Positions 1 to 64,000 of a DNA stretch of 64,000 nucleotides are shown one piece after another (positions within the stretch are counted from its first letter, which is position 1; each line of letters opens with the position of its first letter). Source of the stretch: Saccharopolyspora gloriosae (GTDB lineage: Bacteria > Actinomycetota > Actinomycetes > Mycobacteriales > Pseudonocardiaceae); assembly GCF_014203325.1 (NCBI RefSeq), contig NZ_JACHIV010000001.1:2295501-2359500 (forward strand), written 5' to 3'. A model generated the notes under the pieces. It did not search any database, had not been told where the DNA came from, and was given only the letters and a program-made list of their open reading frames with translations. The position numbers and the translations under genes were made by a program.

Positions 1-1146
1 GCCCGCCGCGGGGACGGTGCCGAGGGTGGACAGCGTCGCGGTCAGCGCGATGAAACCGCCCCCGGCGACGCCCGCCGCTCCCTTGGAGGTGAGCAGCATG
101 ACCGCGAGCAGCCCCAGCTGCTGGCCGACGCTCAGCGGGGTGTCGGTGGCCTGGGCGATGTAGAGGGTCGCCAGCGACAGGTAGATCGCGGCGCCGTCGA
201 GGTTGAAGCTGTACCCGGTCGGCACGACCAGCCCGACCGTGGCGCGATCGGCGCCCAGGAACGTCATCTTGCGCATCAGCCCCGGCAGCGCGGGTTCGGC
301 GGTGGAGGTGCCGAGGACGAGGAAGAACTCCTCCTTGAGGTAGCGCAGCAGCTGGAAGATGTTGAGCCGGACGTAGGCGGCGAGGAACCCGCCGAGCACG
401 ACCACGACGAACACGATCGACGTCGCGTAGAACAGCACGATCAACGAGCCGAGGCTGCTCAACGTGGACAGCCCGAACGCGCCCACCGCGTAGGCCATCG
501 CACCGAACGCGCCGAGCGGCGCGGCCTTCATGACGAAGCCCAGCACCGCGAACACGACCGCGGTGCAGCGGTTGACGCCCGCGATGAGCGGTTCGCCGAC
601 GGCGCCGACCGCCTTGATCGCGATCCCGAACAGCACCGCGAGGAAGATGATCTGCAGGATGTCGCCCTCGACGAACGCGCCGAAGAAGCTCTCCGGGACG
701 AGCTGGGTGAACATCTCCCACCAGTGCCGCGCCTCGCCCTGCTCCACGTACTGCTGGGCCGACTCGGAGGTCCGCATCGTCGCGGGGTCGGCGTGCACGC
801 CCTCGCCCAACCGGAAGAGGTTCATCGCCACGAGGCCCATGGTCATCGCCGCGATGGTGCCGATCTGGAAGTAGGTGAGGGCTTTCAGGCCGGTGACGCC
901 TACCTTCTTGAGATCGGCGACGTTCGCGATGCCGCCGATGATCGTGAGGAAGACGATCGGCCCGATGAGCATCTTCATCGCCGTGATGAAGGTGCTGCCG
1001 ATGGGCTCCATCGCCTCGCCGAGATCGGGCCACCGCCAGCCGGCGAGGATCCCGACGGCGATGGCGACGAGCACCTGCACGTACAGCTGCCGGTACCAGC
1101 GCTTGCGCTTCGGCCTGCCGTCGCCGTCTTGCGGCACCCCGCCCAT
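1..1146 (-). CDS. dctA: C4-dicarboxylate/H+ (Na+) symporter, 3' end outside window
   Basis: Membrane transporter of the dicarboxylate/amino acid:cation symporter family, expected to import succinate, fumarate, malate or related C4 acids. About 382 codons are visible and the C-terminus lies beyond position 1. The family signatures are present: PTGYSFNLDGAAIY, and the serine/glycine loop TSKGAAGVAGGGF. Several long hydrophobic helices alternate with short loops. The start at 1146 is set by an AAGGAGGA site just upstream. It is divergent from a LysR gene with a 149-bp gap, the usual arrangement of a regulator and its transporter target. The downstream dehydrogenase suggests D-malate or tartrate as substrate, which is inference. 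Confidence 0.92.
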   Translation of the reverse strand, partial: MGGVPQDGDGRPKRKRWYRQLYVQVLVAIAVGILAGWRWPDLGEAMEPIGSTFITAMKMLIGPIVFLTIIGGIANVADLKKVGVTGLKALTYFQIGTIAAMTMGLVAMNLFRLGEGVHADPATMRTSESAQQYVEQGEARHWWEMFTQLVPESFFGAFVEGDILQIIFLAVLFGIAIKAVGAVGEPLIAGVNRCTAVVFAVLGFVMKAAPLGAFGAMAYAVGAFGLSTLSSLGSLIVLFYATSIVFVVVVLGGFLAAYVRLNIFQLLRYLKEEFFLVLGTSTAEPALPGLMRKMTFLGADRATVGLVVPTGYSFNLDGAAIYLSLATLYIAQATDTPLSVGQQLGLLAVMLLTSKGAAGVAGGGFIALTATLSTLGTVPAAG

Positions 1147-1224
1147 GAATCCTCCTTGATCCCGGGAAACGTGGGCACCACGGTGACCCGGCGGGAGCGG
1201 CGGCGTCCAAGAGTATGTTGCTAA

Positions 1225-1236
1225 CCGACTCATAGG
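1225..1236. promoter_or_regulatory. Candidate LysR site, copy 1
   Basis: CCGACTCATAGG lies in the dctA/lysR divergent promoter region. Its exact reverse complement recurs at 2214-2225 in front of the dehydrogenase gene. The extended form AACCGACTCATAGGTT has AACC/GGTT arms. A 12-bp match at both promoters flanking one regulator suggests an operator; binding is inferred. Confidence 0.55.
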
Positions 1237-1295
1237 TTCTTCCGATGAAACGCCCGTCACCTGGGGGTACGGGCGCCCGGCTGGAGGTCGCGCCG

Positions 1296-2207
1296 ATGGA
1301 CGCCCGGCGGCTGGAGTACTTCCTGGCGGTGGTCGACCACGGCGGGTTCGGCCGGGCGGCGGAGGCGCTGCACCTGGCGCAACCCTCGCTGTCGCAAGGG
1401 ATCGCGGGCTTGGAGCGGGAGCTCGGCGTGCCGCTGTTCCACCGGGTGGGGCGCGGCGTGGTCCTCAGCGACGCGGGTTCCGAGCTCGTGGGTCCGGCCC
1501 GCCAGGTCCTGCGCGACCTGCGGTCGGCCCGTTCGGCGGTGGACTCGGTGAAGGGCCTGCTGCGGGGCCGGGTCGAGATCGCCACGATGCCCTCGCCCGG
1601 GGTGGAACCGCTGGGCGCGCTGACCCGCGCGTTCTGCGAGCGCCACCCCGGCGTCACCGTCGGGGCGGAGGCCGCGTTCACCCCGGACGAGGTGGTTCAG
1701 CAGATCAAGAACGGCTCCTGCGAGCTCGGGCTGATCGGAGCGCCCGAGGTGCCGAACCCACCCGGCGTGGAGGTGCGGGAACTGGAGGCGCAGGAGTTCT
1801 ACCTGGTCGGCGACACCGGCCTCGACCTGCCCGCGGACGAGCCGGTCCGCCCCGCCGACCTCGCCGGCGTGCGGCTGATCGCCTCGCCGCCGGGCAGCCT
1901 GATGCGCCGGATCGTCGACGACGTGCTCGCCGCCGGAGTGGACGTGCGCATCGCCGCGGAGGTCGCGCACCGGACGTCGGTGCTGCCGCTGGTGCTGCAG
2001 GGCGTCGGCTCGGCGGTGCTGCCCGCGGGGTGGGTGCCGCTGGCGCGCCGGGCGGGTGCCCGGATCGCCCGCATCGACCACCCGGCGCAGCTGCGCGTGT
2101 CGCTGGTCGGCCGCGCGGCCCCGCTGACCCCGGCCGCGAGCGCGTTCCGCGCCGTGGCGCGGGAACACCGGCCCGTGGACTACCTGGCCTCCGGCGAGCC
2201 CGGATAG
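1296..2207 (+). CDS. LysR-family regulator of dicarboxylate utilisation (DmlR-like)
   Basis: A 303-residue LysR-type transcription factor. The N-terminal winged helix is clear (DARRLEYFLAVVDHGGFGRA, then AQPSLSQGIAGLERELGVPLF), followed by an effector-binding domain starting near residue 90. An in-frame ATG exists at 1245, but 1296 is preferred because GGAGGT sits 7 nt upstream and the LysR homology begins there. It lies between dctA (divergent) and a D-malate/tartrate dehydrogenase gene (codirectional). This matches the DmlR/DmlA pairing of E. coli, where DmlR activates D-malate dehydrogenase. The inducer is unknown; a C4 hydroxy-acid is likely. Confidence 0.9.
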   Translation: MDARRLEYFLAVVDHGGFGRAAEALHLAQPSLSQGIAGLERELGVPLFHRVGRGVVLSDAGSELVGPARQVLRDLRSARSAVDSVKGLLRGRVEIATMPSPGVEPLGALTRAFCERHPGVTVGAEAAFTPDEVVQQIKNGSCELGLIGAPEVPNPPGVEVRELEAQEFYLVGDTGLDLPADEPVRPADLAGVRLIASPPGSLMRRIVDDVLAAGVDVRIAAEVAHRTSVLPLVLQGVGSAVLPAGWVPLARRAGARIARIDHPAQLRVSLVGRAAPLTPAASAFRAVAREHRPVDYLASGEPG

Positions 2208-2213
2208 GCGGTG

Positions 2214-2225
2214 CCTATGAGTCGG
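2214..2225. promoter_or_regulatory. Candidate LysR site, copy 2
   Basis: CCTATGAGTCGG is the exact reverse complement of the 12-bp motif at 1225-1236. It lies 7 bp after the LysR stop codon and 82 bp before the dehydrogenase start, in the only gap where that gene's promoter could be. Confidence 0.55.
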
Positions 2226-2307
2226 ATCGCGAACGCGTGTTGGACGGTCCGCGCACCGGCGGGCTTGACTCGACGCGGCACGGACCACCGACACGGGAGC
2301 CGCATCG

Positions 2308-3399
2308 ATGTCAGCACCGACCACCTACAAGATCGCCGCCATCCCCGCCGACGGCGTGGGCGCCGAGGTCGTGGCCGCCGGGCGCACCGTCCTCGACGCG
2401 ATGGCGGCGGCCTCCGGCGGGACGTTCGCCTTCGACTGGACCGAATTCCCCTGGAGCTGCGAGTACTACACCCGCACCGGCCGGATGATGGCCGAGGACG
2501 GCCTCGACGTCCTCCGCGACTTCGACGCGATCTACTTCGGCGCCGTCGGCTGGCCGTCGGTCCCGGACCACATCAGCCTGTGGGGGCTGCGGCTGAAGAT
2601 CTGCCAGAACTTCGACCAGTGGGCCAACATCCGGCCGGTCCACTTCCACCCCGGCATCACCTCCCCGTTGCGCAAGGCCGACGACGCCGACCTGGACTGG
2701 GTCGTGGTCCGGGAGAACAGCGAAGGCGAGTACGCGGGCCTCGGCGGGCGGAACCTCTCCGGCCGGGGCGAGGGCAACGAGGTCGCGCTGCAGACCGCGC
2801 TGTTCACCGAACGCGGCTGCGAGCGCATCATCCGGTTCGCCTTCGACCTGGCGCGCGAGCGCCCGCGCAAGAAGGTGTCCTCGGTGACCAAGAGCAACGC
2901 CCAGCAGTTCGGCATGGTGCTGTGGGACGAGACCTTCACCCGCGTCGCGCGGGACTACCCCGACGTCGAGACCGAGAGCGTGCTGGTCGACGCGATGGCG
3001 GCCAAGTTCGTGCTCAAGCCCGAGGACCTGTCGGTCGTGGTGGCCTCGAACCTCAACGCCGACATCCTGTCCGACCTCGGTTCCGCCCTGGCGGGCAGCC
3101 TGGGGCTCGCGGCCAGCGCGAACCTCAACCCGGACCGCCGGTTCCCGTCGATGTTCGAGCCGGTGCACGGTTCCGCGCCGGACATCGCCGGCCGGGGCCT
3201 GGCGAATCCGGCGGGCGCCATCGGGAGCGCGGCCCTCATGCTCGACCACTTCGGGCTGCAAGCCGAGGCGGCCCGGCTCAACGCCGCCATCGAGGCCACG
3301 GCCGCCGCGGGCGTCCTCACACCAGACGTAGGCGGAAACGCGAAAACGGACGAGGTCACTGAAGCCGTTTTGGGGGTCCTTTCGGAATGGCCTGCGTAG
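2308..3399 (+). CDS. D-malate / tartrate dehydrogenase (isopropylmalate dehydrogenase family)
   Basis: A 363-residue NAD-dependent beta-decarboxylating dehydrogenase that should oxidise D-malate to pyruvate, or tartrate to oxaloglycolate/glycerate. The family core is visible: YKIAAIPADGVGAEV at the N-terminus, LRLKICQNFDQWANIRPV, the ENSEGEYAG substrate loop, KSNAQQFGMVLWDE, and the NAD-site segment EPVHGSAPDIAGRGLANPAG. The LKICQNFDQWANIRP segment suits the tartrate/D-malate branch better than isocitrate or isopropylmalate enzymes. GGGAG precedes the ATG. The last two codons and the TAG stop lie within the end of repeat element A. Confidence 0.88.
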   Translation: MSAPTTYKIAAIPADGVGAEVVAAGRTVLDAMAAASGGTFAFDWTEFPWSCEYYTRTGRMMAEDGLDVLRDFDAIYFGAVGWPSVPDHISLWGLRLKICQNFDQWANIRPVHFHPGITSPLRKADDADLDWVVVRENSEGEYAGLGGRNLSGRGEGNEVALQTALFTERGCERIIRFAFDLARERPRKKVSSVTKSNAQQFGMVLWDETFTRVARDYPDVETESVLVDAMAAKFVLKPEDLSVVVASNLNADILSDLGSALAGSLGLAASANLNPDRRFPSMFEPVHGSAPDIAGRGLANPAGAIGSAALMLDHFGLQAEAARLNAAIEATAAAGVLTPDVGGNAKTDEVTEAVLGVLSEWPA

Positions 3400-3570
3400 G
3401 GGTTGGGTGGCGGAACCTCAGCGGGATTCTCGCTGGGGGATCTTTCTCCCAAGTGGCTCCGCCACGAGGGAAAAGCCGTCCTCGCGAGGAAGCAGCTGAG
3501 AACCCGCGGGGGGTCTTCTTGCTCAAGCTGGTCACTGCTCAGCGGCTTCGCCGCGGACAGGACAACGAGC
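3392..3570 (+). repeat. Palindromic intergenic repeat, copy A
   Basis: A full-length copy of the repeat family of this window, reading long hairpin first, then small hairpin. The long hairpin's left arm (3418-3434) and right arm (about 3484-3500) pair only at their ends, because the right arm has the sequence type of other copies. It looks like a chimera or a decayed copy. The inner GTGGC/GCCAC loop stem and the small TCAGCGGC-TTC hairpin (one mismatch) are present. It begins inside the stop codon region of the upstream gene. Confidence 0.85.
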
Positions 3571-4007
3571 AAAAGATCGCTCTGATCGGACGTTTTGGAG
3601 TGCTTCGGGCGTTGAGGCCCCTCTCCGGGGCGCTAGCGGGGCGTGAGCCCGGCTCCGCCGTCGCGAGCCGACCGGAGATGATCTCGTTGCGGTGCTGTGG
3701 TTTTCCCCTCGCGTTCGAGGAGTCCGAGTGCAGTCGCTTCGGTCCGGGCGTCCGCGTGATCGACTCCCGTTCGAGTGATCGTGATGGCGCGGGCGGGTGA
3801 TCGATGCGCCGAATCCCTTGTGCGATCGGCGAATTCGGCTGTCCACTGGAGCCTCGGTGGGCGTGCTCTCGGCCGTCCGCCCAGCAGGACGGGAGCCGTC
3901 GCCGCAGGGGGTTGCGCGCGGCGGTCGCGTCACCGCACGCCCGGCCGAGAACACGTTTTCGGGTCGTGCGCAGGGGATTCTCGAAGCGCGAAGTGGGGGA
4001 CCAGCGC
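3571..4007. other. 437-bp stretch without a convincing gene
   Basis: Open frames exist here on both strands, but none has a good ribosome binding site, a recognisable domain or a codon pattern I trust. The right half may carry the promoter of the multicopper oxidase gene. No clear terminator, operator or RNA was seen. Confidence 0.5.
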
Positions 4008-5831
4008 ATGGCGGAATTGTCGGCACGGCCCGCGGTGGCCGAACGGGTGGACGGCGGGCCGACGTTCGGCCTGACGAAGTTCCTGGACCCGCTCCCGGTG
4101 CCGCCCGTGCGGCGCCCGCGCGGACGCGGCGCCGAACTGGAAGTGCGCGCCGTCACGACCCGGCGCCGGCTGCACGGTCAACTTCCGGAAACCGTGCTGT
4201 GGGCCTACGACGGGCACTTCCCCGGGCCCACCATCGAAGTCGAGCGGAACCAGCGGCTGCGGGTGTCCTGGACCAACGACGTCACCGGCACCATGCCGCT
4301 CGTCGCGGTCCGGGTGCCGCTGGCGCCCGCCGGAACCCCGCCCGCCGAGCTGTCGTCGAACAATCCCGGCTATCCGCGCAACGCGGACGGGAGCCCAGCC
4401 GACGGCGCCGCCCACATCGAAGGCGTCCCGGACGTGCCCGCCTGGCTGGTCACGCACCTGCACGGCGCCGACGCGAACGGCGGCAGCGACGGCTGGGCGC
4501 ACAACGCCGTGCTGCGCGGCCATTCCCAGCTCGCCGAATACCCGAACCGGCAACCCGCCGCGAGCCTCTGGTACCACGACCACGGCATGGCCATCACCCG
4601 CTGGAACGTCCACGCAGGACTGTTCGGCGCGTACCGGATCCGCGACGAACGCGAACGAGCGCTCGGGCTGCCCGACGACCACGACATCCCGCTGCTGATC
4701 TGCGACCGCAACCTCGACACGGACACCGACGGCGACCTGACCGGGCAACTGCTGTTCAAGGTCGACGCGATCGGCACCGCACTGGTGCCGTTCATCGGGC
4801 CGTTCACCCTCGTCAACGGCGTCATCTGGCCGCACCTGGACGTCGACCGGGACACCTACCGGTTCCGGCTGGCGAACACCTCCAACGCCCGGTTCTACCG
4901 GCTGAACCTCATCAACGAGGACGGCGGCTCCGAGAACGACGCCGTGCGCGTGATCGGCACCGACGGCGGGCTGCTGCCCCGCCCGGTCCCGCTTCCCGAA
5001 GCAGGGCTGGTGCTGGCACCGGCGGAACGCGTCGACCTCGCCATCGACTTCGGCCGGGACGACTTCCGCGGACGTGCGCTGCGGCTGACCAACACCGAGC
5101 CGAACGCCGCCCTCGAACCCGACATCGTGCAGTTCCGGGTGCGCGGCCGCCCCGACCGCGGTGCGACCCGCCTGCCCGAGTCGCTGCCCGCCGAACCGCT
5201 CCGGCTCGCGCACGTGCCCGACGAGCACGACCAGGTGTGGATCGCCCTGGTGCCACCCGGCACGGCGGGCATGGCGCACCCGCAGATGTGGGAACTGCGG
5301 GAGCTCGACGGCGACATCCCCCCGCTGCCCGCGGAGAACCTCATCCAGGTCACCGACCCGCGCACCGGGCGGACCAGGACGTTCCAACAGGTCGCGTCGC
5401 TGTTCGACGACACCGTGAGCATCTTCGTCAAGCACGACAGCACCGTGGAGTGGAACTTCATCCACTTCGGCGGCCCGGCGCACCCCATGCACATCCACCT
5501 GGTGCAGTTCCAAGTCGCCGCCCGCCGCGGCTTCACCCCGGACTTCGACGTGGCGCTCGGCGGCACCACCACACCCGCCGCCGGATTCACCGACATCCCG
5601 CTGGAACAGCACGAACGCGGCCGGAAGGACACCATCGCCGTCGCCGCCGGCGAATGGGTCAGCGTGCTCGGCCGCTTCGGCGAATCGACCGGCCAGTTCA
5701 TGTACCACTGCCACATCCTCGACCACGAAGACGAAGGCATGATGCGCCCCTTCGTCGTCCACCCCGCCGAAGTAGCCGATTTCCACCCCCACAGAGGAGG
5801 CCACGGCCACGAGTCTTATCGGGGGGTTTGA
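4008..5831 (+). CDS. Multicopper oxidase (CotA / phenoxazinone synthase-like)
   Basis: A 607-residue, three-cupredoxin blue copper oxidase, expected to oxidise phenolics, aminophenols or bilirubin-like compounds with reduction of O2 to water. All four copper motifs are intact: HLHG near residue 150, WYHDH near 188, HPMHIH near 492, and HCHILDHEDEGMM near 567 with Met as axial type 1 ligand. No signal peptide or Tat motif is seen, so it is probably cytoplasmic like CotA-type enzymes. The start at 4008 is preferred over an in-frame ATG at 3804 because homology begins just after it and a GGGGA site precedes it. Repeat elements A and B flank it. Confidence 0.9.
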   Translation: MAELSARPAVAERVDGGPTFGLTKFLDPLPVPPVRRPRGRGAELEVRAVTTRRRLHGQLPETVLWAYDGHFPGPTIEVERNQRLRVSWTNDVTGTMPLVAVRVPLAPAGTPPAELSSNNPGYPRNADGSPADGAAHIEGVPDVPAWLVTHLHGADANGGSDGWAHNAVLRGHSQLAEYPNRQPAASLWYHDHGMAITRWNVHAGLFGAYRIRDERERALGLPDDHDIPLLICDRNLDTDTDGDLTGQLLFKVDAIGTALVPFIGPFTLVNGVIWPHLDVDRDTYRFRLANTSNARFYRLNLINEDGGSENDAVRVIGTDGGLLPRPVPLPEAGLVLAPAERVDLAIDFGRDDFRGRALRLTNTEPNAALEPDIVQFRVRGRPDRGATRLPESLPAEPLRLAHVPDEHDQVWIALVPPGTAGMAHPQMWELRELDGDIPPLPAENLIQVTDPRTGRTRTFQQVASLFDDTVSIFVKHDSTVEWNFIHFGGPAHPMHIHLVQFQVAARRGFTPDFDVALGGTTTPAAGFTDIPLEQHERGRKDTIAVAAGEWVSVLGRFGESTGQFMYHCHILDHEDEGMMRPFVVHPAEVADFHPHRGGHGHESYRGV

Positions 5832-5850
5832 CGGCTCGTTTTGCTCGGGT

Positions 5851-5968
5851 GGTCGGGTGGCGGAACCTCAGCGGGCTTCTCGCTGCGGGATCTTTTTCCC
5901 AAGTGGCTCCGCCACGAGGGAAAAAGCCGTCCTCGCGAGAAGCCCGCTGAGAACCCGCCGGTGGTCAC
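5851..5968 (+). repeat. Palindromic intergenic repeat, copy B (long hairpin only)
   Basis: Arms CTCAGCGGGCTTCTCGC and GCGAGAAGCCCGCTGAG pair perfectly over 17 bp. The inner stem TTTTTCCC/GGGAAAAA encloses GTGGC-TCC-GCCAC. The second small hairpin is missing and is replaced by the mini-hairpin cluster at 5984-6060. It lies just after the multicopper oxidase stop. Confidence 0.88.
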
Positions 5969-5983
5969 CTTTTGGACGTGGGC

Positions 5984-6060
5984 TATGTGCTTCGCACATA
6001 CAGGCACGGCTTCGCCGCAATGCAGGCTTGCTTCGCAGCCCAAGGCACGGCTACGCCGCA
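5984..6060. repeat. Cluster of four mini-hairpins with TTC/TAC loops
   Basis: TATGTGC-TTC-GCACATA (5984-6000), CGGC-TTC-GCCG (6007-6017), GGCTTGC-TTC-GCAGCC (about 6025-6040) and CGGC-TAC-GCCG (about 6049-6059) follow each other within 77 bp. The loops resemble the small hairpin of the long repeat family. Role unknown. Confidence 0.6.
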
Positions 6061-6104
6061 AAAGCACGGTCTTTGGGCCCAACGCATGGTTTCGTCGTAG
6101 AACG

Positions 6105-6245
6105 GGCGGGCCGTGGGGGCTGGTTTCGGCTTGTGGGGGTGTGCTGTTTTCGGGGTTCGCGGGGTTGTTTGGGGGTGGGGGTTTGCTTGGGGGCGGGTGG
6201 TGATCGGGGGGTTGCTGGGGGTGGTTGTCGGGATTGTGCTGGTTG
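6105..6245. other. Strand-asymmetric G/T-rich tract with many G-runs
   Basis: The plus strand is almost free of A and poor in C and carries many runs of three or more G. It lies just before the siderophore importer promoter. G-quadruplex formation is possible. A minus-strand frame through it gives a Pro/Thr-rich peptide that I consider spurious. Confidence 0.5.
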
Positions 6246-6277
6246 ACACTCTTGTGGGTTAGGTAAGGCTGTCTTTA
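6243..6277 (+). promoter_or_regulatory. Promoter with iron box (DmdR/IdeR-type) for the siderophore importer
   Basis: A TTGACA hexamer at 6243-6248 is followed by TTAGGTAAGGCTGTCTTTA at 6259-6277. This matches 12 of 14 core positions of the actinobacterial iron box TTAGGNNAGNCTNNCCTAA. The GTG start of the ABC operon is 11 bp further on. Iron-dependent repression is inferred from the site and the gene content. Confidence 0.6.
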
Positions 6278-6287
6278 GTGTACGGCT

Positions 6288-7127
6288 GTGCCTTTGACTT
6301 CTTCGCCGTCCGCTGCCGGGGTGCGCGCCCGTGAGATCGACGTCGCCTACGGGCGGGACGTCGTGGTGCGCGCGGCGTCGATCTCGCTCGACGCGGGTGC
6401 GGTCACCGCGTTGATCGGGCCGAACGGCAGCGGGAAGTCGACCTTGCTGCGCGCCCTCGCCAGGCTGCACCCGCCGGTCGCGGGCGAGGTCGCCTTCGCC
6501 GACGGCGCCGAACTGCGGGCGCTGTCCGGCAAAGAGCTCGCCCGCCGGATCACGCTGCTGTCGCAGCAGCGGACGGCGCCGGGCGGGCTGAGCGTGCGCG
6601 AACTCGTCGAATTCGGGCGCCACCCCCACCGGTCCCGCTGGGGCGGGCGCGACCCGGAAGGCCCCGCCGCCGTGGAACGGGCGATGGCGCTGACCGGGCT
6701 CACCGCGATCGCCGACCGGCCGGTGCAGGCCCTCTCCGGTGGGCAGGCGCAGCGGGTGTGGCTGGCGAGCTGCCTGGCGCAGGACACCGAACTCCTGCTG
6801 CTCGACGAGCCGACCACCTTCCTCGACCTGCGCTACCAGGTGGAGATCCTCGACGTGATCCGCGACCTCGCCGATCAGCACGGCGTCGGCGTCGGAGTCG
6901 TGCTGCACGACCTCGACCAGGCCGCCGCCATCGCCGATCAGCTGCTGCTGCTCGAAGACGGCAGCGTCACCGCGGAAGGCGCCCCGCGCGACGTGCTCAC
7001 CTCGGCGCACCTCACCCGCGCCTACGGCATCCAGGTGGACGTGGAGACCGACCCGGCGGACGGGCGCATCCGCACCCGCGCCGTCGGCCGGTTCAACTCC
7101 CCCGGCGTCCGCATCCCATCGGCTTGA
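6288..7127 (+). CDS. Iron-siderophore ABC transporter, ATP-binding subunit (FepC/FhuC-like)
   Basis: A 279-residue ATPase that powers ferric-siderophore import. Walker A is GPNGSGKST near residue 45, the signature LSGGQAQRV is near 147, and Walker B LLLLDEPT is near 167; LHDLDQAA carries the switch His. The segment ELVEFGRHPHRSRW is typical of the FecE/FepC group. The start is a GTG with no clear Shine-Dalgarno, possibly a nearly leaderless transcript. It is first in a three-gene operon with the binding protein and a fused permease and lies directly behind an iron box. Confidence 0.9.
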   Translation: MPLTSSPSAAGVRAREIDVAYGRDVVVRAASISLDAGAVTALIGPNGSGKSTLLRALARLHPPVAGEVAFADGAELRALSGKELARRITLLSQQRTAPGGLSVRELVEFGRHPHRSRWGGRDPEGPAAVERAMALTGLTAIADRPVQALSGGQAQRVWLASCLAQDTELLLLDEPTTFLDLRYQVEILDVIRDLADQHGVGVGVVLHDLDQAAAIADQLLLLEDGSVTAEGAPRDVLTSAHLTRAYGIQVDVETDPADGRIRTRAVGRFNSPGVRIPSA

Positions 7128-7165
7128 TCGGCGTCGCCGGTCACCACTCCCCAGGCAGGAGAGAC

Positions 7166-8140
7166 ATGCGCAGCACCCGTGTGATCATCGGGTTGTCCGC
7201 GGTCGTCGCGCTGTTCGCGGCAGGCTGCGGCACCACCGAGCAGGCAGGTGGCGCCGACGCGCCCGCGAACGGCGGCGAGCCGATCACGATCGTCGACTCC
7301 CGCGGCAAGGAGGTCACGCTCGACGGACCGGCCCGACGGGTCGCGGCCACCGAGTGGAACGGCACCGAGGCACTCGTGTCGCTCGGCGTGACGCCCGTCG
7401 GAGTGTCCGATGTGGATGGTTATGGTGAGTGGGTGAGCGGGGCTCCGCTGGACGGGACCTCCACCGACATCGGCACTCGGGGCGAGCCGAGCATCGACGC
7501 GCTGAGCTCGCTGGACCTGGACCTGGTCGTCGTCACCGATAGCCTGACCGAAGGCGCGCTGGAGCAGGTCGAGCAGGTGGCGCCGGTGATCGTCATCAAG
7601 GGCGGCGACGCGAAGGACTCCATCGGCTCCATGTTCCGGAACGTGGACATGATCGCCGAGGCCACCGGCACCGAGGACCAGGCGGCGCAGCTGCGGTCCG
7701 AGTTCGACGCGAAGATCGCCGAAGGACGCGCCGCCGTGGAACGGGCGGGTGCGCTCGGCGAGCAGGTCGCGTTCTCCGACGCCTACGTGACCTCGGGTGC
7801 GGTGAGCATCCGGCCGTTCGCCAAGGGCTCGCTGGTGTCCGACGTGTTCGAACGCATCGGCCTGCGCAACGCGTGGCCGATGGCGGGCGACCCGGCCTAC
7901 GGGCTCGCGCGGGCCGACGTGGAGGGCTTGACCGCGCTGCCCGACGTGCGGTTCTGGTACGGGGCCAGCGCCCAGAGCGACCCGTACGCGGACGAGCTGA
8001 AGGGCAACGCGATCTGGGAGGGCCTGCCGTTCGTGCGCGGCGGCGAGGTGCACCGCTTCCCCGACTCGCTGTGGATGTTCGGCGGCCCCCGCTCCATGGC
8101 GCAGTACGTCGACGCCGCCGTCGCCGCGCTGAAGGCGTAA
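7166..8140 (+). CDS. Iron-siderophore substrate-binding lipoprotein (FepB/FecB-like)
   Basis: A 324-residue extracellular binding protein anchored by lipid. The signal peptide ends in the lipobox LFAAGC with Cys20, followed by a Gly/Ala-rich linker and a class III two-lobed periplasmic-binding fold (ITIVDSRGKEVTLDGPARRV, then LDLDLVVVTD). CAGGAG lies 5 nt upstream of the ATG. It starts 38 bp after the ATPase and ends 7 bp before the permease. Siderophore type is not predictable from sequence. Confidence 0.9.
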   Translation: MRSTRVIIGLSAVVALFAAGCGTTEQAGGADAPANGGEPITIVDSRGKEVTLDGPARRVAATEWNGTEALVSLGVTPVGVSDVDGYGEWVSGAPLDGTSTDIGTRGEPSIDALSSLDLDLVVVTDSLTEGALEQVEQVAPVIVIKGGDAKDSIGSMFRNVDMIAEATGTEDQAAQLRSEFDAKIAEGRAAVERAGALGEQVAFSDAYVTSGAVSIRPFAKGSLVSDVFERIGLRNAWPMAGDPAYGLARADVEGLTALPDVRFWYGASAQSDPYADELKGNAIWEGLPFVRGGEVHRFPDSLWMFGGPRSMAQYVDAAVAALKA

Positions 8141-8147
8141 CCGCGCG

Positions 8148-10232
8148 GTGAACGGTGGTAAGACCCTGATCCGACCGCCCGCCGCTCCGGCCGCACCGGT
8201 GCGCCGGAGCGCGCGGCTGGTGCTCCTGGTGCTCGTGCTGGGCGCGCTCGTCGTGCTGGGCTCCGCGGTGCACCTCACCCAGGGGACCTCCTCGGTGGAC
8301 GTCGTCGGCGTGCTGCGCTGGATGTTCGGCGGCGGCACCGACGCGGCTGCGGCGGTCGTCGTCGAGTCCAGGCTGCCGCGACTGCTGACGGCGCTGCTGG
8401 TGGGGACGGCGCTGGGCGTGGCGGGCTCGGTGCTGCAATCGGTGGCGCGCAACGTGATGGCGTCCCCGGACACGCTCGCCGTGGACGCCGGGGCGCACCT
8501 GGCGATCGTCGCCGTCGCCGCCTTCGGCGCCTCGCTGCCGCTGCTGGGGACGACGGGCATCGCGTTCGCCGGAGGGCTGGGCGCGGCGCTGCTGGTGATC
8601 TCGCTGTCCGGGCTCGGCGGCACCGGCATCGTGCGGCTGGTGCTGGCGGGCACCGCGACCGCGTTCGCGATGATGTCGCTGACGCGGATCCTGCTGCTGC
8701 TGTTCGACCAGGAGACCCGCGGGCTGTTCGCGTGGGGGTCCGGATCGCTGGGACAGACCGGGCTCGACGGGGTGCGGACGCTGGCGCCGGTGATCGGCGT
8801 CGCGGTCGTGGCGCTGCTCGCGATCGCCCGGCGGCTCGACCTGGTCCACCTGGGCGATGACCACGCGCGAAGCCTCGGCGTCCACGTGGGGCGGATCCGG
8901 TTCGCCTCGATCGCGCTGGCGGTGCTGCTGGCGGCGTCGGCGGTGACCCTGGCGGGCCCGGTCGGCTTCATCGGGCTGGCCGCGCCCGCGCTGGTGCGGC
9001 TGCTGGCGAACCAGGTGCCCGGCCTGCACCGGCACGCGGCGCTGATCCCGATCGCCGGGGCGACCGGCGTGGTGCTGCTGCTGGCGGCGGACGTGCTGCT
9101 GCGCGCCATGATCGGAGCGCAAGGAGCCCTGGAGGTCCCCACCGGTGTCGCCACGACCCTGCTCGGCGCGGTCTTCCTGATGGTGCTGTGCCGCAACATC
9201 CGCGTCACCACCACCTCGGCGGAACCGCCCGCCGCCGGTGTCCGCGGCGGGGTCACCGTCCTGCGCCACCGGCTCGTCGTCGGTGGGCTGGTGCTCGCGA
9301 CAGCCGGGGTGGTGACGGGATCGGTGCTGCTCGGCGACACCTTGCTGCTGCTGGGCGACCTGGCGAACTGGGTGACCGGACAGGCCGGGCCGATGGTCAC
9401 CGGCGTGATGGCGAACCGGGTGCCGCGCGTCGTCGCCGCATTGCTGGCCGGAGCCGCGCTGGCGCTGGCCGGTGCGGTGATCCAAGCGGTGGCGCGCAAC
9501 CCGCTGGCCGACCCGGGCATCATCGGCGTCGCCGGCGGAGCGGGCGTCGGCGCGGTCACCGTGATCACGCTGTGGTCCGGCGCGGGCTTCTGGATGCAGG
9601 CGAGCGGAGCGGGCGTCGGCGCCGCCGTGGCGACCGCCGTGGTGTTCGCGATGGCGGCGAAGGGCGGTTTCGCGGGGCAGCGCCTGGTGCTGATCGGCTT
9701 CGGAGCGCAAGCGGGCACCCAGGCGCTGGTGACGTTGCTGATCACGCTGTCCGACCCGTGGAACGAGACGAAGGCGCTGACCTGGCTGGGCGGCTCGACG
9801 TACGGACGGACCTACGAGCACCTGGTGCCGATGGCGCTGGCGATGCTGGTGCTCATCCCGGTCCTGATCCGGGCCCGCGGCGAACTGGACCTCCTGTCGG
9901 TGGACGACGAGACGCCGCGCGTGCTGGGCGTGCCGGTGCCGAAGGCGCGGCTGCTGCTGCTCGCGTGCGCGGTCCTGCTCACCGGCACCGCCGTGGCAGG
10001 AGTGGGAGTGCTCGCGTTCGTCGGGCTCGTCGCTCCGCACGCGGCGCGCGCGATCGTGGGCAGGCGGCACTCCCGCGTGCTCCCGGTGGCCGCGCTGCTC
10101 GGCGGCATCCTGGTGTGCGCGGCCGACACCCTGGGACGCACCGTCATCGCCCCGGACCAGCTCCCGGCGGGCCTGATGACGGCCCTGATCGGAGCCCCGT
10201 ACTTCACCTGGCTACTCTCCCGAAACCGCTAG
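8148..10232 (+). CDS. Fused two-domain iron-siderophore permease (FhuB-like)
   Basis: A 694-residue integral membrane protein with two FecCD domains in tandem, residues about 15-345 and 370-690. Each has its own PR(L/V) coupling start (ESRLPRLLTALLVG; NRVPRVVAALLAG) and roughly ten transmembrane helices. Most systems use two separate permeases; the single-chain FhuB arrangement makes one polypeptide enough for the pore. The GTG start lies 7 bp after the lipoprotein stop, so translation is probably coupled. Repeat C follows the stop. Confidence 0.9.
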   Translation: MNGGKTLIRPPAAPAAPVRRSARLVLLVLVLGALVVLGSAVHLTQGTSSVDVVGVLRWMFGGGTDAAAAVVVESRLPRLLTALLVGTALGVAGSVLQSVARNVMASPDTLAVDAGAHLAIVAVAAFGASLPLLGTTGIAFAGGLGAALLVISLSGLGGTGIVRLVLAGTATAFAMMSLTRILLLLFDQETRGLFAWGSGSLGQTGLDGVRTLAPVIGVAVVALLAIARRLDLVHLGDDHARSLGVHVGRIRFASIALAVLLAASAVTLAGPVGFIGLAAPALVRLLANQVPGLHRHAALIPIAGATGVVLLLAADVLLRAMIGAQGALEVPTGVATTLLGAVFLMVLCRNIRVTTTSAEPPAAGVRGGVTVLRHRLVVGGLVLATAGVVTGSVLLGDTLLLLGDLANWVTGQAGPMVTGVMANRVPRVVAALLAGAALALAGAVIQAVARNPLADPGIIGVAGGAGVGAVTVITLWSGAGFWMQASGAGVGAAVATAVVFAMAAKGGFAGQRLVLIGFGAQAGTQALVTLLITLSDPWNETKALTWLGGSTYGRTYEHLVPMALAMLVLIPVLIRARGELDLLSVDDETPRVLGVPVPKARLLLLACAVLLTGTAVAGVGVLAFVGLVAPHAARAIVGRRHSRVLPVAALLGGILVCAADTLGRTVIAPDQLPAGLMTALIGAPYFTWLLSRNR

Positions 10233-10257
10233 AGCCTTCCTGTCTCGTGGTTGCTTG

Positions 10258-10443
10258 GCGTAGGGGTCGGGTGGCGGAACCTCAGCGGGATTCTCGCTGC
10301 GGGATCTTTTTCCCAAGTGGCTCCGCCACGAGGGAAAAAGCTGTCCTCGCGAGAATCCCGCTGAGAACCCGCGGCGGTGCCGGTGGGCAGGGTGGTCGCT
10401 GCTCAGCGGCTTCGCCGCTGACAGGAAAAGGATCACTGCTCGT
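10258..10443 (+). repeat. Palindromic intergenic repeat, copy C
   Basis: A full copy. Long-stem arms CTCAGCGGGATTCTCGC (10281-10297) and GCGAGAATCCCGCTGAG (10349-10365) pair perfectly. The inner stem is TTTTTCCC/GGGAAAAA around GTGGC-TCC-GCCAC. The small hairpin TCAGCGGC-TTC-GCCGCTGA is at 10403-10421. It follows the permease stop and faces copy D. Confidence 0.9.
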
Positions 10444-10502
10444 TGTGAGAGCGGCGGTGCGGGGTGACTGTCTTCGCTCTTGTCTTTCCGGGTGAGCAGT
10501 CG

Positions 10503-10680
10503 GTGGTCGTTGTCTTGTCAGCGGCGGAGCCGCTGAGCGTTGACCGGCTTGAGCAAGCCGACCACCGGCGGGTTCTCAGCGGCTTCCTCGCGAGGACAGC
10601 GATTTCGCTGTGTAGGGACCTACATGAGAAATCGATCCCGCAGCGAGGAAGCCGCTGAGGTTCCGCTGCCTGACCAGCTG
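10503..10680 (-). repeat. Palindromic intergenic repeat, copy D
   Basis: A full copy in opposite orientation to C. The small hairpin TCAGCGGC-GGA-GCCGCTGA is at 10518-10536. Long-stem arms CTCAGCGGCTTCCTCGC (10575-10591) and GCGAGGAAGCCGCTGAG (10643-10659) pair perfectly. The inner loop is a second type, with CGATTTC/GAAATCG around TGTAGG-GA-CCTACA, shared with copies G and K. It follows the lexA-like stop on the minus strand. Confidence 0.9.
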
Positions 10681-10707
10681 CTCAAGCCTGGTTGCTCACG
10701 GAGGGGA

Positions 10708-11370
10708 TCAGACGCTGCGGAGTACTGAGATCACGGTGCCGAGGATGGTGGCGTGGTCGCCGTCGATGACCTCGTAGGCGGGGTTGCGCGGTTCGAGGTG
10801 GACGTGGCCGTTGCGGCGGCGGTAGACCTTCACCGTGGCCTCGTCGTCGAGCAGGGCGGCGACGATCTGCCCGGAGTGCGCCTCCTGCTGCTGGCGCACG
10901 ATCACGGTGTCGCCGTCGCAGATCGCCGCGTCGATCATGGAGTCGCCGCGCACGCGCAGCGCGAACACGGTGCCGCGCCCGGCGAACTCGCGGGGCAGCC
11001 GGAGCGTGTCGTCCACGTGCTCGTCGGCCGCGATGGGCGTCCCGGCGGCGATGTCGCCGACCACGGGCACCGTCACCGAATCCTCGTCCGAGCGCTCGCC
11101 CGCGGAGCCGCGCAGGAACGCGCGCACGTCGATGGGCCGGGACACCGTGTCGCCGCGCCGCAGGAAGCCCTTCTCCTCCAGGCTCGCGAGGTGCTTGGAC
11201 ACCGAGGAGGAGGACCGCAGGCCGACGGCCTCGCCGATCTGCTTGGTGCTGGGCGAATACCCGTCGCGGACCACCTGGTCCCGGATCGTCGCCAGGATCC
11301 GCTGCTGGCGCAGCGGCAGCGAGGAGGCGTCCAGGTGCTCGAACGGGTCAAGATCGTCGTAGGTGGTCAC
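10708..11370 (-). CDS. LexA-family repressor/self-protease, possibly a second LexA
   Basis: A 220-residue protein. The winged helix spans residues about 20-85 (PSTKQIGEAVGL, SSVSKHLASLEEKGFL), followed by an S24 autoprotease domain. The LexA cleavage pair is Ala109-Gly110 (GDIAAGTP), with catalytic Ser144 in GDSM and Lys181 in ATVKVY. All residues needed for RecA-stimulated self-cleavage are present. No canonical actinobacterial SOS box (GAAC-N4-GTTC) was found upstream. Instead GGTAG-TGGT-CTACC lies 10 bp before the start. It stands alone rather than beside nrdR, so it may be a paralogue with its own regulon. Confidence 0.82.
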   Translation of the reverse strand: MTTYDDLDPFEHLDASSLPLRQQRILATIRDQVVRDGYSPSTKQIGEAVGLRSSSSVSKHLASLEEKGFLRRGDTVSRPIDVRAFLRGSAGERSDEDSVTVPVVGDIAAGTPIAADEHVDDTLRLPREFAGRGTVFALRVRGDSMIDAAICDGDTVIVRQQQEAHSGQIVAALLDDEATVKVYRRRNGHVHLEPRNPAYEVIDGDHATILGTVISVLRSV

Positions 11371-11393
11371 CCGCCGAATGGTAGTGGTCTACC
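11362..11393. promoter_or_regulatory. Candidate autoregulatory operator of the LexA-like gene
   Basis: GGTGGTCACC (11362-11371) overlaps the start codon and GGTAGTGGTCTACC (11380-11393) lies just upstream. The two share the half-site GGT..ACC and may form a tandem operator. Neither matches the usual SOS box. Confidence 0.35.
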
Positions 11394-11515
11394 TGCCGGA
11401 ACGGATCACCGGCACGCCCGCGCCCGAGGCGATTTCCGAGACGCCTCGCCACCGGTGGAGCCGCCACGACGGGCCACCGCGCGACGCGGAGCCGCCCGTC
11501 CCACGCAGGGACTCC

Positions 11516-12700
11516 TCAGCGCTGCGCGGCGGGGGCGGGGGAGTCGTCGATGATCTCCTGGCGGCGGATCCTGGTCTGCTTGGCCATATTCCAGCCGAGC
11601 ACGCCGGTGGTGCGGCCATCGTGGCGGTAGCGCGCCACGAACCGGCCGCCGTCGAGATCACCGTCCACAACGGACACTTCGGCGTCCGGCGGCAGCGTGC
11701 CGTGCACCTGGATCTTGACGTCGTGCTGGTCGGTCCAGAAGTAGGGGATCGGCGAGTAGGCCCGGTCCGCGCCGAGGACGTTCGCGGCCACCACGCCCGC
11801 CTGCTCGGTGGCGTGGGTGCGGTTCTCCAGGCGCACCTGCGCGCCCAGCCGCTCGTCCCACCACCGGGCCACGTCGCCGACGGCGTACACGCCGGGCGCG
11901 GCGCGGCACCGCGAGTCGCAGACCACGCCGTCGTCGAGTTCGAGGCCGCTGCCCGCGAGCCATCCGGTCTCCGGGACGGCTCCGATGGCGACGACGACCA
12001 CCTCGGCGGGCAGCACTTCGCCGGTGTCCAGGCGCACGCCGGTCACGCGGTGCTCGCCGGTGACGCCGTCGACGCCGGTGCCGAGCCGCAGGTCGACGCC
12101 GCGCCCGGAGTGCAGCGCGGCGAGCCTGCCGCTGACCAGCGGGCCGAGCAGACCGGCCATCGGTGCGGGCTGCGGCCCGACCATCGTCACGTCCAAGCCC
12201 ATCGTCCGGGCGGTCGCGGCGATCTCGGCGCCGAGCACGCCTTCGCCGACCACCACGAGCCGGGAGGCCGCGGCCAGGTCCGCCCGCAGCGCCACCGAGT
12301 CCTCCAGGGTGCGCAGCACGTGGACGCCGTCGAGCCCGTCCGCGCCGGGCAGCGTCCGCGGGCGCACGCCGGTGGCCAGCACGACCGCGTCGGCGCTGAG
12401 CTCGCGCCCCGAGGCGGTGCGCGCGGTGCGGGTGGCGGCGTCGAAGCCGACCGCCGCGTCCCCGAGCACGAACTCGGCGTCCAGCGCGGCCAGCGCGGAA
12501 TCCTGCCGCAGCCGCACGCGGTCCGGCTCCCACTCGCCGGCCAGGACCTTCTTCGACAGCGGCGGGCGGTCGTAGGGCAGGTGCCGCTCGGCGCCGAGCA
12601 CCGTCACCGGGCCCGCGTGACCGCCCCGGCGCAGCGCCTCCGCGGTGGCCAGACCGGCGGCCGAAGCACCGACCACAAGAACGGAACCGGCAGCGCTCAC
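11516..12700 (-). CDS. Ferredoxin reductase of a P450 system (FAD/NADH-dependent)
   Basis: A 394-residue flavoprotein of the rubredoxin/ferredoxin reductase type that passes electrons from NAD(P)H to the neighbouring ferredoxin. FAD-binding VVGASAAGLATAEALRR is at the N-terminus, a second dinucleotide fold VVVGEGVLGAEIA is near residue 145, and VYAVGDVARW is the FAD-ribityl motif near 270. Its GTG start overlaps the ferredoxin TGA stop by 4 bp (GTGA), so the two are translationally coupled. It is last in the P450-TetR-ferredoxin-reductase operon. Confidence 0.9.
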   Translation of the reverse strand: MSAAGSVLVVGASAAGLATAEALRRGGHAGPVTVLGAERHLPYDRPPLSKKVLAGEWEPDRVRLRQDSALAALDAEFVLGDAAVGFDAATRTARTASGRELSADAVVLATGVRPRTLPGADGLDGVHVLRTLEDSVALRADLAAASRLVVVGEGVLGAEIAATARTMGLDVTMVGPQPAPMAGLLGPLVSGRLAALHSGRGVDLRLGTGVDGVTGEHRVTGVRLDTGEVLPAEVVVVAIGAVPETGWLAGSGLELDDGVVCDSRCRAAPGVYAVGDVARWWDERLGAQVRLENRTHATEQAGVVAANVLGADRAYSPIPYFWTDQHDVKIQVHGTLPPDAEVSVVDGDLDGGRFVARYRHDGRTTGVLGWNMAKQTRIRRQEIIDDSPAPAAQR

Positions 12701-12897
12701 GACTGCTCGTCGAGGGCGATGGCCGCCGCCGGGCACATGTTCGCGGCCTCGCGCACGCTCTCGTGCAGGTCGGCGGTGGGCTGGACGTCGAGCAGCACCA
12801 CGACGCCGTCGTCCTCGCGCTGGTCGAACACGTCGGGCGCGACCATCACGCAGGTCCCGGCGCCGCAGCACTTGTCCTCATCGACGGTCACCTTCAT
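12697..12897 (-). CDS. Small 3Fe-4S-type ferredoxin of a P450 system
   Basis: A 66-residue ferredoxin. Cysteines in DKCCGAGTCVMVAPDVF and MCPAAAI match the single-cluster ferredoxins that serve actinobacterial P450s; the position where 4Fe-4S proteins have an extra Cys is Ala or Gly. It should shuttle electrons from the overlapping downstream reductase to the P450 of the same operon. A GGAGTG site precedes the ATG. Confidence 0.88.
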   Translation of the reverse strand: MKVTVDEDKCCGAGTCVMVAPDVFDQREDDGVVVLLDVQPTADLHESVREAANMCPAAAIALDEQS

Positions 12898-12954
12898 GGC
12901 GCACTCCTGTTCTCGCTGGGATGTGGTGTTCGGGTCGTTCGCGACGGCGGTGCG

Positions 12955-13605
12955 TCACGGACGCGTGGTGATGGGAGCCAGCCAGAGCCCGGTGATCGCG
13001 TCGATCAGGCCGGTCGCGGCGTGTTCCCAGGATTCGCGGGGCGTGGTTCCGCCCTCGGCCAGGGCGCGTTCGCGCTCGGCCACGACGTGCACCATCAGCT
13101 GGCGCGTCATGTCGCGGCGCTCCTCCCGCACCTCCTGCGGCAGCTCCGGGAGGCAGCGGTTGAGCTCGGCGGCGGCCTCCGCCAGCGACGGCGAGTTCAG
13201 CGATTCCCGCGCCATGATCTCGCGGTAGGCCGGGTCGGTCATCGCCTGCGCGCCGAACCGGCCGAACCAGGTCGGGATGCCGAGATCGGCCAGGTGCCGC
13301 GCGTGCGGCAGCACGGTGCACGCCACCCAGTCCCGCACGTCCCGCGATCCGCGGGCGTCGGCCACCATCCGGGCGCGCAGGTGCTCGATCTGCTCGTGGT
13401 GTTTGCGGACGATGGCGGCGACCAGCTCGGCCTTCGTGCCGAAGTGGTAGCCGACCGCGGTGTTGTTGCCCTGCCCGGCGGCCTCGCTGACCTGGCGGTT
13501 GGACACCGCGGCGACCCCGTGCTCGGCGAACAGCCGCTCGGCGGCCGACAGGATCAGCTCCCGAGTCGCGCTCACCTGCTTGGCCCTCGCCGCGCTCACC
13601 GTCAC
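12955..13605 (-). CDS. TetR-family regulator inside the P450 operon
   Basis: A 216-residue TetR repressor. The helix-turn-helix spans residues about 15-60 (LILSAAERLFAEHGVAAVSN, then NTAVGYHFGTKAELVAAI), and a helical ligand-binding domain follows. The GTG start at 13605 overlaps the P450 stop (GTGA); a second GTG at 13599 is possible. Its likely operator is the 18-bp site at 14876-14893 between the P450 and the exporter. A near-identical site precedes the esterase operon at 55444. The ligand may be the P450 substrate or the exported compound; both are inference. Confidence 0.87.
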   Translation of the reverse strand: MTVSAARAKQVSATRELILSAAERLFAEHGVAAVSNRQVSEAAGQGNNTAVGYHFGTKAELVAAIVRKHHEQIEHLRARMVADARGSRDVRDWVACTVLPHARHLADLGIPTWFGRFGAQAMTDPAYREIMARESLNSPSLAEAAAELNRCLPELPQEVREERRDMTRQLMVHVVAERERALAEGGTTPRESWEHAATGLIDAITGLWLAPITTRP

Positions 13606-14819
13606 CACCGCACCGGGACTTCGCTGAGCCCGCCGACGACGAGTCCCTCCAGGCGGCGCAGTTCGTCCGCGGGCACGGCGAGTTCCAAGGTGGGGAGCCT
13701 GCGCAGCAGGACCTCCAGCGCGACCTGGAGTTCGGTGCGGGCCAGCGACTGGCCCAGGCACGAGTGCGCGCCGGTGCCGAACGCCAGGTGCGGGTTCGGG
13801 GTGCGGGTCAGGTCCATGTCGTCGGCGCCGTCGAACGCGGCGTCGTCGCGGTTCGCCGACGCCATGCTGCACATGACGGTGGTGCCGCGCGGCAGTGCGG
13901 TTCCGGCGATCTCGACGTCCTCGTAGAGGTAGCGGACCATGCCGAGCCCGGAGTTGGCGTCGAACCGCAGCGCTTCCTCGACGGCGGAGCGGATCAGCGA
14001 CCGGTCGGCGAGCAGCCGCTCCCAGCGCGAGCGGTCGGACAGCAGCATCGCCACCATCTTCCCGATCATGTTCGCCGTGGTCTCGTGCCCCGCGATCAGC
14101 AGTCCGAGCCCGGTGGCGGCCAAGGCGCGGTCGGGCATCCGCTCGCCCTCGGCGTCGGTGGCGGTGATCAGCTCGCTGAGCAGGTCCTCGCCGGGCTGCG
14201 CCTTCTTCGCGGCGATGTGCTCGGCCATGTAGGCGAAGAAGTCGGTCTCGGCGGTCTTGAACTCCTGCTCGGAGTACCGCGTGAGGTTCAGGAACATGTC
14301 CGACCAGCGGGAGAACCGGTCGCGGTCGGCGGTGGGCACGCCGAGCATGTCGCAGATGACCCAGACCGGGAGGGGGAAGCCGAAGGCGGCCTTGAGGTCG
14401 GCGGGCGCGCCACCGGCGACCATGTCGTCGACGAGCCGTTCGGCCATCGCCTCGATCTCGGGGCGCAACGCCGCCATCCGCTTGGCGGTGAACCACCGGT
14501 TGAGCAGCCGCCGCCAGCGCTGGTGCGCTTCGCCGCCCTGCGGCAGGGCGGAGGACATCTCGCTGTTGAACAGCCCGCCGGAATCGGTGTCGGAGATGCG
14601 GGCCGCGTCGGGTTCGTCGAGCTTGCGCCCGAACCTCGGGTCCGAGAGCACGGTCTTGACGTCGGCGTAGCGGGTCAGCAGCGAGACCTCGTCGCCGCTG
14701 GGCAGCTTCGCCCGGGAGACGGGGCACCGATCGCGCAGTTGCGCCCACTCGGCGGGCGGGCCCAGCGCGTCCGGGGCCGGAATCGGGTAGTCCAGCACCC
14801 GTTCGTCGGGTCGAGTCAC
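13602..14819 (-). CDS. Cytochrome P450
   Basis: A 405-residue soluble bacterial P450. The oxygen-binding I-helix AGHETTAN is near residue 240, the ExxR motif EEALR near 280, and the heme-Cys loop FGTGAHSCLGQ near 345. Unlike most actinobacterial P450s, it comes with its own ferredoxin and reductase in the same operon, forming a complete class I chain. The TetR gene overlaps its 3' end. The substrate cannot be told from sequence; a terpenoid, steroid or other hydrophobic carbon source, or a xenobiotic, would suit the neighbouring exporter. Confidence 0.92.
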   Translation of the reverse strand: MTRPDERVLDYPIPAPDALGPPAEWAQLRDRCPVSRAKLPSGDEVSLLTRYADVKTVLSDPRFGRKLDEPDAARISDTDSGGLFNSEMSSALPQGGEAHQRWRRLLNRWFTAKRMAALRPEIEAMAERLVDDMVAGGAPADLKAAFGFPLPVWVICDMLGVPTADRDRFSRWSDMFLNLTRYSEQEFKTAETDFFAYMAEHIAAKKAQPGEDLLSELITATDAEGERMPDRALAATGLGLLIAGHETTANMIGKMVAMLLSDRSRWERLLADRSLIRSAVEEALRFDANSGLGMVRYLYEDVEIAGTALPRGTTVMCSMASANRDDAAFDGADDMDLTRTPNPHLAFGTGAHSCLGQSLARTELQVALEVLLRRLPTLELAVPADELRRLEGLVVGGLSEVPVRW

Positions 14820-14875
14820 CGTGCGCCTCCTCGTGAGATCGAGCTTGGAGCCAGTTAACCGCAGCTGCTATCGTC

Positions 14876-14893
14876 AGTCAAGCGACTGCCTTA
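14876..14893. promoter_or_regulatory. Candidate TetR operator in the P450/exporter divergent promoter
   Basis: AGTCAAGCGACTGCCTTA, containing the palindrome CAGTC-AAGC-GACTG at 14875-14888. The same 18-mer with one change occurs in reverse orientation at 55444-55461. AGTTAA/TTAACT arms also flank the region. Regulation by the operon's TetR is inferred. Confidence 0.6.
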
Positions 14894-15008
14894 ACTATCG
14901 TGCCGGGGTGTCGGAGCGCTCGGCACGAAGGCGCCTCCCGGTGCGGAGGCGCCGCTTCCGCGCCCCGCTCCGCGATGGCACCCGTCCCGATGACAGGAGC
15001 TCCACCCG

Positions 15009-16433
15009 ATGACCCACGCCCTCAGCGCGCCGCGGCACGCGGACCGGCCGGGGAACCCACGTCCCAACGTGATCGTTCCGGTGCTGGCCTTCGGCGGCAT
15101 CACGGTGTCGCTGATGCAGACCCTGGTCGTGCCGCTCGTGCCGACGCTGCCCAAGCTGCTGGGCGCGAGCGCCGCGAACACCGCGTGGGCGATCACCGCC
15201 ACCCTGCTGGCCGCCGCCGTCGCCACGCCCACCGTCGGCAGGCTCGGCGACATGTACGGCAAGCGGCGGATGCTGCTGATCAGCCTCGTGACGATGGTGG
15301 CGGGCTCCGTGCTCTGCGCGCTCGCCCACAGCTTGACGCCGATGGTGATCGGACGGCTCCTGCAAGGGCTGGCGGCGGGCGTGATCCCGCTCGGCATCAG
15401 CATCATGCGCGACGAACTGCCCGCCGAACGGCTCGGCGGCGCGACCGCGCTGATGAGCGCCTCCCTCGGCGTCGGCGGCGCGCTCGGCCTGCCCGCCGCC
15501 GCGTTCATCGCCGAGAAGTCGGACTGGCACATGCTGTTCTGGGCCGCGGGTGCGCTCGGCCTCGGCGCCGCCGTGCTCGTGAAGGTCCTCGTGCCGGAGT
15601 CCGCGGTGCGCACCGGCGGGCGGTTCGACCTGCCGGGGGCCATCGGCCTGTCCATCGCGCTGCTGTGCCTGCTGCTGGCCCTGTCGAAGGGGGCCGAGTG
15701 GGGCTGGGCCAGCGGGATGACCTCGGGACTGGTGCTCGCGGGCCTCGCGACGCTGCTGGTGTGGGGCTGGTGGGAACTGCGCGCCCGGCAACCGCTGGTC
15801 GACCTGCGCACCACCGCGCGCCGCCAGGTGCTGCTGACGAACCTCGCGTCCGTGGTGTTCGGGTTCGCGATGTTCGCGATGTCGCTGGTCATCCCGCAAC
15901 TGCTGCAGCTGCCCGCCGAAACGGGCTACGGGCTCGGGCAGACCATCCTCGCCGCGGGCCTGGTGATGGCCCCCAACGGGCTGGTCATGATGGCGATGTC
16001 CCCGGTCTCCGCGTGGATCTCCCGCACTCGCGGGCCGAAGGTGACGTTGATGGCCGGGGCGCTCGTGGTCGCGTCCGGCTACGGGCTGGGGCTGGTGATG
16101 ATGTCGGCGATCTGGCAGCTCATGGTCATCTCCTGCATCATCGCCGCCGGCATCGGGCTCGCCTACGGCGCGATGCCCGCGCTGGTGATGGGCGCCGTAC
16201 CGGTGTCGGAGACGGCCGCCGCGAACAGCCTCAACACGTTGATGCGCTCCATCGGCACCTCGGTCTCCAGCGCGACCGCGGGCGTGGTGCTGGCGAACCT
16301 CACCATCCAGGTCGGCGGCGCGGCGGTGCCCGCCCTGAGCGGTTTCCAGGTCGTGCTGGCCATCGGGGCGGCATCCTCCTTGCTCGCCTTCGGCGTCGCA
16401 GCCTTCCTCCCCGGCCGCGAGGAAACAGCCTGA
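15009..16433 (+). CDS. DHA2-type MFS exporter
   Basis: A 474-residue membrane protein with 14 predicted helices, of the EmrB/QacA drug:H+ antiporter group. Motif A appears as GRLGDMYGKRRM near residue 78, and RLLQGLAAGVIPLG resembles the conserved helix-4 motif of the group. AGGAG lies 10 nt before the ATG. It is divergent from the P450 operon and shares its operator region, so it may export the P450 substrate or product. Confidence 0.88.
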   Translation: MTHALSAPRHADRPGNPRPNVIVPVLAFGGITVSLMQTLVVPLVPTLPKLLGASAANTAWAITATLLAAAVATPTVGRLGDMYGKRRMLLISLVTMVAGSVLCALAHSLTPMVIGRLLQGLAAGVIPLGISIMRDELPAERLGGATALMSASLGVGGALGLPAAAFIAEKSDWHMLFWAAGALGLGAAVLVKVLVPESAVRTGGRFDLPGAIGLSIALLCLLLALSKGAEWGWASGMTSGLVLAGLATLLVWGWWELRARQPLVDLRTTARRQVLLTNLASVVFGFAMFAMSLVIPQLLQLPAETGYGLGQTILAAGLVMAPNGLVMMAMSPVSAWISRTRGPKVTLMAGALVVASGYGLGLVMMSAIWQLMVISCIIAAGIGLAYGAMPALVMGAVPVSETAAANSLNTLMRSIGTSVSSATAGVVLANLTIQVGGAAVPALSGFQVVLAIGAASSLLAFGVAAFLPGREETA

Positions 16434-16479
16434 TGAGCCTTCAAGGCAGGAACCCGACATTCCAGGTGAGCAGCGTCCT

Positions 16480-16650
16480 TGATCGTTGTCTTGTCAGTGG
16501 CGAAGCCGCTGAGCAGTGACCACCAGCGCAACCGGCACCGCCGCGGGTTCTCAGTTGCTTCCTCGCGAGGACGGCTTTTTCCCTCGTGGCGGAGCCAGTC
16601 GGGAAAAAGATCCCGCAGCGAGGAAGCAACTGAGGTTCCGCCACCCGACC
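16480..16650 (-). repeat. Palindromic intergenic repeat, copy E
   Basis: The small hairpin TCAGTGGC-GAA-GCCGCTGA (one G-T pair) is at 16494-16512. Long-stem arms CTCAGTTGCTTCCTCGC (16550-16566) and GCGAGGAAGCAACTGAG (16618-16634) pair perfectly. The GTTGC/GCAAC pair differs on both sides from the CGGCT/AGCCG of copies D and G, a compensating change. Confidence 0.9.
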
Positions 16651-16698
16651 ACCAGAGCAGAACGAGCAACAGGCCATCAAGAAGCGAAAGGGGAGTAC

Positions 16699-18531
16699 AT
16701 GTCCGCTACTGAGGAGTCCCGGCGCGCGGCGCTCGATCCGGCGGTGCTGGGGTTCGACCCGGACGCGCTGCGGGCGCGCTACCGCGCCGAGCGGGACCGG
16801 CGGCTGCGGCCTGACGGGTCGGAGCAGTACCAGGCGACGACCGGCGAGTTCGGGTACTACGCCGACGATCCCCACGTGGAGCCGGGATTCGACCGCGAAC
16901 CGCTGCACGACCACGTCGAGGTGCTCGTGGTCGGCGGCGGGTTCGGCGGCCTGACAGCCGCGGCGAGGCTCGTCGAGCGCGGGTTCAGCGACGTCCGCGT
17001 CGTGGAGAAGGCAGGTGACTTCGGCGGAACCTGGTACTGGAACCGGTATCCGGGCGTGCACTGCGACATCGAATCCTACATCTACCTGCCGCTGCTGGAA
17101 GAACTCGGTTCGCTGCCGGATTGGAAGTACTCGCCGGGTTCGGAGATCCGGGGCCACGCGCAGGCCATCGGGCACCACTTCGGGCTCTACGCCAACGCCT
17201 GCTTCCAGACCGAGGTCACCGACGTCGAGTGGGACGAGTCCGCCACCCGGTGGACCGTGCGCACCGATCGCGGCGACGTGATGACCGCGCGCTACGTCGT
17301 GGTCTCCAGCGGGCCGTTCAGCAGGCCGAAGCTGCCCGGCCTGCCCGGCATCGAGACGTTCCGCGGGCACACCTTCCACACCAGCCGGTGGGACTACGAC
17401 TACACCGGCGGGGACGCGAACGGCGGCATGCACAAGCTCGCCGACAAGCGCGTCGCGGTGATCGGCACCGGTGCGACGGCCATCCAGTGCGTCCCGCACC
17501 TGGGCCAGGACGCCGCGCACCTCTACGTGTTCCAGCGGACTCCGTCCTCAGTGGACGAACGCGGCAACCGGCCGACGGACCGGGAGTGGGCGGCGACGCT
17601 GACCCCGGGATGGCAGCGCGAGCGGCGGGAGAACTTCCTGACCCTGGTCACCGGCGGCCACGCCGAGCAAGACCTGGTGGGAGACCGCTGGACCGACAGC
17701 GTGCAGACGCTGCGCGCCATCATGCCCAGCGGGGACAACGCGATCCCCGAGGCGGAGACCGACGGCGAGCTGCTGGCGGAACTGGCCGACTTCGCGAAGA
17801 TGAACTCGATCCGCTCGCGGGTGGAGGACGTCGTCGAGGACCCGGCGACCGCCGAAGCGCTCAAGCCCTGGTACCGCCGCATGTGCAAGCGGCCCACGTT
17901 CAGCGACACCTACCTGCCCACGTTCAACCGCCCCAACGTGACCCTGGTCGACACCGGGGGAGCGGGCGTGGAGCGGATCACCGAGCGCGGCCTGGTCTCC
18001 GGCGGCGTCGAGTACGAAGTGGACTGCATCGTGTTCGCCACCGGGTTCGACCTCGGGGCCGGCCCGGTCGCGGCGGCGGCGCGCACCGTGCGCGGGCGCG
18101 ACGGCCGCAGCCTCGCCGAGCACTGGAGCACCGGGCTCAAGACGCTGCACGGGTTCTACAGCCACGGCTTCCCCAACTACTTCCGGCTCGGCGCTTCGCA
18201 GAACGCGACGTCGGTGAACTTCGCGCACGTGCTCGACGAGCAGTCCGTGCACGTGGCGGAGGTGATCGCCGCCGCCCGCGACCGCGGTGCCCGCTACGTC
18301 GAGCCCAGCGAGCAGGCGGAGGCCGCGTGGGTGGCCACGATCCGCGAGAAGGAGCAGTACAGCAAGGAGTTCTTCGAGCAGTGCACTCCGAGCTACTACA
18401 ACAACGAGGGCAAACCGCGTCAGCGCAGCGAGTCCTACGGCGGCGGGCCGGTCGAGTTCTACCGGCTGCTGCGAACGTGGCGCGCGGAGACCGGCATGAC
18501 CGACGTGCTGGTGGAAGGGGACGAGCGGTGA
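16699..18531 (+). CDS. Type I Baeyer-Villiger monooxygenase
   Basis: A 610-residue FAD/NADPH monooxygenase that inserts oxygen next to a ketone, giving an ester or lactone. The first dinucleotide fold is VVGGGFGGLTAA near residue 77. The diagnostic Baeyer-Villiger motif FRGHTFHTSRW (FxGxxxHxxxW) is near 221. The second fold, VAVIGTGATAIQ, is near 255. About 60 residues precede the first fold, as in long-chain and cyclic ketone monooxygenases. GGGGAG lies 5 nt before the ATG. Its stop overlaps the GTG of the downstream propeller protein, so the two are coupled. Confidence 0.92.
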   Translation: MSATEESRRAALDPAVLGFDPDALRARYRAERDRRLRPDGSEQYQATTGEFGYYADDPHVEPGFDREPLHDHVEVLVVGGGFGGLTAAARLVERGFSDVRVVEKAGDFGGTWYWNRYPGVHCDIESYIYLPLLEELGSLPDWKYSPGSEIRGHAQAIGHHFGLYANACFQTEVTDVEWDESATRWTVRTDRGDVMTARYVVVSSGPFSRPKLPGLPGIETFRGHTFHTSRWDYDYTGGDANGGMHKLADKRVAVIGTGATAIQCVPHLGQDAAHLYVFQRTPSSVDERGNRPTDREWAATLTPGWQRERRENFLTLVTGGHAEQDLVGDRWTDSVQTLRAIMPSGDNAIPEAETDGELLAELADFAKMNSIRSRVEDVVEDPATAEALKPWYRRMCKRPTFSDTYLPTFNRPNVTLVDTGGAGVERITERGLVSGGVEYEVDCIVFATGFDLGAGPVAAAARTVRGRDGRSLAEHWSTGLKTLHGFYSHGFPNYFRLGASQNATSVNFAHVLDEQSVHVAEVIAAARDRGARYVEPSEQAEAAWVATIREKEQYSKEFFEQCTPSYYNNEGKPRQRSESYGGGPVEFYRLLRTWRAETGMTDVLVEGDER

Positions 18532-20114
18532 GCCGGTTCGGCGCGGAGCAGATCATCAGCCTGCGGTGGGACGTCCGGCGGGAGAACCCGCCGAACGCGC
18601 TGTGGGGGTCCAACGGCGTGGCCTTCGGCCCGGACGGCAGGCTGCACGTCGCGCAGTACCTCGCCGGGCAGATCAGCGCCGTCGACGTCGAATCCGGGGA
18701 CGTCGAGGTCGTCGTCCCGCTGGACGGCCCGGTGCGCTCGCCGGACGACCTGGCCTTCGGCGCGGACGGCTCGATGTACATCACCGACCTCAACCCCGGC
18801 CTGGTGTGGCGGCGCACCCCGGCGGGCGAGTTCAGCGTCGTGGCCGAGGGCCTGCGCTGCCCGAACGGGATCACCTGCGTCGGCGATCGGCTGTTCGTCA
18901 ACGAGATGTACCAGGACGGCCGCGTCTTCGAGCTCTTCCCCGGAGGCGGAGCGCCAGCGGTGCTCACCGACGGGCTCGCGATGGGCAACGCGATGCAGCT
19001 CGGCCCGGACGGGCTGCTGTACTACCCGCACATGATGACCGGCGAGGTCTGGCGGATCTCCCCGGAGGGCGGTACGCCGGAGCTGGTCGCCGAGCAGGTG
19101 CACCAGCCGGTCGCGGTGCGCTTCGACCGGGGTGGCGAGCTGGTCGTCGTCTCCCGCGGGGTCGAGGGCATCGTGACCCGGTTCGACGGGAGGGGGTCGC
19201 GCTCCCTCACGACGACCGGCATCGCGGGCCTGGACAACGCCGCGTTCGACGACGAGAACCGGATGCTGGTCTCCAGCTTCGCCAGCGGCGGCCTGACCCG
19301 GATCGACTTCGACGACCGGCCCCGCCCGATCGTCCCGCGCGGCTTCAGCGGCCCGTTCGACGTCACCGCCGACGAGCGGGGCCGCTGGTACGCCACCGAC
19401 CACTTCCGCCTCGGCACCGCCACCGGCGAGCTGGGCGGCGAGGCGGGCGGGATGCTCATCTCGGAGTTGGGCGGTTTCGCGCACGGCGTGGTCGCCGACG
19501 GCGAGCTGCTGCACCTCACCTCCCAGTTCGGCGACGTCCGCACCTACGACCCGGCGGCGGCCACCGTGCGGGTGCGCGCCACCGGGCTCGCCGAACCGGG
19601 CGGGGTCGCGGTCGGCGCGGACGGTGCGCTCGTGGTCGCCGAGACCGGGGCGGGGCGGGTGTCCTCGATCGACCGGGACGACGTGGTGACCGTGCTCGCC
19701 GACGGGCTCGACGGGCCGGTGGACGTGGCGGTCGGCGCGGCGGGCGAGTGCTACGTGAGCGATCAGCGCGCCGGTCAGGTGCGGCGACTCTCCGACGGCG
19801 GCGCGGACGTCGTCGCCGACGGCCTCGCCGAACCCCAGGGGATCACGTGGCGCGACGGTGAGCTGTTCGTGGTCGAGGCGGGGCGGCGCAGGCTCTTGGC
19901 GATCGACCCGGGCACCGGCGAACACCGGGTCGAGGCCGAAGAACTCCCGGTCGGGCCGCCACCGGGGAGCAAGCCGACCGAGCGCGTTCCCGTGACGGCG
20001 CCCGGAATTCCCGGCCAGCCGCGCGCCTTCGCCGGGATCACCGCCGCCCCGGACGGCTCCCTGCTGCTCGCGGCCGGAGGCGAGGGCACGGTCCTGCGGC
20101 TGTCCCGCGGCTGA
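18528..20114 (+). CDS. SMP-30/gluconolactonase-like beta-propeller, translationally coupled to the monooxygenase
   Basis: A 528-residue protein built of repeated beta-propeller blades (DGRLHVAQYLAGQISAVD, DGSMYITDLNPG, DGALVVAETGAGRVSSID, and others). The length suggests two propellers or one large one. SMP-30 proteins are often metal-dependent lactonases. The 4-bp GTGA overlap with a Baeyer-Villiger enzyme makes hydrolysis of its lactone product an attractive guess, but catalytic metal ligands cannot be assigned with confidence. No signal peptide is seen. The gene ends at a strong terminator. Confidence 0.75.
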   Translation: MSRFGAEQIISLRWDVRRENPPNALWGSNGVAFGPDGRLHVAQYLAGQISAVDVESGDVEVVVPLDGPVRSPDDLAFGADGSMYITDLNPGLVWRRTPAGEFSVVAEGLRCPNGITCVGDRLFVNEMYQDGRVFELFPGGGAPAVLTDGLAMGNAMQLGPDGLLYYPHMMTGEVWRISPEGGTPELVAEQVHQPVAVRFDRGGELVVVSRGVEGIVTRFDGRGSRSLTTTGIAGLDNAAFDDENRMLVSSFASGGLTRIDFDDRPRPIVPRGFSGPFDVTADERGRWYATDHFRLGTATGELGGEAGGMLISELGGFAHGVVADGELLHLTSQFGDVRTYDPAAATVRVRATGLAEPGGVAVGADGALVVAETGAGRVSSIDRDDVVTVLADGLDGPVDVAVGAAGECYVSDQRAGQVRRLSDGGADVVADGLAEPQGITWRDGELFVVEAGRRRLLAIDPGTGEHRVEAEELPVGPPPGSKPTERVPVTAPGIPGQPRAFAGITAAPDGSLLLAAGGEGTVLRLSRG

Positions 20115-20116
20115 GC

Positions 20117-20154
20117 ACGCCCGTCGCGCGCCCGATCGGGCGCGCGACGGGCGT
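20117..20154. terminator. Bidirectional terminator hairpin
   Basis: A perfect 17-bp stem, ACGCCCGTCGCGCGCCC/GGGCGCGCGACGGGCGT, with a GATC loop between convergent genes. It starts 2 bp after one stop and ends at the other. No U-run, as usual in high-GC actinomycetes. Confidence 0.85.
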
Positions 20155-21359
20155 CAGCCGGAAGCGCGCGAGCGGATCGTGTTGCGCAGCAGCAACGTGG
20201 TGATCACGCTGCTCACACCGACCAGCGCGATCGTGCGCTCGAGCGGGAGGAATTCAGCGACCACACCGAACATCAGGGGCCCGATTCCCTGGATCGTCAT
20301 GGTCGTGGTGTTGAGCAGCGCGAAGCCCTGGCCCTGGAGTTCGGGCGGGACCGCCTCCAAGAAGCGCCGCTGCAAGCCGAGCAGGTAGGCGGAGCCGCAC
20401 CCGGTGATCAGGTAGGCGGCCGCGATCACCGGGTGCGGCGGGTTCAAGACGAGGGCGATCAACGGCGTGCCCATGATCAGCAGCAGCGGCAGGACGAGTC
20501 GTTCGCGAGTGGCGGGCGGGAACGCTCGCCCGACCACGACGTCGCCGAGCAGCATGCCGACCGAGGTGGCGGCCAAGAGCACACCGGTCTCCGCCGGGCC
20601 GAACCCGCGGTGCGCGGAGTAGGGGATGAGCAGGCTGCCACCGGCGGCCAAGTACGCGGCGGGCAGGCACTGGGCCATGATCAACCCGGTGACTCCGGGA
20701 GCGCGGGCGAGCGCGGCGTTGCCCTGCCAGGTCCCGCGCACGATCGAACCGCTCGCCCGGACCCGCCCGGTGCGGGGCAGGAACAGGCGGCTGATCACCG
20801 ACGCGAGCAGGTGCGCCACCGCGGTGAGCAGCATCGTGCGTTCCACGCCCAGCCAGGCGGTCAGCGCCCCGCCCGAAGCCATCCCCACCAACTGCGCGGC
20901 GACCGCCACGAGGTACGAGAGCGACCGCCCGAGCACGTAGGCGTCACCGGAGAGGACTCCCGCGAGGACCCGGGCCGTGGCGCCCGTGGTGACCGGGGTC
21001 AGGCAGGCCACGGTCGCGACGAGCAGCAGGCTCGCCGCGACCGGGAGGTGCCCTGGCGCGAGCAGCAGCCCGACGACGCACTGCAGGCCGTAGCCGGCGG
21101 TGATGAGCGTGCGCGGCGAGAACCGGTCAGCCATCGCGGCGAGGAACAGGCCGCCCGCGGCCTGCGGCAGGAAACCGATCGTGAACGCCATCGCCGTCAG
21201 CAGCGGTGAATCGGTCCGCTCGAACACCAGCACCGCCAGCGCCACGGACCGCACCGTGTCCGACATGACGCCGAGCGACCGACCGGCGAACAGCACCCGG
21301 AACTGCGAGACGGCGAAGACCTGGCCGTAGGTCGCCTTCACACCGAACTCATCAGTCAT
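20154..21359 (-). CDS. MFS transporter (12 TM, drug/unknown substrate)
   Basis: A 401-residue transporter with about 12 helices, of the enterobactin-exporter/MFS_3-like type (SQFRVLFAGRSLGVMSDTVR at the N-terminus; MADRFSPRTLI as motif A near residue 80). The ATG at 21359 lies about 75 bp after the alditol oxidase stop on the same strand. Repeat F sits between them, so cotranscription with the xylose genes is uncertain. A polyol or drug could be the substrate; the sequence does not decide. Confidence 0.82.
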   Translation of the reverse strand: MTDEFGVKATYGQVFAVSQFRVLFAGRSLGVMSDTVRSVALAVLVFERTDSPLLTAMAFTIGFLPQAAGGLFLAAMADRFSPRTLITAGYGLQCVVGLLLAPGHLPVAASLLLVATVACLTPVTTGATARVLAGVLSGDAYVLGRSLSYLVAVAAQLVGMASGGALTAWLGVERTMLLTAVAHLLASVISRLFLPRTGRVRASGSIVRGTWQGNAALARAPGVTGLIMAQCLPAAYLAAGGSLLIPYSAHRGFGPAETGVLLAATSVGMLLGDVVVGRAFPPATRERLVLPLLLIMGTPLIALVLNPPHPVIAAAYLITGCGSAYLLGLQRRFLEAVPPELQGQGFALLNTTTMTIQGIGPLMFGVVAEFLPLERTIALVGVSSVITTLLLRNTIRSRASG

Positions 21360-21387
21360 ACCTTGTGTCTCGTCCCACTGGTCGTTC

Positions 21388-21513
21388 TGCGTAGGGGGCA
21401 GATGGCGGAACCCCGGTTGTCTTCTCGCTGCGGGATCAATTTTCCGACTGGCTCCACACGCAAAATTGCTGTCCTCGCGAGAAGACGACTGAGAACCCGC
21501 CGGTGGTCCGGTT
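21388..21513 (+). repeat. Palindromic intergenic repeat, copy F, overlapping a coding end
   Basis: A degenerate copy: the left arm around GTTGTCTTCTCGC and the right arm GCGAGAAGACGACTGAG pair over the loop-proximal part only. The inner loop is changed (CAATTTT/AAAATTG). The alditol oxidase frame runs into it from the right and ends at a TGA at 21436, so roughly the last 30 residues of that protein are repeat-encoded. The small hairpin is missing, as if the coding sequence replaced it. Confidence 0.8.
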
Positions 21514-22779
21514 GCTCTGGTCGAAGACGTGGTGGTCGAGGAAGTCGTTGCGGAAGCGGTGGTCGGGGTCCCAGCGTTCGGCGAGGGCGCGGAAGTCGGG
21601 CAGGCGGGGGTAGCGCTCCGCGAGCACGTCGGGGCCCATCGCCCACACCTTGCCCCAGTGCGGGCGGGCGCCGAACGGTGCCAGCGCCGCTTCGACCGAC
21701 GGAAGCGCGGCCTCCACGGCGGACTGGTCGAGGCGCCAGGTGAAGTGGATCGCCAGCGAGTCCCGCTCCCAGGCGGGGCTGAGCCAGCGGTCGTCCGCCG
21801 CGACCGAGCGCAGTTCGCTCACCAGCAGCACGGGCGCGAACGCGGGGCCCGCTTCGCGCAGCGCCTCGACGGCGGCCGCCGCGTGTTCGGCGCCCACCAG
21901 GTACTCGCTCTGGATTTCGGCGCCGCTGCTGGGAGTTCGCCCGGCCCGGAAGTGCGGCAGCCGCTCGTGCCACGGGCCGGGCGCGGCCTGCACGGTGACG
22001 TTCTCCGCCGGACCGCCCGCCATCGGGTGCCGCGGCCCGTCCACGAGGCCGACGCCGACGCGGTCGAACGGCCCTGCCTCGTGCGGGATGCCGTCGCGTT
22101 CCTTCACCACGCCCTGCCGGACGCCCGCGTCGTCGAAGTCGGTGAACAGGCTGACGCTGTACCCGCTGGCCAGCAGCGCGCCGAGCTCGCCCGGCAGCGC
22201 CGTCCACGGCATCGATCCGTACACGTGCTGGGTGACTTGGTAGGCGGGTTCGACGGCGAGCTCCAACCGCGTGATCACGCCGAGCGCGCCGAGCCCGACC
22301 ACCGCGCCGGGGAACTCGGCGTCGCCCTCGCGCAGCTCGCGGAGCTCGCCGCGCGCGGTCAGCACCTCCAACGCCCGCACGTCGGAGGCCAGGCCGCGCA
22401 GCCTGGATCCGGAGCCGTGCGTACCGGTGGAGATCGCGCCGACGACCGACAGGTCCGGCAGGGAGGCCAGGTTCGCCAGCGCCCAACCGCGCGCATGCAG
22501 GTGCTCGGCCAGTTCGCGGTAGCGCACCGGGCCGGTGACCGACACGACGCGGCGCGCGGAGTCGATCTCGATCCCGGTCGGCATCGCCGCCAGCGAGATC
22601 CGCAGATCCGCGCTGTCGGCGATGCCGTTGAAGGTGTGCCCGGTGCCCGCGACCCGCACCCGATCGCCCGTGGTGACCGCCTCGGCGAGCTCGTCGAGGC
22701 CGCGGGGCTCGGCGAACCTCGGTGCGCGGTAGGCGTAGTTGCCCGACCAGTTCGTGCGGATCACTGCTCTCCTAGGCAT
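21436..22779 (-). CDS. Alditol/xylitol oxidase (AldO-like) with repeat-derived C-terminus
   Basis: A 447-residue FAD oxidase of the vanillyl-alcohol oxidase family that should oxidise xylitol or sorbitol at C1 to the aldose, producing H2O2. NWSGNYAYRAP at the N-terminus, the covalent-flavin His48 in AGTGHTFNG, GAISTGTHGSG in the FAD domain and PHWGKVWAM near the active site all match AldO. AldO proteins are near 420 residues. Here the expected end at RNDFLDHHVF is followed by about 30 residues encoded by repeat F. It starts 24 bp after the xylose isomerase stop, so the two form an operon converting xylitol to xylose to xylulose. Confidence 0.88.
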   Translation of the reverse strand: MPRRAVIRTNWSGNYAYRAPRFAEPRGLDELAEAVTTGDRVRVAGTGHTFNGIADSADLRISLAAMPTGIEIDSARRVVSVTGPVRYRELAEHLHARGWALANLASLPDLSVVGAISTGTHGSGSRLRGLASDVRALEVLTARGELRELREGDAEFPGAVVGLGALGVITRLELAVEPAYQVTQHVYGSMPWTALPGELGALLASGYSVSLFTDFDDAGVRQGVVKERDGIPHEAGPFDRVGVGLVDGPRHPMAGGPAENVTVQAAPGPWHERLPHFRAGRTPSSGAEIQSEYLVGAEHAAAAVEALREAGPAFAPVLLVSELRSVAADDRWLSPAWERDSLAIHFTWRLDQSAVEAALPSVEAALAPFGARPHWGKVWAMGPDVLAERYPRLPDFRALAERWDPDHRFRNDFLDHHVFDQSNRTTGGFSVVFSRGQQFCVWSQSEN

Positions 22780-22803
22780 CCGGTCATCGTGCCTTGCCGC
22801 GGG

Positions 22804-23997
22804 TCAGCCGCGGGCGCCCATCAGGTGTTCGGTCGCGAGCTGCTGCAGGCGCACCAGCCCGAAGCCGTGCCCGTCGAGGTATTCGGCGGCGTCGAACTCC
22901 TCGAACGCGGAGCGGTCGGACACCAGCGCCGCGTACCCCTCGCCGTCGGCGAGCGTCGGCACCGCCAGCTCCGGCACCCGCGCCGCGGCCAGCGCTTCCT
23001 GCACCTCGGGGTCGGCGCGGAACGCCTCGGCCCGTTCCTTGAGCAGCAGGTAGTTGGCCATGTTGGCGCGCACCGAATCCCACACGCCGGCCTCGTCCTC
23101 GGTGCGGCTCGGTTTGAAGTCGAAGTGCCGCGGCCCGTCGTAGGCGGGCACGCCACCGGGGCCGCCGTGCTCCAGCAGGTCCACGAGCGCGAACGCGTTG
23201 TGCAGGTCGCCGTGGCCGAACACGAGGTCCTGGTCGTACTTGATGCCGCGCTGGCCGTTGAGGTCGAGGTGGAAGAGCTTGCCGTGGTAGAGCGCCTGCG
23301 CGATGCCCGCGGCGTAGTTGAGCCCGGCCATCTGCTCGTGGCCGACCTCCGGGTTGACGCCGACGAGGTCGGGGCGCTCCAGCGAGTCGATGAACGCGAT
23401 CGCGTGCCCCAGCGTGGGCAGCAGGATGTCGCCGCGCGGCTCGTTCGGCTTCGGTTCGAGCGCGAACCGGAGGTCGTAGCCCTGGTCGGTCACGTACTCG
23501 CCGAGCAGGTCCACGGCCTCCCGGTAGCGCTCCAACGCCTGGCCGACGTCCTTCGCGGAGTCGTACTCGGCGCCTTCGCGGCCACCCCACATGACGAAGG
23601 TGCGGGCGCCGAGCTCGGCGGCGAGGTCGAGGTTGCGCAGCACCTTGCGCAGCGCGAAGCGGCGCACCGCCCGGTCGTTGGAGGTGAGGCCGCCGTCCTT
23701 GAACACGGGGTGGGAGAACAGGTTCGTCGTGACCATCGGGACGACGACCCCGGTGTCGTCGAGCGCCTTCTTCAACCGGTCGATCTCGGTGCGGCGCCGC
23801 GCCTCGGTGGAGTCGAACGGGAACAGGTCGTCGTCGTGGAAGGTGAGCCCGTGCGCGCCGAGTTCGGCGAGCTTCTCCACGGCGTGCACGGTGTCCATCG
23901 GGGATCGGGTGGGGCCGCCGAACGGGTCGGCTCCGGTGTAGCCGATGGTCCAGAGGCCGAAGGAGAACCGGTCGGCCGGAGTGGGGGTGACGCTCAT
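22804..23997 (-). CDS. xylA: Xylose isomerase, class I (actinobacterial)
   Basis: A 397-residue TIM-barrel enzyme interconverting D-xylose and D-xylulose. The catalytic His segment is [12 protein letters not shown] near residue 53. [20 protein letters not shown], the metal-binding [12 protein letters not shown] near 183, [14 protein letters not shown] near 218 and [13 protein letters not shown] near 253 are all intact. The ATG at 23997 has a GAGGGAG site. It is divergent from a ROK repressor with a strong palindrome between them, and the alditol oxidase follows. No xylulokinase is in the window. Confidence 0.95.
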
Positions 23998-24018
23998 GAT
24001 CGCTCGACTCCCTCGCAA

Positions 24019-24039
24019 TATGTTCGGTTGGAGAACATA
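24019..24039. promoter_or_regulatory. Candidate ROK (XylR) operator
   Basis: TATGTTC-GGTTGGA-GAACATA: perfect 7-bp arms, in an AT-rich island 22 bp upstream of xylA and 61 bp upstream of the repressor. A second inverted repeat, GGGTTCG (24043-24049)/CGAACCC (24071-24077), lies next to it towards the repressor gene. Both genes are probably controlled here. Confidence 0.7.
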
Positions 24040-24099
24040 ATAGGGTTCGGCTGCGAGCGGTGACAACACTCGAACCCTGCTCCGAACGATGGGAAGTGG

Positions 24100-25305
24100 A
24101 TGCGCGGGAGCAATCTGGATCGCGTTCGGCGCGGCAACCTCGCGACCGTGCTGGGCCTCGTGCACCGCGGGGGAGCGCTGTCGCGCGCCGAGATCACGCG
24201 GACCACCGGGCTCAGCCGCTCCACCGTGGCCGCGCTCATCGCCGAACTCACCGACCTGGGGTTCGTGCTCGAATCCGGACCGGGAGCCACGGCCAAGGTC
24301 GGTCGCCCCTCGCCCCTGGTGCATCCCGATCCCGGCTGCGTCGCGATCACCGTGAACCCCGAGCTGGACGCGGTCACCGTCGGCGTGGTGAGCCTCGGCG
24401 GCAAGGTCCGGACCCGGGTCCGCAACGAGGTCGGGCACCCGGTCACGGCGGCGGAGACCGTCGAGATCGTCGTCGGCGACCTCGCGGACCTGGCGCCGGA
24501 GCTCGCGAGCAGCCGCGTGGCGGGCATCGGGGTCGCCGTGCCCGGCCTGGTCCGCGAAGGCGACGGCGTGGTCCGGTGGGCGCCGCACCTCGGCTGGCGC
24601 GAGGAGCCGATCGCGGCGGCGCTGCACCGGGCCACCGGTCATGCCGCGTTCGCCGCGAACGACGCGAGCCTGGGCGCGCTGGCCGAGCACATCTTCGGCG
24701 CGGGCGTCGGCGTGCGCGATCTCGTGTACCTCAACGGCGGCGCGAGCGGCATCGGCGGCGGCGTCATCACCGGTGGCGCGCCGCTCGGCGGGGTCGGCGG
24801 TTACGCGGGGGAGTTCGGCCGGACCCGGCCGGGCGTGCGCGACCCTGCCGACCGCGCGGTCGCCGACGGGACGCTGGAGGACGAGGTGGGCCGGGCTCGC
24901 CTGCTCGCGCTGCTCGGGCTCGACTCGGCCGACCAGGTCGAGCTCTCCGCGGCGCTCGCCGCGTCGGCCGATCGCGCGGTCCGCGCCGAACTCGCCCGGC
25001 AGGCGCGGGTGCTCAGCGTCGCGGTCAGCAACGCGGTCAACGTGCTCGACCCGGAGATGGTGGTGCTCGGCGGTTTCCTCGCGGACGTGCTGCGCGCCGA
25101 CCCGGAGGGGTTCACCGGCCTGGTGCGGGACCAGTCGGTCGGGCCCGCGTCGGAGGGGGTGCGGATCGTGCCCGCGGCGCTCGGCGCGGACCTGCTCATG
25201 ATCGGCGCGGGGCAGCTCGCGCTGCACCGGCTGCTCGCCGACCCGGCCGCGATCAGGGACCGCTCCGGGGTGAACGGACCGCCCGCCCCGGATCGCGGAG
25301 CGTGA
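24100..25305 (+). CDS. ROK-family xylose-operon repressor (XylR-like)
   Basis: A 401-residue repressor with an N-terminal winged helix ([20 protein letters not shown], residues about 27-50) and a C-terminal ROK sugar-kinase-like domain ([40 protein letters not shown]). It is divergent from xylA and the 21-bp palindrome in the gap fits ROK operators. Xylose or a related sugar should relieve repression. Another ATG, 11 bases upstream in a different frame, is not used. Start at 24100 chosen from homology ([13 protein letters not shown]). Confidence 0.9.
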
Positions 25306-25435
25306 GCGGGCGCCGGTGTTCGCGGACAGCTCAAGACACCTGCCTTAACGCCGTGACCTCGGCGAACGACCTGTGCTCACACGTCCTTCGGCCGGTACGT
25401 GACCGGGTTCGCCTTCATCACTCGAAAGTGGCATC

Positions 25436-25606
25436 TAAACTGGGTGAGCCGCCCGCGTCACGCGGGCGGCGGTGCAGGCGATGGCATGCCTGGGGGGAAG
25501 TAGCGAGGTCTCGGCTCTTGGCCGTCGCACGTTCATGACGTGCCGAGACCGGTGGTACCGGACCACTCGGCTCGTCCGGACCGAGTCCGCCGGTGTCGGC
25601 GGGTGA
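25436..25606 (+). promoter_or_regulatory. Structured leader of the drug exporter
   Basis: A TAAACT -10-like element at 25436 is followed by consecutive hairpins: GCCGCCCGCG-TCA-CGCGGGCGGC (25448-25470), GGTCTCG/CGAGACC (25507-25550) enclosing GCACGT-TCATG-ACGTGC, GTGGT-ACCGG-ACCAC (25552-25566) and CTCGG/CCGAG (25566-25585). The exporter ATG is about 90 bp further on. This resembles attenuator leaders of resistance genes; the mechanism is inferred. Confidence 0.5.
25481..25606 (+). CDS. Possible 41-codon upstream ORF in the exporter leader
   Basis: The ATG opens a frame of 41 codons ending in TGA 87 bp before the exporter. The peptide is Arg-rich and contains RDRWYRTTRLVRTESAG in its second half. 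It spans the leader hairpins, as expected of a translated attenuator peptide. The ribosome binding site is poor and the frame may be chance; an internal ATG at 25535 is another start. I do not recognise the peptide. Confidence 0.3.
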   Translation: MACLGGSSEVSALGRRTFMTCRDRWYRTTRLVRTESAGVGG

Positions 25607-25693
25607 TGTTTCTCGGAGCACGGTTTCCAGGCGCCGCGACGCGGCCGCGCCGGAGAACGCGCTCCACCTAGTTCTGTGAGGGGTACTCGAACC

Positions 25694-27190
25694 ATGACCG
25701 ACTCCACGAGAGCCGTGGACGCGGAGTCCGATCGCGGGGCCGCAGCTCCACCGCGAGCCGCCGTGCTGCTCGGTGTGCTGGTCGTCTCGGCCTTCGTCAT
25801 GATCCTCAACGAGACGATCCTGAGCGTCGCGCTGCGCGACCTCACGGTCGACCTCGGAGTGTCGACCACGACCGTGCAGTGGCTGACCAGCGGATTCCTG
25901 CTGACGATGGCCGTGGTCATCCCGATCACCGGGTTCCTGCTGGAGCGGTTCACGCCGCGCCAGATCTTCATCGCCTCGCTGACCATGTTCAGCATCGGCA
26001 CCCTGCTCAGCGGCCTGGCGCCCGGTTTCGGGGTGCTGCTGGTCGGTCGCGTCGTGCAGGCGTGCGGGACCGCGGTGATGATGCCGCTGCTGATGACCTC
26101 GGTGATGCGCCTGGTGCCGGTGTCGAAGCGCGGCGCGACGATGGGCACGATCACCATCGTGATCGCCGTCGCCCCCGCCGTGGGGCCGACGATCGGTGGT
26201 GCGGTGCTCGCGTCGCTGGGCTGGCGCTGGATGTTCTGGCTGGTGTTGCCGCTGTCGCTGCTGGCCTTGGCCATCGGCGTGGTCTGGATGCGGCTGGACG
26301 GCGAGACGCGACGGGTGCCGCTGGACGTGCTGTCGGTGGTGCTGTCCGCGGCCGGTTTCGGCGGCCTGCTCTACGGCCTGTCGTCGATCGGCGAGTCCGG
26401 CGGGGGCGACCACCCGGTGCCGCCGTGGGCGCCGATCGTGGTCGGCGCGCTCGCGCTGGCGGCGTTCGTGGTGCGCCAGCTCCGCCTGCAGCGCCAGGAC
26501 CGCGCGCTGCTGGACCTGCGCCCGTTCAAGATCCGGTCGTTCGTCGTGGCGCTGGTGCTCACGGCGCTGCTGTTCATGTGCCTGCTGGGCGCCGGCGCGA
26601 TCATGCTGCCGCTGTACCTGCAGACGGTGCTCAACACCAGCACGTTCGGCAGCGGCCTGGCGGTGCTGCCCGGCGGTCTTGTGCTCGGGCTGCTCGGCAG
26701 GCCGGTGGGGCGGCTGTTCGACCGCTACGGCGCGCGTCGCCTGGTGATCCCCGGTGCGCTCGCGATGGCGGTGTCGCTGGGGTTGTTCGCCACGCTGGGC
26801 GCGGACTCGTCGCTGGGCGCGGTGATCGCGATCCACGTGCTGATGATGACGGGGCTCGGGATGATGATGACGCCGTTGATGACGGAGTCGCTCAGCGCCC
26901 TGCCGGACCACCTGCATTCCCACGGCAGCGCGATCCTCGCGACGCTGCAGCAGGTCGCGGGTGCCTTCGGCACGGCGGTGTTCGTCACCGTCGCCTCGCT
27001 CGGCAGCACCGCGCCGTCCGGCGCACCCGACGCCGCCGGCCTGCGCACGGCGTTCCTCGTCGCGGCGGTGATCGGCGCGGCCGCGTTCGCGACCTCGCTG
27101 TTCGTCCGCTCCTCCGGCGGATCGGGCGAGCCGGTGTCGGTGACGAGCTCGGACGACGAGCACCGACCCAGCGAGACGGCGACCAAGTAG
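25694..27190 (+). CDS. DHA2-type multidrug MFS exporter (LmrB/EmrB-like)
   Basis: A 498-residue membrane protein with 14 predicted helices. LNETILSVALRDL at the N-terminus, LLERFTPRQIFIAS as motif A near residue 80, and GPTIGGAVLASLGWRWMFW as motif C near 165 match the EmrB/LmrB branch. The C-terminal 30 residues are polar. The ATG at 25694 has GAGGGG upstream; a GTG at 25676 is the alternative. The structured leader and two strong terminator hairpins make it a monocistronic, probably antibiotic-inducible unit. Confidence 0.88.
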   Translation: MTDSTRAVDAESDRGAAAPPRAAVLLGVLVVSAFVMILNETILSVALRDLTVDLGVSTTTVQWLTSGFLLTMAVVIPITGFLLERFTPRQIFIASLTMFSIGTLLSGLAPGFGVLLVGRVVQACGTAVMMPLLMTSVMRLVPVSKRGATMGTITIVIAVAPAVGPTIGGAVLASLGWRWMFWLVLPLSLLALAIGVVWMRLDGETRRVPLDVLSVVLSAAGFGGLLYGLSSIGESGGGDHPVPPWAPIVVGALALAAFVVRQLRLQRQDRALLDLRPFKIRSFVVALVLTALLFMCLLGAGAIMLPLYLQTVLNTSTFGSGLAVLPGGLVLGLLGRPVGRLFDRYGARRLVIPGALAMAVSLGLFATLGADSSLGAVIAIHVLMMTGLGMMMTPLMTESLSALPDHLHSHGSAILATLQQVAGAFGTAVFVTVASLGSTAPSGAPDAAGLRTAFLVAAVIGAAAFATSLFVRSSGGSGEPVSVTSSDDEHRPSETATK

Positions 27191-27200
27191 CAGCTCCGGT

Positions 27201-27255
27201 GGTCGGCTGAAGAGCCGACCGCTTCGGCGCGATCACTCCGGTGATCGCGCCGAAG
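27201..27255 (+). terminator. Tandem terminator hairpins after the exporter
   Basis: GGTCGGCT-GAAG-AGCCGACC (27201-27220) is followed at once by the perfect 15-bp stem CTTCGGCGCGATCAC/GTGATCGCGCCGAAG with a TCCG loop (27222-27255). Confidence 0.85.
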
Positions 27256-27478
27256 TGCTTTCCGGGGCCCCTTTTCCGTCGAACACTCGATCGGGCGTTT
27301 TCCCGGATGTCATGGGCGATTCCTCGATTCGTCCGTTCCCCTGATGCGTCAAGATCGAGTGCGTTCCGCACCTGATTCGCGCAGTTCCGGCTCTTTCGAC
27401 GAACGCGGTGACCGGTCGCGAATGCTGCAACCGGAACGCGTGATCAGGGGAGAAAAAGCGACGACAGGGAGGTGTTGC

Positions 27479-28339
27479 ATGGCTGCCACCACTGGTACGC
27501 CCCGTGCGAAAGCTCTTTCGGCCGCGCTGCGCGACGCGCGGGAAACGCGCGGAGTCGGCCTCCGGGTGTTAGCGAGACGACTGGAGTTCCCGCACACCCA
27601 GATCCTGCACTGGGAGACCGGCCACCAGGTTCCCGGCGTCGAACCGGTCGCGATGATCCTCACGGCGCTGCGGGTCTCGGCGGGGGAACGGGAGCGGATC
27701 CTCGAGCTGGCCCGCGACGCGTTCACCGCCGGAATTCCGCAGCGGCCGACCGCGGTCGAGTGCGAACGTGCCCCCGCGTCGATCGTGGAGTGGTCACCGG
27801 CGGCCGTTCCCGAGCTGCTGCGCACCGGCGAGTACCGCCGCGCGCTCCTCGGCGTGCGAGGCATGCCGGAGTCCGATCGGGACACCGGCGCGGTGCCCCG
27901 GGCCGACGTGCTGGCCAAGAGCGACCCACCGGCGTTCGAAGCGCTGATCGGCGAGACCGTGGCGCACGAGCCGATCGGGTCCGCCCAGATCATGATCGCG
28001 CAGCTCGACCACCTCATCGAGATGTGCGCGCGCCCGGACATCACGATCCGGGTGGTGCCGCTGCGGGTCGGGTGGCACCCGGGCTGGTCGGGCCCGTTCG
28101 TCGTCCACGAGTTCCCGGGCGGTCTCGCGGTCGTGCGCTTCGAGCACGGCGTCTCCGGCGCGTTCGTCCCCGCTGGGCACGACGTCCGTGACTGTCGCGA
28201 AGCGGCGAGCAAGATCCGCGATGTGGCCCTGAGCCCGGCCGGCTCGGTCGATCACCTGGTGCGGGCTCGCAGGCAATGGGAGCGGGGCGGCGGGAACCGC
28301 GTGGCGCCGCCGGATCCGCGAGGGCTCGACGCCGAATAG
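27479..28339 (+). CDS. XRE-type regulator with DUF5753 domain
   Basis: A 286-residue actinobacterial regulator with an N-terminal XRE helix-turn-helix (VLARRLEFPHTQILHWETGH, residues about 24-44) and a C-terminal DUF5753 domain (VPELLRTGEYRRALL; ARPDITIRVVPLRVGWHPG). GGGAGGTG lies just before the ATG. Such proteins are usually followed by a small DUF397 partner; none is present here, so it is an orphan. Targets unknown. Confidence 0.87.
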   Translation: MAATTGTPRAKALSAALRDARETRGVGLRVLARRLEFPHTQILHWETGHQVPGVEPVAMILTALRVSAGERERILELARDAFTAGIPQRPTAVECERAPASIVEWSPAAVPELLRTGEYRRALLGVRGMPESDRDTGAVPRADVLAKSDPPAFEALIGETVAHEPIGSAQIMIAQLDHLIEMCARPDITIRVVPLRVGWHPGWSGPFVVHEFPGGLAVVRFEHGVSGAFVPAGHDVRDCREAASKIRDVALSPAGSVDHLVRARRQWERGGGNRVAPPDPRGLDAE

Positions 28340-28421
28340 GCGCCCTGGACGCCCTGGGGCGGTGTTCACGTGAGGTGCGGCGAATCCCGTTTCGCGGCAA
28401 CGGACTTCTCCAGCGCCTCGA

Positions 28422-28988
28422 TCACCCCGCTGCTTCCAGCGGGTGTTCCTCCTCGACGTCCGCGCGGGTGCAGGTGCTGATGCGGACTTCGGTGCCGTGC
28501 GCGGTGGTCCGCTGCTCGGAGTGGAAGCCCGCCGCCATCCGGGTGAGCCGCGCGTGGGTGACCTCGGATTCGAGCACGACCCGGTCGGCCGCGGGATCGC
28601 TGAGGACCATCTTGACGATCGTGCGCAGGATCGCCGTCGCCAGTTCGGGGTTCTCGTCCCCGGTGGGGGAGGCGAGCAGTCGCACGCCGACCGCCCCGGA
28701 GCGCTTGCCCGGCGTGGCGTGCTCCGGGGGGAAGGTCTCGAACAGGAACGCCGGGACGTCGTCGCGGAATCCGAGGTAGACCCGGCGTTCCGGCGTCAGC
28801 AGCATCGTTTCCAGCAGCTGCCGCACCTTCGTCGTCCGGCCCGGCGCCGTGGCCGGGCGGGCGTCGAGCAGCCACCGGCGCAGCAGCGTCACGTCGGCGC
28901 GGATGTCGATGGGCCGCAGCGCGAAGAAGCCCCAGTTCAGGTCGAAGGTGCTGAACGCGATGTCCTGCGGGGTCCTGGTCCAAGCCAT
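28422..28988 (-). CDS. Iron-regulated GNAT acetyltransferase of the siderophore type (IucB/AlcB/MbtK-like)
   Basis: A 188-residue protein. FFALRPIDIRADVTLLRRWL at residues about 20-40 resembles the start of the siderophore-biosynthetic N-acyltransferases, and RRVYLGFRDDVPAFLFETF fits the following strands. Ligand residues of that group are not all evident, so the assignment is moderate. The ATG at 28988 has GGAGGA upstream. A textbook iron box 58 bp upstream supports iron repression and a siderophore role. No NRPS or NIS synthetase is in the window. Confidence 0.6.
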   Translation of the reverse strand: MAWTRTPQDIAFSTFDLNWGFFALRPIDIRADVTLLRRWLLDARPATAPGRTTKVRQLLETMLLTPERRVYLGFRDDVPAFLFETFPPEHATPGKRSGAVGVRLLASPTGDENPELATAILRTIVKMVLSDPAADRVVLESEVTHARLTRMAAGFHSEQRTTAHGTEVRISTCTRADVEEEHPLEAAG

Positions 28989-29045
28989 GCTTCCTCCGTC
29001 GCTTGCGAGCGCGCCGGTCGGTGCGGACACCGCCCGGAGAATTAG

Positions 29046-29064
29046 TTAGGTTAGCCTAACCATG
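29046..29064 (-). promoter_or_regulatory. Iron box (DmdR/IdeR site)
   Basis: TTAGGTTAGCCTAACCATG matches 15 of 19 consensus positions and contains the perfect palindrome GGTTAG-C-CTAACC. It lies between the acetyltransferase and the Tat-secreted protein gene, and could control either or both. Confidence 0.8.
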
Positions 29065-29179
29065 GTTGGGTTGCGGATGCAATCTCCCGGCCACGACGGG
29101 CGCCGGCTTTCGTCGTTCCGCCCCCGTTCACCTGGTGATCGCCTACCGTTCGATCAAGCGTGCTTCTAGGGGGAATCAC

Positions 29180-30202
29180 ATGCACAGCAGGCGAACAGTG
29201 CTCAAGGGCGTCGCGGCGGGAGCGGTCTTCGGATCGGCCTCGCTGGCGAGCGGCGCGACCGCGAGCGCGGCGGCGGGCTACCACCTCGCCGTGGTCGATC
29301 AGAACTCCAAGACCGTGCGGATCTACGACCGCGACGCGACGCGCTGGAACGACGACGCGGTGATCTGGACCTTCGAGGGCAAGGAACCGCTGCTCGGCAA
29401 GAAGTGGTGGGCCGACCTGTCCGACGTCAAGATCCGCAAGACCGCGAAGCGCGGGCTCATCGCGCTCGTCGTCGCCTCCGGCGGCGGGGCCGGGGTCGTC
29501 GACATCAAGAAGCGCGGCGAGCACACCGACTCCGACAACGACTTGATCTGGGACGCCTACCCGGACGACAACCCGCATTCGATCGAGCGGATTCCGTACA
29601 ACGGCTCGATCCTCACCGCCAGCTCCAAGGGCGAGAAGAACCTCCAGCTGTACTCGCCGAAGAACGCCGATTCCATCGACGACTTCGACGGTTACGAGAA
29701 GGTCAACTCCTGGACGTTCCCCGGTGCGCACGGCATCCTCTGGGATCCGCGGACGAAGGACTCGGTGGCAGAGGGCGTGCTGTGGGTGCTGGGGGACGGC
29801 AAGCTCGTCGGCTACAAGGTCAAGGGCTCCGGGCAGAACACCGACCTGGACGTGTGGCGGACGGTGCCCATCGAGCACGACGGCGCGAAGATGGGCCACG
29901 ACCTGCAACCCGACTACACCCACCGCGGGCGGCTGCTGCTGACCGACAGCAAGGGCGTCTACAGCTACGACGTCAACGACGACAAGGTGATCAGCAAGCC
30001 GATCTGGGCGAAGGGCCGGGTCAAGTCCATCGCGCGCCACCCCGGCACCGGCGAGTACGTGTGGGTCGTCGGCTCGCCGGACACGGGGGAGATGGGCACG
30101 AAGGTCAGCATCGGCACGGAGCTGGGGAAGCCGTCGACCGAACGGGGCTGGGCGGACGCCCGGTTCTACAAGGCGCGGATCTTCTCGCCGGACTACGAGT
30201 GA
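29180..30202 (+). CDS. Tat-secreted protein, DUF6528-like (tentative), possible beta-propeller
   Basis: A 340-residue exported protein. The N-terminus has a twin-arginine signal (SRRTVLKGVAAG) with an Ala-rich end near residue 30. The mature part has spaced blade-like segments (YHLAVVDQNSKTVRIYDRDA; GLIALVVASGGGAGVVDI; GRLLLTDSKGVYSYDV) with many Trp and Asp residues, suggesting a propeller. I associate it with the DUF6528 group from memory only. TAGGGGGAA precedes the ATG. It is 115 bp from an iron box shared with the divergent acetyltransferase, so iron control is possible. No function assigned. Confidence 0.7.
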   Translation: MHSRRTVLKGVAAGAVFGSASLASGATASAAAGYHLAVVDQNSKTVRIYDRDATRWNDDAVIWTFEGKEPLLGKKWWADLSDVKIRKTAKRGLIALVVASGGGAGVVDIKKRGEHTDSDNDLIWDAYPDDNPHSIERIPYNGSILTASSKGEKNLQLYSPKNADSIDDFDGYEKVNSWTFPGAHGILWDPRTKDSVAEGVLWVLGDGKLVGYKVKGSGQNTDLDVWRTVPIEHDGAKMGHDLQPDYTHRGRLLLTDSKGVYSYDVNDDKVISKPIWAKGRVKSIARHPGTGEYVWVVGSPDTGEMGTKVSIGTELGKPSTERGWADARFYKARIFSPDYE

Positions 30203-30419
30203 GTCGCTCGGCGCTGAGCCGGGTGGTCCGCTCGTGCGGGATTTCCCGCTGACGATCCGGTTCGGCGGGGCGGCGGCAGCTGTTTCTTCGGTCAGCTGTC
30301 CGGAAATCTCCTTCCGGCAGCTGATCGTTCTCCTTGAGTTCCGGGGATATCGTGGCCGGACCGTCGTGGTCGCGCCGCGAACCGGGTCGTTCGGACGGGC
30401 CCTGGAGAGGAGATCGCTC

Positions 30420-31307
30420 GTGAACAGCCATGATCCTTCGGTGCGCCGGACACCGTCCATCCCGGAGGGCGTGGCCCTGACGGCAGCGGCGGTGGCGCAG
30501 GAACGCGCGGTCGAATCCGCCGCTCCTGGCGCCCTCGTGCGGGACCCGTGGGCGCGGAAGCTGGTGGACGCGGCGGTGGCGGCGGCGCCGGACTCGCACC
30601 AGCAGTGGCGGTGGCTGGCCGACGGGGCCACTCCCGGGTCGATGGTCCCGGCGATGAGCGGCTTCCTGGCGTTGCGCACCCGCTGGATCGACGACGCGGT
30701 CCTCGCCGCCGTGACGGCCGGAGCGCGCCAAGTCGTGGTGCTCGGCGCCGGATTCGACACCCGCGCGCTGCGCCTCCCGTGGCCGGGCGAGGTCGACGTG
30801 TTCACAGTGGACCAGCCGGAAGTGGTGGCCTTCGTCCGGCACGTGCTCGACGGCGTCGCGTCCGCGCCCGGCGTGCGCTGGACCTCGGTCGCCGCCGACC
30901 TCACGGAGTCCTGGCCGGTCGCGCTGCGGGAATCCGGATTCGCCCCGGACGTCGCGACGGTCTGGATCGTGGAGGGCCTGCTGATGTACTTCGGGCCGGG
31001 CGAGGTGGAGGTGCTGCTGTCGGCCGTGCGGCAGCTGTCCGCACCCGGGTCGGCGCTGTTCACCGACGTCGCCGACCGCCGCGTGTTCGAGGTGGAGACG
31101 TTCGCGTCGGGTCGGGAAGTCCTCGGCGACAACCGGTCCCCGGTGCGCAGCGCGCTCGACGATCCGGCGACGTGGTTCGCGGCCCGCGGGTGGAACGCGC
31201 GGCTGGTCGACCCGCGCGCGCTGGCCGGTGCCCACGGCCGCGTCGTACCGCCCGTGCTCGACCCAGCCGGGCCGACGTTCCACTTCGCCGAGGCCGTCCT
31301 CCGGTGA
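30420..31307 (+). CDS. SAM-dependent methyltransferase, TIGR00027/LCM type
   Basis: A 295-residue class I methyltransferase. VVVLGAGFDTRALRL near residue 100 is the hallmark SAM loop of the leucine-carboxyl-methyltransferase-like family widespread in actinomycetes. VDQPEVVAF carries the acidic ribose contact and WIVEGLLMYF is the later motif. The GTG start has GGAGAGGAG upstream. Members often act on polyketides or unknown acids; the substrate is not predictable. It is convergent with another methyltransferase, only 3 bp apart. Confidence 0.85.
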   Translation: MNSHDPSVRRTPSIPEGVALTAAAVAQERAVESAAPGALVRDPWARKLVDAAVAAAPDSHQQWRWLADGATPGSMVPAMSGFLALRTRWIDDAVLAAVTAGARQVVVLGAGFDTRALRLPWPGEVDVFTVDQPEVVAFVRHVLDGVASAPGVRWTSVAADLTESWPVALRESGFAPDVATVWIVEGLLMYFGPGEVEVLLSAVRQLSAPGSALFTDVADRRVFEVETFASGREVLGDNRSPVRSALDDPATWFAARGWNARLVDPRALAGAHGRVVPPVLDPAGPTFHFAEAVLR

Positions 31308-31310
31308 CCG

Positions 31311-32090
31311 TCAGTTCTTGCGGCCCACGAGGTGGAAGACGCGGCTGAGGCCGCGGTAGGGGTCGCGGCGGCTCGCTTCGAGCTCCGCCGCGGCCGTCGC
31401 CGCGACCCGCTGCTCGTCGTCGGGGTCGAGCTCGGTCCCGCTGAACTCCAGCCAGTCGACGAACAACCACACCCCGTACCAGCGCAGCGGTTCCACGTCC
31501 CCGGCGCGCAGGAGTTCGCTGAGCTCGTCGACCGTGTCGGCCCGGCCCGGCACGCCCAGCACCCCGATCTCGGTCCGGGAGTCGAACGCGGCCAGCGCGT
31601 CCTCCCAGCGCTGCTCCATCGCCGGGCGCACCGCCATGGCCGCCGCGTTCGCGGTCATGATGGAGACGAGCCCGCCGGTGTCGGCGCAGCGGCACAGCTG
31701 CTCGACCAGCGGCTCCGGCCGGTCGAGGTACCCGAGGACTCCGTGGCACAGCACGGCGTCGAACCGAGCGCCGTCGACCGCGTCCACCGCCCGCGCGCCG
31801 TCGGCGTGCAGCAGCGCCACCCGATCCCGCGCCTCGGCCGGTATCCGTTGCTCGGCCTTGTCCAGCATCGCCCGCGACGGATCGAGCACCGTCACCTCGT
31901 ACCCGGCCCGCGCCAGCGGGAACGACTGGTGCCCCGCCCCGCCGCCGACGTCGAGCACCTTCGCCGGAGGCGGCGGCAGGTGCTCCAGCAGCTGCCGGTG
32001 CAGCACGTAGGTCCGCACCCGTCCCTTCACCGAGGCGTAAGCCCCCTCGGCGAACTGATCGGCCAGCCCGGCCCAAGCATCCTCACCCAT
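31311..32090 (-). CDS. Class I SAM methyltransferase (SmtA/UbiE-like)
   Basis: A 259-residue methyltransferase. The SAM-binding loop is VLDVGGGAGHQSFPLA near residue 46, the acidic loop EVTVLDPSRAMLD follows near 65, and ALLHADGARA and FDAVLCHGVLGYL are motifs II and III. Probably cytoplasmic. The stop lies 3 bp from that of the convergent methyltransferase. Some relatives modify tRNA; others act on small molecules. Confidence 0.83.
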   Translation of the reverse strand: MGEDAWAGLADQFAEGAYASVKGRVRTYVLHRQLLEHLPPPPAKVLDVGGGAGHQSFPLARAGYEVTVLDPSRAMLDKAEQRIPAEARDRVALLHADGARAVDAVDGARFDAVLCHGVLGYLDRPEPLVEQLCRCADTGGLVSIMTANAAAMAVRPAMEQRWEDALAAFDSRTEIGVLGVPGRADTVDELSELLRAGDVEPLRWYGVWLFVDWLEFSGTELDPDDEQRVAATAAAELEASRRDPYRGLSRVFHLVGRKN

Positions 32091-32542
32091 GGCGCCAAGG
32101 TAGGCCCTCGCCCCTGGCCCCAGGATTGAGTTCGGTCAGTGATGCCGCCGTGCGGGGTGGCGAGCGAGTCATGGTGGCGGATCGAAGTCCTGCGGCGCCT
32201 TCGCGCTCGGCCGCGCCGTCCTGCGTCAGCGGAGCCGCCCCGGTCTGACTGGACCAGGTTGATCAACGCCCCTTGCCCCTTGCGGTCCTCGAGGCCGATG
32301 GAGGAGTGCACGCTGATGCGGATTGATTTCGCGCATCGTGCGCGGGTGCGTTTTCTGGTCGGGGTGTGCGGATTATGTTTGCGCGCGGGGGAGGTGCGGC
32401 CGGGACTCGGCATCGAGGAGGCGCGGTCAGCTCGTCGTGGGGTGCGGCTGGTCCTTGGACCGGCTATCGCGGACCCGGTCGTTCGCAACGGCGTCATCGG
32501 TGTGCCGAGCGCCTCGTGCGCGACCTCGTGGAGGGAGGGGTG
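32091..32542. other. 452-bp stretch without a convincing gene
   Basis: This lies between divergent genes. A plus-strand frame of 134 codons at 32139-32543 has no ribosome binding site and no recognisable domain, so I leave it uncalled. A short hairpin, CGCGCA-TCG-TGCGCG, occurs near 32330. Promoters of both flanking genes should lie here. Confidence 0.45.
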
Positions 32543-33736
32543 ATGTGCGACCGACGATGCCACCACCGTGACGATCAGATCGATCGCGACTTCCTGTCGT
32601 CCGGGCACCACGCCCTCGCGGCGGCGGTCACCGAATTCGCCGAACTGCACGTTCGTCCGAGAATCCCGGAGCTGGAAGCCGCGGAGCAGGTCAATGCCGA
32701 CCTGGTGCGGGAGATCGCCCGGCTCGGCTGGATCGGCGCGACCATCCCCACCTGCTACGGCGGACGGGGAGGCGACCACCGGGCCAAAGTGCTCATCATC
32801 GATCGGCTCTCCCGCGTCTCCGGTGCGATCGGCGCCGCCGCGCAAGCCGGCGACATCCCCGTGGCGCTGTTCCGGTGGATCGCCACACCCGAACAACGGC
32901 GGCGGTGGCTTCCGGCCTTGGCGTCCGGGCGAACGCTCGCCACGATCGCGGTGACGGAACCGGAGTGCGGCGGCTACGTCCTCGGGTCGGGCACCACCGC
33001 CACCCGCGATGGCCAGGACTACGTCCTCAACGGGCGGAAATGCTTCGTCGGAAACTCCCACGTCGCCGGTGTCCACGCGGTCGTGGCCCGCACCGGCGAG
33101 GACGAGCTGAGCGCGTTCGCCGTCGACTCCGGCGCCGACGGACTCACCCTGCACCCCTACCGGCCCGGGCTCGGCCTGCGCGGGTTCTCGTTCGGCGACC
33201 TCGACTTCGACCACGTCCGCGTACCGGGCTCCGCGCGGCTCGGTGCGCAGGGCGACGGCCTCGACGCCGCTTACCTCGCCAGCGTCGTGCACGGCAGGCT
33301 GGACATCGCCGCCGTCGCGCTCGGCCTGCACCACACCCTGCTGGAGGTCACCGTCGAGTACGCCGGAGGGCATTCCCGGCTGTCCCGGCACGAAACCGTG
33401 CAACAGCGCGTGGGGCAGATCCAGTCGAACTACCTGACGGCCCGTCAGGTCGTCCACCACGCGGCCTGGTTGCTCGACCGGGGCGACGACTGCGACGCAG
33501 AGCTGGTCAACGCCAAGCACGTCGCCGTCGAACGCGGCATGGAATCGGTGCGGCTCGCCCAGGAGGTGTTCGGCGCCCGAGCGCTGCGCGCCGGCGAACC
33601 CGTCGAACGGTTGGCGCGCGACCTCCAGCACCTCTGGGCCCCCGCCGGTACCGCCGACGTCCAGCGATACCGGCTCTGGCAGACCGCCACCCGCACGTCC
33701 AAGTCCTCCTGGTCCCGTCGGGCCGCTGTCCGATGA
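32543..33736 (+). CDS. Acyl-CoA dehydrogenase-like flavoprotein
   Basis: A 397-residue protein of acyl-CoA dehydrogenase fold: N-terminal helical domain (ELHVRPRIPELEAAEQVN; IGATIPTCYGGRGGDH), central beta domain (ATIAVTEPECGGYVLGSGTT; YVLNGRKCFVGNSHVAG) and C-terminal helices. The usual C-terminal RIGEGTSEIQR segment is replaced by HLWAPAGTADVQRYRLWQ, so it is divergent. Similar proteins act as amino-acid or acyl-carrier oxidases or N-hydroxylases in specialised metabolism. The ATG has GGAGGGAGGGG upstream. No obvious operon partner. Confidence 0.8.
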   Translation: MCDRRCHHRDDQIDRDFLSSGHHALAAAVTEFAELHVRPRIPELEAAEQVNADLVREIARLGWIGATIPTCYGGRGGDHRAKVLIIDRLSRVSGAIGAAAQAGDIPVALFRWIATPEQRRRWLPALASGRTLATIAVTEPECGGYVLGSGTTATRDGQDYVLNGRKCFVGNSHVAGVHAVVARTGEDELSAFAVDSGADGLTLHPYRPGLGLRGFSFGDLDFDHVRVPGSARLGAQGDGLDAAYLASVVHGRLDIAAVALGLHHTLLEVTVEYAGGHSRLSRHETVQQRVGQIQSNYLTARQVVHHAAWLLDRGDDCDAELVNAKHVAVERGMESVRLAQEVFGARALRAGEPVERLARDLQHLWAPAGTADVQRYRLWQTATRTSKSSWSRRAAVR

Positions 33737-33775
33737 CCCCGGGCCGAGAGCGGGAGAGCCGACCGCCGGGCCGTT

Positions 33776-34678
33776 TCAGAAGTTCCTGGTCGTCACCGTC
33801 CAGTTCGGGGTGGTGCACCAGCCGCAGTCGGGGCCGAGGAAGCGGGACTTCGCCTGCTGGTCGTCGTCGAGGGTGAAGCGCAGCCACTCCGTCGTGACGC
33901 GCAGGCCCGCCGCGAGCATCGGCTGGTCGCCGTCGCCTTCGCTGATGCCGCGGCTGATCCCGCTGTGCCCGGCCTTGGTCGCCTCCACCAGGGCGGCGGG
34001 AACGGTGATGGCGGCGAAGTCCCCTCGGCTGTTGTCGTAGGCGACGTCGGTGGGTCCGCCGTTGAGCAGCAAGGTGGGGGAGTGCAGCGCGGCGAGCCTG
34101 CCGCGGTCGTGGCCGCCGAAGCGGGGTGTGGTGCTGAAGCCGGTGTTGAGGCCGACGACGGAACGCACCCGCGGGTCGGCTCCGGCGAGCAGGGCTTCGA
34201 TGCCGCCGCAGGAGGTTCCGGCTACCGCGACCCGCTTCGGATCGGCCTTGCCGTGCAACTGCTGCCCGCTCGCCGTGGTGTCCAAGGCCCAGTCGATGCC
34301 CGCGGTGAGCAGGTCGGGGCGGGCGAGGGTGGTGCCGGGTTCGGTCCGCACGGGCTGCGCCTCGGGGGCGCCGTTGGCGATCACGATGTAGCCGTGCGCG
34401 GCCAGTCCGGTGAGGTAGCCGCTGATGGTGAGGTTGCTGGTGCTGCACGCGCCGTTGCCCCAGGCGATCAGCGGCACTCCTCCGTCGGGGTACTCGGCGA
34501 GGTCGGCGGGCCGGTAGACGGTGTGCCCCGGCAAGCCCGCCGTGGCTTCGCGCACCGTCGGGAGGGCCGGTTCGGGCACGGGTGCGGTCGGGGTGGGCGG
34601 TGCGGCCGGAGAGCACGCGGTGGCCAGTGCCGCGCACAGCGCGGTCGCCGCCAAGGCGATGCGGACGTGGTTGCGCAT
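33776..34678 (-). CDS. Exported alpha/beta-hydrolase lipoprotein
   Basis: A 300-residue secreted hydrolase. The signal peptide has the lipobox-like end LATAC (Cys22), followed by a Pro-rich linker. The nucleophile elbow is VAGTSCGGIEAL, with Asp and His expected in LLLNGGPTDVAYDN and EATKAGHSGISR. It resembles PET-hydrolase/dienelactone-hydrolase-type esterases. It lies 22 bp after an exported peptidase gene and probably shares its transcript. Confidence 0.8.
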   Translation of the reverse strand: MRNHVRIALAATALCAALATACSPAAPPTPTAPVPEPALPTVREATAGLPGHTVYRPADLAEYPDGGVPLIAWGNGACSTSNLTISGYLTGLAAHGYIVIANGAPEAQPVRTEPGTTLARPDLLTAGIDWALDTTASGQQLHGKADPKRVAVAGTSCGGIEALLAGADPRVRSVVGLNTGFSTTPRFGGHDRGRLAALHSPTLLLNGGPTDVAYDNSRGDFAAITVPAALVEATKAGHSGISRGISEGDGDQPMLAAGLRVTTEWLRFTLDDDQQAKSRFLGPDCGWCTTPNWTVTTRNF

Positions 34679-34700
34679 TCGGGAATCCCTTCCTCGCCGG

Positions 34701-36476
34701 TCAGGCTCCGCGCTCGGGTAAGTCCACAATGGACCCTCCGAGCACGTCGATGCGGGAACCGGCGGCGTCGGGGAGCACTCCGGTCTCGCGCGGGTCGTAG
34801 CCGGTGACGGTGATCTGGACGCGGTGCCCTGCCCGCACCTGGTAGGAGGTCGGCAGCATCGCGAAGTGCAGCCGGGCCGATTCGCCCGGCGCGACGGGAT
34901 CGGCGTCGGCGGCGTACGCGCGGTGCCACGGCACGCCGGCGGGCAGCGCGTACGGCGCGCGGTGCTCGGCGCGCAGCGACACCTGCTGGCGGCCCTCGGT
35001 GATGACCGTCGTGGAACCGTCCGGGGCGACGTCCTCCAGGTACGCGAACACGTCCGCGTCGGAGCGGTTCACCCGCACCGTCAGGTCCGCCACGGGGGTG
35101 CCGGTGAGCTCGACGTCGCGGTCCAGCACCGGGCCGGTCCAGCTCGTGCCGCTGCCGGGGATGTGGCAGGGCTGGATCGTGGAGCCGCTGCCCGGGTCCT
35201 CGGGGCATTCGAGGGACGGATTCACCGCGATGGTGCGGGAACCGGGGGCGTTCGAGCCGAGCACGCCGTCGCCGCCCAGCGCGGTGGGTTTCGGCGCGGT
35301 GCCGGAAGGCGGCCAGGTCTCGGCGGTCTTCCACTCCAGGCCGGTCGCGTCGGCCGCGTCCGAGCGGGGGGTGGCGTAGTGGATGCGCGGTTCCCGCTCG
35401 ATGCCGGTGTCGAGGTCCTTGAGGTGCTGGTCGAAGAACCGGTGCGCCTCCTCGACGAGGCCGAAACCGGCGTTCTCGCAGTGCTTCCACGGCCCGATCA
35501 GCAGCCGCGAACCGGGCACGTTGAGCACCGTCGCGATGCCCTGTCCGCGCAGCTCGTCGTGCCAGCCGCCGACCACGTAGACCGGGACGCCGGAAGAGCG
35601 GATCTGATCGGCGTACGAACCGGCGCTGCCCTCCGACCAGAACCGCGACCCCACCAGCGGGGAGAAGTCGTCCCGGTGCGGCATGCCGCGCCACATCTGC
35701 GCCAGCGGCGTGGACTCCTGGTGCTCGATCGCCGCCTGCCGCAGCAGGACCTTGCCCTCGTCGCCGTCGACGGGCCGGTTCGCGAGGTCCTGCTCCACGG
35801 TGCGGGACGGGCCGAAACCCCACTGGGCGGAGATGCCGCCGGGCCGCCACGCGTCGTACTTGTCCCAGGAGAAGCACCCCGCCAGCACCGCCTTGAGGTG
35901 CGGCGGGCGGACGGTGAGCGCGTGCATCGCGGCGTCGCCGGTGTTGGAGCAGCCGTAGATGCCGACGTCCCCGCTGGACCAGCTCTGCGCGGCGAGCCAC
36001 TCGGTGACCTCGTAGGCGTCGGCGGCCTCGATGCGGTCGTTGTAGCCGCGGCGGGCGCCGAACGACTGGCCGTTGCCGCGCCGCGCCACCTGCGCGACGA
36101 CGTAGCCGTGGTCGGTGAGCTCGGGAATCGTCTGGATGCCGCCCGTCTTCGGTCCCGCGCCGTCCTCCGGTTTCCGGTCGATGGACAGGCTGTGCTGCCA
36201 CAGCACCGGGAACTCGCCCGGGGCCGCGGACCCGTGCACGGCGGGTCGGTCGAGGCGGATCGCCAACCGGGTTCCGTCGCGCATCGGCAGGTAGAAGGAC
36301 TCCGTGACGCGGTCGGTGAACGTCGGCTCCGGCCGGTAGGTGCCGAAGGTCGACGCCGCGTTCCGGTCGGCGTCGCCGGGGACGGTGACCAGCAGCAGGA
36401 CCGCCGAGCCGACGAGGGCGAGCGCCCCGCCGAGCAGCGCGGCCCGTCGGCGGCCGGACGAGGGAGATCTGGGCAT
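34701..36476 (-). CDS. Exported X-Pro dipeptidyl-peptidase/CocE-type hydrolase (S15)
   Basis: A 591-residue protein with an N-terminal membrane anchor or uncleaved signal (RRAALLGGALALVGSAVLLL). The hydrolase domain carries the nucleophile in VGIYGCSNTGD near residue 165, the Asp segment VVGGWHDELRG near 290 and the His segment GPWKHCEN near 320. A C-terminal jelly-roll domain typical of S15 enzymes follows. It acts outside the cell on peptides, amides or esters. GGAGGA precedes the ATG. Its genomic companions suggest release of amino-acid-type substrates for the importer upstream, which is inference. Confidence 0.85.
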   Translation of the reverse strand: MPRSPSSGRRRAALLGGALALVGSAVLLLVTVPGDADRNAASTFGTYRPEPTFTDRVTESFYLPMRDGTRLAIRLDRPAVHGSAAPGEFPVLWQHSLSIDRKPEDGAGPKTGGIQTIPELTDHGYVVAQVARRGNGQSFGARRGYNDRIEAADAYEVTEWLAAQSWSSGDVGIYGCSNTGDAAMHALTVRPPHLKAVLAGCFSWDKYDAWRPGGISAQWGFGPSRTVEQDLANRPVDGDEGKVLLRQAAIEHQESTPLAQMWRGMPHRDDFSPLVGSRFWSEGSAGSYADQIRSSGVPVYVVGGWHDELRGQGIATVLNVPGSRLLIGPWKHCENAGFGLVEEAHRFFDQHLKDLDTGIEREPRIHYATPRSDAADATGLEWKTAETWPPSGTAPKPTALGGDGVLGSNAPGSRTIAVNPSLECPEDPGSGSTIQPCHIPGSGTSWTGPVLDRDVELTGTPVADLTVRVNRSDADVFAYLEDVAPDGSTTVITEGRQQVSLRAEHRAPYALPAGVPWHRAYAADADPVAPGESARLHFAMLPTSYQVRAGHRVQITVTGYDPRETGVLPDAAGSRIDVLGGSIVDLPERGA

Positions 36477-36583
36477 GGGTCCTCCGTGCAGCGATCGTTG
36501 GTGCAGGGGATTGGTGTTGCGCCGTAACGGATTCGGGTGTGCGCTCACCCGGGAACCCTTTCCAGGGGCCGATTTCCGCAGTC

Positions 36584-37855
36584 TCAGGACGTCGTGCCGG
36601 GCAGGACGTCGGTTTCGAGCCACGAGCCGACCGCCGTGTCCAGGAACGCCGGATCGGAGCGGCGGGCGTCGACGTTGTCGGCGTGCAGTTCGAGCACCGC
36701 AACACCGGCCGCGCGCAACGCGCGAGTCGTGGCCCAGCTGCCGCGCGCGTCGTCGGAGACCAGGTGCACCACCCCGTGCACGCCGTGCGCCAGCGCTTCC
36801 TTGACGTACCACTCCGCCGACCACGGCGGGGTGTAGAGCTGGTCGGAGAACGCGGCGAACCGGGCGGCCAGGGCGCGCAGCGGATCGTCGCCGTAGCGGA
36901 CGTAGCCGTCGGCGGCGATCGCCAGGTACATCGACCACACGAACACCGCGCCGTAGCGCTCCTGGAAGCGGCGGTAGAAGTCCAGGTCGAACCACAACCC
37001 GCGCCCGATCCACATCAGCCGGGCGCGTTCGCCCTCGCACACCGCCGCACCCGCGCCGACGCGCTCGGCGACGTCGTCGTGCAGCCGCTTCGCCGCGTCC
37101 CGCGCCCACGTGGTGCCGCGGTGCCACTGCGGGATCATCACGGCGGGGATGCCGTCGGTGACCGCGATCGGGCACGGACGGGCGGTGGCGATCAGGTCGC
37201 GGGAGCGGCGGTTCCACTCCTCCTGCTCGTTGACCAGCGCCATCACCTCCGTGAAGCGCTGCTGCGAGAAGCGGCGGCCCGTCGTGGTCTCCAGGAAGCG
37301 GATGAGGCCTTCGAGCTCACCGGTCATGAGGTCGATGCGGTCCCGCCCGATCGCCTCCTCCCAGCGGTGCGGCATCAGCTCCCACCAGCGTTCCGGCACC
37401 GAGTCGGCGGCGGCGCTCTCCAACGGGTAGAAGGTGACGCCGGGCTGCTCGCCCCACACGTCGAAGATCTTCCGGGAGGCGTCGCCGGTGGTCTCGGCGA
37501 GCACGATCGACGGCATCGGCAGCCCACCCCACGGCGCCGAACCCGGATCGGGGTCGAACGCGCTGCCCAGCGACGTGGAGCTGTACTGCTCGGTGTAGTC
37601 GGGGTAGCCGCGGTCGCGCAGCCGCGCGAGGTGCTCGGGGGTGCGGCGCTTGGCGGCGACGATGGACGCCCACCACTGGTTGACGACGTACGGGATGCCC
37701 ATGGCGCGGAAGACCTCCTGCGGGGCGTCCGCGTTGACCAGGGCCAGCGGGGAGCCCGCCGCGACCTCGCGGTGCAGCTCGGCGAACCACTCGCGCTGGT
37801 GGGCCGTGGCCGCGGCGGCGCTGGGCAGCCGGTCCTTCCTGGCCGGTGCGCTCAT
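36584..37855 (-). CDS. 2-hydroxyacyl-CoA dehydratase-like subunit lacking Fe-S cysteines
   Basis: A 423-residue protein of the HGD-D family (HgdB/FldB/BcrC fold): PLALVNADAPQEVFRAMGIPYVVNQWW at the N-terminus, then the alpha/beta domain and a C-terminal GVVHLVSDDARGSW strand. Canonical subunits hold a 4Fe-4S cluster with three Cys. Here the equivalent sites read YSSTSLGSAF, LAETTGDAS and SDDARGS, so all three appear lost. Only two Cys exist, elsewhere. Its ATG overlaps the stop of the sister subunit (ATGA), implying a stoichiometric complex. It may be a structural partner or have a new chemistry. Confidence 0.75.
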   Translation of the reverse strand: MSAPARKDRLPSAAAATAHQREWFAELHREVAAGSPLALVNADAPQEVFRAMGIPYVVNQWWASIVAAKRRTPEHLARLRDRGYPDYTEQYSSTSLGSAFDPDPGSAPWGGLPMPSIVLAETTGDASRKIFDVWGEQPGVTFYPLESAAADSVPERWWELMPHRWEEAIGRDRIDLMTGELEGLIRFLETTTGRRFSQQRFTEVMALVNEQEEWNRRSRDLIATARPCPIAVTDGIPAVMIPQWHRGTTWARDAAKRLHDDVAERVGAGAAVCEGERARLMWIGRGLWFDLDFYRRFQERYGAVFVWSMYLAIAADGYVRYGDDPLRALAARFAAFSDQLYTPPWSAEWYVKEALAHGVHGVVHLVSDDARGSWATTRALRAAGVAVLELHADNVDARRSDPAFLDTAVGSWLETDVLPGTTS

Positions 37856-39018
37856 CGGGTCACCTCCGCCGGGGCGCGGAGTTCGGCGAGGGCGCGATCC
37901 AGCTCGCGCGGGTCGATCTCCCCGTACGGCTGGCGTTCCACGATCGCCGACGGCACGTCCACCGCCGCGCGCTGCGCGGGGAAGTCCCACGGCGGGGCGT
38001 CGTCGTACCGGCGCACGTAGCTCAGCAGACCTTCGGCGCCGCGGTCGCGCACGGCCGCGCGGGTGTGCGCGGCGCGGTCGCGGATCGACGCGCGCGGCGC
38101 GGCCGGACCCGCGAACTGGTAGCGCTCGGCGACGGCGAGTTCGGTGGGGGCGCCGACGTCGTGCGCGGACAGCAGGTCGCCGCGGTCGTGGTCCTCGCCG
38201 ACCACGAGCAGACCCGCTCCTTCCAGCGCCTCGTAGACCTCGGGGGAGTCGTGGCTGCTGCCGGTGAGGTGGATCGGATGTCCGGTGCGGGGTTCCCGCG
38301 TCCGCAGTTCGGCCAGCAGGTCGCGCAGCAGGTTTTCCGCCCGATCCACCGGGAGCGAGTTCGCGGCCCGCACCACGCCCAGCGCCTCGGTGCCGGTGAG
38401 CCTGCGCTGCCCCGGTCCGCGAAGATCACCGACCCGGCGCAGCAGACCGCGCACCCGGTCGTGCGCGGCGACGGCGGCGGCGAACGCGTCGTCGGAGATC
38501 GGGTCGCCCGTCAGTTCTCCCAGCCACGCGCGGAATTCCCGGACCTTCGCCAGCACGTAGCGGGTGGTGGTCCGGTGCGGGAGGTGCAGCACGTCCACCA
38601 GCTGCAGCGGCGGGATCGGCACCTCGGGTTCGACCCGCCGCAGCTCGCGGAGCACGTAGAACAGCCGCAGCGAGGCCTCGCAGTCCCGCGAGACGACGAG
38701 CGCGTCCAGCCGACCGTAAGCGCCGTCGAGCAGCCGGGTGAGCACCGAGCACGCGACGGGGTCGAGCCCGCCGCCGAGGTAGCCGCGGCCGAGCTCGGCG
38801 TCCTCGGCGGGCGATCCCGCCAGCCGCACCGGAAGCATCCAGGCGGCCGTCAGCAGCTCCACCGGAACGTCGGCCCCGACGTACCCCGCCACCGGCGCGG
38901 CGGCGTCGGTGCGAGCGGGGAGAACGCCGGGCGCGTCCTCGGCCGCCGGGTGCCGGGGCGCGGCGCCTCCGGGGGGCGCGGCGGCGTGGTCGAGAAGCGC
39001 GGCGAGAGCGGCGGACAT
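37852..39018 (-). CDS. 2-hydroxyacyl-CoA dehydratase-like subunit, Cys-Cys-His cluster site
   Basis: A 388-residue sister subunit with clearer family features: LLTAAWMLPVRLAG, DPVACSVLTRLLDGAYGRLD (Cys90), VVSRDCEASLRLFYVL (Cys113), then LQLVDVLHLPHRTTTRYVL. The third ligand site, usually DDxCxG, reads GEDHDRG with His277. So two Cys are kept and the third appears replaced by His. GGAGGA precedes the ATG. These enzymes remove water from 2-hydroxyacyl-CoA and normally need an ATP-driven activase and no oxygen. No activase gene is visible nearby. Confidence 0.8.
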   Translation of the reverse strand: MSAALAALLDHAAAPPGGAAPRHPAAEDAPGVLPARTDAAAPVAGYVGADVPVELLTAAWMLPVRLAGSPAEDAELGRGYLGGGLDPVACSVLTRLLDGAYGRLDALVVSRDCEASLRLFYVLRELRRVEPEVPIPPLQLVDVLHLPHRTTTRYVLAKVREFRAWLGELTGDPISDDAFAAAVAAHDRVRGLLRRVGDLRGPGQRRLTGTEALGVVRAANSLPVDRAENLLRDLLAELRTREPRTGHPIHLTGSSHDSPEVYEALEGAGLLVVGEDHDRGDLLSAHDVGAPTELAVAERYQFAGPAAPRASIRDRAAHTRAAVRDRGAEGLLSYVRRYDDAPPWDFPAQRAAVDVPSAIVERQPYGEIDPRELDRALAELRAPAEVTR

Positions 39019-39066
39019 GGGAGTCCTCCCATCGATGGTGCGTGGGTCTCACCCGAATCCCCTGTG

Positions 39067-39221
39067 GGCTTCCGCGATTTCGCGGGGAATTGAATGCCCC
39101 CGGCGTGTCGGACGTTCGGGGTGGACGAACGTTCTCCCTCGTCGGAACGGGGGAGCGAAGGGGGATTCGGGGGTGTCACCTCGTTCGGGTGGTGCGATTT
39201 CTCGCGAAATCGCGGGAAGCC
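39067..39221. repeat. Long inverted repeat between CoA-transferase and dehydratase genes
   Basis: The arm at 39067-39084 (GGCTTCCGCGATTTCGCG) pairs with 39203-39221 (CGCGAAATCGCGGGAAGCC) with one bulged base. The loop is about 120 bp and contains further G-rich segments. It differs from the common repeat family of this window. It could end or attenuate the long upstream operon, or be an unrelated element. Confidence 0.6.
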
Positions 39222-39241
39222 GAAGCAGGTGTGAACAAGGG

Positions 39242-40480
39242 TCAGATGACGGAATCCGCCGTGAGGGCGGTGAGTTCTTCGTCGGTGTAGCCGAGGAGGT
39301 CGCGGTAGACGTGGTCGTTGTGCTCGCCGAGGGCGGGAGCGGGTGAGTCGAGTCCGACCGAGGCGCCGGAGAAGGTGATCGGCAGCCCGGTCGCCGACAG
39401 GTCCGCACCGGTGTCGTGGCGGGGGTGGGTGATCGGCACGACCTCGCGGCGTCGCCGCACCAGCGGGTCGCGCACGGCGTCCTTCGGATCGCGGACCTCG
39501 GCGGCGGGCACGCCCTCGGCGGAGAGGCGCTCGATCACCTCCGCCTTCGGCAGGTCCCGGCACCAGTCGCGGATGAGGTCGTGCAGCTCGTCGGCCCGCC
39601 GCACCCGTTGGTCGCGGGTGCGGAAGTCCGCTTCGGCCACGAGGTCCGCGCGGCCCATCGCGCGCAGCACCCCGTGGGCGAACGCGTCGGTCGGCGCGCA
39701 CAACGCGATGTGCCCGTCGGCGACCGGCAGGATCCCGAACGGCGCGAGCCGCGGCACCATCGACCCGGTGCGCTGCGGCATCCCCACGGCTTCGAAGGCG
39801 TCGAACGGCTCGCAGGCGACCAGCGAGGTCAGCGCGCCGAGCATCGACACGTCCACGTGCTGGCCCTGCCCGGTCGTCTCGGCCTGCAGCAGCGCCGAGA
39901 CGGTGCCGATCACGGCGAACATCGGCGCCAGCATGTCCCCGATCGGCAGCCCGAAGCGCACCGGGTCGCCGTCGGGTTCACCGGCGGTCATCATCACCCC
40001 GGACAGCGCCTGGATGATCGAGTCCATGGCCTTGCCGGAGCCGGGGCCGCCTTGCGCGCCGAACCCGCTGATCGAGGTGTAGATCAGCCGCGGGTTGATC
40101 TCCCGCACCGAGTCGTAGTCGATGCCCAGCCTGCCGGTGACGCCGGGCGAGTAGTTCTCCACGAGCACGTCGGCGTCGCGCACGAGGTCGGTGAACACCG
40201 ATTTCGCCCGCGGATCCTTGAGGTTGAGCGTGACGCTGAGCTTCCCCCGCCCGCGCACCAGCATCGACACCGACATGTCGTCGTCGTGCCTGCGCGACAT
40301 CGCGAGCCCGTCCTTGCCGACGTACGGGGAGTTGTTGCGCGAGGTGTCCCCGCCGGTGGCGGGGTTCTCCACCTTGATCACGGTCGCGCCGAGCCCGGCG
40401 AGCAGCAGCGTCGCGTAGGGGCCGGCGAGCGCGGTGGTCAGGTCGATGACGGTGCGCCCGGCGAGCGGCTGGTCGGTCAT
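39242..40480 (-). CDS. Class III (CaiB/Frc/FldA-type) CoA-transferase
   Basis: A 412-residue enzyme that moves CoA between carboxylic acids through an aspartyl-CoA thioester. VIDLTTALAGPYATLLLAGLGATVIKVENP at the N-terminus, VENYSPGV, and the catalytic Asp in FGLPIGDMLAPMFAVIG near residue 170 match the family. The ATG overlaps the CapA-like stop (ATGA). With the two downstream dehydratase-like subunits it reproduces the FldA-FldB-FldC order of phenyllactate fermentation. The natural acid is unknown. Confidence 0.88.
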   Translation of the reverse strand: MTDQPLAGRTVIDLTTALAGPYATLLLAGLGATVIKVENPATGGDTSRNNSPYVGKDGLAMSRRHDDDMSVSMLVRGRGKLSVTLNLKDPRAKSVFTDLVRDADVLVENYSPGVTGRLGIDYDSVREINPRLIYTSISGFGAQGGPGSGKAMDSIIQALSGVMMTAGEPDGDPVRFGLPIGDMLAPMFAVIGTVSALLQAETTGQGQHVDVSMLGALTSLVACEPFDAFEAVGMPQRTGSMVPRLAPFGILPVADGHIALCAPTDAFAHGVLRAMGRADLVAEADFRTRDQRVRRADELHDLIRDWCRDLPKAEVIERLSAEGVPAAEVRDPKDAVRDPLVRRRREVVPITHPRHDTGADLSATGLPITFSGASVGLDSPAPALGEHNDHVYRDLLGYTDEELTALTADSVI

Positions 40481-41625
40481 GAGGTCCTCTCTGCGGTGCG
40501 GCGGGTCGCGGTGATGACGACGTCGTCGTCGCGGCGGGTGAACGTGCCGTTGAGCCGTGCCGCGGCGGTGATCCGCTCGACGTAGTCGAGGACGCCGCGC
40601 CCGTCGGGGGAGTCGGCCGCGAGCGGTACCGGCCGCCCGGCGTCGTCGATCCGGCACGGCACCAGGCCCGCCTCGACGAGCCCGTCGCGGTCGAAGCGGC
40701 AGGTGGCCACGACGGTGTTCCGGCTCTCCGGGTGGAACGGGTAGTACGGCATGTCCGGGTCGGGAGCGAAGCCGTAGAGCGCGGTGCGCTTCGCGGCCCA
40801 CGCGGCGCGTTCGGCGTTGTCCCCGCCGGTCGGGGTGAGCGCGCGGGTGACGGTGACGAAGTTGCCGAGCCCGTGGAAGATGGGCTTGCCGCGATGCACT
40901 TCGACGCCGCGCATGATGTGCGCGTGGTGGCCGAACACGGCGTCCGCGCCGGCGTCGATCGCGGCCCGCGCCACCGGCCCTTCGTACATGGCCACGGCGG
41001 CCGGGGTGTGCCCGACGCCCTTGTGCAACCCGACCAGCACCACGTCCGCTTCGGCGCGCAGCCGCGCGACGTCTTCGGCCATGGCTTCCAGGCCGTCGGG
41101 GTCGGCGAAGGTGTAGACGCGTGGCGGCCCGCCGGGGCTGGCGTGGTCGAGCTCGTAGTGGGTGAGCACGTGCAGGTAGGCGCAGCCCGCTTTCCGCGAG
41201 GTGGCCCAGGATTCGCGCGGGCCGACGCAGTTGTAGGACAGCACGCCGATCCGCAGCCCGCCGCGTTCCACGACGGCCGGGGCGCGGGCCTCGGCGAGGT
41301 CGGCGCCCGCTCCCGTCGGCACGAGCCCGGCGGCCCGCGCGTGGGCGGCGGTGTCGATCACCCCGGCCTCACCGGCGTCGAAGATGTGGTTGCCCGCCAG
41401 CGTGACCACGTCGAACCCGGCGTCGGCGAGCGCGCCGAGCGCGGCGGGATCGGCCGGTGGCGCGGGCACGTCGGTGCTGACCTGCACGGTGCTCGTGGAG
41501 TGCGGCACCTCGACCTGGCCGATGGTGACGTCGGCGTCGCGCAGCAGCGGTGCCGACGGCGCGAGGAACGAGGCGGGGTCGGGTTCGTCGAGGATGAGGT
41601 CGCCGACCGCGGCGATGGTGATCAC
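40477..41625 (-). CDS. CapA-family metallophosphoesterase-like protein
   Basis: A 382-residue protein of the CapA (poly-gamma-glutamate synthesis) fold: [14 protein letters not shown] at the N-terminus, [16 protein letters not shown] near residue 88, [12 protein letters not shown] and [29 protein letters not shown]. The metal-binding Asp/Asn/His set looks intact. No signal peptide, unlike capsule CapA. The GTG start overlaps the ATPase stop. Its place between an amino-acid importer and a CoA-transferase suggests amide or gamma-glutamyl chemistry on an amino acid, but this is speculative. Confidence 0.83.
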
Positions 41626-42401
41626 GAACGCACCTCCTGGGAGTGGTGGCGGGACAGGAAGGCCCGCAGCCGTGGGCTCTTGGGCGCGCCGAACATGTCG
41701 GCGGGCGGCCCGGATTCGACGATCCGGCCCGCTTCCATGAACACGCAGCGGTCGGCGATCTCGCGGGCGAAGTTCATCTCGTGGGTGACCACGACCATCG
41801 TCAGGCCGTCGCCCGCGAGCCCGCGCAGCACGCCCAGCACCTCGTCGACGAGTTCGGGGTCGAGCGCGCTGGTCGGTTCGTCGAACAGCATGATCCGCGG
41901 CCGGGTGGCCAGCGCCCGCGCGATCGCCACCCGCTGCTGCTGGCCGCCGGAGAGCCGCCGCGGGTAGTCGTGCAGCTTTTCGCCGAGCCCGACCCGCTCC
42001 AGCAGCGCGGTGGCGTCCCGTTCGGCGTCGGCGCGGTCGCGGCCGTGCACCCGGCGGGGTGCTTCGGTGACGTTGCGCAGCACGCTGAAGTGCGGGAACA
42101 GGTTGAACTGCTGGAAGACCATGCCCACCTTGCGGCGCTGCGCGGCGGCACCGGCCGGGCTCAGCGCCCGCAGCCCGCCGCGGTGCTCCTCGTGGCCGAG
42201 CAGTTCGCCGTCGAGGTACATCGCGCCGCCGTCGATCGACTCCAGCTGGTGGGCGCAGCGCACCAGCGTCGACTTGCCGGAGCCGGACGGGCCGATGACC
42301 ACCACGACTTCGCCTTCGGCCACGTCGAGGTCGATCCCGTCGAGCGCGGCGTGCGAGCCGAACCTCTTGGTGACGCCGCGCATCCGCAGCACGGGGCTCA
42401 T
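41622..42401 (-). CDS. Polar amino-acid ABC transporter, ATPase (GlnQ-like)
   Basis: A 259-residue importer ATPase: Walker [14 protein letters not shown] near residue 37, Q-loop [18 protein letters not shown], signature [16 protein letters not shown] near 149 and Walker [14 protein letters not shown]. The [10 protein letters not shown] segment is typical of PAAT amino-acid systems. The ATG overlaps the permease stop by 4 bp, and its own stop overlaps the CapA-like gene. Confidence 0.92.
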
Positions 42402-43279
42402 GCGGACCCTCCTTCGTGGACTTCGCGGAGGTGCCCGCGGGCGACGCGCCGTTCGAGGCGGCGCTGGCCGATGGTGAGCAGCGTGACGACGGCGAGGTAC
42501 CAGAAGCAGGCGACCAGCAGCATCGGCACGATCTCGTAGGTCTGGTTGTAGATGACCTGCACGGCGTGCAGCAGGTCGTTCATCGCGATCACCGAGACCA
42601 GCGCCGTTCCCTTGAGGACGCTGATGAACTGGCTGCCGCTCGGCGGGATGATCACCCGCAGAGCTTGCGGGAGCACGATCCGGAAGAACGTCTGGCCGGG
42701 CGTGAAGCCCATCGCGCAGGCCGCTTCGCGCTGGCCCTGGTCGATGCCCAGCACCCCGGCGCGGATGATCTCGGCGAGGTAGGCGGACTCGACCAGCGAC
42801 AGCCCGATGACGCCCGCGGTCAGCGGGGTGATGAGCTCGTTGGTGTCCCAGCTCAGCAGCTCGGGTCCGAACGGCACGCCGATGCTCATCTCCGGCAGCA
42901 GGTACGCCAGGTTGAACCAGAAGATCAGCTGCACCAGCGGCGGAATGCCCCGGAAGAGCCCGACGTAGAGCGTCGCGGCCCACCGGAACGGGCCGAAGTC
43001 GGACAGCTGCGCGGCCGCCAGCACCGCCCCGAGCACCAGGCCGATGGCCATCGCCAGCACCGCCAGCAGCACGGTGGTGCCGAGCCCGGCCAGCACCGAG
43101 GGCGCGAACAGGTGCGCGGCGACGACGTCCCACTGGAAGCGCTCGTTGGTGATCAGGAAGGCGACCAGGCGCGCGGCGAGCAGCGCCAGCACCGCTCCCG
43201 CCACCCAGCGCCAGGGCCGGATCCGGCCGTGCGCGGTGGCGACGTCGTGGCGGTCCGCGGCGGCGGTGGGGGCGCTCAT
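42398..43279 (-). CDS. Polar amino-acid ABC transporter, permease (HisM/GlnP-like)
   Basis: A 293-residue membrane protein with about six helices. The N-terminal [20 protein letters not shown] and [15 protein letters not shown] start the HisQM domain, and the EAA loop [20 protein letters not shown] is present. One permease implies a homodimeric pore. It overlaps both the binding protein and the ATPase genes by 4 bp. Confidence 0.92.
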
Positions 43280-44181
43280 GCGGGCTTCCCGGCGTTGTAC
43301 TCGGGCGCGGGCACGGTGGCGTCGTCGAGCCCCCACTCGTGCATGATCCGCTGGTAGGTGCCGTCGGCGAACAGCTGCTGGAACGCTTCGTCGAGCACGG
43401 GTCCGAGCCTGCTGAACTCGGCGGTGTAGAGGGCGAGCTTGTCGGCGGTGGCGCCTTGCTGCTCGGTCTGCACGACGTAGTCGTAGGTGTCGTCCTTGGC
43501 TACGAGGTCGATGGCGGCGGCCTGGGTCATCCCGGCGGCTGCGGCGCGTCCGGAGCGGGCGGCGAGCAGCGTGGCGTTGGTGTCGGCGAGTGCGATGGAC
43601 GCGACGGGGGCGCGCCCGGTGCGCTCGCAGTGCGCGGAGAGCTGGTCGAGCTGGTCCTCGACGATGCTGGCGGTGACGACCGCGACGCTCTTGCCGCACA
43701 GCGCATCGGCCGTGGTGATCGGCTCCGCGGTGTTCACGGGGACCGCGTAGGAGGTGCGGGCGGTCATCCAGGTGACGGTGTCGAACTGCTTCTGGCGCGC
43801 GGCGGTCACCTTCACCGGCCCGTTGAAGACGTCGTAGCGGTCCGACAGCATTCCTTGCAGGGCCGCGGGCAGGCTGTCGACGATGATCGTTTCGGTGCGC
43901 ACGCCGAGGATCCGGCTCAGCGCGTCCTGGAAGTCCTTGTCGATGCCGGTGATCGAGCCGTCGGGCCCCACCGTCCGGTAGGGCGGGTGCGAGTCGCCCG
44001 CGAAGCGGATCACGCCTGCTTCCCGGACCGATTCGGGCAGCGCGTCGTAGAGCGCGGCGTTCGAACCGGGAGGCGCGGGCTGGATGGTCTCGGCGCCGCC
44101 GGATCCGCAGCCGGTCAGCGCGAGGGCTGCGGCGGCGAGGACGACCAGCGTCGAGCGGGGTAAGCCGGAGGAAGGGCGCAT
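43276..44181 (-). CDS. Amino-acid-binding lipoprotein of the ABC importer
   Basis: A 301-residue extracellular solute-binding protein, family 3. The lipobox is LALTGC with Cys25. The mature domain has [36 protein letters not shown] and a C-terminal [10 protein letters not shown]. Several ligand positions differ from Gln/His-binding proteins, so a different amino or hydroxy acid is plausible. It is first in the overlapping importer-CapA-CoA-transferase operon and divergent from a PaaX-type repressor. Confidence 0.9.
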
Positions 44182-44248
44182 GGCGGTCGTTCTCCCTGCG
44201 TTGGGTCTGTGCCAGGCGTGGTGATCGCGGCCGGGGAACCGATCATTG

Positions 44249-44274
44249 GCGACGATCTAGGTGACGAGCGTCGC
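44249..44274. promoter_or_regulatory. Candidate operator between importer operon and PaaX-type gene
   Basis: The inverted repeat GCGACG/CGTCGC has 14-bp spacing. An outer ATTGG/CCAAT pair extends from 44245 to 44290. It does not match the E. coli PaaX site. Position in the 185-bp divergent gap is the main support. Confidence 0.3.
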
Positions 44275-44366
44275 ATGAGGTGTCTCCAATAGCAAGGTTC
44301 TCGTGCGCCGAGCGGATCGCCCGCGGGCACCGGCACGTAGGCTGCGGCCCGTAGGGAGGAGGGGCG

Positions 44367-45341
44367 ATGCCGGATGTCGCCGAGCTGAGGGCGCGCACCG
44401 AACCGCAGCTCCTGCTGACCTCATTGCTGGGGGACCACTGGTACTGGCGCGACGAGCACATCCCGTCCGCCGCGCTGATCCGGTTGCTCGCGGAATTCGG
44501 CGTCGGAGTGGACAACGCCAGGGCGACGATGCGCAGGCTCGCCGCGAAAGGACTGCTGACCACCTCGCGGGTCGGCCGCACCACCGCCTACGGCATCCCG
44601 CCGCGCACCAGCGACGTCATCGTCGACCGCACCTACCGGATGCTGACCTTCGGCGGCGAGGCCCCGGAGTGGGACGGGATGTGGACGATCGTCGCCTTCT
44701 CGGTGCCCGAGCAGGCCCGCGACGTGCGCACCGCGCTGCGCTCCCGGCTGCGCCTGCTCGGGTTCGCGGCGCTCTACGACGGGCTGTGGGTCACCCCGCG
44801 CGACCTGGCGGGCGCCGCGGGTGAGCTCGTCGGCGAACTCGGCATCGAACGCGCGACCGTCCTGCGCGCCACCGAGGTGCCCGGCCTGGCCGCGGGCGGC
44901 CCGTCCGCCGCGTTCGACCTGGCACCGCTGGCGCAGGAGTACCGGGACTTCCTGCACCGCTACGAACCGCTGCGGGCGAGGCTGTCCGAAGGGCGGATCG
45001 AACCCGCCGAAGCGCTGCGCCGGCGGACCGAACTGCGCGTGGACTGGCGGGGCTTCCCGGAGCGGGACCCCGACCTACCCGCCGAGATGCTCCCCGACGA
45101 GTGGCGGCGGGCCGACGCGCAGCGGCTGTTCCTGGAGATCTACGACCGGCTCGGACCGCTGGCGGAACTGCGGTTCCGGCAGGTCCTGGCGGAGTCGGAC
45201 CCGGAGCTCGCCGAGCTCGCCTCGCACCACGACAGCGAGCTGATCGCGAAGCTGCACGCCGACCTCGGCGACCACCGCGCCCGCGGCGACACCCCGTTCG
45301 AACGAGCCGTGACGGCCCGCCGGCTCAACGCCCTGGAATGA
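44367..45341 (+). CDS. PaaX-family transcriptional repressor
   Basis: A 324-residue regulator with the three PaaX parts: winged helix (SAALIRLLAEFGVGVDNARATMRRLAAKGLL, residues about 30-60), central domain (WDGMWTIVAFSVPEQAR) and C-terminal domain (EIYDRLGPLAELRFRQVL). PaaX proteins commonly respond to aryl-CoA esters such as phenylacetyl-CoA. That would fit control of the divergent CoA-transferase/dehydratase operon by its own aryl-CoA product, an inference. AGGAGGGG lies just before the ATG. Confidence 0.9.
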   Translation: MPDVAELRARTEPQLLLTSLLGDHWYWRDEHIPSAALIRLLAEFGVGVDNARATMRRLAAKGLLTTSRVGRTTAYGIPPRTSDVIVDRTYRMLTFGGEAPEWDGMWTIVAFSVPEQARDVRTALRSRLRLLGFAALYDGLWVTPRDLAGAAGELVGELGIERATVLRATEVPGLAAGGPSAAFDLAPLAQEYRDFLHRYEPLRARLSEGRIEPAEALRRRTELRVDWRGFPERDPDLPAEMLPDEWRRADAQRLFLEIYDRLGPLAELRFRQVLAESDPELAELASHHDSELIAKLHADLGDHRARGDTPFERAVTARRLNALE

Positions 45342-45379
45342 GCCGGGCGTGCCCGGCGGGCGTCCTGCGCGGGCTCGGT

Positions 45380-45751
45380 TCAGCGGCGGGTGGCGCAGGT
45401 GATGCACGTGCTCGCGGCCGGAAGGGCCTCCAGGCGGGCGGGCGCGATGTCGTCGCCGCAGCCCTCGCAGCGCCCGTAGGAACCCTCCCGCACGCGGATC
45501 GCCGCCCGGTCCAGCGCCTCCAGTTCGCGGGTGGCGTCGGTGAGCAGTCCGTGCAGCTGGGCGCGCTCGTAGGCGATGGTCGCGCCTTCCGGGTCGTGCT
45601 CGTCGTCGGTGCCCGTCCAGGTCGAGACCTCCCGGACGGACGTCAGCTGCCGCCGCAGGGACTCGATCCGCTCCAGCGCCCCGGCGCGCTCCGCGGCCAG
45701 CAGTTCCCGCGCGCGAGCGGGTTCGGGGCCGCCGGTGGTCGGCTCGTCCAT
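45380..45751 (-). CDS. DksA/TraR-type zinc-finger protein
   Basis: A 123-residue protein with an N-terminal coiled-coil (RARELLAAERAGALERIESL) and a C-terminal four-Cys zinc finger (YGRCEGCGDDI, then CITC). DksA-type proteins act in the RNA polymerase secondary channel. Actinobacterial short forms may do so or may only share the finger. The ATG at 45751 fits homology; longer in-frame starts exist upstream but overlap the neighbouring promoter. Confidence 0.85.
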   Translation of the reverse strand: MDEPTTGGPEPARARELLAAERAGALERIESLRRQLTSVREVSTWTGTDDEHDPEGATIAYERAQLHGLLTDATRELEALDRAAIRVREGSYGRCEGCGDDIAPARLEALPAASTCITCATRR

Positions 45752-45915
45752 GACCCGCCAACACCGCCGCGCCGTCGCGCTATTCCCGGTCAGAGCCTCG
45801 GGCGTGCCGGTCGGCGTGGAGATCCGGGCGCCGGTCCGCGCCGCCCTCCGGGGGAATTCGGGAGAGCATCGCGAAAAGCACCACCTCGCGCTGATCCACT
45901 GCGTACGCTCAACGC

Positions 45916-48789
45916 ATGCCGCCGGTTCAGGTGAACGGCCCACCGGTGTCCGCCGAGCGCGGACTGAGCTTCACCGTCCTCGGCCCGCTGCGAGCCTGGC
46001 GCGGCACGACGCCGCTGGACCTCGGCCCGGTCCGCCAGCAGGCGTTCCTGGCCGGGTTGCTGCTGCGGCCGGACGTGACGGTCAGCAGGCAGCAGCTGCT
46101 CGACGCGGTGTGGGGCGAGGAACCGCCGGGCACCGGGCTCAAAGTGGTGCCGGGCTACGTCTACCGGGTGCGCAAGAGCCTCGGCGTCGACGCCGTCATC
46201 AGCGGCGACCGCGGTGGCTACCGGTTCCACGGCGACCGGGTGCGGGTGGATTCGGTGCTGCTGGAAGACCTCGCGGGACAAGCCCGCGCGGCGCATCGCA
46301 CGGGTGATCTGGCGGCGGCGGTGCAGCTGTGCGGCGACGCGCTCGCGCTGTTCGCGGGCGAACCGCTCACCGGGCTTCCCGGTCCGTTCGTGGTGAGCCA
46401 GCGGCGGCGCTGGACGGAGCGGCGGATCGCGCTCGCGCAGCAGAAGGCCGACTGGGAGCTGCGGCTCGGCCGCCACGCCGAGGTCGTCGAGGAGCTGTCC
46501 GCGCTGCTCGCGGCGCACCCGGACAACGAGACCCTGGCCGCGCTGCTGATGCGCGCGCTGCACGACGGCGGCAGGCGGGCCGACGCGCTCGCGGTGTACG
46601 CCGAACTGCGCCACCGGCTGGTGGAGGAACTGGGCGTCGAACCCGGCGCGGAGACCCGGCGCGTGCAGCAGGCGGTGCTGCTCGGCGAAGACCTCACGCC
46701 CCGCGCGACCGTCCGGCGCGGGGCCGCGCGCGACGAGCTCCCGGCCGACGTCGGCGACCTCGTCGGCCGCGATCGAGAACTGGCGCTGCTCACCGCATCG
46801 GCGAAAGGCGGGGCGGTGGCGGTCGACGCCGTGGACGGCGTCGCGGGCTCCGGGAAGTCCGCGCTCGCCGTGACGGCGGCGCGGGCGCTGCGCGCCGAAT
46901 GCTCCGGCGGCTGCTTGTTCGTGGATCTGCACGGCCACAGCGAGGTGCGCGACGCGTTGGCGCCGCAGCGGGTGCTGCGACGACTGCTGCGCGCGGTGGA
47001 CGTCGAGGACGGCGCGATCCCGGACGACGTCGACGAGCTCGCGGCGCGGTGGCGATCGGCGACGATGCCGCTGCGGCTGCTGCTGGTCCTCGACGACGCG
47101 TCGAGCTCCGAACAAGTGCGTCCGCTGCTGCCCGCCGGTCCCGGCAGCAGAGTGCTGGTGACCAGCCGCGGACGGCTGACCGGGTTGGACGTGCGGTGCC
47201 GGATCTCGTTGGGGCCGCTGGACGTGGACGCCGCGCAAGGACTGCTCGGCGGCATCGTCGGCACCCCGTCCACGGATCGGGACCGCGCCGCGGCGCGCGA
47301 ACTCGCCCGGCTGTGCGGGTGGTTGCCGCTGGCGCTGCGCATCGCGGGGGCGAGACTGCAGCACCGGCCGATGTGGACCTGGGACGACCTGGTCTCGCGG
47401 CTCTCCGACGGCGACGCCCGGCTCGGCGAGCTGACAGCGGGGGACCGCAGCGTGGAAGCGGCGTTTCGCCTGTCCTACCACCGGATTCCCGGCATCGAGC
47501 AGCGCGCGTTCCGGGCGCTGAGCCGCGCGCCGTCCGCCGAACTGGACCGCATCGCGATGGCGGCGATGCTGCACTGCGCACCCGCGCGCGCCGGTCGGGT
47601 GCTGGAGAACCTGGTGGACGCGAACCTGGTGCAGCAACCCGCCGTCGGCCGGTACCGGCTGCACGACCTGGTCGCCGTGTTCGCGCGGCGGCTCGCCGCG
47701 GAGCACCCCGCCGAGACCGCCGCCGCCGACCGCAGGCTGCTCGAACTCCACCTGACCGCCGCCCGCCGAGCCGTCGACTGGAAGCGCACGGGACGACCAG
47801 ACGAGCCGGGTACCGGCCCGACGCCGTTCAGCGGGATGCGCGACGCGGTCGAATGGCTGAACTCGGCAGGTGATCTGTCCGACGTGGTCTCGCACGCCGT
47901 GGCCACCGGCAACGTGGACCACGCGTGCCTGCTCGCGGAGGCGGGCGTCGACTACCTGCTGCGGCGGGGACGGATCCACGAGTGCCGGGCCGCGGTGGAG
48001 ATCGCGCTGGAGCACGTCGCCGACGCCACCGAGCGGCGGATGATCGCGGCGCTGCGCTTCTGGCTCGGCTGCGTCGAACTCGTCCAAGGACGCCACGAGC
48101 AGGCGCACCACTGCTACCGGGATGCGCTGCACACCGCCAGGAACCTCGGCGACCGCTGGGAGGAGTCCCGCGCCCTGGGCGCCTTGGGCGTGGTGGCCGG
48201 GTTGTCCGGGGCCAAGCACGAAGCGGTCGACGCGTTGAGCGAAGCGCTCGAAGCGGCCGTCGAGCTGGGCGACGAGTGGCTGATCGAACGCGCGGACTCG
48301 TACCTCGGCTACCTCCAGCACGTCGACCACCGTCACGAAGAGGCCCTCGAACGCTTCGAGCGCATCCACGCCCTGGGCGAGAAGCTCGGGAGCTCCGCGA
48401 TGATGGCGCGAGCGCTCTGCTACACCGGCAGCGTGCACCTGGTCGTCGGCCGCTTCGCCGAGGCGGCGTCCGCGCTGCGCCGAGCCGTCGACTCCGCCGA
48501 AGAGCTCGGCGATCTCGTGCTCTACGCGGCAAGCCTGTCCCGGCTGGGCACGGCCGAGTACGAGCTGGAAGACCGGGCGGCCGCGCTCGACTCGCAGCGC
48601 CGCGCGCTGCAGGCGTTCCCCGCGGACGGTCCGACCTCGGTGGCGTTGGAGATGCACCAGCGCTTGGCCGACACCTGCCTGCGAGAAGGACACCACGACG
48701 AGGCCCAAGAGCACTTCCGCTCCACGCTCGCCCTAGCGGAGACCGGCCCCACCGAACGGATCACCGGCCTTCGCGACGTGTTCTTGTGA
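45916..48789 (+). CDS. AfsR/DnrI/RedD-type SARP regulator with NB-ARC and TPR domains
   Basis: A 957-residue multidomain regulator: an OmpR-like DNA-binding domain (residues about 15-100; VSRQQLLDAVWGEEPP), a bacterial transcriptional activation domain (about 105-250), an NB-ARC ATPase with P-loop VDGVAGSGKSALA near residue 310 and LLLVLDDASSSEQVR as Walker B, then tetratricopeptide repeats to the end. AfsR-type proteins integrate signals to switch on secondary metabolism. No biosynthetic cluster lies beside it, so targets may be remote. Repeat G follows the stop. Confidence 0.92.
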   Translation: MPPVQVNGPPVSAERGLSFTVLGPLRAWRGTTPLDLGPVRQQAFLAGLLLRPDVTVSRQQLLDAVWGEEPPGTGLKVVPGYVYRVRKSLGVDAVISGDRGGYRFHGDRVRVDSVLLEDLAGQARAAHRTGDLAAAVQLCGDALALFAGEPLTGLPGPFVVSQRRRWTERRIALAQQKADWELRLGRHAEVVEELSALLAAHPDNETLAALLMRALHDGGRRADALAVYAELRHRLVEELGVEPGAETRRVQQAVLLGEDLTPRATVRRGAARDELPADVGDLVGRDRELALLTASAKGGAVAVDAVDGVAGSGKSALAVTAARALRAECSGGCLFVDLHGHSEVRDALAPQRVLRRLLRAVDVEDGAIPDDVDELAARWRSATMPLRLLLVLDDASSSEQVRPLLPAGPGSRVLVTSRGRLTGLDVRCRISLGPLDVDAAQGLLGGIVGTPSTDRDRAAARELARLCGWLPLALRIAGARLQHRPMWTWDDLVSRLSDGDARLGELTAGDRSVEAAFRLSYHRIPGIEQRAFRALSRAPSAELDRIAMAAMLHCAPARAGRVLENLVDANLVQQPAVGRYRLHDLVAVFARRLAAEHPAETAAADRRLLELHLTAARRAVDWKRTGRPDEPGTGPTPFSGMRDAVEWLNSAGDLSDVVSHAVATGNVDHACLLAEAGVDYLLRRGRIHECRAAVEIALEHVADATERRMIAALRFWLGCVELVQGRHEQAHHCYRDALHTARNLGDRWEESRALGALGVVAGLSGAKHEAVDALSEALEAAVELGDEWLIERADSYLGYLQHVDHRHEEALERFERIHALGEKLGSSAMMARALCYTGSVHLVVGRFAEAASALRRAVDSAEELGDLVLYAASLSRLGTAEYELEDRAAALDSQRRALQAFPADGPTSVALEMHQRLADTCLREGHHDEAQEHFRSTLALAETGPTERITGLRDVFL

Positions 48790-48813
48790 GTGTTGTCCGA
48801 GACTGCCATCTGC

Positions 48814-48995
48814 GGCCTGCGTAGCGGGTCGGGTAGCGGAACCTCAGCGGCTTCCTCGCTGCGGGATCGATTTCTGATGTAGCACCCCTGCACGGCGAAA
48901 TCGCTGTCCTCGCGAGGAAGCCGCTGAGAACCCGCCGGTGGTCGTTCTGCTCAAGCTGGTCACTGCTCAGCGGCTTCGCCGCTGACAGGACAACG
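48814..48995 (+). repeat. Palindromic intergenic repeat, copy G
   Basis: Full copy. Long-stem arms CTCAGCGGCTTCCTCGC (48843-48859) and GCGAGGAAGCCGCTGAG (48912-48928) pair perfectly. The inner loop is the CGATTTC/GCGAAATCG type shared with D and K. The small hairpin TCAGCGGC-TTC-GCCGCTGA is at 48967-48985. It follows the SARP gene and fills the gap before the PPE-like gene. Confidence 0.9.
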
Positions 48996-49185
48996 GTCAA
49001 CAACGCCGCTCGTTCGGAACGTCAAGATGGAAGAAGGGCGGTTCGCGGCGGAGGACGAGCGCGTGCGTCGTGGGCGGCGCGAGCTCGGGCGCGGGTGGTG
49101 GGGCGAGCCGGACGATCATCGTTTCATCAGGATTTCATCGGTCGCGGATACCGTTTCACCGCGTCGTATTCCGGGGTGCAGGGGG

Positions 49186-50361
49186 ATGAAGCGGGACATG
49201 GCCGACAGGGGAGATGACGAGCTGATCGCCGCGGCGTCCGACGGGGTGCAGTCCCTCGCGGACACCGCGACGGCCGTGCTGGGGCAGGGCGGGCCGGTCG
49301 GAGCGCTGGCGCAGCCCGTGGTGGACGCGCTGCGCAACGTGTGGGAGGGGTACTTCGGCTCGCCGATCCCGGAGGACGGGACGAACTGGAACTCCTACAC
49401 GCACCAACAGCTCTACGACATGCTGTGGCAGGGCGCCGACGTCGGCGACGTCGGCGACGTTGCAGGGGAATGGGAGCGGCACGGCACCGAACTGGCCGGT
49501 CACGCCGAAGGATTGCGCGAACAGCGCGGTTCGCTGGAACGGAACTGGAACGGGCAGGCCGCGCAGCGGGCCGCCGGTGAACTGGGGGAACTGGGGGACC
49601 GGACCTCGGACATCGGTGCTCGTGCCGGTACCAACGGGCAGGCGGTACGGGAGGCGGGCGACGCGTTGGCGGTCGCGCGCGACGAGATGCCGCCGCCGAC
49701 CGATTCCGCGGCGCTCACCGGCGCCGGCACCTCGCTGGGAACCGCGGCGGGCACGGTGATCGGCGGCGTCCTCGGAGCCGGAGCCGGGGGGATCGGCGCC
49801 GCTCCGGGGGCGATGATGGGGGCCGCCGTGGGCGCGGTGGCCGGGGGCATCGCGAGCGGGTTCCTCGCGAACGTCGCGTCCGCCGAGCAGAAGGCCCAGG
49901 CGGTGCACGTGATGCAGACCTACGAGCAGAGCCTGCTCGGCAGCAGCCGCTCGATCGCCGCCACGGGGGCCACGGGGGCAGGGGGAGCGTCGGGATCCGC
50001 CGGACAGGGGGAGGCGATCGCCGGGCCCGCGTCCACGAGCTCGGCGGCGTTCGCCGGCGGATCCCCGACGGGTGGCGGCACGTCTGGGGGCGGCGTGCCG
50101 TGGGGGAAGCTCGTCGGCGCCGGGCCGCTGGACGCGGCGCTGCCGCCGGGCGGGCGTGCGGGGATCGGTACCGCGGCGCTGCGCGCGGCGGCGGCGGCGG
50201 GCGCGGGCAGAGGAGGTGGCCGCGGCGGGATGATGCCGGGCGGTGCCGCGGGCCGGGACCGCGACGACGAGGGCACCGAGCACCGCAACCGGCTCCCGCT
50301 GCTCGACCAGCGGCTCTTCGAGGTCGACGAACCCGTGATGCCCCCGGTCATCGGGGAGTAA
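49186..50361 (+). CDS. PPE/WXG-like type VII secretion substrate
   Basis: A 391-residue protein. The N-terminal helical part (residues about 10-170) has GEWERHGTELAGHAEGL and a WNG turn (LERNWNGQAAQRAAGEL), the WxG-like hairpin of ESX substrates. A Gly/Ala-rich central region (TVIGGVLGAGAGGIGAAPGA) and a disordered Gly/Ser tail follow, closing with the conserved VMPPVIGE end found in actinomycete PPE-like proteins. The ATG at 49186 is preferred (GGGGG upstream), with 49198 as alternative. An EspC-like and an EspG gene follow. Confidence 0.78.
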   Translation: MKRDMADRGDDELIAAASDGVQSLADTATAVLGQGGPVGALAQPVVDALRNVWEGYFGSPIPEDGTNWNSYTHQQLYDMLWQGADVGDVGDVAGEWERHGTELAGHAEGLREQRGSLERNWNGQAAQRAAGELGELGDRTSDIGARAGTNGQAVREAGDALAVARDEMPPPTDSAALTGAGTSLGTAAGTVIGGVLGAGAGGIGAAPGAMMGAAVGAVAGGIASGFLANVASAEQKAQAVHVMQTYEQSLLGSSRSIAATGATGAGGASGSAGQGEAIAGPASTSSAAFAGGSPTGGGTSGGGVPWGKLVGAGPLDAALPPGGRAGIGTAALRAAAAAGAGRGGGRGGMMPGGAAGRDRDDEGTEHRNRLPLLDQRLFEVDEPVMPPVIGE

Positions 50362-50373
50362 CGGATCTGTCGC

Positions 50374-50560
50374 GTTGTCCTGTCAGCGGCGAAGCCGCTG
50401 AGCAGTGACCAGCTTGAGCAGGCCGACCACCCGCGGTTTCTCAGCGGCTTCCTCGCGAGGACGGCTTTTTCCCCGGAGCCACTCGGGAAAAACCGCCACA
50501 CCGGCCAGGGGCGCAGCGAGGAAACCGCTGAGGTCCGCTACCCGACCCGCTGCGCCCGCC
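50374..50560 (-). repeat. Palindromic intergenic repeat, copy H
   Basis: The small hairpin TCAGCGGC-GAA-GCCGCTGA is at 50383-50401. Long-stem arms CTCAGCGGCTTCCTCGC (50440-50456) and GCGAGGAAACCGCTGAG (50516-50532) pair with one mismatch. The inner loop is longer and altered. It lies between the PPE-like and EspC-like genes. Confidence 0.88.
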
Positions 50561-50612
50561 GAGATCGAAGACAGGCGCCCAGTCCGAGCCATTCTTCAAG
50601 GGGGAACACGAC

Positions 50613-50957
50613 ATGACTTCCGAGAACGCGTCGAAGGGCTTCCAGCTCCAGCCGGACGAGCTCACCACGCAGGTCGCGGCGCTGACCGCGATCGGCGAAG
50701 GCACCACGGGCCTGGTGAACTCGGCTGGCGCGCTGGCGCAACGGCTGCCGCAGCTCGGCACCGCGCCGCCCGCGCTGCACTTGGCGATGAAACTCCGCGC
50801 GGCCGCGGGGGAAACCGGCCTCGCCGGTGAAGTGGGCGGCGCGGACACCGGGGTGAACACGTTCCACGCCGCGCTGCAGGAGACCGTGACGGGCTACCTG
50901 GACCGCGACGCCGAGATCCAGCGGATCCTGCGCGCCGCGGGCGGGGAGCGGTCGTGA
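50613..50957 (+). CDS. EspC/DUF2580-like ESX-associated small protein
   Basis: A 114-residue, mostly helical protein (FQLQPDELTTQVAALTAIGEG; ETVTGYLDRDAEIQRIL) of the type found next to PPE and EspG genes. It lacks a WxG turn, so it fits the EspC/DUF2580 group rather than EsxA/B. AAGGGGG precedes the ATG. Its stop overlaps the EspG GTG (GTGA), so they are cotranslated. Confidence 0.72.
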   Translation: MTSENASKGFQLQPDELTTQVAALTAIGEGTTGLVNSAGALAQRLPQLGTAPPALHLAMKLRAAAGETGLAGEVGGADTGVNTFHAALQETVTGYLDRDAEIQRILRAAGGERS

Positions 50958-51772
50958 CGGCGGGCGGCACCGTGGCCGAGGCGGTGGGCGTGCGGTTCGG
51001 CCTCGTCGAGCTGGACCTGCTCGCCACGCACGCCGGAGTGCCGTGCCCGTTCCCGCTGCGGGTGCCGTCGTTCGGCCGCATCGGCGGCGAGCGCGAGGTG
51101 TTGCTGAACACGGCCGGGCAGACCTTGGGCCTGCGCGGACTGGCCGACGACTCCGGACCGACCGGCCTCGCCGCGGACCTCGTCGCGGCACTGCGCGAGC
51201 ACCGGGGTGCGGTGGACCTGGTGGTGACCGGTCCTGGCGGCACGACGGGCGTGGCGGCGCTGCTCTACCGGTCGTCGGCGCTGATCCTGCGGCGCGCGCT
51301 CGGCGCGGAGCCGGCCGACGTGGTGGCGGTGCACCGGGTCGCGGAGGACTCGCTGCTGCGGGAACTGCTCGCGGCGGTGCCCGAGCTGGACGCCGCCCGG
51401 TCGATGCCCATCGCGCTGCCCGCGCGAGCGGTCGTGGAAGCGAACCGGGAGATCGCCGACGTCGAGCACGACGCCGAGCGGCAGCGCAGGCTGCGGGACC
51501 TGGTGCGCGACCACGGCGGCGACCCGGCCCAGCTGGACCAGCTGATCAAGCTGCTGCCGAAGGTGCGCGGCCAGGGCCAGCTCGGCGCGACGCGCCGCCG
51601 CCGCGACGGCACCGCCGCGCGCGCGGGCGCCGAACTGTCCTGGGTGGACGGACCGAGGGGCCGGGTCCGCATCGGCCGCAACGGCGACTGGGTCAGCATC
51701 AATCCGCTCCGCGAAGCCGACCTGATCAGCACCTTCACCGACCTCATCGCCCACGCCCGCAAGGCCCGGTGA
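50954..51772 (+). CDS. EspG-family type VII secretion chaperone
   Basis: A 272-residue cytoplasmic protein of the EspG fold: GLVELDLLATHAGVPCPFPLRVPSFGR at the N-terminus, a central ALLYRSSALILRRALG and a C-terminal WVSINPLREADLISTFTDLI strand-helix. EspG binds PPE-type substrates and keeps them soluble before export. Here the probable client is the PPE-like protein two genes upstream. No EccB/C/D/E or mycosin gene is in the window, so this is an orphan substrate module. Confidence 0.85.
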   Translation: MTAGGTVAEAVGVRFGLVELDLLATHAGVPCPFPLRVPSFGRIGGEREVLLNTAGQTLGLRGLADDSGPTGLAADLVAALREHRGAVDLVVTGPGGTTGVAALLYRSSALILRRALGAEPADVVAVHRVAEDSLLRELLAAVPELDAARSMPIALPARAVVEANREIADVEHDAERQRRLRDLVRDHGGDPAQLDQLIKLLPKVRGQGQLGATRRRRDGTAARAGAELSWVDGPRGRVRIGRNGDWVSINPLREADLISTFTDLIAHARKAR

Positions 51773-51780
51773 GGTGCTCT

Positions 51781-51840
51781 GTCACCAGACGATGGGTCAC
51801 CAGACGATGGGTCACCAGACGATGCGTCACCAGGCGATGG
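51781..51840. repeat. Four tandem 15-bp units copying the P450 stop region
   Basis: GTCACCAGACGATGG occurs at 51781, 51796, 51811 (last base C) and 51826 (one change). The rightmost unit is the last codons and stop of the P450 gene on the minus strand (PIAW-stop). The 15-bp period keeps the frame, so four successive Trp-stop pairs follow each other. Confidence 0.9.
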
Positions 51841-53038
51841 GGAGTTCCTTCACGCCGTAGATCGCCTGGTAGGTGGCGAAGTCGACGTCCTCGTGCGGGA
51901 TCGCGAGGTGCAGGTCCGGGAAGCGGCGCAGCAGCGCGGGGAAGGCGATGCGCATCTCCATCCGGGCCAACGGGGCGCCGATGCAGTGGTGGATGCCGTG
52001 GCCGAAGCCGACGTGCGGGCTCGCGCTCCGGGTCACGTCGAGCCGGTCCGGGTCGTCGAGCAGCCGCGGATCCCGGTTCGCCGCCGGGAGGTTGAACGAC
52101 ACGAGGTCGCCGCGGCGGATCGTGCTGCCCTCGAACTCGACGTCGCGGGTCGCCATCCGGGGTGAGCCGCTGTTGAGGACGCTGAGCCAGCGCAGCAGTT
52201 CCTCGACGGCACCCGGCACGGCGTCCGGGTCGTCGCGGACGAGCCGGAGCTGCTCGGGGTGGCGCAGCAGCGCGAGGGTGCCGAGGCCGAGCATGTTGGA
52301 GGTCGTCTCGTGCCCGGCGACCAGCAGCAGGTTGGCGATGCCGACGAGTTCGGCGTTGGTCAGCGCCTCGTCGTGCTCGCGGATGAGCATGCCGATGAGG
52401 TCGTCGCCGGGCTGCTGCCGCGCGCGGTCGACGAGACCGGCCATGTAGGCGAGCGACTGCCGGGACAGCTCGACCTTCTCGTCCTCCGGCGCGGTGGTGT
52501 CGAGTTGGCGGTTGGTGCGCTCCTGGAATTCGGCCTGGTCCTCGGCGGGAACTCCGAGCAGTTCGCAGATGACCAGCGAGGGGATCGGCAGCGCGTAGTG
52601 CGCGACCAGGTCGACCGGCGGGCCGTGCTCTTCGAGGGCGTCGAGGTGCTGCTCGACGATCTCCACGATGCGCGGTTCCAGGCGGCGCATGCGCCGCACC
52701 GTGAACTCGGGCGTGAGCATCCGGCGCAGCCGCGTGTGGTCGGGCGGGTCCAGCGCGAGCAGGTTGCCGCTGCGGTCACCGGAGAGCTGGCGGGGGTCGC
52801 GGCGCTGCCCGCCCAGGTCCTCCGGGCCCCAGCCGTTGCGGAAGGCGTCGGCGTCGCCGAGCATCCGGCGCACGTCGGCGTGCCGGGTGAGCAGCCACGC
52901 GGAGGGGCCGAACGGCGTCGGCACCTGCATGATCCCGTCCCGGCCGCGCACCGCCGCCACGTCCGGCGCGGGGCCGAATCCGGTTCTGCGGGTGGAGATC
53001 GGCGTGCCGGTGGGTCCGTCGGTCGGTTGCTGGGTCAC
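51827..53038 (-). CDS. Cytochrome P450 (CYP107/105-like)
   Basis: A 403-residue soluble P450: I-helix VAGHETTSNMLG near residue 240, ExxR as EELLR near 280, PERF-region substitute DDPDRLDVTR, heme loop FGHGIHHCIGAPLAR near 345. The GTG at 53038 is chosen because AGGAG lies 5 nt upstream; a GTG at 53044 overlaps that site. It has no ferredoxin beside it, unlike the P450 at 13.6 kb. It could use the ferredoxin-reductase genes at 57 kb or 12 kb. The substrate is unknown. Confidence 0.92.
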   Translation of the reverse strand: MTQQPTDGPTGTPISTRRTGFGPAPDVAAVRGRDGIMQVPTPFGPSAWLLTRHADVRRMLGDADAFRNGWGPEDLGGQRRDPRQLSGDRSGNLLALDPPDHTRLRRMLTPEFTVRRMRRLEPRIVEIVEQHLDALEEHGPPVDLVAHYALPIPSLVICELLGVPAEDQAEFQERTNRQLDTTAPEDEKVELSRQSLAYMAGLVDRARQQPGDDLIGMLIREHDEALTNAELVGIANLLLVAGHETTSNMLGLGTLALLRHPEQLRLVRDDPDAVPGAVEELLRWLSVLNSGSPRMATRDVEFEGSTIRRGDLVSFNLPAANRDPRLLDDPDRLDVTRSASPHVGFGHGIHHCIGAPLARMEMRIAFPALLRRFPDLHLAIPHEDVDFATYQAIYGVKELPIAW

Positions 53039-53082
53039 GCGCACTCCTGGTCCATGATTCCATTGCCGATGATAATCGTAAA

Positions 53083-53094
53083 TCAGTTGACTGA
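53083..53094. promoter_or_regulatory. Candidate operator upstream of the second P450
   Basis: TCAGT-TG-ACTGA lies 45 bp upstream of the P450 start, in a short AT-rich segment, and overlaps the direct repeat TGACTGACT. A regulator site is possible; nothing else supports it. Confidence 0.3.
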
Positions 53095-53158
53095 CTCAGG
53101 TGATTCGACGGTACTCGGCTTTCACCCCGTCGTCCCGGTTAGGCAGAGTTCTCGGTCC

Positions 53159-53337
53159 GTGTCCTGTCAGTGGCGAAGCCGCTGAGCAGTGACCGCCTAA
53201 GACACCGGCACCGCCGCGGGTTCTCAGTCGTCTTCTCGCGAGGACGGCTTTTTTCCTCGTGGCGGAGCCACTAGGGAAAAAGATCCCGCAGAGAGGAAGC
53301 ACCTGAGGTTCCGCCACCCGGCCTCTACGCAGGCCGG
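53159..53337 (-). repeat. Palindromic intergenic repeat, copy I
   Basis: The small hairpin TCAGTGGC-GAA-GCCGCTGA lies near 53166-53184. The long-stem arms CTCAGTCGTCTTCTCGC (53223-53239) and GAGAGGAAGCACCTGAG (53290-53306) are mismatched in the middle, like A and F. The inner GTGGC-GGA-GCCAC stem is intact. It sits downstream of the SDR stop on the minus strand. Confidence 0.85.
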
Positions 53338-53348
53338 GGCCAGGGGCG

Positions 53349-54368
53349 TCACTGGACGGACCAGCCTCCGTCGGACGGGAGCAGTGCGCCGTTGATGTTG
53401 ACCGAGTCGTCGCTGAGCAGGAACGCGACCGATGCGGCGATGTGCTCGGGCTCGGCGATGGTGGGCAGCGTCGCCAGCAGCGGTTCCAGGCGTTCCCGGC
53501 CCATCGTCGAGGACATGCCGCCTTCGATGCCGGTCGCGACACCGCCGGGCGCGACCGCGTTGACCCGGATACCGCTGGGGCCGTACATGAACGCCGCGCT
53601 GCGGGTGAGCCCGACGACGGCGTGCTTGGACGCGGTGTAGGCGGTGCCCGAGGTGGAGCCGCGCAGCGCGGCCTCCGAGGTGATGTTGACGATGGATCCG
53701 CGCTCCGCCGCCATCATCAGCGGCAGCACCGCCCTGGTGAGCCGGAACATGCCGGTGAGGTTCACGTCCAGCACCCGCTGCCACAGCTCGTCGTCGACCT
53801 CGTGCAGCGGCACCGCGGAATCGGTGATCCCGGCGACGTTCGCGAGCGCGTCGGCCCGGCCGTCCGCGGCGGCCAGGATCGCGGCCACCCCGTCCTCGCG
53901 GGTGATGTCGGCGCGCACCGGCACGACCTCGTGGCCGTCGAGCTCGTTCGCCAGGGCGTCGAGCCGGTCCTGGGCGATGTCGGCGGCCACCACCCGGCCG
54001 CCTTCGCGGGCGACTCGGGAGGCGGTGGCCCGGCCGATCCCCGATCCGGCGCCGGTGATGATGACGGTGCTGCCGGCGAAGCGGCCCTGCGTGATCCGCT
54101 CCTGCCACCGCGGCGCGGGCGCGGGGCGGGGTGCGTCGGGCGAGACCCCGGCCGCGGCGTTGGCCTCGGCGGCGAGGCGTTCCAGCTCGTCGGCACCGAT
54201 GCGTCCGCCGCTCATCTCCACCAGCCGGCTCATGGTGAAGTGCCGGACGGCGGTGAGCAGCGCCGGGCTTTGGCCGTTGTCCTCCAGCACGCCGCGCAGG
54301 ATCGGGCCGCCTGCGGGGTGGTCGAGCCATTCGGCCACAGTGGACTCCAGCGTCAGCGGAGCGGGCAT
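53349..54368 (-). CDS. Short-chain dehydrogenase with an N-terminal helical module
   Basis: A 339-residue NAD(P) oxidoreductase. The SDR domain begins near residue 97 with VIITGAGSGIGRATASRV; NVAG is near 175, the Ser near 200 and the YxxxK motif YTASKHA near 225, so the catalytic set is complete. The first 90 residues form an extra helical segment (TLESTVAEWLDHPAGGPILR) resembling small modules at the C-terminus of some glycoside hydrolases and in certain actinobacterial SDRs. AGGAG precedes the ATG. It lies 76 bp after an esterase gene and is probably in its operon. Confidence 0.88.
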   Translation of the reverse strand: MPAPLTLESTVAEWLDHPAGGPILRGVLEDNGQSPALLTAVRHFTMSRLVEMSGGRIGADELERLAAEANAAAGVSPDAPRPAPAPRWQERITQGRFAGSTVIITGAGSGIGRATASRVAREGGRVVAADIAQDRLDALANELDGHEVVPVRADITREDGVAAILAAADGRADALANVAGITDSAVPLHEVDDELWQRVLDVNLTGMFRLTRAVLPLMMAAERGSIVNITSEAALRGSTSGTAYTASKHAVVGLTRSAAFMYGPSGIRVNAVAPGGVATGIEGGMSSTMGRERLEPLLATLPTIAEPEHIAASVAFLLSDDSVNINGALLPSDGGWSVQ

Positions 54369-54444
54369 CGGTGGTTCTCCTCTCGGTGCGGGGCGTTCCC
54401 GGTCCGGTGTCGGCGGTGGGAGTCGCCGAACGGGGTCGCGCGGA

Positions 54445-55362
54445 TCACGAGCCCTGCGGCGGGTGCAGGGCTCGCCGGACGTGGTGGGCGATCACGCGGT
54501 AGGACTCCAGGGCCTTGTCCGCGTCGTCGACGTCGTAACCGTGGTCGGCTTCGGCGACGACGTGGTGCCGGACGAGGGCGCCGACGCCGCGCAGGCGCTC
54601 GGCGTAGCGCTCGCCTTCGCGGGCGAGGTTGTCGAACTCGGCGGTGACGATCAGCGCCGGGGCGATGCCGGTGAGGTCCGCGGTGTCCGTCGGCGCGGCG
54701 GGGGAGAGCAGGCGGTCCGCGCGCACGGCGCGGTCCGGCGCGTAGGAGGCGTTGAACATCTCGCCCATCCACGGCCGCAGCGTGGGCCGGGCCAGCGGCG
54801 ACGGCTTGTCCCGCACCGGGGTCGTCAGGTCGAGCGCCGGGTAGTGCAGCACTTGCAGCGCGAGCGGCGGGCCGTCCTGTTCGAGCGCCTGGCGCGCGAC
54901 GGCCGCCGCGAGCGAGCCACCCGCGCTCTGCCCGCCGACGGAGAGCCTGCTCCCGTCCCAGCCGTGCCGGGCACCGTGCTCGGCCGCCCAGCGCGTCACC
55001 TCGGCGACCTGCCGCGGCGCGGCGGGGAACGGGTGCTGCGGGGCGAGGACGTAGTCCACGTTGAGCACGGCGACCCCGGCGGTGCCCGCGATCAACCGGC
55101 ACAGCGGGTCGTCGAGCTCGGTCAGGCCGAGCACGAATCCGCCGCCGTGGAAGTTGACGTGCAGCGGCGGGTTCGGTCCCGCGTCCGCCGGGCGGTAGAG
55201 CACGGCTCGGGCCGGCGCGACCGAGGTCGGCACGGTGAGTTCGGCGGTGTCGTCGGGGAAGTCGGGGAAGCGGTCGAGCGGTGGGCGGTGCCGCGAGCGG
55301 ACCGCCCGCTGCATGGCCTTGGCGGCCAGGGCCGCCACCGCGGGACGGGACAGGACGGACAT
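54445..55362 (-). CDS. Hormone-sensitive-lipase-type esterase (LipR/GDXG family)
   Basis: A 305-residue alpha/beta hydrolase. The oxyanion motif is NFHGGGFVLG near residue 82, the nucleophile SVGGQSAGGSLA near 150, the Asp region VTAEFDNLAREG near 248 and the His region ADHGYD near 278. AAGGAG lies before the ATG at 55362; longer starts lack a site. It heads an operon with the SDR and lies behind an operator nearly identical to that of the P450 operon. With a Baeyer-Villiger enzyme elsewhere in the window, it recalls the mymA-lipR-SDR set of mycobacteria. Confidence 0.88.
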   Translation of the reverse strand: MSVLSRPAVAALAAKAMQRAVRSRHRPPLDRFPDFPDDTAELTVPTSVAPARAVLYRPADAGPNPPLHVNFHGGGFVLGLTELDDPLCRLIAGTAGVAVLNVDYVLAPQHPFPAAPRQVAEVTRWAAEHGARHGWDGSRLSVGGQSAGGSLAAAVARQALEQDGPPLALQVLHYPALDLTTPVRDKPSPLARPTLRPWMGEMFNASYAPDRAVRADRLLSPAAPTDTADLTGIAPALIVTAEFDNLAREGERYAERLRGVGALVRHHVVAEADHGYDVDDADKALESYRVIAHHVRRALHPPQGS

Positions 55363-55443
55363 CGATCGCTCCTTGGCTCGAACGGCGCTCGGCTCCCGCA
55401 TCGTGCGTGCTCGGACTGGTTCCGCGAGGAACACGACCGACTG

Positions 55444-55461
55444 TAAGGCAATCGCTTGACT
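55444..55461. promoter_or_regulatory. Candidate TetR operator upstream of the esterase/SDR operon
   Basis: TAAGGCAATCGCTTGACT is the reverse complement of the P450-operon site at 14876-14893 with one mismatch in 18. Here it is the centre of a 22-bp imperfect palindrome with GTAAG/CTTAC ends. It lies 82 bp upstream of the esterase ATG. Confidence 0.6.
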
Positions 55462-55462
55462 T

Positions 55463-55773
55463 ACTGTGTGCCGGGGGCGGTCGGCGCGACGCGCCGCGAC
55501 CCTGCGGAGGGCGCTGGAACGTGCTCCGCCCGGTGCGACACGCGCACCTCCATCGGGGTGTCGCGGCTCGTTCTGGTGGTCGGATGAGCACGAGGCGCGT
55601 CGTTGCGCGTTCCGGCCCGTTGAGGTCGCAGGGGGCTATCGACACCTTATTGACAATCTGTCTAAGATGACACGGAGTCTCATAAGGCGTTTTTCGTTGG
55701 AGCGTGCGAGCGGTCGCGCGACACGGCGGAACCGCCCGTCCCGCGGCCCGCGAGGCCCAGTGGAGGTGCACCC
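55463..55773. other. Promoter region of the AurF-like gene, otherwise no gene seen
   Basis: An AT-richer island at 55645-55690 contains TTGACA (55650-55655) and the small palindrome GACA-ATC-TGTC (55652-55662), a possible regulator site. No clear -10 could be set. The remainder shows no gene, hairpin or repeat I can support. Confidence 0.4.
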
Positions 55774-56685
55774 ATGACCAGCACACCGACCGAACCCGCG
55801 CAGCGGACCGCCGCGGACGAGGACGTGTCGCAGCGGTTGCTGGACTCGGCCGCGACGCTGTCCTACGACCCGGCCACGGAAGTGGACTGGGAATCGCCGC
55901 TGCCCGCCGACCGCCACGGCCTCAACCCGGAGTGGAGCACCCTCTACGGGACCCCGCTGTGGGACGAGCTCACCCCCGAGCAGCAGATCACGCTCACCAG
56001 GCACGAAGTCTGCTCGATCATGAGCATCGGCATCTGGTTCGAGATGATCCTGCAGCAGATGATCCTGCGCGACCAGTACGTCAAGGACCCCGCCAACGCC
56101 GAATTCCGGTTCGCGCTCACCGAGATCGCCGACGAATGCAGGCACTCGATCATGTTCGCGCGCGCCTGCGCGAAGATGGAGGTGCCCGCGTACCTGCCGC
56201 CGCCGTTCGTCGCGCAGCTCGGCCGGTTGTTCAAGACGGTCGCCAGCGCCGAATCCGCCTACGGCGGCATCCTCGTCGCCGAAGAGGTCCTCGACGTCAT
56301 GCAGCGCGACTGGATGCGCGGCGACGACGTGCTGCCGATCGTGCGCACCACCAGCAAGATCCACGTGGTCGAGGAATCCCGGCACATGAAGTTCGCCCGC
56401 CAGGAGATCAAGGAGAGCCTGCGCGGCGCCGGCACCGTGCGCCGCCACGCCAGCGCCCTGCTGATCTCGCTGGTCGCGAACGTCGTCGTGACGAACATGG
56501 TGCAGAAGGACGTCTACAAGTCCGTGGGGCTCGACCCGGAACGGGCCATGGCCGCAGTGCGGCGCAACGAGCACCGCAAGTCCATGCTGCGCAACAGTTG
56601 CGTGCACCTGATGGACTTCCTGTCCGAAGCCGGGTTGCTCACCAAACCGGCAATGGCGATCTACCGCCGCACGAACATGATTTGA
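55774..56685 (+). CDS. AurF-like diiron oxygenase
   Basis: A 303-residue non-heme diiron enzyme of the AurF (arylamine N-oxygenase) family. Candidate ligands are Glu78 (TRHEVC), Glu121 and His124 (DECRH), Glu170 (VAEEV), His197 (KIHVVE), Glu201 and His204 (ESRH). The last spacings (27, 4 and 3 residues) equal those of AurF as I remember them. GGAGGTG precedes the ATG. A ferredoxin-NADP reductase gene follows after repeat J and could supply electrons. N-oxygenation or lipid hydroxylation are both possible; no nitro-product pathway is visible. Confidence 0.82.
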   Translation: MTSTPTEPAQRTAADEDVSQRLLDSAATLSYDPATEVDWESPLPADRHGLNPEWSTLYGTPLWDELTPEQQITLTRHEVCSIMSIGIWFEMILQQMILRDQYVKDPANAEFRFALTEIADECRHSIMFARACAKMEVPAYLPPPFVAQLGRLFKTVASAESAYGGILVAEEVLDVMQRDWMRGDDVLPIVRTTSKIHVVEESRHMKFARQEIKESLRGAGTVRRHASALLISLVANVVVTNMVQKDVYKSVGLDPERAMAAVRRNEHRKSMLRNSCVHLMDFLSEAGLLTKPAMAIYRRTNMI

Positions 56686-56702
56686 GGGTGTCCGGGTCGT
56701 TC

Positions 56703-56730
56703 GGCGCAGGGGGCAGGTGGCGGAACCTCA
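56703..56730 (+). repeat. Truncated end of a palindromic repeat
   Basis: GGGGGCAGGTGGCGGAACCTCA matches the outer end of the common repeat up to the first bases of the long stem, then stops. Full copy J begins about 40 bp on, in the opposite orientation. It is probably the remnant of a second element. Confidence 0.7.
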
Positions 56731-56773
56731 CTGCCTGTCCTTGATCTTGTCGTTCCAGGTGAGCGGCGTTTGC

Positions 56774-56962
56774 TGGTCGTTGTCCTGTCAGCGGCGAAGC
56801 CGCTGAGCAGCGACCACGCACGCAGCCGGACCACCCGCGGGTTCTCAGCGGTTTCCTCGCGAGGACAGCTTTTTTCCTCGTGGCGGAGCCACTTGGAAAA
56901 AAGATCCCGCAGCGAGGAAACCGCTGAGGTTCCGCCACCCGACCCGCTACGCAGGCCAAGTC
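56774..56962 (-). repeat. Palindromic intergenic repeat, copy J
   Basis: The small hairpin TCAGCGGC-GAA-GCCGCTGA is at 56788-56806. Long-stem arms CTCAGCGGTTTCCTCGC (56844-56860) and GCGAGGAAACCGCTGAG (56912-56928) pair perfectly; the T/A change relative to copies D and G is compensated on both arms. Inner GTGGC-GGA-GCCAC stem intact. Confidence 0.9.
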
Positions 56963-57000
56963 GAAGACAGGCAGTCACATCCGAGAACAGGGTTTCCGTC

Positions 57001-58623
57001 ATGGCGTATGCGATCACTCAGACCTGCTGCAATGACGCGTCGTGCGTGTCGGTGTGCCCGGTCAACTGCATCCACCCGACCCCGGAGGAGCCGGGCTTCG
57101 GGAGCACCGACATGCTCTACGTCGATCCGCAGACGTGCATCGACTGCGGGGCGTGCGCCGACGCCTGCCCGGTCGACGCGATCTTCCCGGTGGATCGGCT
57201 GCGCGGTGCGGACACCATCTACGCCCGGCTCAACCGCGAGTACTACGAGACGACGCCGACCTCCCACGAGTGGGGCGCGCCGCGGTTCCCCCGATCGCTG
57301 CCCGCTTCGGTGGGCACGCTGCGGGTCGCCATCGTCGGCACCGGACCGGCCGCCGCCTACACGGCGCAGGCGCTGCTGCGGGACACCGGCGCCGAGCTCA
57401 CGATGATCGACCGGTTGCCGATCGCGGGCGGGCTGCTGCGCTCCGGAGTGGCGCCGGACCACCAGTCGACGAAGAAGATCGGCGACGGATTCTCCTGGCT
57501 CTACCGGCATCCTCGGCTGAACCTGCACATGAACGTCGAAGTCGGCCGGGACATCACGCACGAGGAACTGGCGGCGCACCACCACGCGGTCATCTACGCC
57601 GTGGGCGCCGCCGCCGACCGCGAGCTCGACGTCGACGGTGCCGACCTGCCCGGCAGCATGTCGGCGACCTCGTTCGTGGCCTGGTACAACGCGCACCCGG
57701 ACGCCGCCGACGTGGAAGTGGACCTCTCCGCGGAACGCGCCGTCGTCGTCGGCAACGGCAACGTGGCGCTGGACGTGGCGCGCATCCTGCTCAGCGACCC
57801 CGAACGGCTCGCGAGCACCGACATCGCCGACCACGCGCTGCGGCGGTTGCGCGGGAGCGAGGTGCGGGAGGTCGTGCTGCTCGCCCGTCGCGGACCGGAG
57901 CACGCCGCGTTCACCACCCCGGAATTCCTCGCCATGCGGGAGATCCCGGGCGTCGAGCTGGTCGTGCGGGACGGGCCGGAGGCGCGCGCGGCCTTCGCCG
58001 ACGCGGAACCCGGTGGCAAGGCGGCGCTGCTCGCGGAGCTGCCGATCGAGGACGCCGACCGGCAGGCGCCGCCCGGCGACGGCAAGCGGCTCGTGTTCGC
58101 GTTCGGGACGGAACCGGTCGCGGTGCTCGGCGACGACCGGGTGGACTCGGTGCGGGTGCACGACGCCGGCGGCGAAGGCGCGATCAGCACCGGGCTGCTG
58201 ATCAGGGCCATCGGCTACCGCTCGTCGCCCATCGCCGGATTGCCCTTCGACACCACGACGTCGACGGTGCCGAACGAGTCCGGCCGGGTGCTCGCCGGAG
58301 CGGGCGAACCGATGCCGGGGACCTACGTCGTCGGCTGGGCCAAGCGCGGCCCGTCCGGCGGGATCGGGACCAACCGCGGCTGCGCGGGCGAGACCGTCGG
58401 GACCCTGATGGACGACGCGGCGGCGGGACGCCTGGCGCCACCGGAGAAGACCGGGTTCGACCGGCTGGTGCGCACGCGCGCGCCGGGCTCCGTCGGCAGC
58501 CGCGGCATGCTCGCCATCGACAAGGCCGAACGCGACCGCGGCGCGCGGGAAGGCAGGCCCCGCGTCAAGTTCGCCACCACGCCGGAACTGCTCGGCGCGG
58601 CGAACCGGCGGTTCGGCAGGTAG
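57001..58623 (+). CDS. Ferredoxin-NADP+ reductase with fused 2[4Fe-4S] ferredoxin (FprB-like)
   Basis: A 540-residue electron-transfer protein. The N-terminal ferredoxin domain (residues 1-90) has Cys groups CCNDASCVSVCPVNC and CIDCGACADACPVD. The adrenodoxin-reductase-like flavoprotein domain has VAIVGTGPAAAYTAQALL near residue 117, an NADP fold AVVVGNGNVALDVARILL near 245, and TYVVGWAKRGPSGGIGTNR near 440. It should feed electrons from NADPH to an oxygenase, most simply the AurF-like protein upstream or the P450 at 52 kb. The ribosome binding site is weak. The stop abuts that of the convergent TetR gene. Confidence 0.9.
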   Translation: MAYAITQTCCNDASCVSVCPVNCIHPTPEEPGFGSTDMLYVDPQTCIDCGACADACPVDAIFPVDRLRGADTIYARLNREYYETTPTSHEWGAPRFPRSLPASVGTLRVAIVGTGPAAAYTAQALLRDTGAELTMIDRLPIAGGLLRSGVAPDHQSTKKIGDGFSWLYRHPRLNLHMNVEVGRDITHEELAAHHHAVIYAVGAAADRELDVDGADLPGSMSATSFVAWYNAHPDAADVEVDLSAERAVVVGNGNVALDVARILLSDPERLASTDIADHALRRLRGSEVREVVLLARRGPEHAAFTTPEFLAMREIPGVELVVRDGPEARAAFADAEPGGKAALLAELPIEDADRQAPPGDGKRLVFAFGTEPVAVLGDDRVDSVRVHDAGGEGAISTGLLIRAIGYRSSPIAGLPFDTTTSTVPNESGRVLAGAGEPMPGTYVVGWAKRGPSGGIGTNRGCAGETVGTLMDDAAAGRLAPPEKTGFDRLVRTRAPGSVGSRGMLAIDKAERDRGAREGRPRVKFATTPELLGAANRRFGR

Positions 58624-59313
58624 TCAGCCGATCTCGCGCAGCAGCGGCGCGATCTGCTCCGCCACCACGGGATCGTGGCTCGCGGTGGTGCTGATCATGG
58701 TGATGAGCTGATCGGTGAGCCAGTCCTCGAACACCTCGCGCGGCGGGTTGTGCGTCTGCAACCAGGTGACGCACGTCGTCTCCACCAGCGCCACCCAGCC
58801 TCGCAGCGTCAGCAGCAGCAGCGGGGCGGGATCGTCGATGCCGACGCGCTGGCGCACGATCTCCACCACGTGGTTGCGCACCTTGTCGATGAGCGTCTCG
58901 GTCTCGCTGGTCGCGATGGTGGAGCCGCTGCGCAGCAGCGCGGTGTAGCTGCTGGCGAAGACCTCCACGGACGAGACGAACTCGGCGAGCCCGAGGCGCA
59001 GCTGCGTGATGAGGTCGCCTTCCTGCGGCAGCGCGATCCGCTCGATCAGCCCGTCGACGACCGTGGTCAGCGCCGCGACGTGCACTTCGCGCAGGTTCGA
59101 GAAGTAGCGGTAGAACAACGCCCGCGACACCCCGGCCTCGGCGACGATGTCGTCGATCGTCACGTCGTCCATCGCGCGTTCGCCGTAGAGCTGCAAGGCC
59201 GCGCCGAGCAGGTGCTCCCGGCGCTCGGCGGGACTCATCCGGCGTCGCGGACGTTCGGTGCCCGAGGCGGCCTCGGATCGGGGCGGTGCGGACGTGTCTC
59301 TGGTGCGCGGCAT
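58624..59313 (-). CDS. TetR-family regulator
   Basis: A 229-residue repressor. The helix-turn-helix is in residues about 28-75 (REHLLGAALQLYGERAMDDV; VSRALFYRYFSNLREVHVAAL), preceded by a 25-residue polar tail. The helical C-terminal domain contains LLLLTLRGWVALVETTCVTW. Regulators of this type lie beside diiron oxygenase/FprB genes in actinomycetes, so it may control the convergent pair. Its own operator is not obvious. Confidence 0.85.
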   Translation of the reverse strand: MPRTRDTSAPPRSEAASGTERPRRRMSPAERREHLLGAALQLYGERAMDDVTIDDIVAEAGVSRALFYRYFSNLREVHVAALTTVVDGLIERIALPQEGDLITQLRLGLAEFVSSVEVFASSYTALLRSGSTIATSETETLIDKVRNHVVEIVRQRVGIDDPAPLLLLTLRGWVALVETTCVTWLQTHNPPREVFEDWLTDQLITMISTTASHDPVVAEQIAPLLREIG

Positions 59314-59723
59314 CGTCCCTACATCATCACATGTTTGCCCACGTCAGTCCCACCCGTGCTGGTCACAGGGCACCGCTGCGCACCGCGTTCCGTCCACTGT
59401 GCGCAGCCGGAGCGAAGTGGACGGTGCGCCGACGTGCGATCCGATGCGCCGGTGGCGGCGCGACGAATGCACCATGACTCCCCGGAACGGGCCGTGCGCA
59501 TGTCATGCGGAAATCGGCGGAACCATGAGTGCGATGCGCGGAAAATGTGCACCGCCGATTTTCCCCATGTCTGCTGACAATTCCACGATGGTGATCTCGT
59601 TTCACCGATGAACGCCGGTTCGAGTGAAGATTGTTGCTTCGTCGATCGGGACTTGGTCTGATTTTTTGTATTCGCCGCGTCCGGAATCGACGACGCGGCC
59701 CGGGTGAGATCAGGGGAGTTTTC
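59314..59723. other. 410-bp stretch without a gene, with an AT-richer promoter-like part
   Basis: Base composition falls in GC between about 59560 and 59680 (for example TGATTTTTTGTATTC), unlike the surrounding DNA. This probably holds the promoter of the secreted protein gene. Short frames here lack ribosome binding sites. No hairpin or repeat stands out. Confidence 0.45.
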
Positions 59724-60311
59724 ATGGGGAAATCCAGCACGTCCGGTATCGGAGCGAAGAAGGCCGCCGGCATCGCCGCGGCCGTGCTCTGCTGCATCGG
59801 CGCGACGATCACGACGACCTCCGCCGCGGCGGCCGACGACACCGCGGCGCGGGCGACCTCCGTTCGGTGTGACGCCGGCGGGAGAGTGGAGTTCAGCCCC
59901 GGCCTGCTCCCGATGCCGCAGGACGTGACGGCGTCGGTGACCAGCACTCGGCACTCCTGCACGGACTTCAGCGGCAACGGGATCGCCCGCGCCTCGTTCG
60001 AAGGCGTCTTCGGGGCGAGGCTGTCCTGCGGGCTCGGTGCGGGCACCGGAACGCCGGGAAGCGCGCGAATCGGCTGGGAATACGAGAACGGCACGACCGC
60101 GGAGAGCGCGGCCGAGGTGACCTTGACCGGGCAGACGCTCAACCAGGGCAATTTCACCGGAACCGTCGAGGACGGTCCGTTGGCGGGGCAGAGCGTAGAA
60201 GGGAACTTCGCCGTCGATCTCGCCTCGGGCGGTATCGGTTGCGCTCAAGGGGCGCCCACCGGCGGATTGACGACCGCCAAGTTCACCGGTGGGTTCACCA
60301 TCGTCGAATGA
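59724..60311 (+). CDS. Secreted protein of unknown function
   Basis: A 195-residue exported protein. The signal peptide (AAGIAAAVLCCIGATITTTS, cleaved near residue 35) is followed by about 155 residues rich in Gly, Thr and Ser with four Cys likely forming two disulfides, and alternating strands, suggesting a beta-sandwich. CAGGGGAG precedes the ATG at 59724; an earlier in-frame ATG at 59631 has none. I do not recognise the family. Confidence 0.7.
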   Translation: MGKSSTSGIGAKKAAGIAAAVLCCIGATITTTSAAAADDTAARATSVRCDAGGRVEFSPGLLPMPQDVTASVTSTRHSCTDFSGNGIARASFEGVFGARLSCGLGAGTGTPGSARIGWEYENGTTAESAAEVTLTGQTLNQGNFTGTVEDGPLAGQSVEGNFAVDLASGGIGCAQGAPTGGLTTAKFTGGFTIVE

Positions 60312-60330
60312 TCCGAAACGGATGCGCGTT

Positions 60331-60372
60331 GCCGATGTGCGGTGCCCTCGGTACGAGGCACCGCACATCGGC
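60331..60372. terminator. Bidirectional terminator hairpin
   Basis: A perfect 16-bp stem GCCGATGTGCGGTGCC/GGCACCGCACATCGGC with a 10-nt loop, 20 bp after the secreted-protein stop. It also lies downstream of the small ORF on the other strand. Confidence 0.85.
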
Positions 60373-60408
60373 GTGCACGTCCCGGAGTCCGCGAACAGGC
60401 CGTCCCGC

Positions 60409-60543
60409 TCAGCGGGAGTGCGGATCCGGCGGGGTGCGCGGGCCGGTGTGCAGCAGCGGGTCGCGGTGGGCGTTCAGGCGGGACGTCGCCAGGTCCTTCA
60501 GCCGACGCAACTTCGCCAGCGGGGAGTTCGTGGAGTGGCGCAT
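60409..60543 (-). CDS. Candidate 44-residue basic small protein
   Basis: ATG at 60543 is preceded by a near-ideal GAGGAGG site 6 nt upstream. The frame runs 44 codons to TGA and is followed by the bidirectional terminator. The product is basic (LAKLRRLKDLATSRLNAHRD) with a Pro-rich tail and could form one amphipathic helix. It lies 101 bp downstream of the beta-lactamase and may be cotranscribed. No known family. Confidence 0.5.
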   Translation of the reverse strand: MRHSTNSPLAKLRRLKDLATSRLNAHRDPLLHTGPRTPPDPHSR

Positions 60544-60644
60544 CTCGTCCTCCTCGTCAGTCGTCGGGTGATCCGCATCCGCCGGTTTTCCACACCTGGC
60601 TCCGGAAAAACCTCTTTCCGCGGAACGTCACCGGAGATCCGCGA

Positions 60645-61544
60645 TCACCCCAGGGCGCGCACGGCGACGCGGGTGGCTTCCGCGATCAGGGCGTTGTCGT
60701 AGTCGGCGTCCGGAGCGGGCCGGTCGGACAGCACCGCGAGCATGATCGGGGCGCGGTGCGGCGGCCGGATGATCGCGATGTCGTTGCGCGTTCCGTAGTC
60801 CGCGGCACCCGACTTGTCGCCGACCACCCAGCCCTCGGGAACACCGGCCGGGATGAGCTCCTGGGTGATCGGGCTCCCGGTCATCGTGTCGTTGAGCAGC
60901 GCGCGTTGCGGCTCGGGCAGCACGTCACCCGCGGTGAACGCGCGCAGGGTGTTCGCGAGGGCGCGGGGTGTGCTGGTGTCGCGCGGATCGCCGGGGGAGG
61001 TCCGGTTCAGGTCGGTCTCCGTCCGGTCGGAGCGGGTCGTCGCGTCGCCGAGCGCGCGCAGCGCGGCGGTGAGCTCGCCGGGGCCGCCGAGCTCGCGGAA
61101 CAGCAGGTTCGCGGCGGTGTTGTCGCTGTAGCGGATGGCGGCGTCGATCACCTCGCGCAACGTCATCCCGTCGGCCACGTGCTGCTCGGTCACGGGCGAG
61201 TTGTCCACGAGGTCGTCGGCGGAGTACGTGATGCGGCGTTCGAGCGCGTCGATCGTGTTGCGCCGCAGCACGACGCCGGCCGAGAACGCCTTGTGCGTGG
61301 AGGCGAAGGCGAAGCGGTCATCGGCCCGGAACGCGACCTCCCGGCCGGTCCCGGTGTCCAGCGCGTACACCCCGAGGCGCGCGTCGAAACGGCGCTCCAG
61401 GTCGTCGAACTCCGCGTAGTGGACGGTGGCCGCGGTCGCCGGGGGAGCGGGCGTGGTCGGTGCCGCGTCGACACCCGAGCAGCCCGCGAGGGCGAGCAGG
61501 GTCGTGGCGGCGACGGTGGCTTGGCGCAGGCGCTGCGTGAGCAC
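60645..61544 (-). CDS. Class A beta-lactamase, lipoprotein form
   Basis: A 299-residue serine beta-lactamase. Signal peptide with lipobox LALAGC (Cys22), so probably membrane-anchored. Catalytic Ser82 and Lys85 are in STHK, the SDN loop is at 140-142, Glu176 in ETDLN matches the deacylating Glu of the omega loop, and KSG at 244-246 replaces the usual KTG. All active-site parts are present. The GTG at 61544 has GAGAGGA upstream. It is divergent from a LysR gene, a common arrangement for inducible class A enzymes. Confidence 0.93.
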
Positions 61545-61616
61545 GGTGTTCCTCTCATCGGTGGTGGTCGCGATCAGTCTTGCGAGCACCGGTGATGCTG
61601 TCCAAGACGAAAACGA

Positions 61617-61631
61617 TCGGTTCCATGCCGA
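61617..61631. promoter_or_regulatory. Candidate LysR site between beta-lactamase and its regulator
   Basis: TCGG-TTCCATG-CCGA, an inverted repeat in the 106-bp divergent gap, in an AT-richer stretch. Position suggests control of both genes. Confidence 0.4.
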
Positions 61632-61650
61632 AAGCGCATACACTGAGGTG

Positions 61651-62523
61651 GTGGATCTCGTGGGCGGCTGCCGGGCGTTCGTCAGCGTGAGCGAAGTCGG
61701 CAGCTTCACCGGCGGTTCGGCGGCGGCGGGCATCCCGCAGCCGGTCGCCAGCCGGCGCATCGCCGCGCTGGAACGCCACCTAGGGGAGCGGCTGTTCGAC
61801 CGCTCGGCCCGGCGGGCGCGGCTGACCCCGTTCGGCCGGGACATGCTGCCCCGGGCACGCCGCCTGGTGCGGCTCGCGGACGCGCTGGAGCAGGACGCGA
61901 AGCGCGCGCGGTTGCGGCCGCTGCGGCTGGCGGTGCCCGCGACCTGCCCCACCCGGGCGCTCGCGGAGCTCGACGCCGAGGCGCGCTCGCACGAGCTGTT
62001 CCTCGAGTTCCGCCCGGCCGCCCCCGCGGAACGGCTCGACTTCGCCCACACCCACGACGTGCGCGCCGCGCTCACCGCCGTGCCCGCCGACGAGGCCGTG
62101 TGGACCGTGCCGCTGGGCGTCGCCTCGGCCGTGGACCTCGATCGGGCGGCGGTGCACCTGGATTCGCTGCGCGCCGGTCGCACCGGCCGGGCGCCGCGCC
62201 GCCGGGTGTGGATCCAGCCGGAGGACGACGTGCCGCACGTGCGGGACCGGCTGCTGCGGGTGCGCGACGCGGTGGGGCTGCGGCCCACGCAGGTCGTCGT
62301 GGCAGAGTCGTTGAGCGCGGGCGTCGCCGACGTCCTGGGCTCGGCGGACCTGCTGCTGTGCTCGCGGGCGCAGGCGGACGAGTTCGCGTTGCACTGGCGT
62401 CCGATCGCCGAGCTGCCGCTGGCGCGCGGCTACGACGTCACCGCGGAGGCCGGTCCCGACGCCGACCGGTTGCGCACCGCGTTGTGGCGGGGCATCGCCC
62501 GCTGCCTCGGCGCGGACGCCTGA
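61651..62523 (+). CDS. LysR-family regulator, probable beta-lactamase regulator
   Basis: A 290-residue regulator with a winged helix at the N-terminus ([39 protein letters not shown]). The effector domain is less typical and shorter than usual. The start is one of two adjacent GTG codons (61648 or 61651) after TGAGG. Divergence from the beta-lactamase implies AmpR-like control, but the inducer could differ. Repeat K follows. Confidence 0.85.
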
Positions 62524-62569
62524 CCGCCCGTCCCTGCCGAGGACTCCTTTCGAGATGATCTTTTGATCG

Positions 62570-62749
62570 GTCTCTTGTCAGTGGCCGGAGCCGCTGAGCG
62601 GTGACCGGCTTGAGCAAGGTGACCATCGGCGGGTTCTCAGCGGCTTCCTCGCGATGACAGCGATTTCGTGGTGTATGGACATACATGAGAAAGCGATCCT
62701 GCGGCGGCGGAGCCGCTGAGGTTCCGCTACCCGACCAGCCACGCAGGTC
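62570..62749 (-). repeat. Palindromic intergenic repeat, copy K
   Basis: The small hairpin TCAGTGGC-CGGA-GCCGCTGA lies near 62578-62597. The long stem pairs only at its outer end (CTCAGCGGCT/AGCCGCTGAG), because the right arm is altered to GGCGGCGGAGCCGCTGAG. The inner loop is of the D/G type, with TGTATG-GA-CATACA. It lies between the LysR gene and the next serine hydrolase. Confidence 0.85.
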
Positions 62750-62780
62750 ATTCTGAACCGCCCCCGAACCGGAGAACCAG

Positions 62781-63683
62781 TTGAACGCCGAAGCACTGAT
62801 CAGCGATCTCGTCGCCGAACTCGACGACGGGGGCCTGCGCGGCTCGTTCCTGGTGCGCGACCTGCGTTCCGGGCGGGAGATCGGCATCGAACCGGACGTC
62901 GCCCACCCCGTCGCCTCGCTGATCAAGATCCCGCTGGCCGCCGCCACCGCGGAGCGCATCCGCCGCGGCGAGCTCGACGGCGCCACCGAACTGCTGGTGC
63001 TGCCCGGCCAGGTCACCACCCCCGGGCCGACCGGGCTGAGCCGGTTCCGGCATCCGGCGCGGGTGGCGGTCGACGACCTGATGTACCTGGCGATGGCGCT
63101 GTCCGACAACGTCGCGGCCGACTCGCTGTTCGCGATCACCCCGCCCGCGGAGGTCACCCGGATGCTGCGGGACTGGGGGCTGCGCGGCATCACCGCGCGG
63201 CACCGCGTCGGTGACCTCAGCGAGACGCCCGCGGAGCGCTTCGACGACGCGGACGTGCACCTGGCGCACTCGCTGGCGATCGGCGCCGCCACCGCCGGGC
63301 GCGGGCACCCGATCGCGCAGCTCGACGTGACCCGCGCGAATTCAGGTTCGGCGCGCGATTTCGTGAACCTGCTGCAGGCGCTGTGGACGCCGTCGTCGAT
63401 CGACGGCGGTGTCGCCGAGCGGGTGCGGGAGCTCATGGGCGCCAACCTGATCCGGCACCGGCTCGCGCCGGACTTCAGCTCCGACGCCACGTCGTGGTCG
63501 TCGAAGACGGGGACGGTGCTGAACCTGCGCCACGAGGTCGGCGTCGTCGAGCACGCGGGCGGCGGGGTGTTCGCCGTCGCGGCGCTCACCGAGTCGCGAG
63601 TGCCCGCCGCGACGCAGCCGGAAGCCGAAGCGCTCATGGCGCGCGTCGCCCGCGTGCTGCACGACCGGTTGCGCACCGGCTGA
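62781..63683 (+). CDS. Beta-lactamase-like serine hydrolase without signal peptide
   Basis: A 300-residue protein of the penicillin-recognising fold: Ser46-Lys49 in SLIK, SDN at 108-110 and KTG in WSSKTGT near 240. The ExxLN omega-loop glutamate is not seen, so it may bind or cleave its substrate differently from true class A enzymes. No signal peptide: the protein starts MNAEALISDLVAEL. The start is TTG, supported by GGAG 6 nt upstream. A cytoplasmic ester or lactam hydrolase is possible. Confidence 0.82.
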   Translation: MNAEALISDLVAELDDGGLRGSFLVRDLRSGREIGIEPDVAHPVASLIKIPLAAATAERIRRGELDGATELLVLPGQVTTPGPTGLSRFRHPARVAVDDLMYLAMALSDNVAADSLFAITPPAEVTRMLRDWGLRGITARHRVGDLSETPAERFDDADVHLAHSLAIGAATAGRGHPIAQLDVTRANSGSARDFVNLLQALWTPSSIDGGVAERVRELMGANLIRHRLAPDFSSDATSWSSKTGTVLNLRHEVGVVEHAGGGVFAVAALTESRVPAATQPEAEALMARVARVLHDRLRTG

Positions 63684-63757
63684 CGCGGCGGTCGCGCGCG
63701 GCGGACTCCGATCAAGTCAATTCGGGTATCGAACGGTACCGATTCGGGTTTGGACGC

Positions 63758-63771
63758 GCGGTGATCACCGC
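63758..63771. promoter_or_regulatory. Perfect 14-bp palindrome before the MFS gene
   Basis: GCGGTGATCACCGC, centred about 57 bp upstream of the ATG. It is the size of a GntR- or LacI-type operator. No regulator is visible within the window end. Confidence 0.45.
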
Positions 63772-63821
63772 TCCTACGGTGAGGCGCGTCCGGTGCCGGG
63801 CCGCGACCGAAGGAGTGACCG

Positions 63822-64000
63822 ATGTCGTTCACGCCCGATCAGCACGATTCCGCGCTGAACGCCGCCATCGGCAAGATCTTCCGGCGGATCGTCCCGCTGT
63901 TCGTGATCATGCTGATCTGCAACCAGCTCAACCGCTCCAACATCGGCTACGCGGAGAGCCACCTGGAAGCCGACGTCGGCATCGGTGCCGCCGCCTACGG
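63822..64000 (+). CDS. MFS transporter, ACS (anion:cation symporter)-like, partial
   Basis: Only 59 codons are visible before the window ends. The start FRRIVPLFVIMLICNQLNRSNIGYAE matches the first helix and the DRxNIG motif of ACS-family transporters for organic acids such as tartrate or phthalate; the usual Asp is Asn here. AAGGAGTGACCG precedes the ATG. Substrate cannot be decided from this fragment. Confidence 0.8.
   Translation, partial: MSFTPDQHDSALNAAIGKIFRRIVPLFVIMLICNQLNRSNIGYAESHLEADVGIGAAAY

What the first reader, a model, noticed from the sequence alone, without database searches (positions are those of the whole stretch)
3392..62749. A dense family of roughly 120-190 bp nested palindromic repeats, at least eleven copies in 64 kb
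Copies lie at 3392, 5851, 10258, 10503, 16480, 21388, 48814, 50374, 53159, 56774 and 62570. Full copies share a conserved outer end (GTGGCGGAACCTCAG), a 17-bp stem, an inner nested hairpin, a spacer with GGTGGTC and a second 8-bp hairpin (TCAGCGGC/GCCGCTGA); B and F lack the second hairpin. All are intergenic or at gene ends, in both orientations. I know of no named family with this layout; it could be a MITE- or REP-like element.
Basis: seen in the sequence. Interest (0 to 1): 0.85.

Follow-up and report, generated by a model that had tools for sequence, protein, structure and literature searches.

The report
Palindromic mini-transposon landing at stop codons
The repeats are real: they belong to a large, recently mobile family of small jumping DNA elements in Saccharopolyspora and related bacteria, which lie between genes, often right at a stop codon where they do no harm, and share their ends with insertion sequences that also land inside them.

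Summary
All eleven copies are confirmed, plus a split remnant at 56688-56730. The window's genome (6.83 Mb, unnamed, same genus as Saccharopolyspora sp. NFXS83) has 88 copies in the 1.2 Mb examined; the element occurs in 25 of 100 genomes of its taxonomic family, 12 of 46 genera. Complete copies are mostly 225-250 bp, with terminal inverted repeats (type A CYGCCTGTCTTYGATCTYG, type B GGAGTCCTTTCRGAAYGA) and a 3-bp target duplication, TGA/TCA. Relatives show empty sites. No RAYT in this genome, no Rfam match. The A ends match a 963-bp IS5-family insertion sequence in S. rosea (10 copies, all with TCA/TGA duplicated, 9 at one position inside the palindrome). The B ends match a second IS5-family IS in congener G002. 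Best reading: a MITE moved by IS5-family transposases that cut CTNAG-like sites; a TGA stop is such a site and is restored by the duplication. The stem is kept by compensatory change without G-U excess over C-A, pointing to DNA rather than RNA. New family of a known kind, with exchangeable ends and a core that is an IS landing pad.

The parts
3391..3563 (+). copy 1 (core), at the stop of an isocitrate/isopropylmalate dehydrogenase-like gene (2308-3399)
   Evidence: R1 164.8 bits; gene
5841..6007 (+). copy 2; second hairpin replaced by other small hairpins
   Evidence: R1 151.7 bits
10255..10427 (+). copy 3 (core); follows the stop of a FecCD-type permease gene (8220-10232)
   Evidence: R1 205.8 bits
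10281..10297 (+). copy 3: 5' arm of the 17-bp main stem
   Evidence: alignment columns 27-43
10349..10365 (+). copy 3: 3' arm of the 17-bp main stem
   Evidence: alignment columns 96-112
10402..10421 (+). copy 3: second hairpin CTCAGCGGCTTCGCCGCTGA
   Evidence: sequence
10512..10685 (-). copy 4; follows the stop of a LexA-like gene (10708-11370, -), convergent with the gene before copy 3
   Evidence: R1 164.3 bits
16488..16660 (-). copy 5
   Evidence: R1 202.4 bits
21386..21528 (+). copy 6, degenerate, second hairpin lost, overlaps the 3' end of gene 21436-22764 (-)
   Evidence: R1 108.7 bits
48817..48991 (+). copy 7, inner hairpin of the CGATTTC type
   Evidence: R1 174.9 bits
50377..50557 (-). 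copy 8; no element in G001, G002 and G003 (gap 251 bp here; 12, 10 and 9 bp there)
   Evidence: R1 110.9 bits
53161..53333 (-). copy 9; follows the stop of a short-chain dehydrogenase gene (53349-54368, -)
   Evidence: R1 174.3 bits
56731..56974 (-). copy 10, complete 244-bp element with type A TIRs at both ends (core 56782-56954)
   Evidence: R1 198.6 bits
56728..56730 (.). target duplication TCA, left of copy 10
56975..56977 (.). target duplication TCA, right of copy 10
56688..56730 (+). remnant of an older copy into whose outer stem (GGAACCTCA) copy 10 has inserted
   Evidence: (family D8)
62572..62746 (-). copy 11, type B-like ends (3 and 4 mismatches)
   Evidence: R1 132.6 bits

Best explanation
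The repeat is a MITE (non-autonomous DNA transposon). A complete type A copy is ~245 bp: an ~18-20 bp terminal inverted repeat, a ~90-bp nested palindrome, a spacer, a second hairpin and the other TIR. IS5-family transposases acting in trans recognise the TIRs and insert the element at CTNAG-like sites, duplicating the central three bases, mostly TGA/TCA. In a ~72% GC genome the stop codon TGA is a site at which insertion costs little: the duplicated TGA restores the stop and leaves the next gene whole. Insertions inside genes are purged, so copies pile up at gene ends. The core itself contains CTCAG/CTGAG and is a favoured landing site of the same insertion sequences and of further copies. 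Shown: anatomy, TIRs, duplications, empty sites, insertion sequences with matching ends, nested insertions. Inferred: that these transposases move the element, and that purging causes the gene-end bias.
For: Copy number: all 150 candidates scored of 10173 first-look ones match, E 7.5e-30 or better; 88 copies in 1.2 Mb. Mobility: gap 253 bp here against 3 in G002, 226 against -4, 208 against 8, 229 against 10; reverse case 221 in G002 against 3 here; for own copies scoring 50 or more between adjacent orthologues, absent in 18 of 25 (G002), 3 of 10 (G001), 8 of 8 (G003). TIRs: 52 type A sites in the genome, 0 for the reversed pattern. Duplication: flanking 3-mers equal in 8 of 19 two-ended copies, 3.3 expected, and 10 of 13 (12 S. 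rosea, 1 own), 6.2 expected. Pooled copies with TGA or TCA on both sides agree in 17 of 20, one-sided Fisher p 0.003. At two empty sites one TGA became two. Partners: IS_A (NCBIfam IS5 family transposase), ends GTGCCTGTCTTTGATCTTGG, 10 copies in S. rosea, all 10 with TCA or TGA duplicated, 9 of 10 in the element's outer stem; two of the 10 share flanks, so at most 9 independent insertions, 8 of them in the element. IS_B, 906 bp, 4 identical copies in G002, ends GGGTCCTTTCAGAATGC / GGGTCCTTGCAGAATGA, all 4 at CTTAG. IS_A homologues at 77-78% in G017: all 3 examined have the element's GGAACCTCA/TGAGGTTCCG motif on one side. Context: 41 of 88 convergent, 45 tandem, 2 divergent; convergent excess p 8e-10, divergent lack p 3e-10 by intergenic bases.
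Against: 75 of 123 G000 copies show no TIR at 4 mismatches or fewer on either side, although the sample includes loci fetched because they had a type A end. A generic inverted-repeat scan gave small excesses and none in G002 (0 of 21, null 1.6%). A general scan for duplicated k-mers over 88 flank pairs showed no clear excess (6 with 8 bp or more, 2.8 expected; 7 with 7 bp, 8.2 expected). No IS with type A ends was seen in the window's own genome: no paired ends at IS spacing at 2 mismatches or fewer, no IS_A homologue at 1e-30. Across 100 genomes of the taxonomic family IS_A homologues (E 1e-60 or better, 14) and the element (25) share 4 genomes, 3.5 expected. IS_A and IS_B transposases are 25% identical. 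The duplications were read with a score that rewards them. Purging was not separated from a true preference for stop codons.
Confidence: 0.83

Rival explanations
1. REP/BIME-type repeat spread by a RAYT (Y1 HUH transposase) through single-strand transposition.
For: High copy number, imperfect palindrome, extragenic, near stop codons; GTAG often precedes the stem; Y1_Tnp genes exist in G004 and G005.
Against: PF01797 has no hit in G000, G001, G002 and G003, all with many copies; double-ended TIRs and a 3-bp duplication; far longer than REPs.
Confidence: 0.03
2. A structured RNA, transcription terminator or mRNA-end stabiliser, kept at gene 3' ends by selection on the transcript.
For: 41 of 88 copies in convergent gaps, 68 of 88 with the 5' side facing a co-directional stop; compensated stem, 97 double-change cells against 28.2 shuffled; two nearly invariant G-U pairs in the inner stem on this strand (39 and 41 of 41).
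Against: In the variable stem of 88 distinct arm pairs G-U (23) does not exceed C-A (28), as selection on one RNA strand would predict; element absent from many orthologous gaps; no Rfam match. A side function as terminator is not excluded.
Confidence: 0.08
3. MIRU-like repeat: own unknown mobilisation, insertion at stop/start overlaps.
For: Same logic of harmless insertion at TGA; one clear GTGA overlap site; MIRU insertion at start codons with -4 nt spacing in PMC12548453 (passage).
Against: Ends match IS5-family insertion sequences; MIRU length and tandem arrays differ (recalled); no sequence comparison made.
Confidence: 0.04

Closest known systems
IS5-family insertion sequences with 3-bp targets, and MITEs derived from insertion sequences
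   Same: TIRs nearly those of IS_A and IS_B; 3-bp duplication; no room for a transposase gene
   Different: The nested palindromic core; one core carries different TIR types; the core is itself the IS landing site
MIRU of mycobacteria
   Same: Sits at stop/start codons so that genes stay intact (PMC12548453, passage)
   Different: Size, coding potential and mobilisation differ (partly recalled); shared sequence not tested
REP/REPIN with RAYT
   Same: Many extragenic palindromic copies; palindromes act as IS targets (PMC1525189, abstract read)
   Different: No Y1 hit in four copy-rich genomes; TIRs and a duplication; much longer
RUP, BOX, NEMIS/Correia-type small repeats (recalled)
   Same: Small non-coding elements, some thought to be moved in trans by an IS transposase (recalled)
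   Different: Other hosts, TIRs and targets as recalled; no sequence comparison made

Membership tests
MITE | terminal inverted repeats | tested here: met
   19 of 179 copies with both type A/B ends at 5 mismatches or fewer, 13 with both ends of the S. rosea type at 4 or fewer; but 75 of 123 G000 copies show neither end
MITE | target site duplication | tested here: met
   8 of 19 and 10 of 13; two empty sites
MITE | polymorphic insertion / empty sites | tested here: met
MITE | TIRs shared with an autonomous element | tested here: met
   IS_A in S. rosea, IS_B in G002; not found in the window's own genome
MITE | no transposase gene | tested here: met
   two-ended copies are 208-260 bp and 231-282 bp (the 13 good pairs), too short for one
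MITE | actual transposition in trans | not testable with these tools
   needs a bench assay
IS5 family (IS_A, IS_B) | IS5-type DDE transposase | tested here: met
   IS_A: PF13340 and PF01609 over cut-off, NF033580 199.5 bits, cut-off 110. IS_B: PF13340 over cut-off, 282-aa frame
IS5 family, group with 3-bp targets | 3-bp target duplication | tested here: met
   10 of 10 IS_A copies TCA/TGA; 4 of 4 IS_B copies have CTTAG on both sides, so the exact length (3 to 5) is open. Group name partly recalled; IS1031 group with three-nucleotide sites in PMC2516522 (passages)
REP with RAYT | Y1 HUH transposase in the genome | tested here: not met
   no hit in G000-G003; 1 and 2 hits in G004 and G005
REP with RAYT | 20-40 bp GTAG/CGTC-tagged palindrome | tested here: not met
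   17-bp stem inside a ~173-bp core; definition from the start of the PMC3733652 abstract as listed
Rfam RNA family | match over gathering score | tested here: not met
   0 matches in the window
MIRU | shared sequence or tandem arrays | not tested
   no MIRU sequence compared

The most novel reading that the evidence does not exclude
A palindromic DNA core that outlives any one transposase: it stays palindromic by a DNA-level process (hairpin-guided correction or selection), exchanges its terminal repeats to ride on successive, only distantly related IS5-family transposases, hides at stop codons, and in return serves as a safe landing pad for those insertion sequences.
Probability: 0.3. Interest if true: 0.72.

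Novelty: new variant of a known kind. Interest (0 to 1): 0.52.

Why it matters
A mobile repeat for which I found no name, with some hundreds of copies in this genome, shapes many gene ends in a genus used for antibiotic and insecticide production (use recalled). It comes with candidate transposases. It shows a simple way to be harmless: a transposon that duplicates TGA when it lands on a stop codon. A core conserved across genera while the ends change, and that is a hot spot for the same insertion sequences, makes exchange of ends between MITEs and DNA-level upkeep of palindromes testable.

Tried and rejected
General k-mer scan for duplications: no clear excess; only the 3-bp test at defined TIR ends gave one. 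Y1/RAYT search: none in four copy-rich genomes. Rfam: none. RNA reading weakened by the G-U/C-A count. An 8-bp duplication (CTGTGAGA) seen at one site was dropped because other sites support 3 bp. Copies 'present' in two relatives were first taken for orthologues; 5 of the 14 comparisons printed have opposite orientation, so several are separate insertions in one gap. The search for copies with a gene between their halves listed 7 pairs; one was real and proved to be an IS inserted into the element (L293). IS_A and element do not co-vary over 100 genomes. The PF13340 genes of the window's own genome (5 hits) showed no convincing A or B ends. Papers: PMC3733652, PMC12548453, PMC3610266, PMC12306157 and PMC2516522 seen by term passages only, PMC1525189 abstract and outline only, all others as search listings.

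Full report
Observation. The eleven listed copies exist and are one family. A model of 41 copies (173 positions, 42 pairs) finds all eleven with E 1.6e-22 or better and adds a remnant at 56688-56730. Eight of the eleven are in the model; the other three score 109-152 bits.

Extent. The window lies in an unnamed single-contig genome of 6,825,909 bp. Congener G001 has a contig of 315,088 bp, the length of a contig of Saccharopolyspora sp. NFXS83, so the genus is Saccharopolyspora as NCBI uses the name (inference). All 150 candidates scored in the own genome match, of 10173 first-look ones. In 1.2 Mb from three places 88 copies score 20 bits or more, some 500 per genome by extrapolation. All five held congeners carry it. 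In 100 genomes of the taxonomic family 25 match, in 12 of 46 genera, at most 27 candidates per genome being scored. Of 16 genomes of the order outside the family one gave a single weak match (E 4.8e-5).

Anatomy. Core: outer GCGG/CCGC pairs, an AAC/AAC internal loop, a 17-bp stem, an inner stem of two types (TTTTTCCC...GGGAAAAA or CGATTTC...GAAATCG), a spacer, a second hairpin. Stem positions 6-12 vary: 50 distinct heptamers among 88 distinct arm pairs, yet 530 of 616 cells are Watson-Crick against 318 when arms are shuffled (153 of 179 copies measured, 26 dropped for want of the anchors). On the 41-copy alignment 97 cells show double changes against 28.2 shuffled, and slid structures fall from 97.4% to 42-50% paired. 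G-U (23) does not exceed C-A (28) in the variable stretch. Selection on one RNA strand should favour G-U, so the pairing seems kept at the DNA level. Against this, two inner-stem pairs are G-U on this strand in 39 and 41 of 41 copies.

Ends. Beyond the core lie terminal inverted repeats. Type A (CYGCCTGTCTTYGATCTYG) has 52 sites at 2 mismatches or fewer in the own genome, 0 for the reversed pattern, and 1-11 in each of five congeners. Type B (GGAGTCCTTTCRGAAYGA) occurs in G000 and G002. S. rosea copies carry GWGCCTGTCTTYGAACTC. Of 123 copies sorted as G000, 11 have A/A ends, 2 B/B, 1 A/B, 34 one recognisable end, 75 none; the sample includes loci fetched for a type A end, so A is over-represented. 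A generic inverted-repeat scan gave a modest excess of scores of 10 or more: G000 5.8% of 86 (null 0.8%), G001 9.1% of 11 (3.0%), G002 0 of 21 (1.6%), G003 11.1% of 9 (3.7%), other loci 9.2% of 153 (2.9%). Many copies are thus old, truncated or carry other ends. Shorter forms with both TIRs and the palindrome lost also occur.

Target. With both ends defined, the three flanking bases agree in 8 of 19 copies (3.3 expected from composition) and in 10 of 13 of a second set, 12 from S. rosea and 1 own (6.2 expected). One copy is in both sets. Pooling copies with TGA or TCA on both sides gives 17 of 20 agreeing, one-sided Fisher p 0.003 (table counted by hand; independence of copies not tested beyond removing identical ones). 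Two empty sites show it directly: G000 'ggctgaACCatg' against G002 with CTGA at both junctions, and G002 'cactGTGAgacc' against G000 with GTGA at both junctions. A blind search for longer duplications found no clear excess.

Mobility. For own copies scoring 50 or more between adjacent orthologous genes, the element is absent in 18 of 25 comparisons with G002 (median protein identity 90%), 3 of 10 with G001 (93%) and 8 of 8 with G003 (80%). Several gaps measure -4 to 12 bp in the relative, so whole elements entered tight gene pairs. Five of 14 'shared' comparisons are in opposite orientation.

Partners. A search for element halves held apart by a gene gave one real case, in S. rosea: an insertion sequence (IS_A, 963 bp) with ends GTGCCTGTCTTTGATCTTGG, nearly the type A TIR, and an IS5-family transposase (NF033580 199.5 bits, cut-off 110; PF13340, PF01609). 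S. rosea has 10 copies at 99-100% identity. All 10 are flanked by duplicated TCA or TGA, and 9 of 10 sit at one place in the outer stem, GGAACCTCA|IS|TCAGCGG or its complement (in one search the left end of L398 was mis-set). Two of the ten (L399, L400) share flanks, so at most 9 insertions are independent, 8 of them in the element. PF13340 has 12 hits in G002, among them four identical 906-bp insertion sequences whose ends are the type B TIR, all four with CTTAG on both sides; three have an element within 300 bp. IS_A homologues at 77-78% in G017 (3 of 6 copies examined) each have the element's GGAACCTCA/TGAGGTTCCG motif on one side, and the model finds an element at 2 of the 3; at 64-65% in G018 (3 of 13 examined) ends are similar and one lies inside an element. 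The duplications seen were read with a score that rewards them and are only illustrative. IS_A has no homologue in the own genus at 1e-30, and no paired type A ends at IS spacing were listed in the own genome; the transposase that amplified type A there is lost or unrecognised. Over 100 genomes the two share 4 genomes, 3.5 expected; the two closest homologues are in G017 and G018, both element-rich.

Context. Of 88 copies none is inside a gene, 41 lie between convergent genes, 45 between tandem genes, 2 between divergent genes; background gaps are 174, 691 and 171. Convergent excess p 8e-10 and divergent lack p 3e-10 by intergenic bases, 8e-11 and 2e-5 by number of gaps. In 68 of 88 the 5' side faces the stop of a co-directional gene; in 58 of these the core begins -9 to 27 bp from that stop, where the TIR would start. 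In the window two convergent genes (FecCD permease, LexA-like) each have their own copy after the stop, and copy 10 is a complete 244-bp element nested in an older one with TCA duplicated.

Mechanism. A transposase that cuts CTNAG-like sites and duplicates the central three bases can insert at a TGA stop without harm, since the stop is rebuilt. Inside genes insertions would be lost. That accounts for the gene-end position, both orientations and tight-pair insertions without a special function. The core's own CTCAG/CTGAG explains nesting. Whether the palindrome aids transposition or acts on transcripts is open.

Comparison. It works like, and meets the sequence criteria of, an IS5-derived MITE. 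It fails the RAYT criterion. It resembles MIRU in its use of stop/start codons (PMC12548453, passage), without tested sequence kinship. IS insertion into palindromic repeats is known for REPs (PMC1525189, abstract). I found no paper naming this family (nine searches); subscription journals are mostly not covered.

Noticed in passing
window 5965-6075; L153: Copy 2 and another G000 copy carry, in place of the second hairpin, a run of other small hairpins (GGCTATGTGCTTCGCACATACAGGCACGGCTTCGCCGC...), perhaps a second 3' module or a separate REP-like array.
   Followed up: no
window 51781-51840: Tandem 15-bp units GTCACCAGACGATGG, four copies.
   Followed up: no
G000:C1 24854-24975, 3429725-3429847, 1753605-1753722, 547354-547493, 3913169-3913237: 69-140 bp stretches with type A TIRs at both ends and the long palindrome lost, in some apparently by deletion between CTCAGCGGC repeats of the main stem and second hairpin.
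   Followed up: partly
G004 and G005 (L038, L040, L043): Two congeners do have Y1_Tnp genes (one and two hits).
   Followed up: no
G000:C1, list: In the capped list of 150 copies, 27 of the 30 below 2.0 Mb are in + orientation; but all copies of the first 400 kb are 15 + and 10 -, so this may come from the capped list.
   Followed up: partly
window 62781-63683: Gene of the beta-lactamase family (PF13354) next to copy 11.
   Followed up: no
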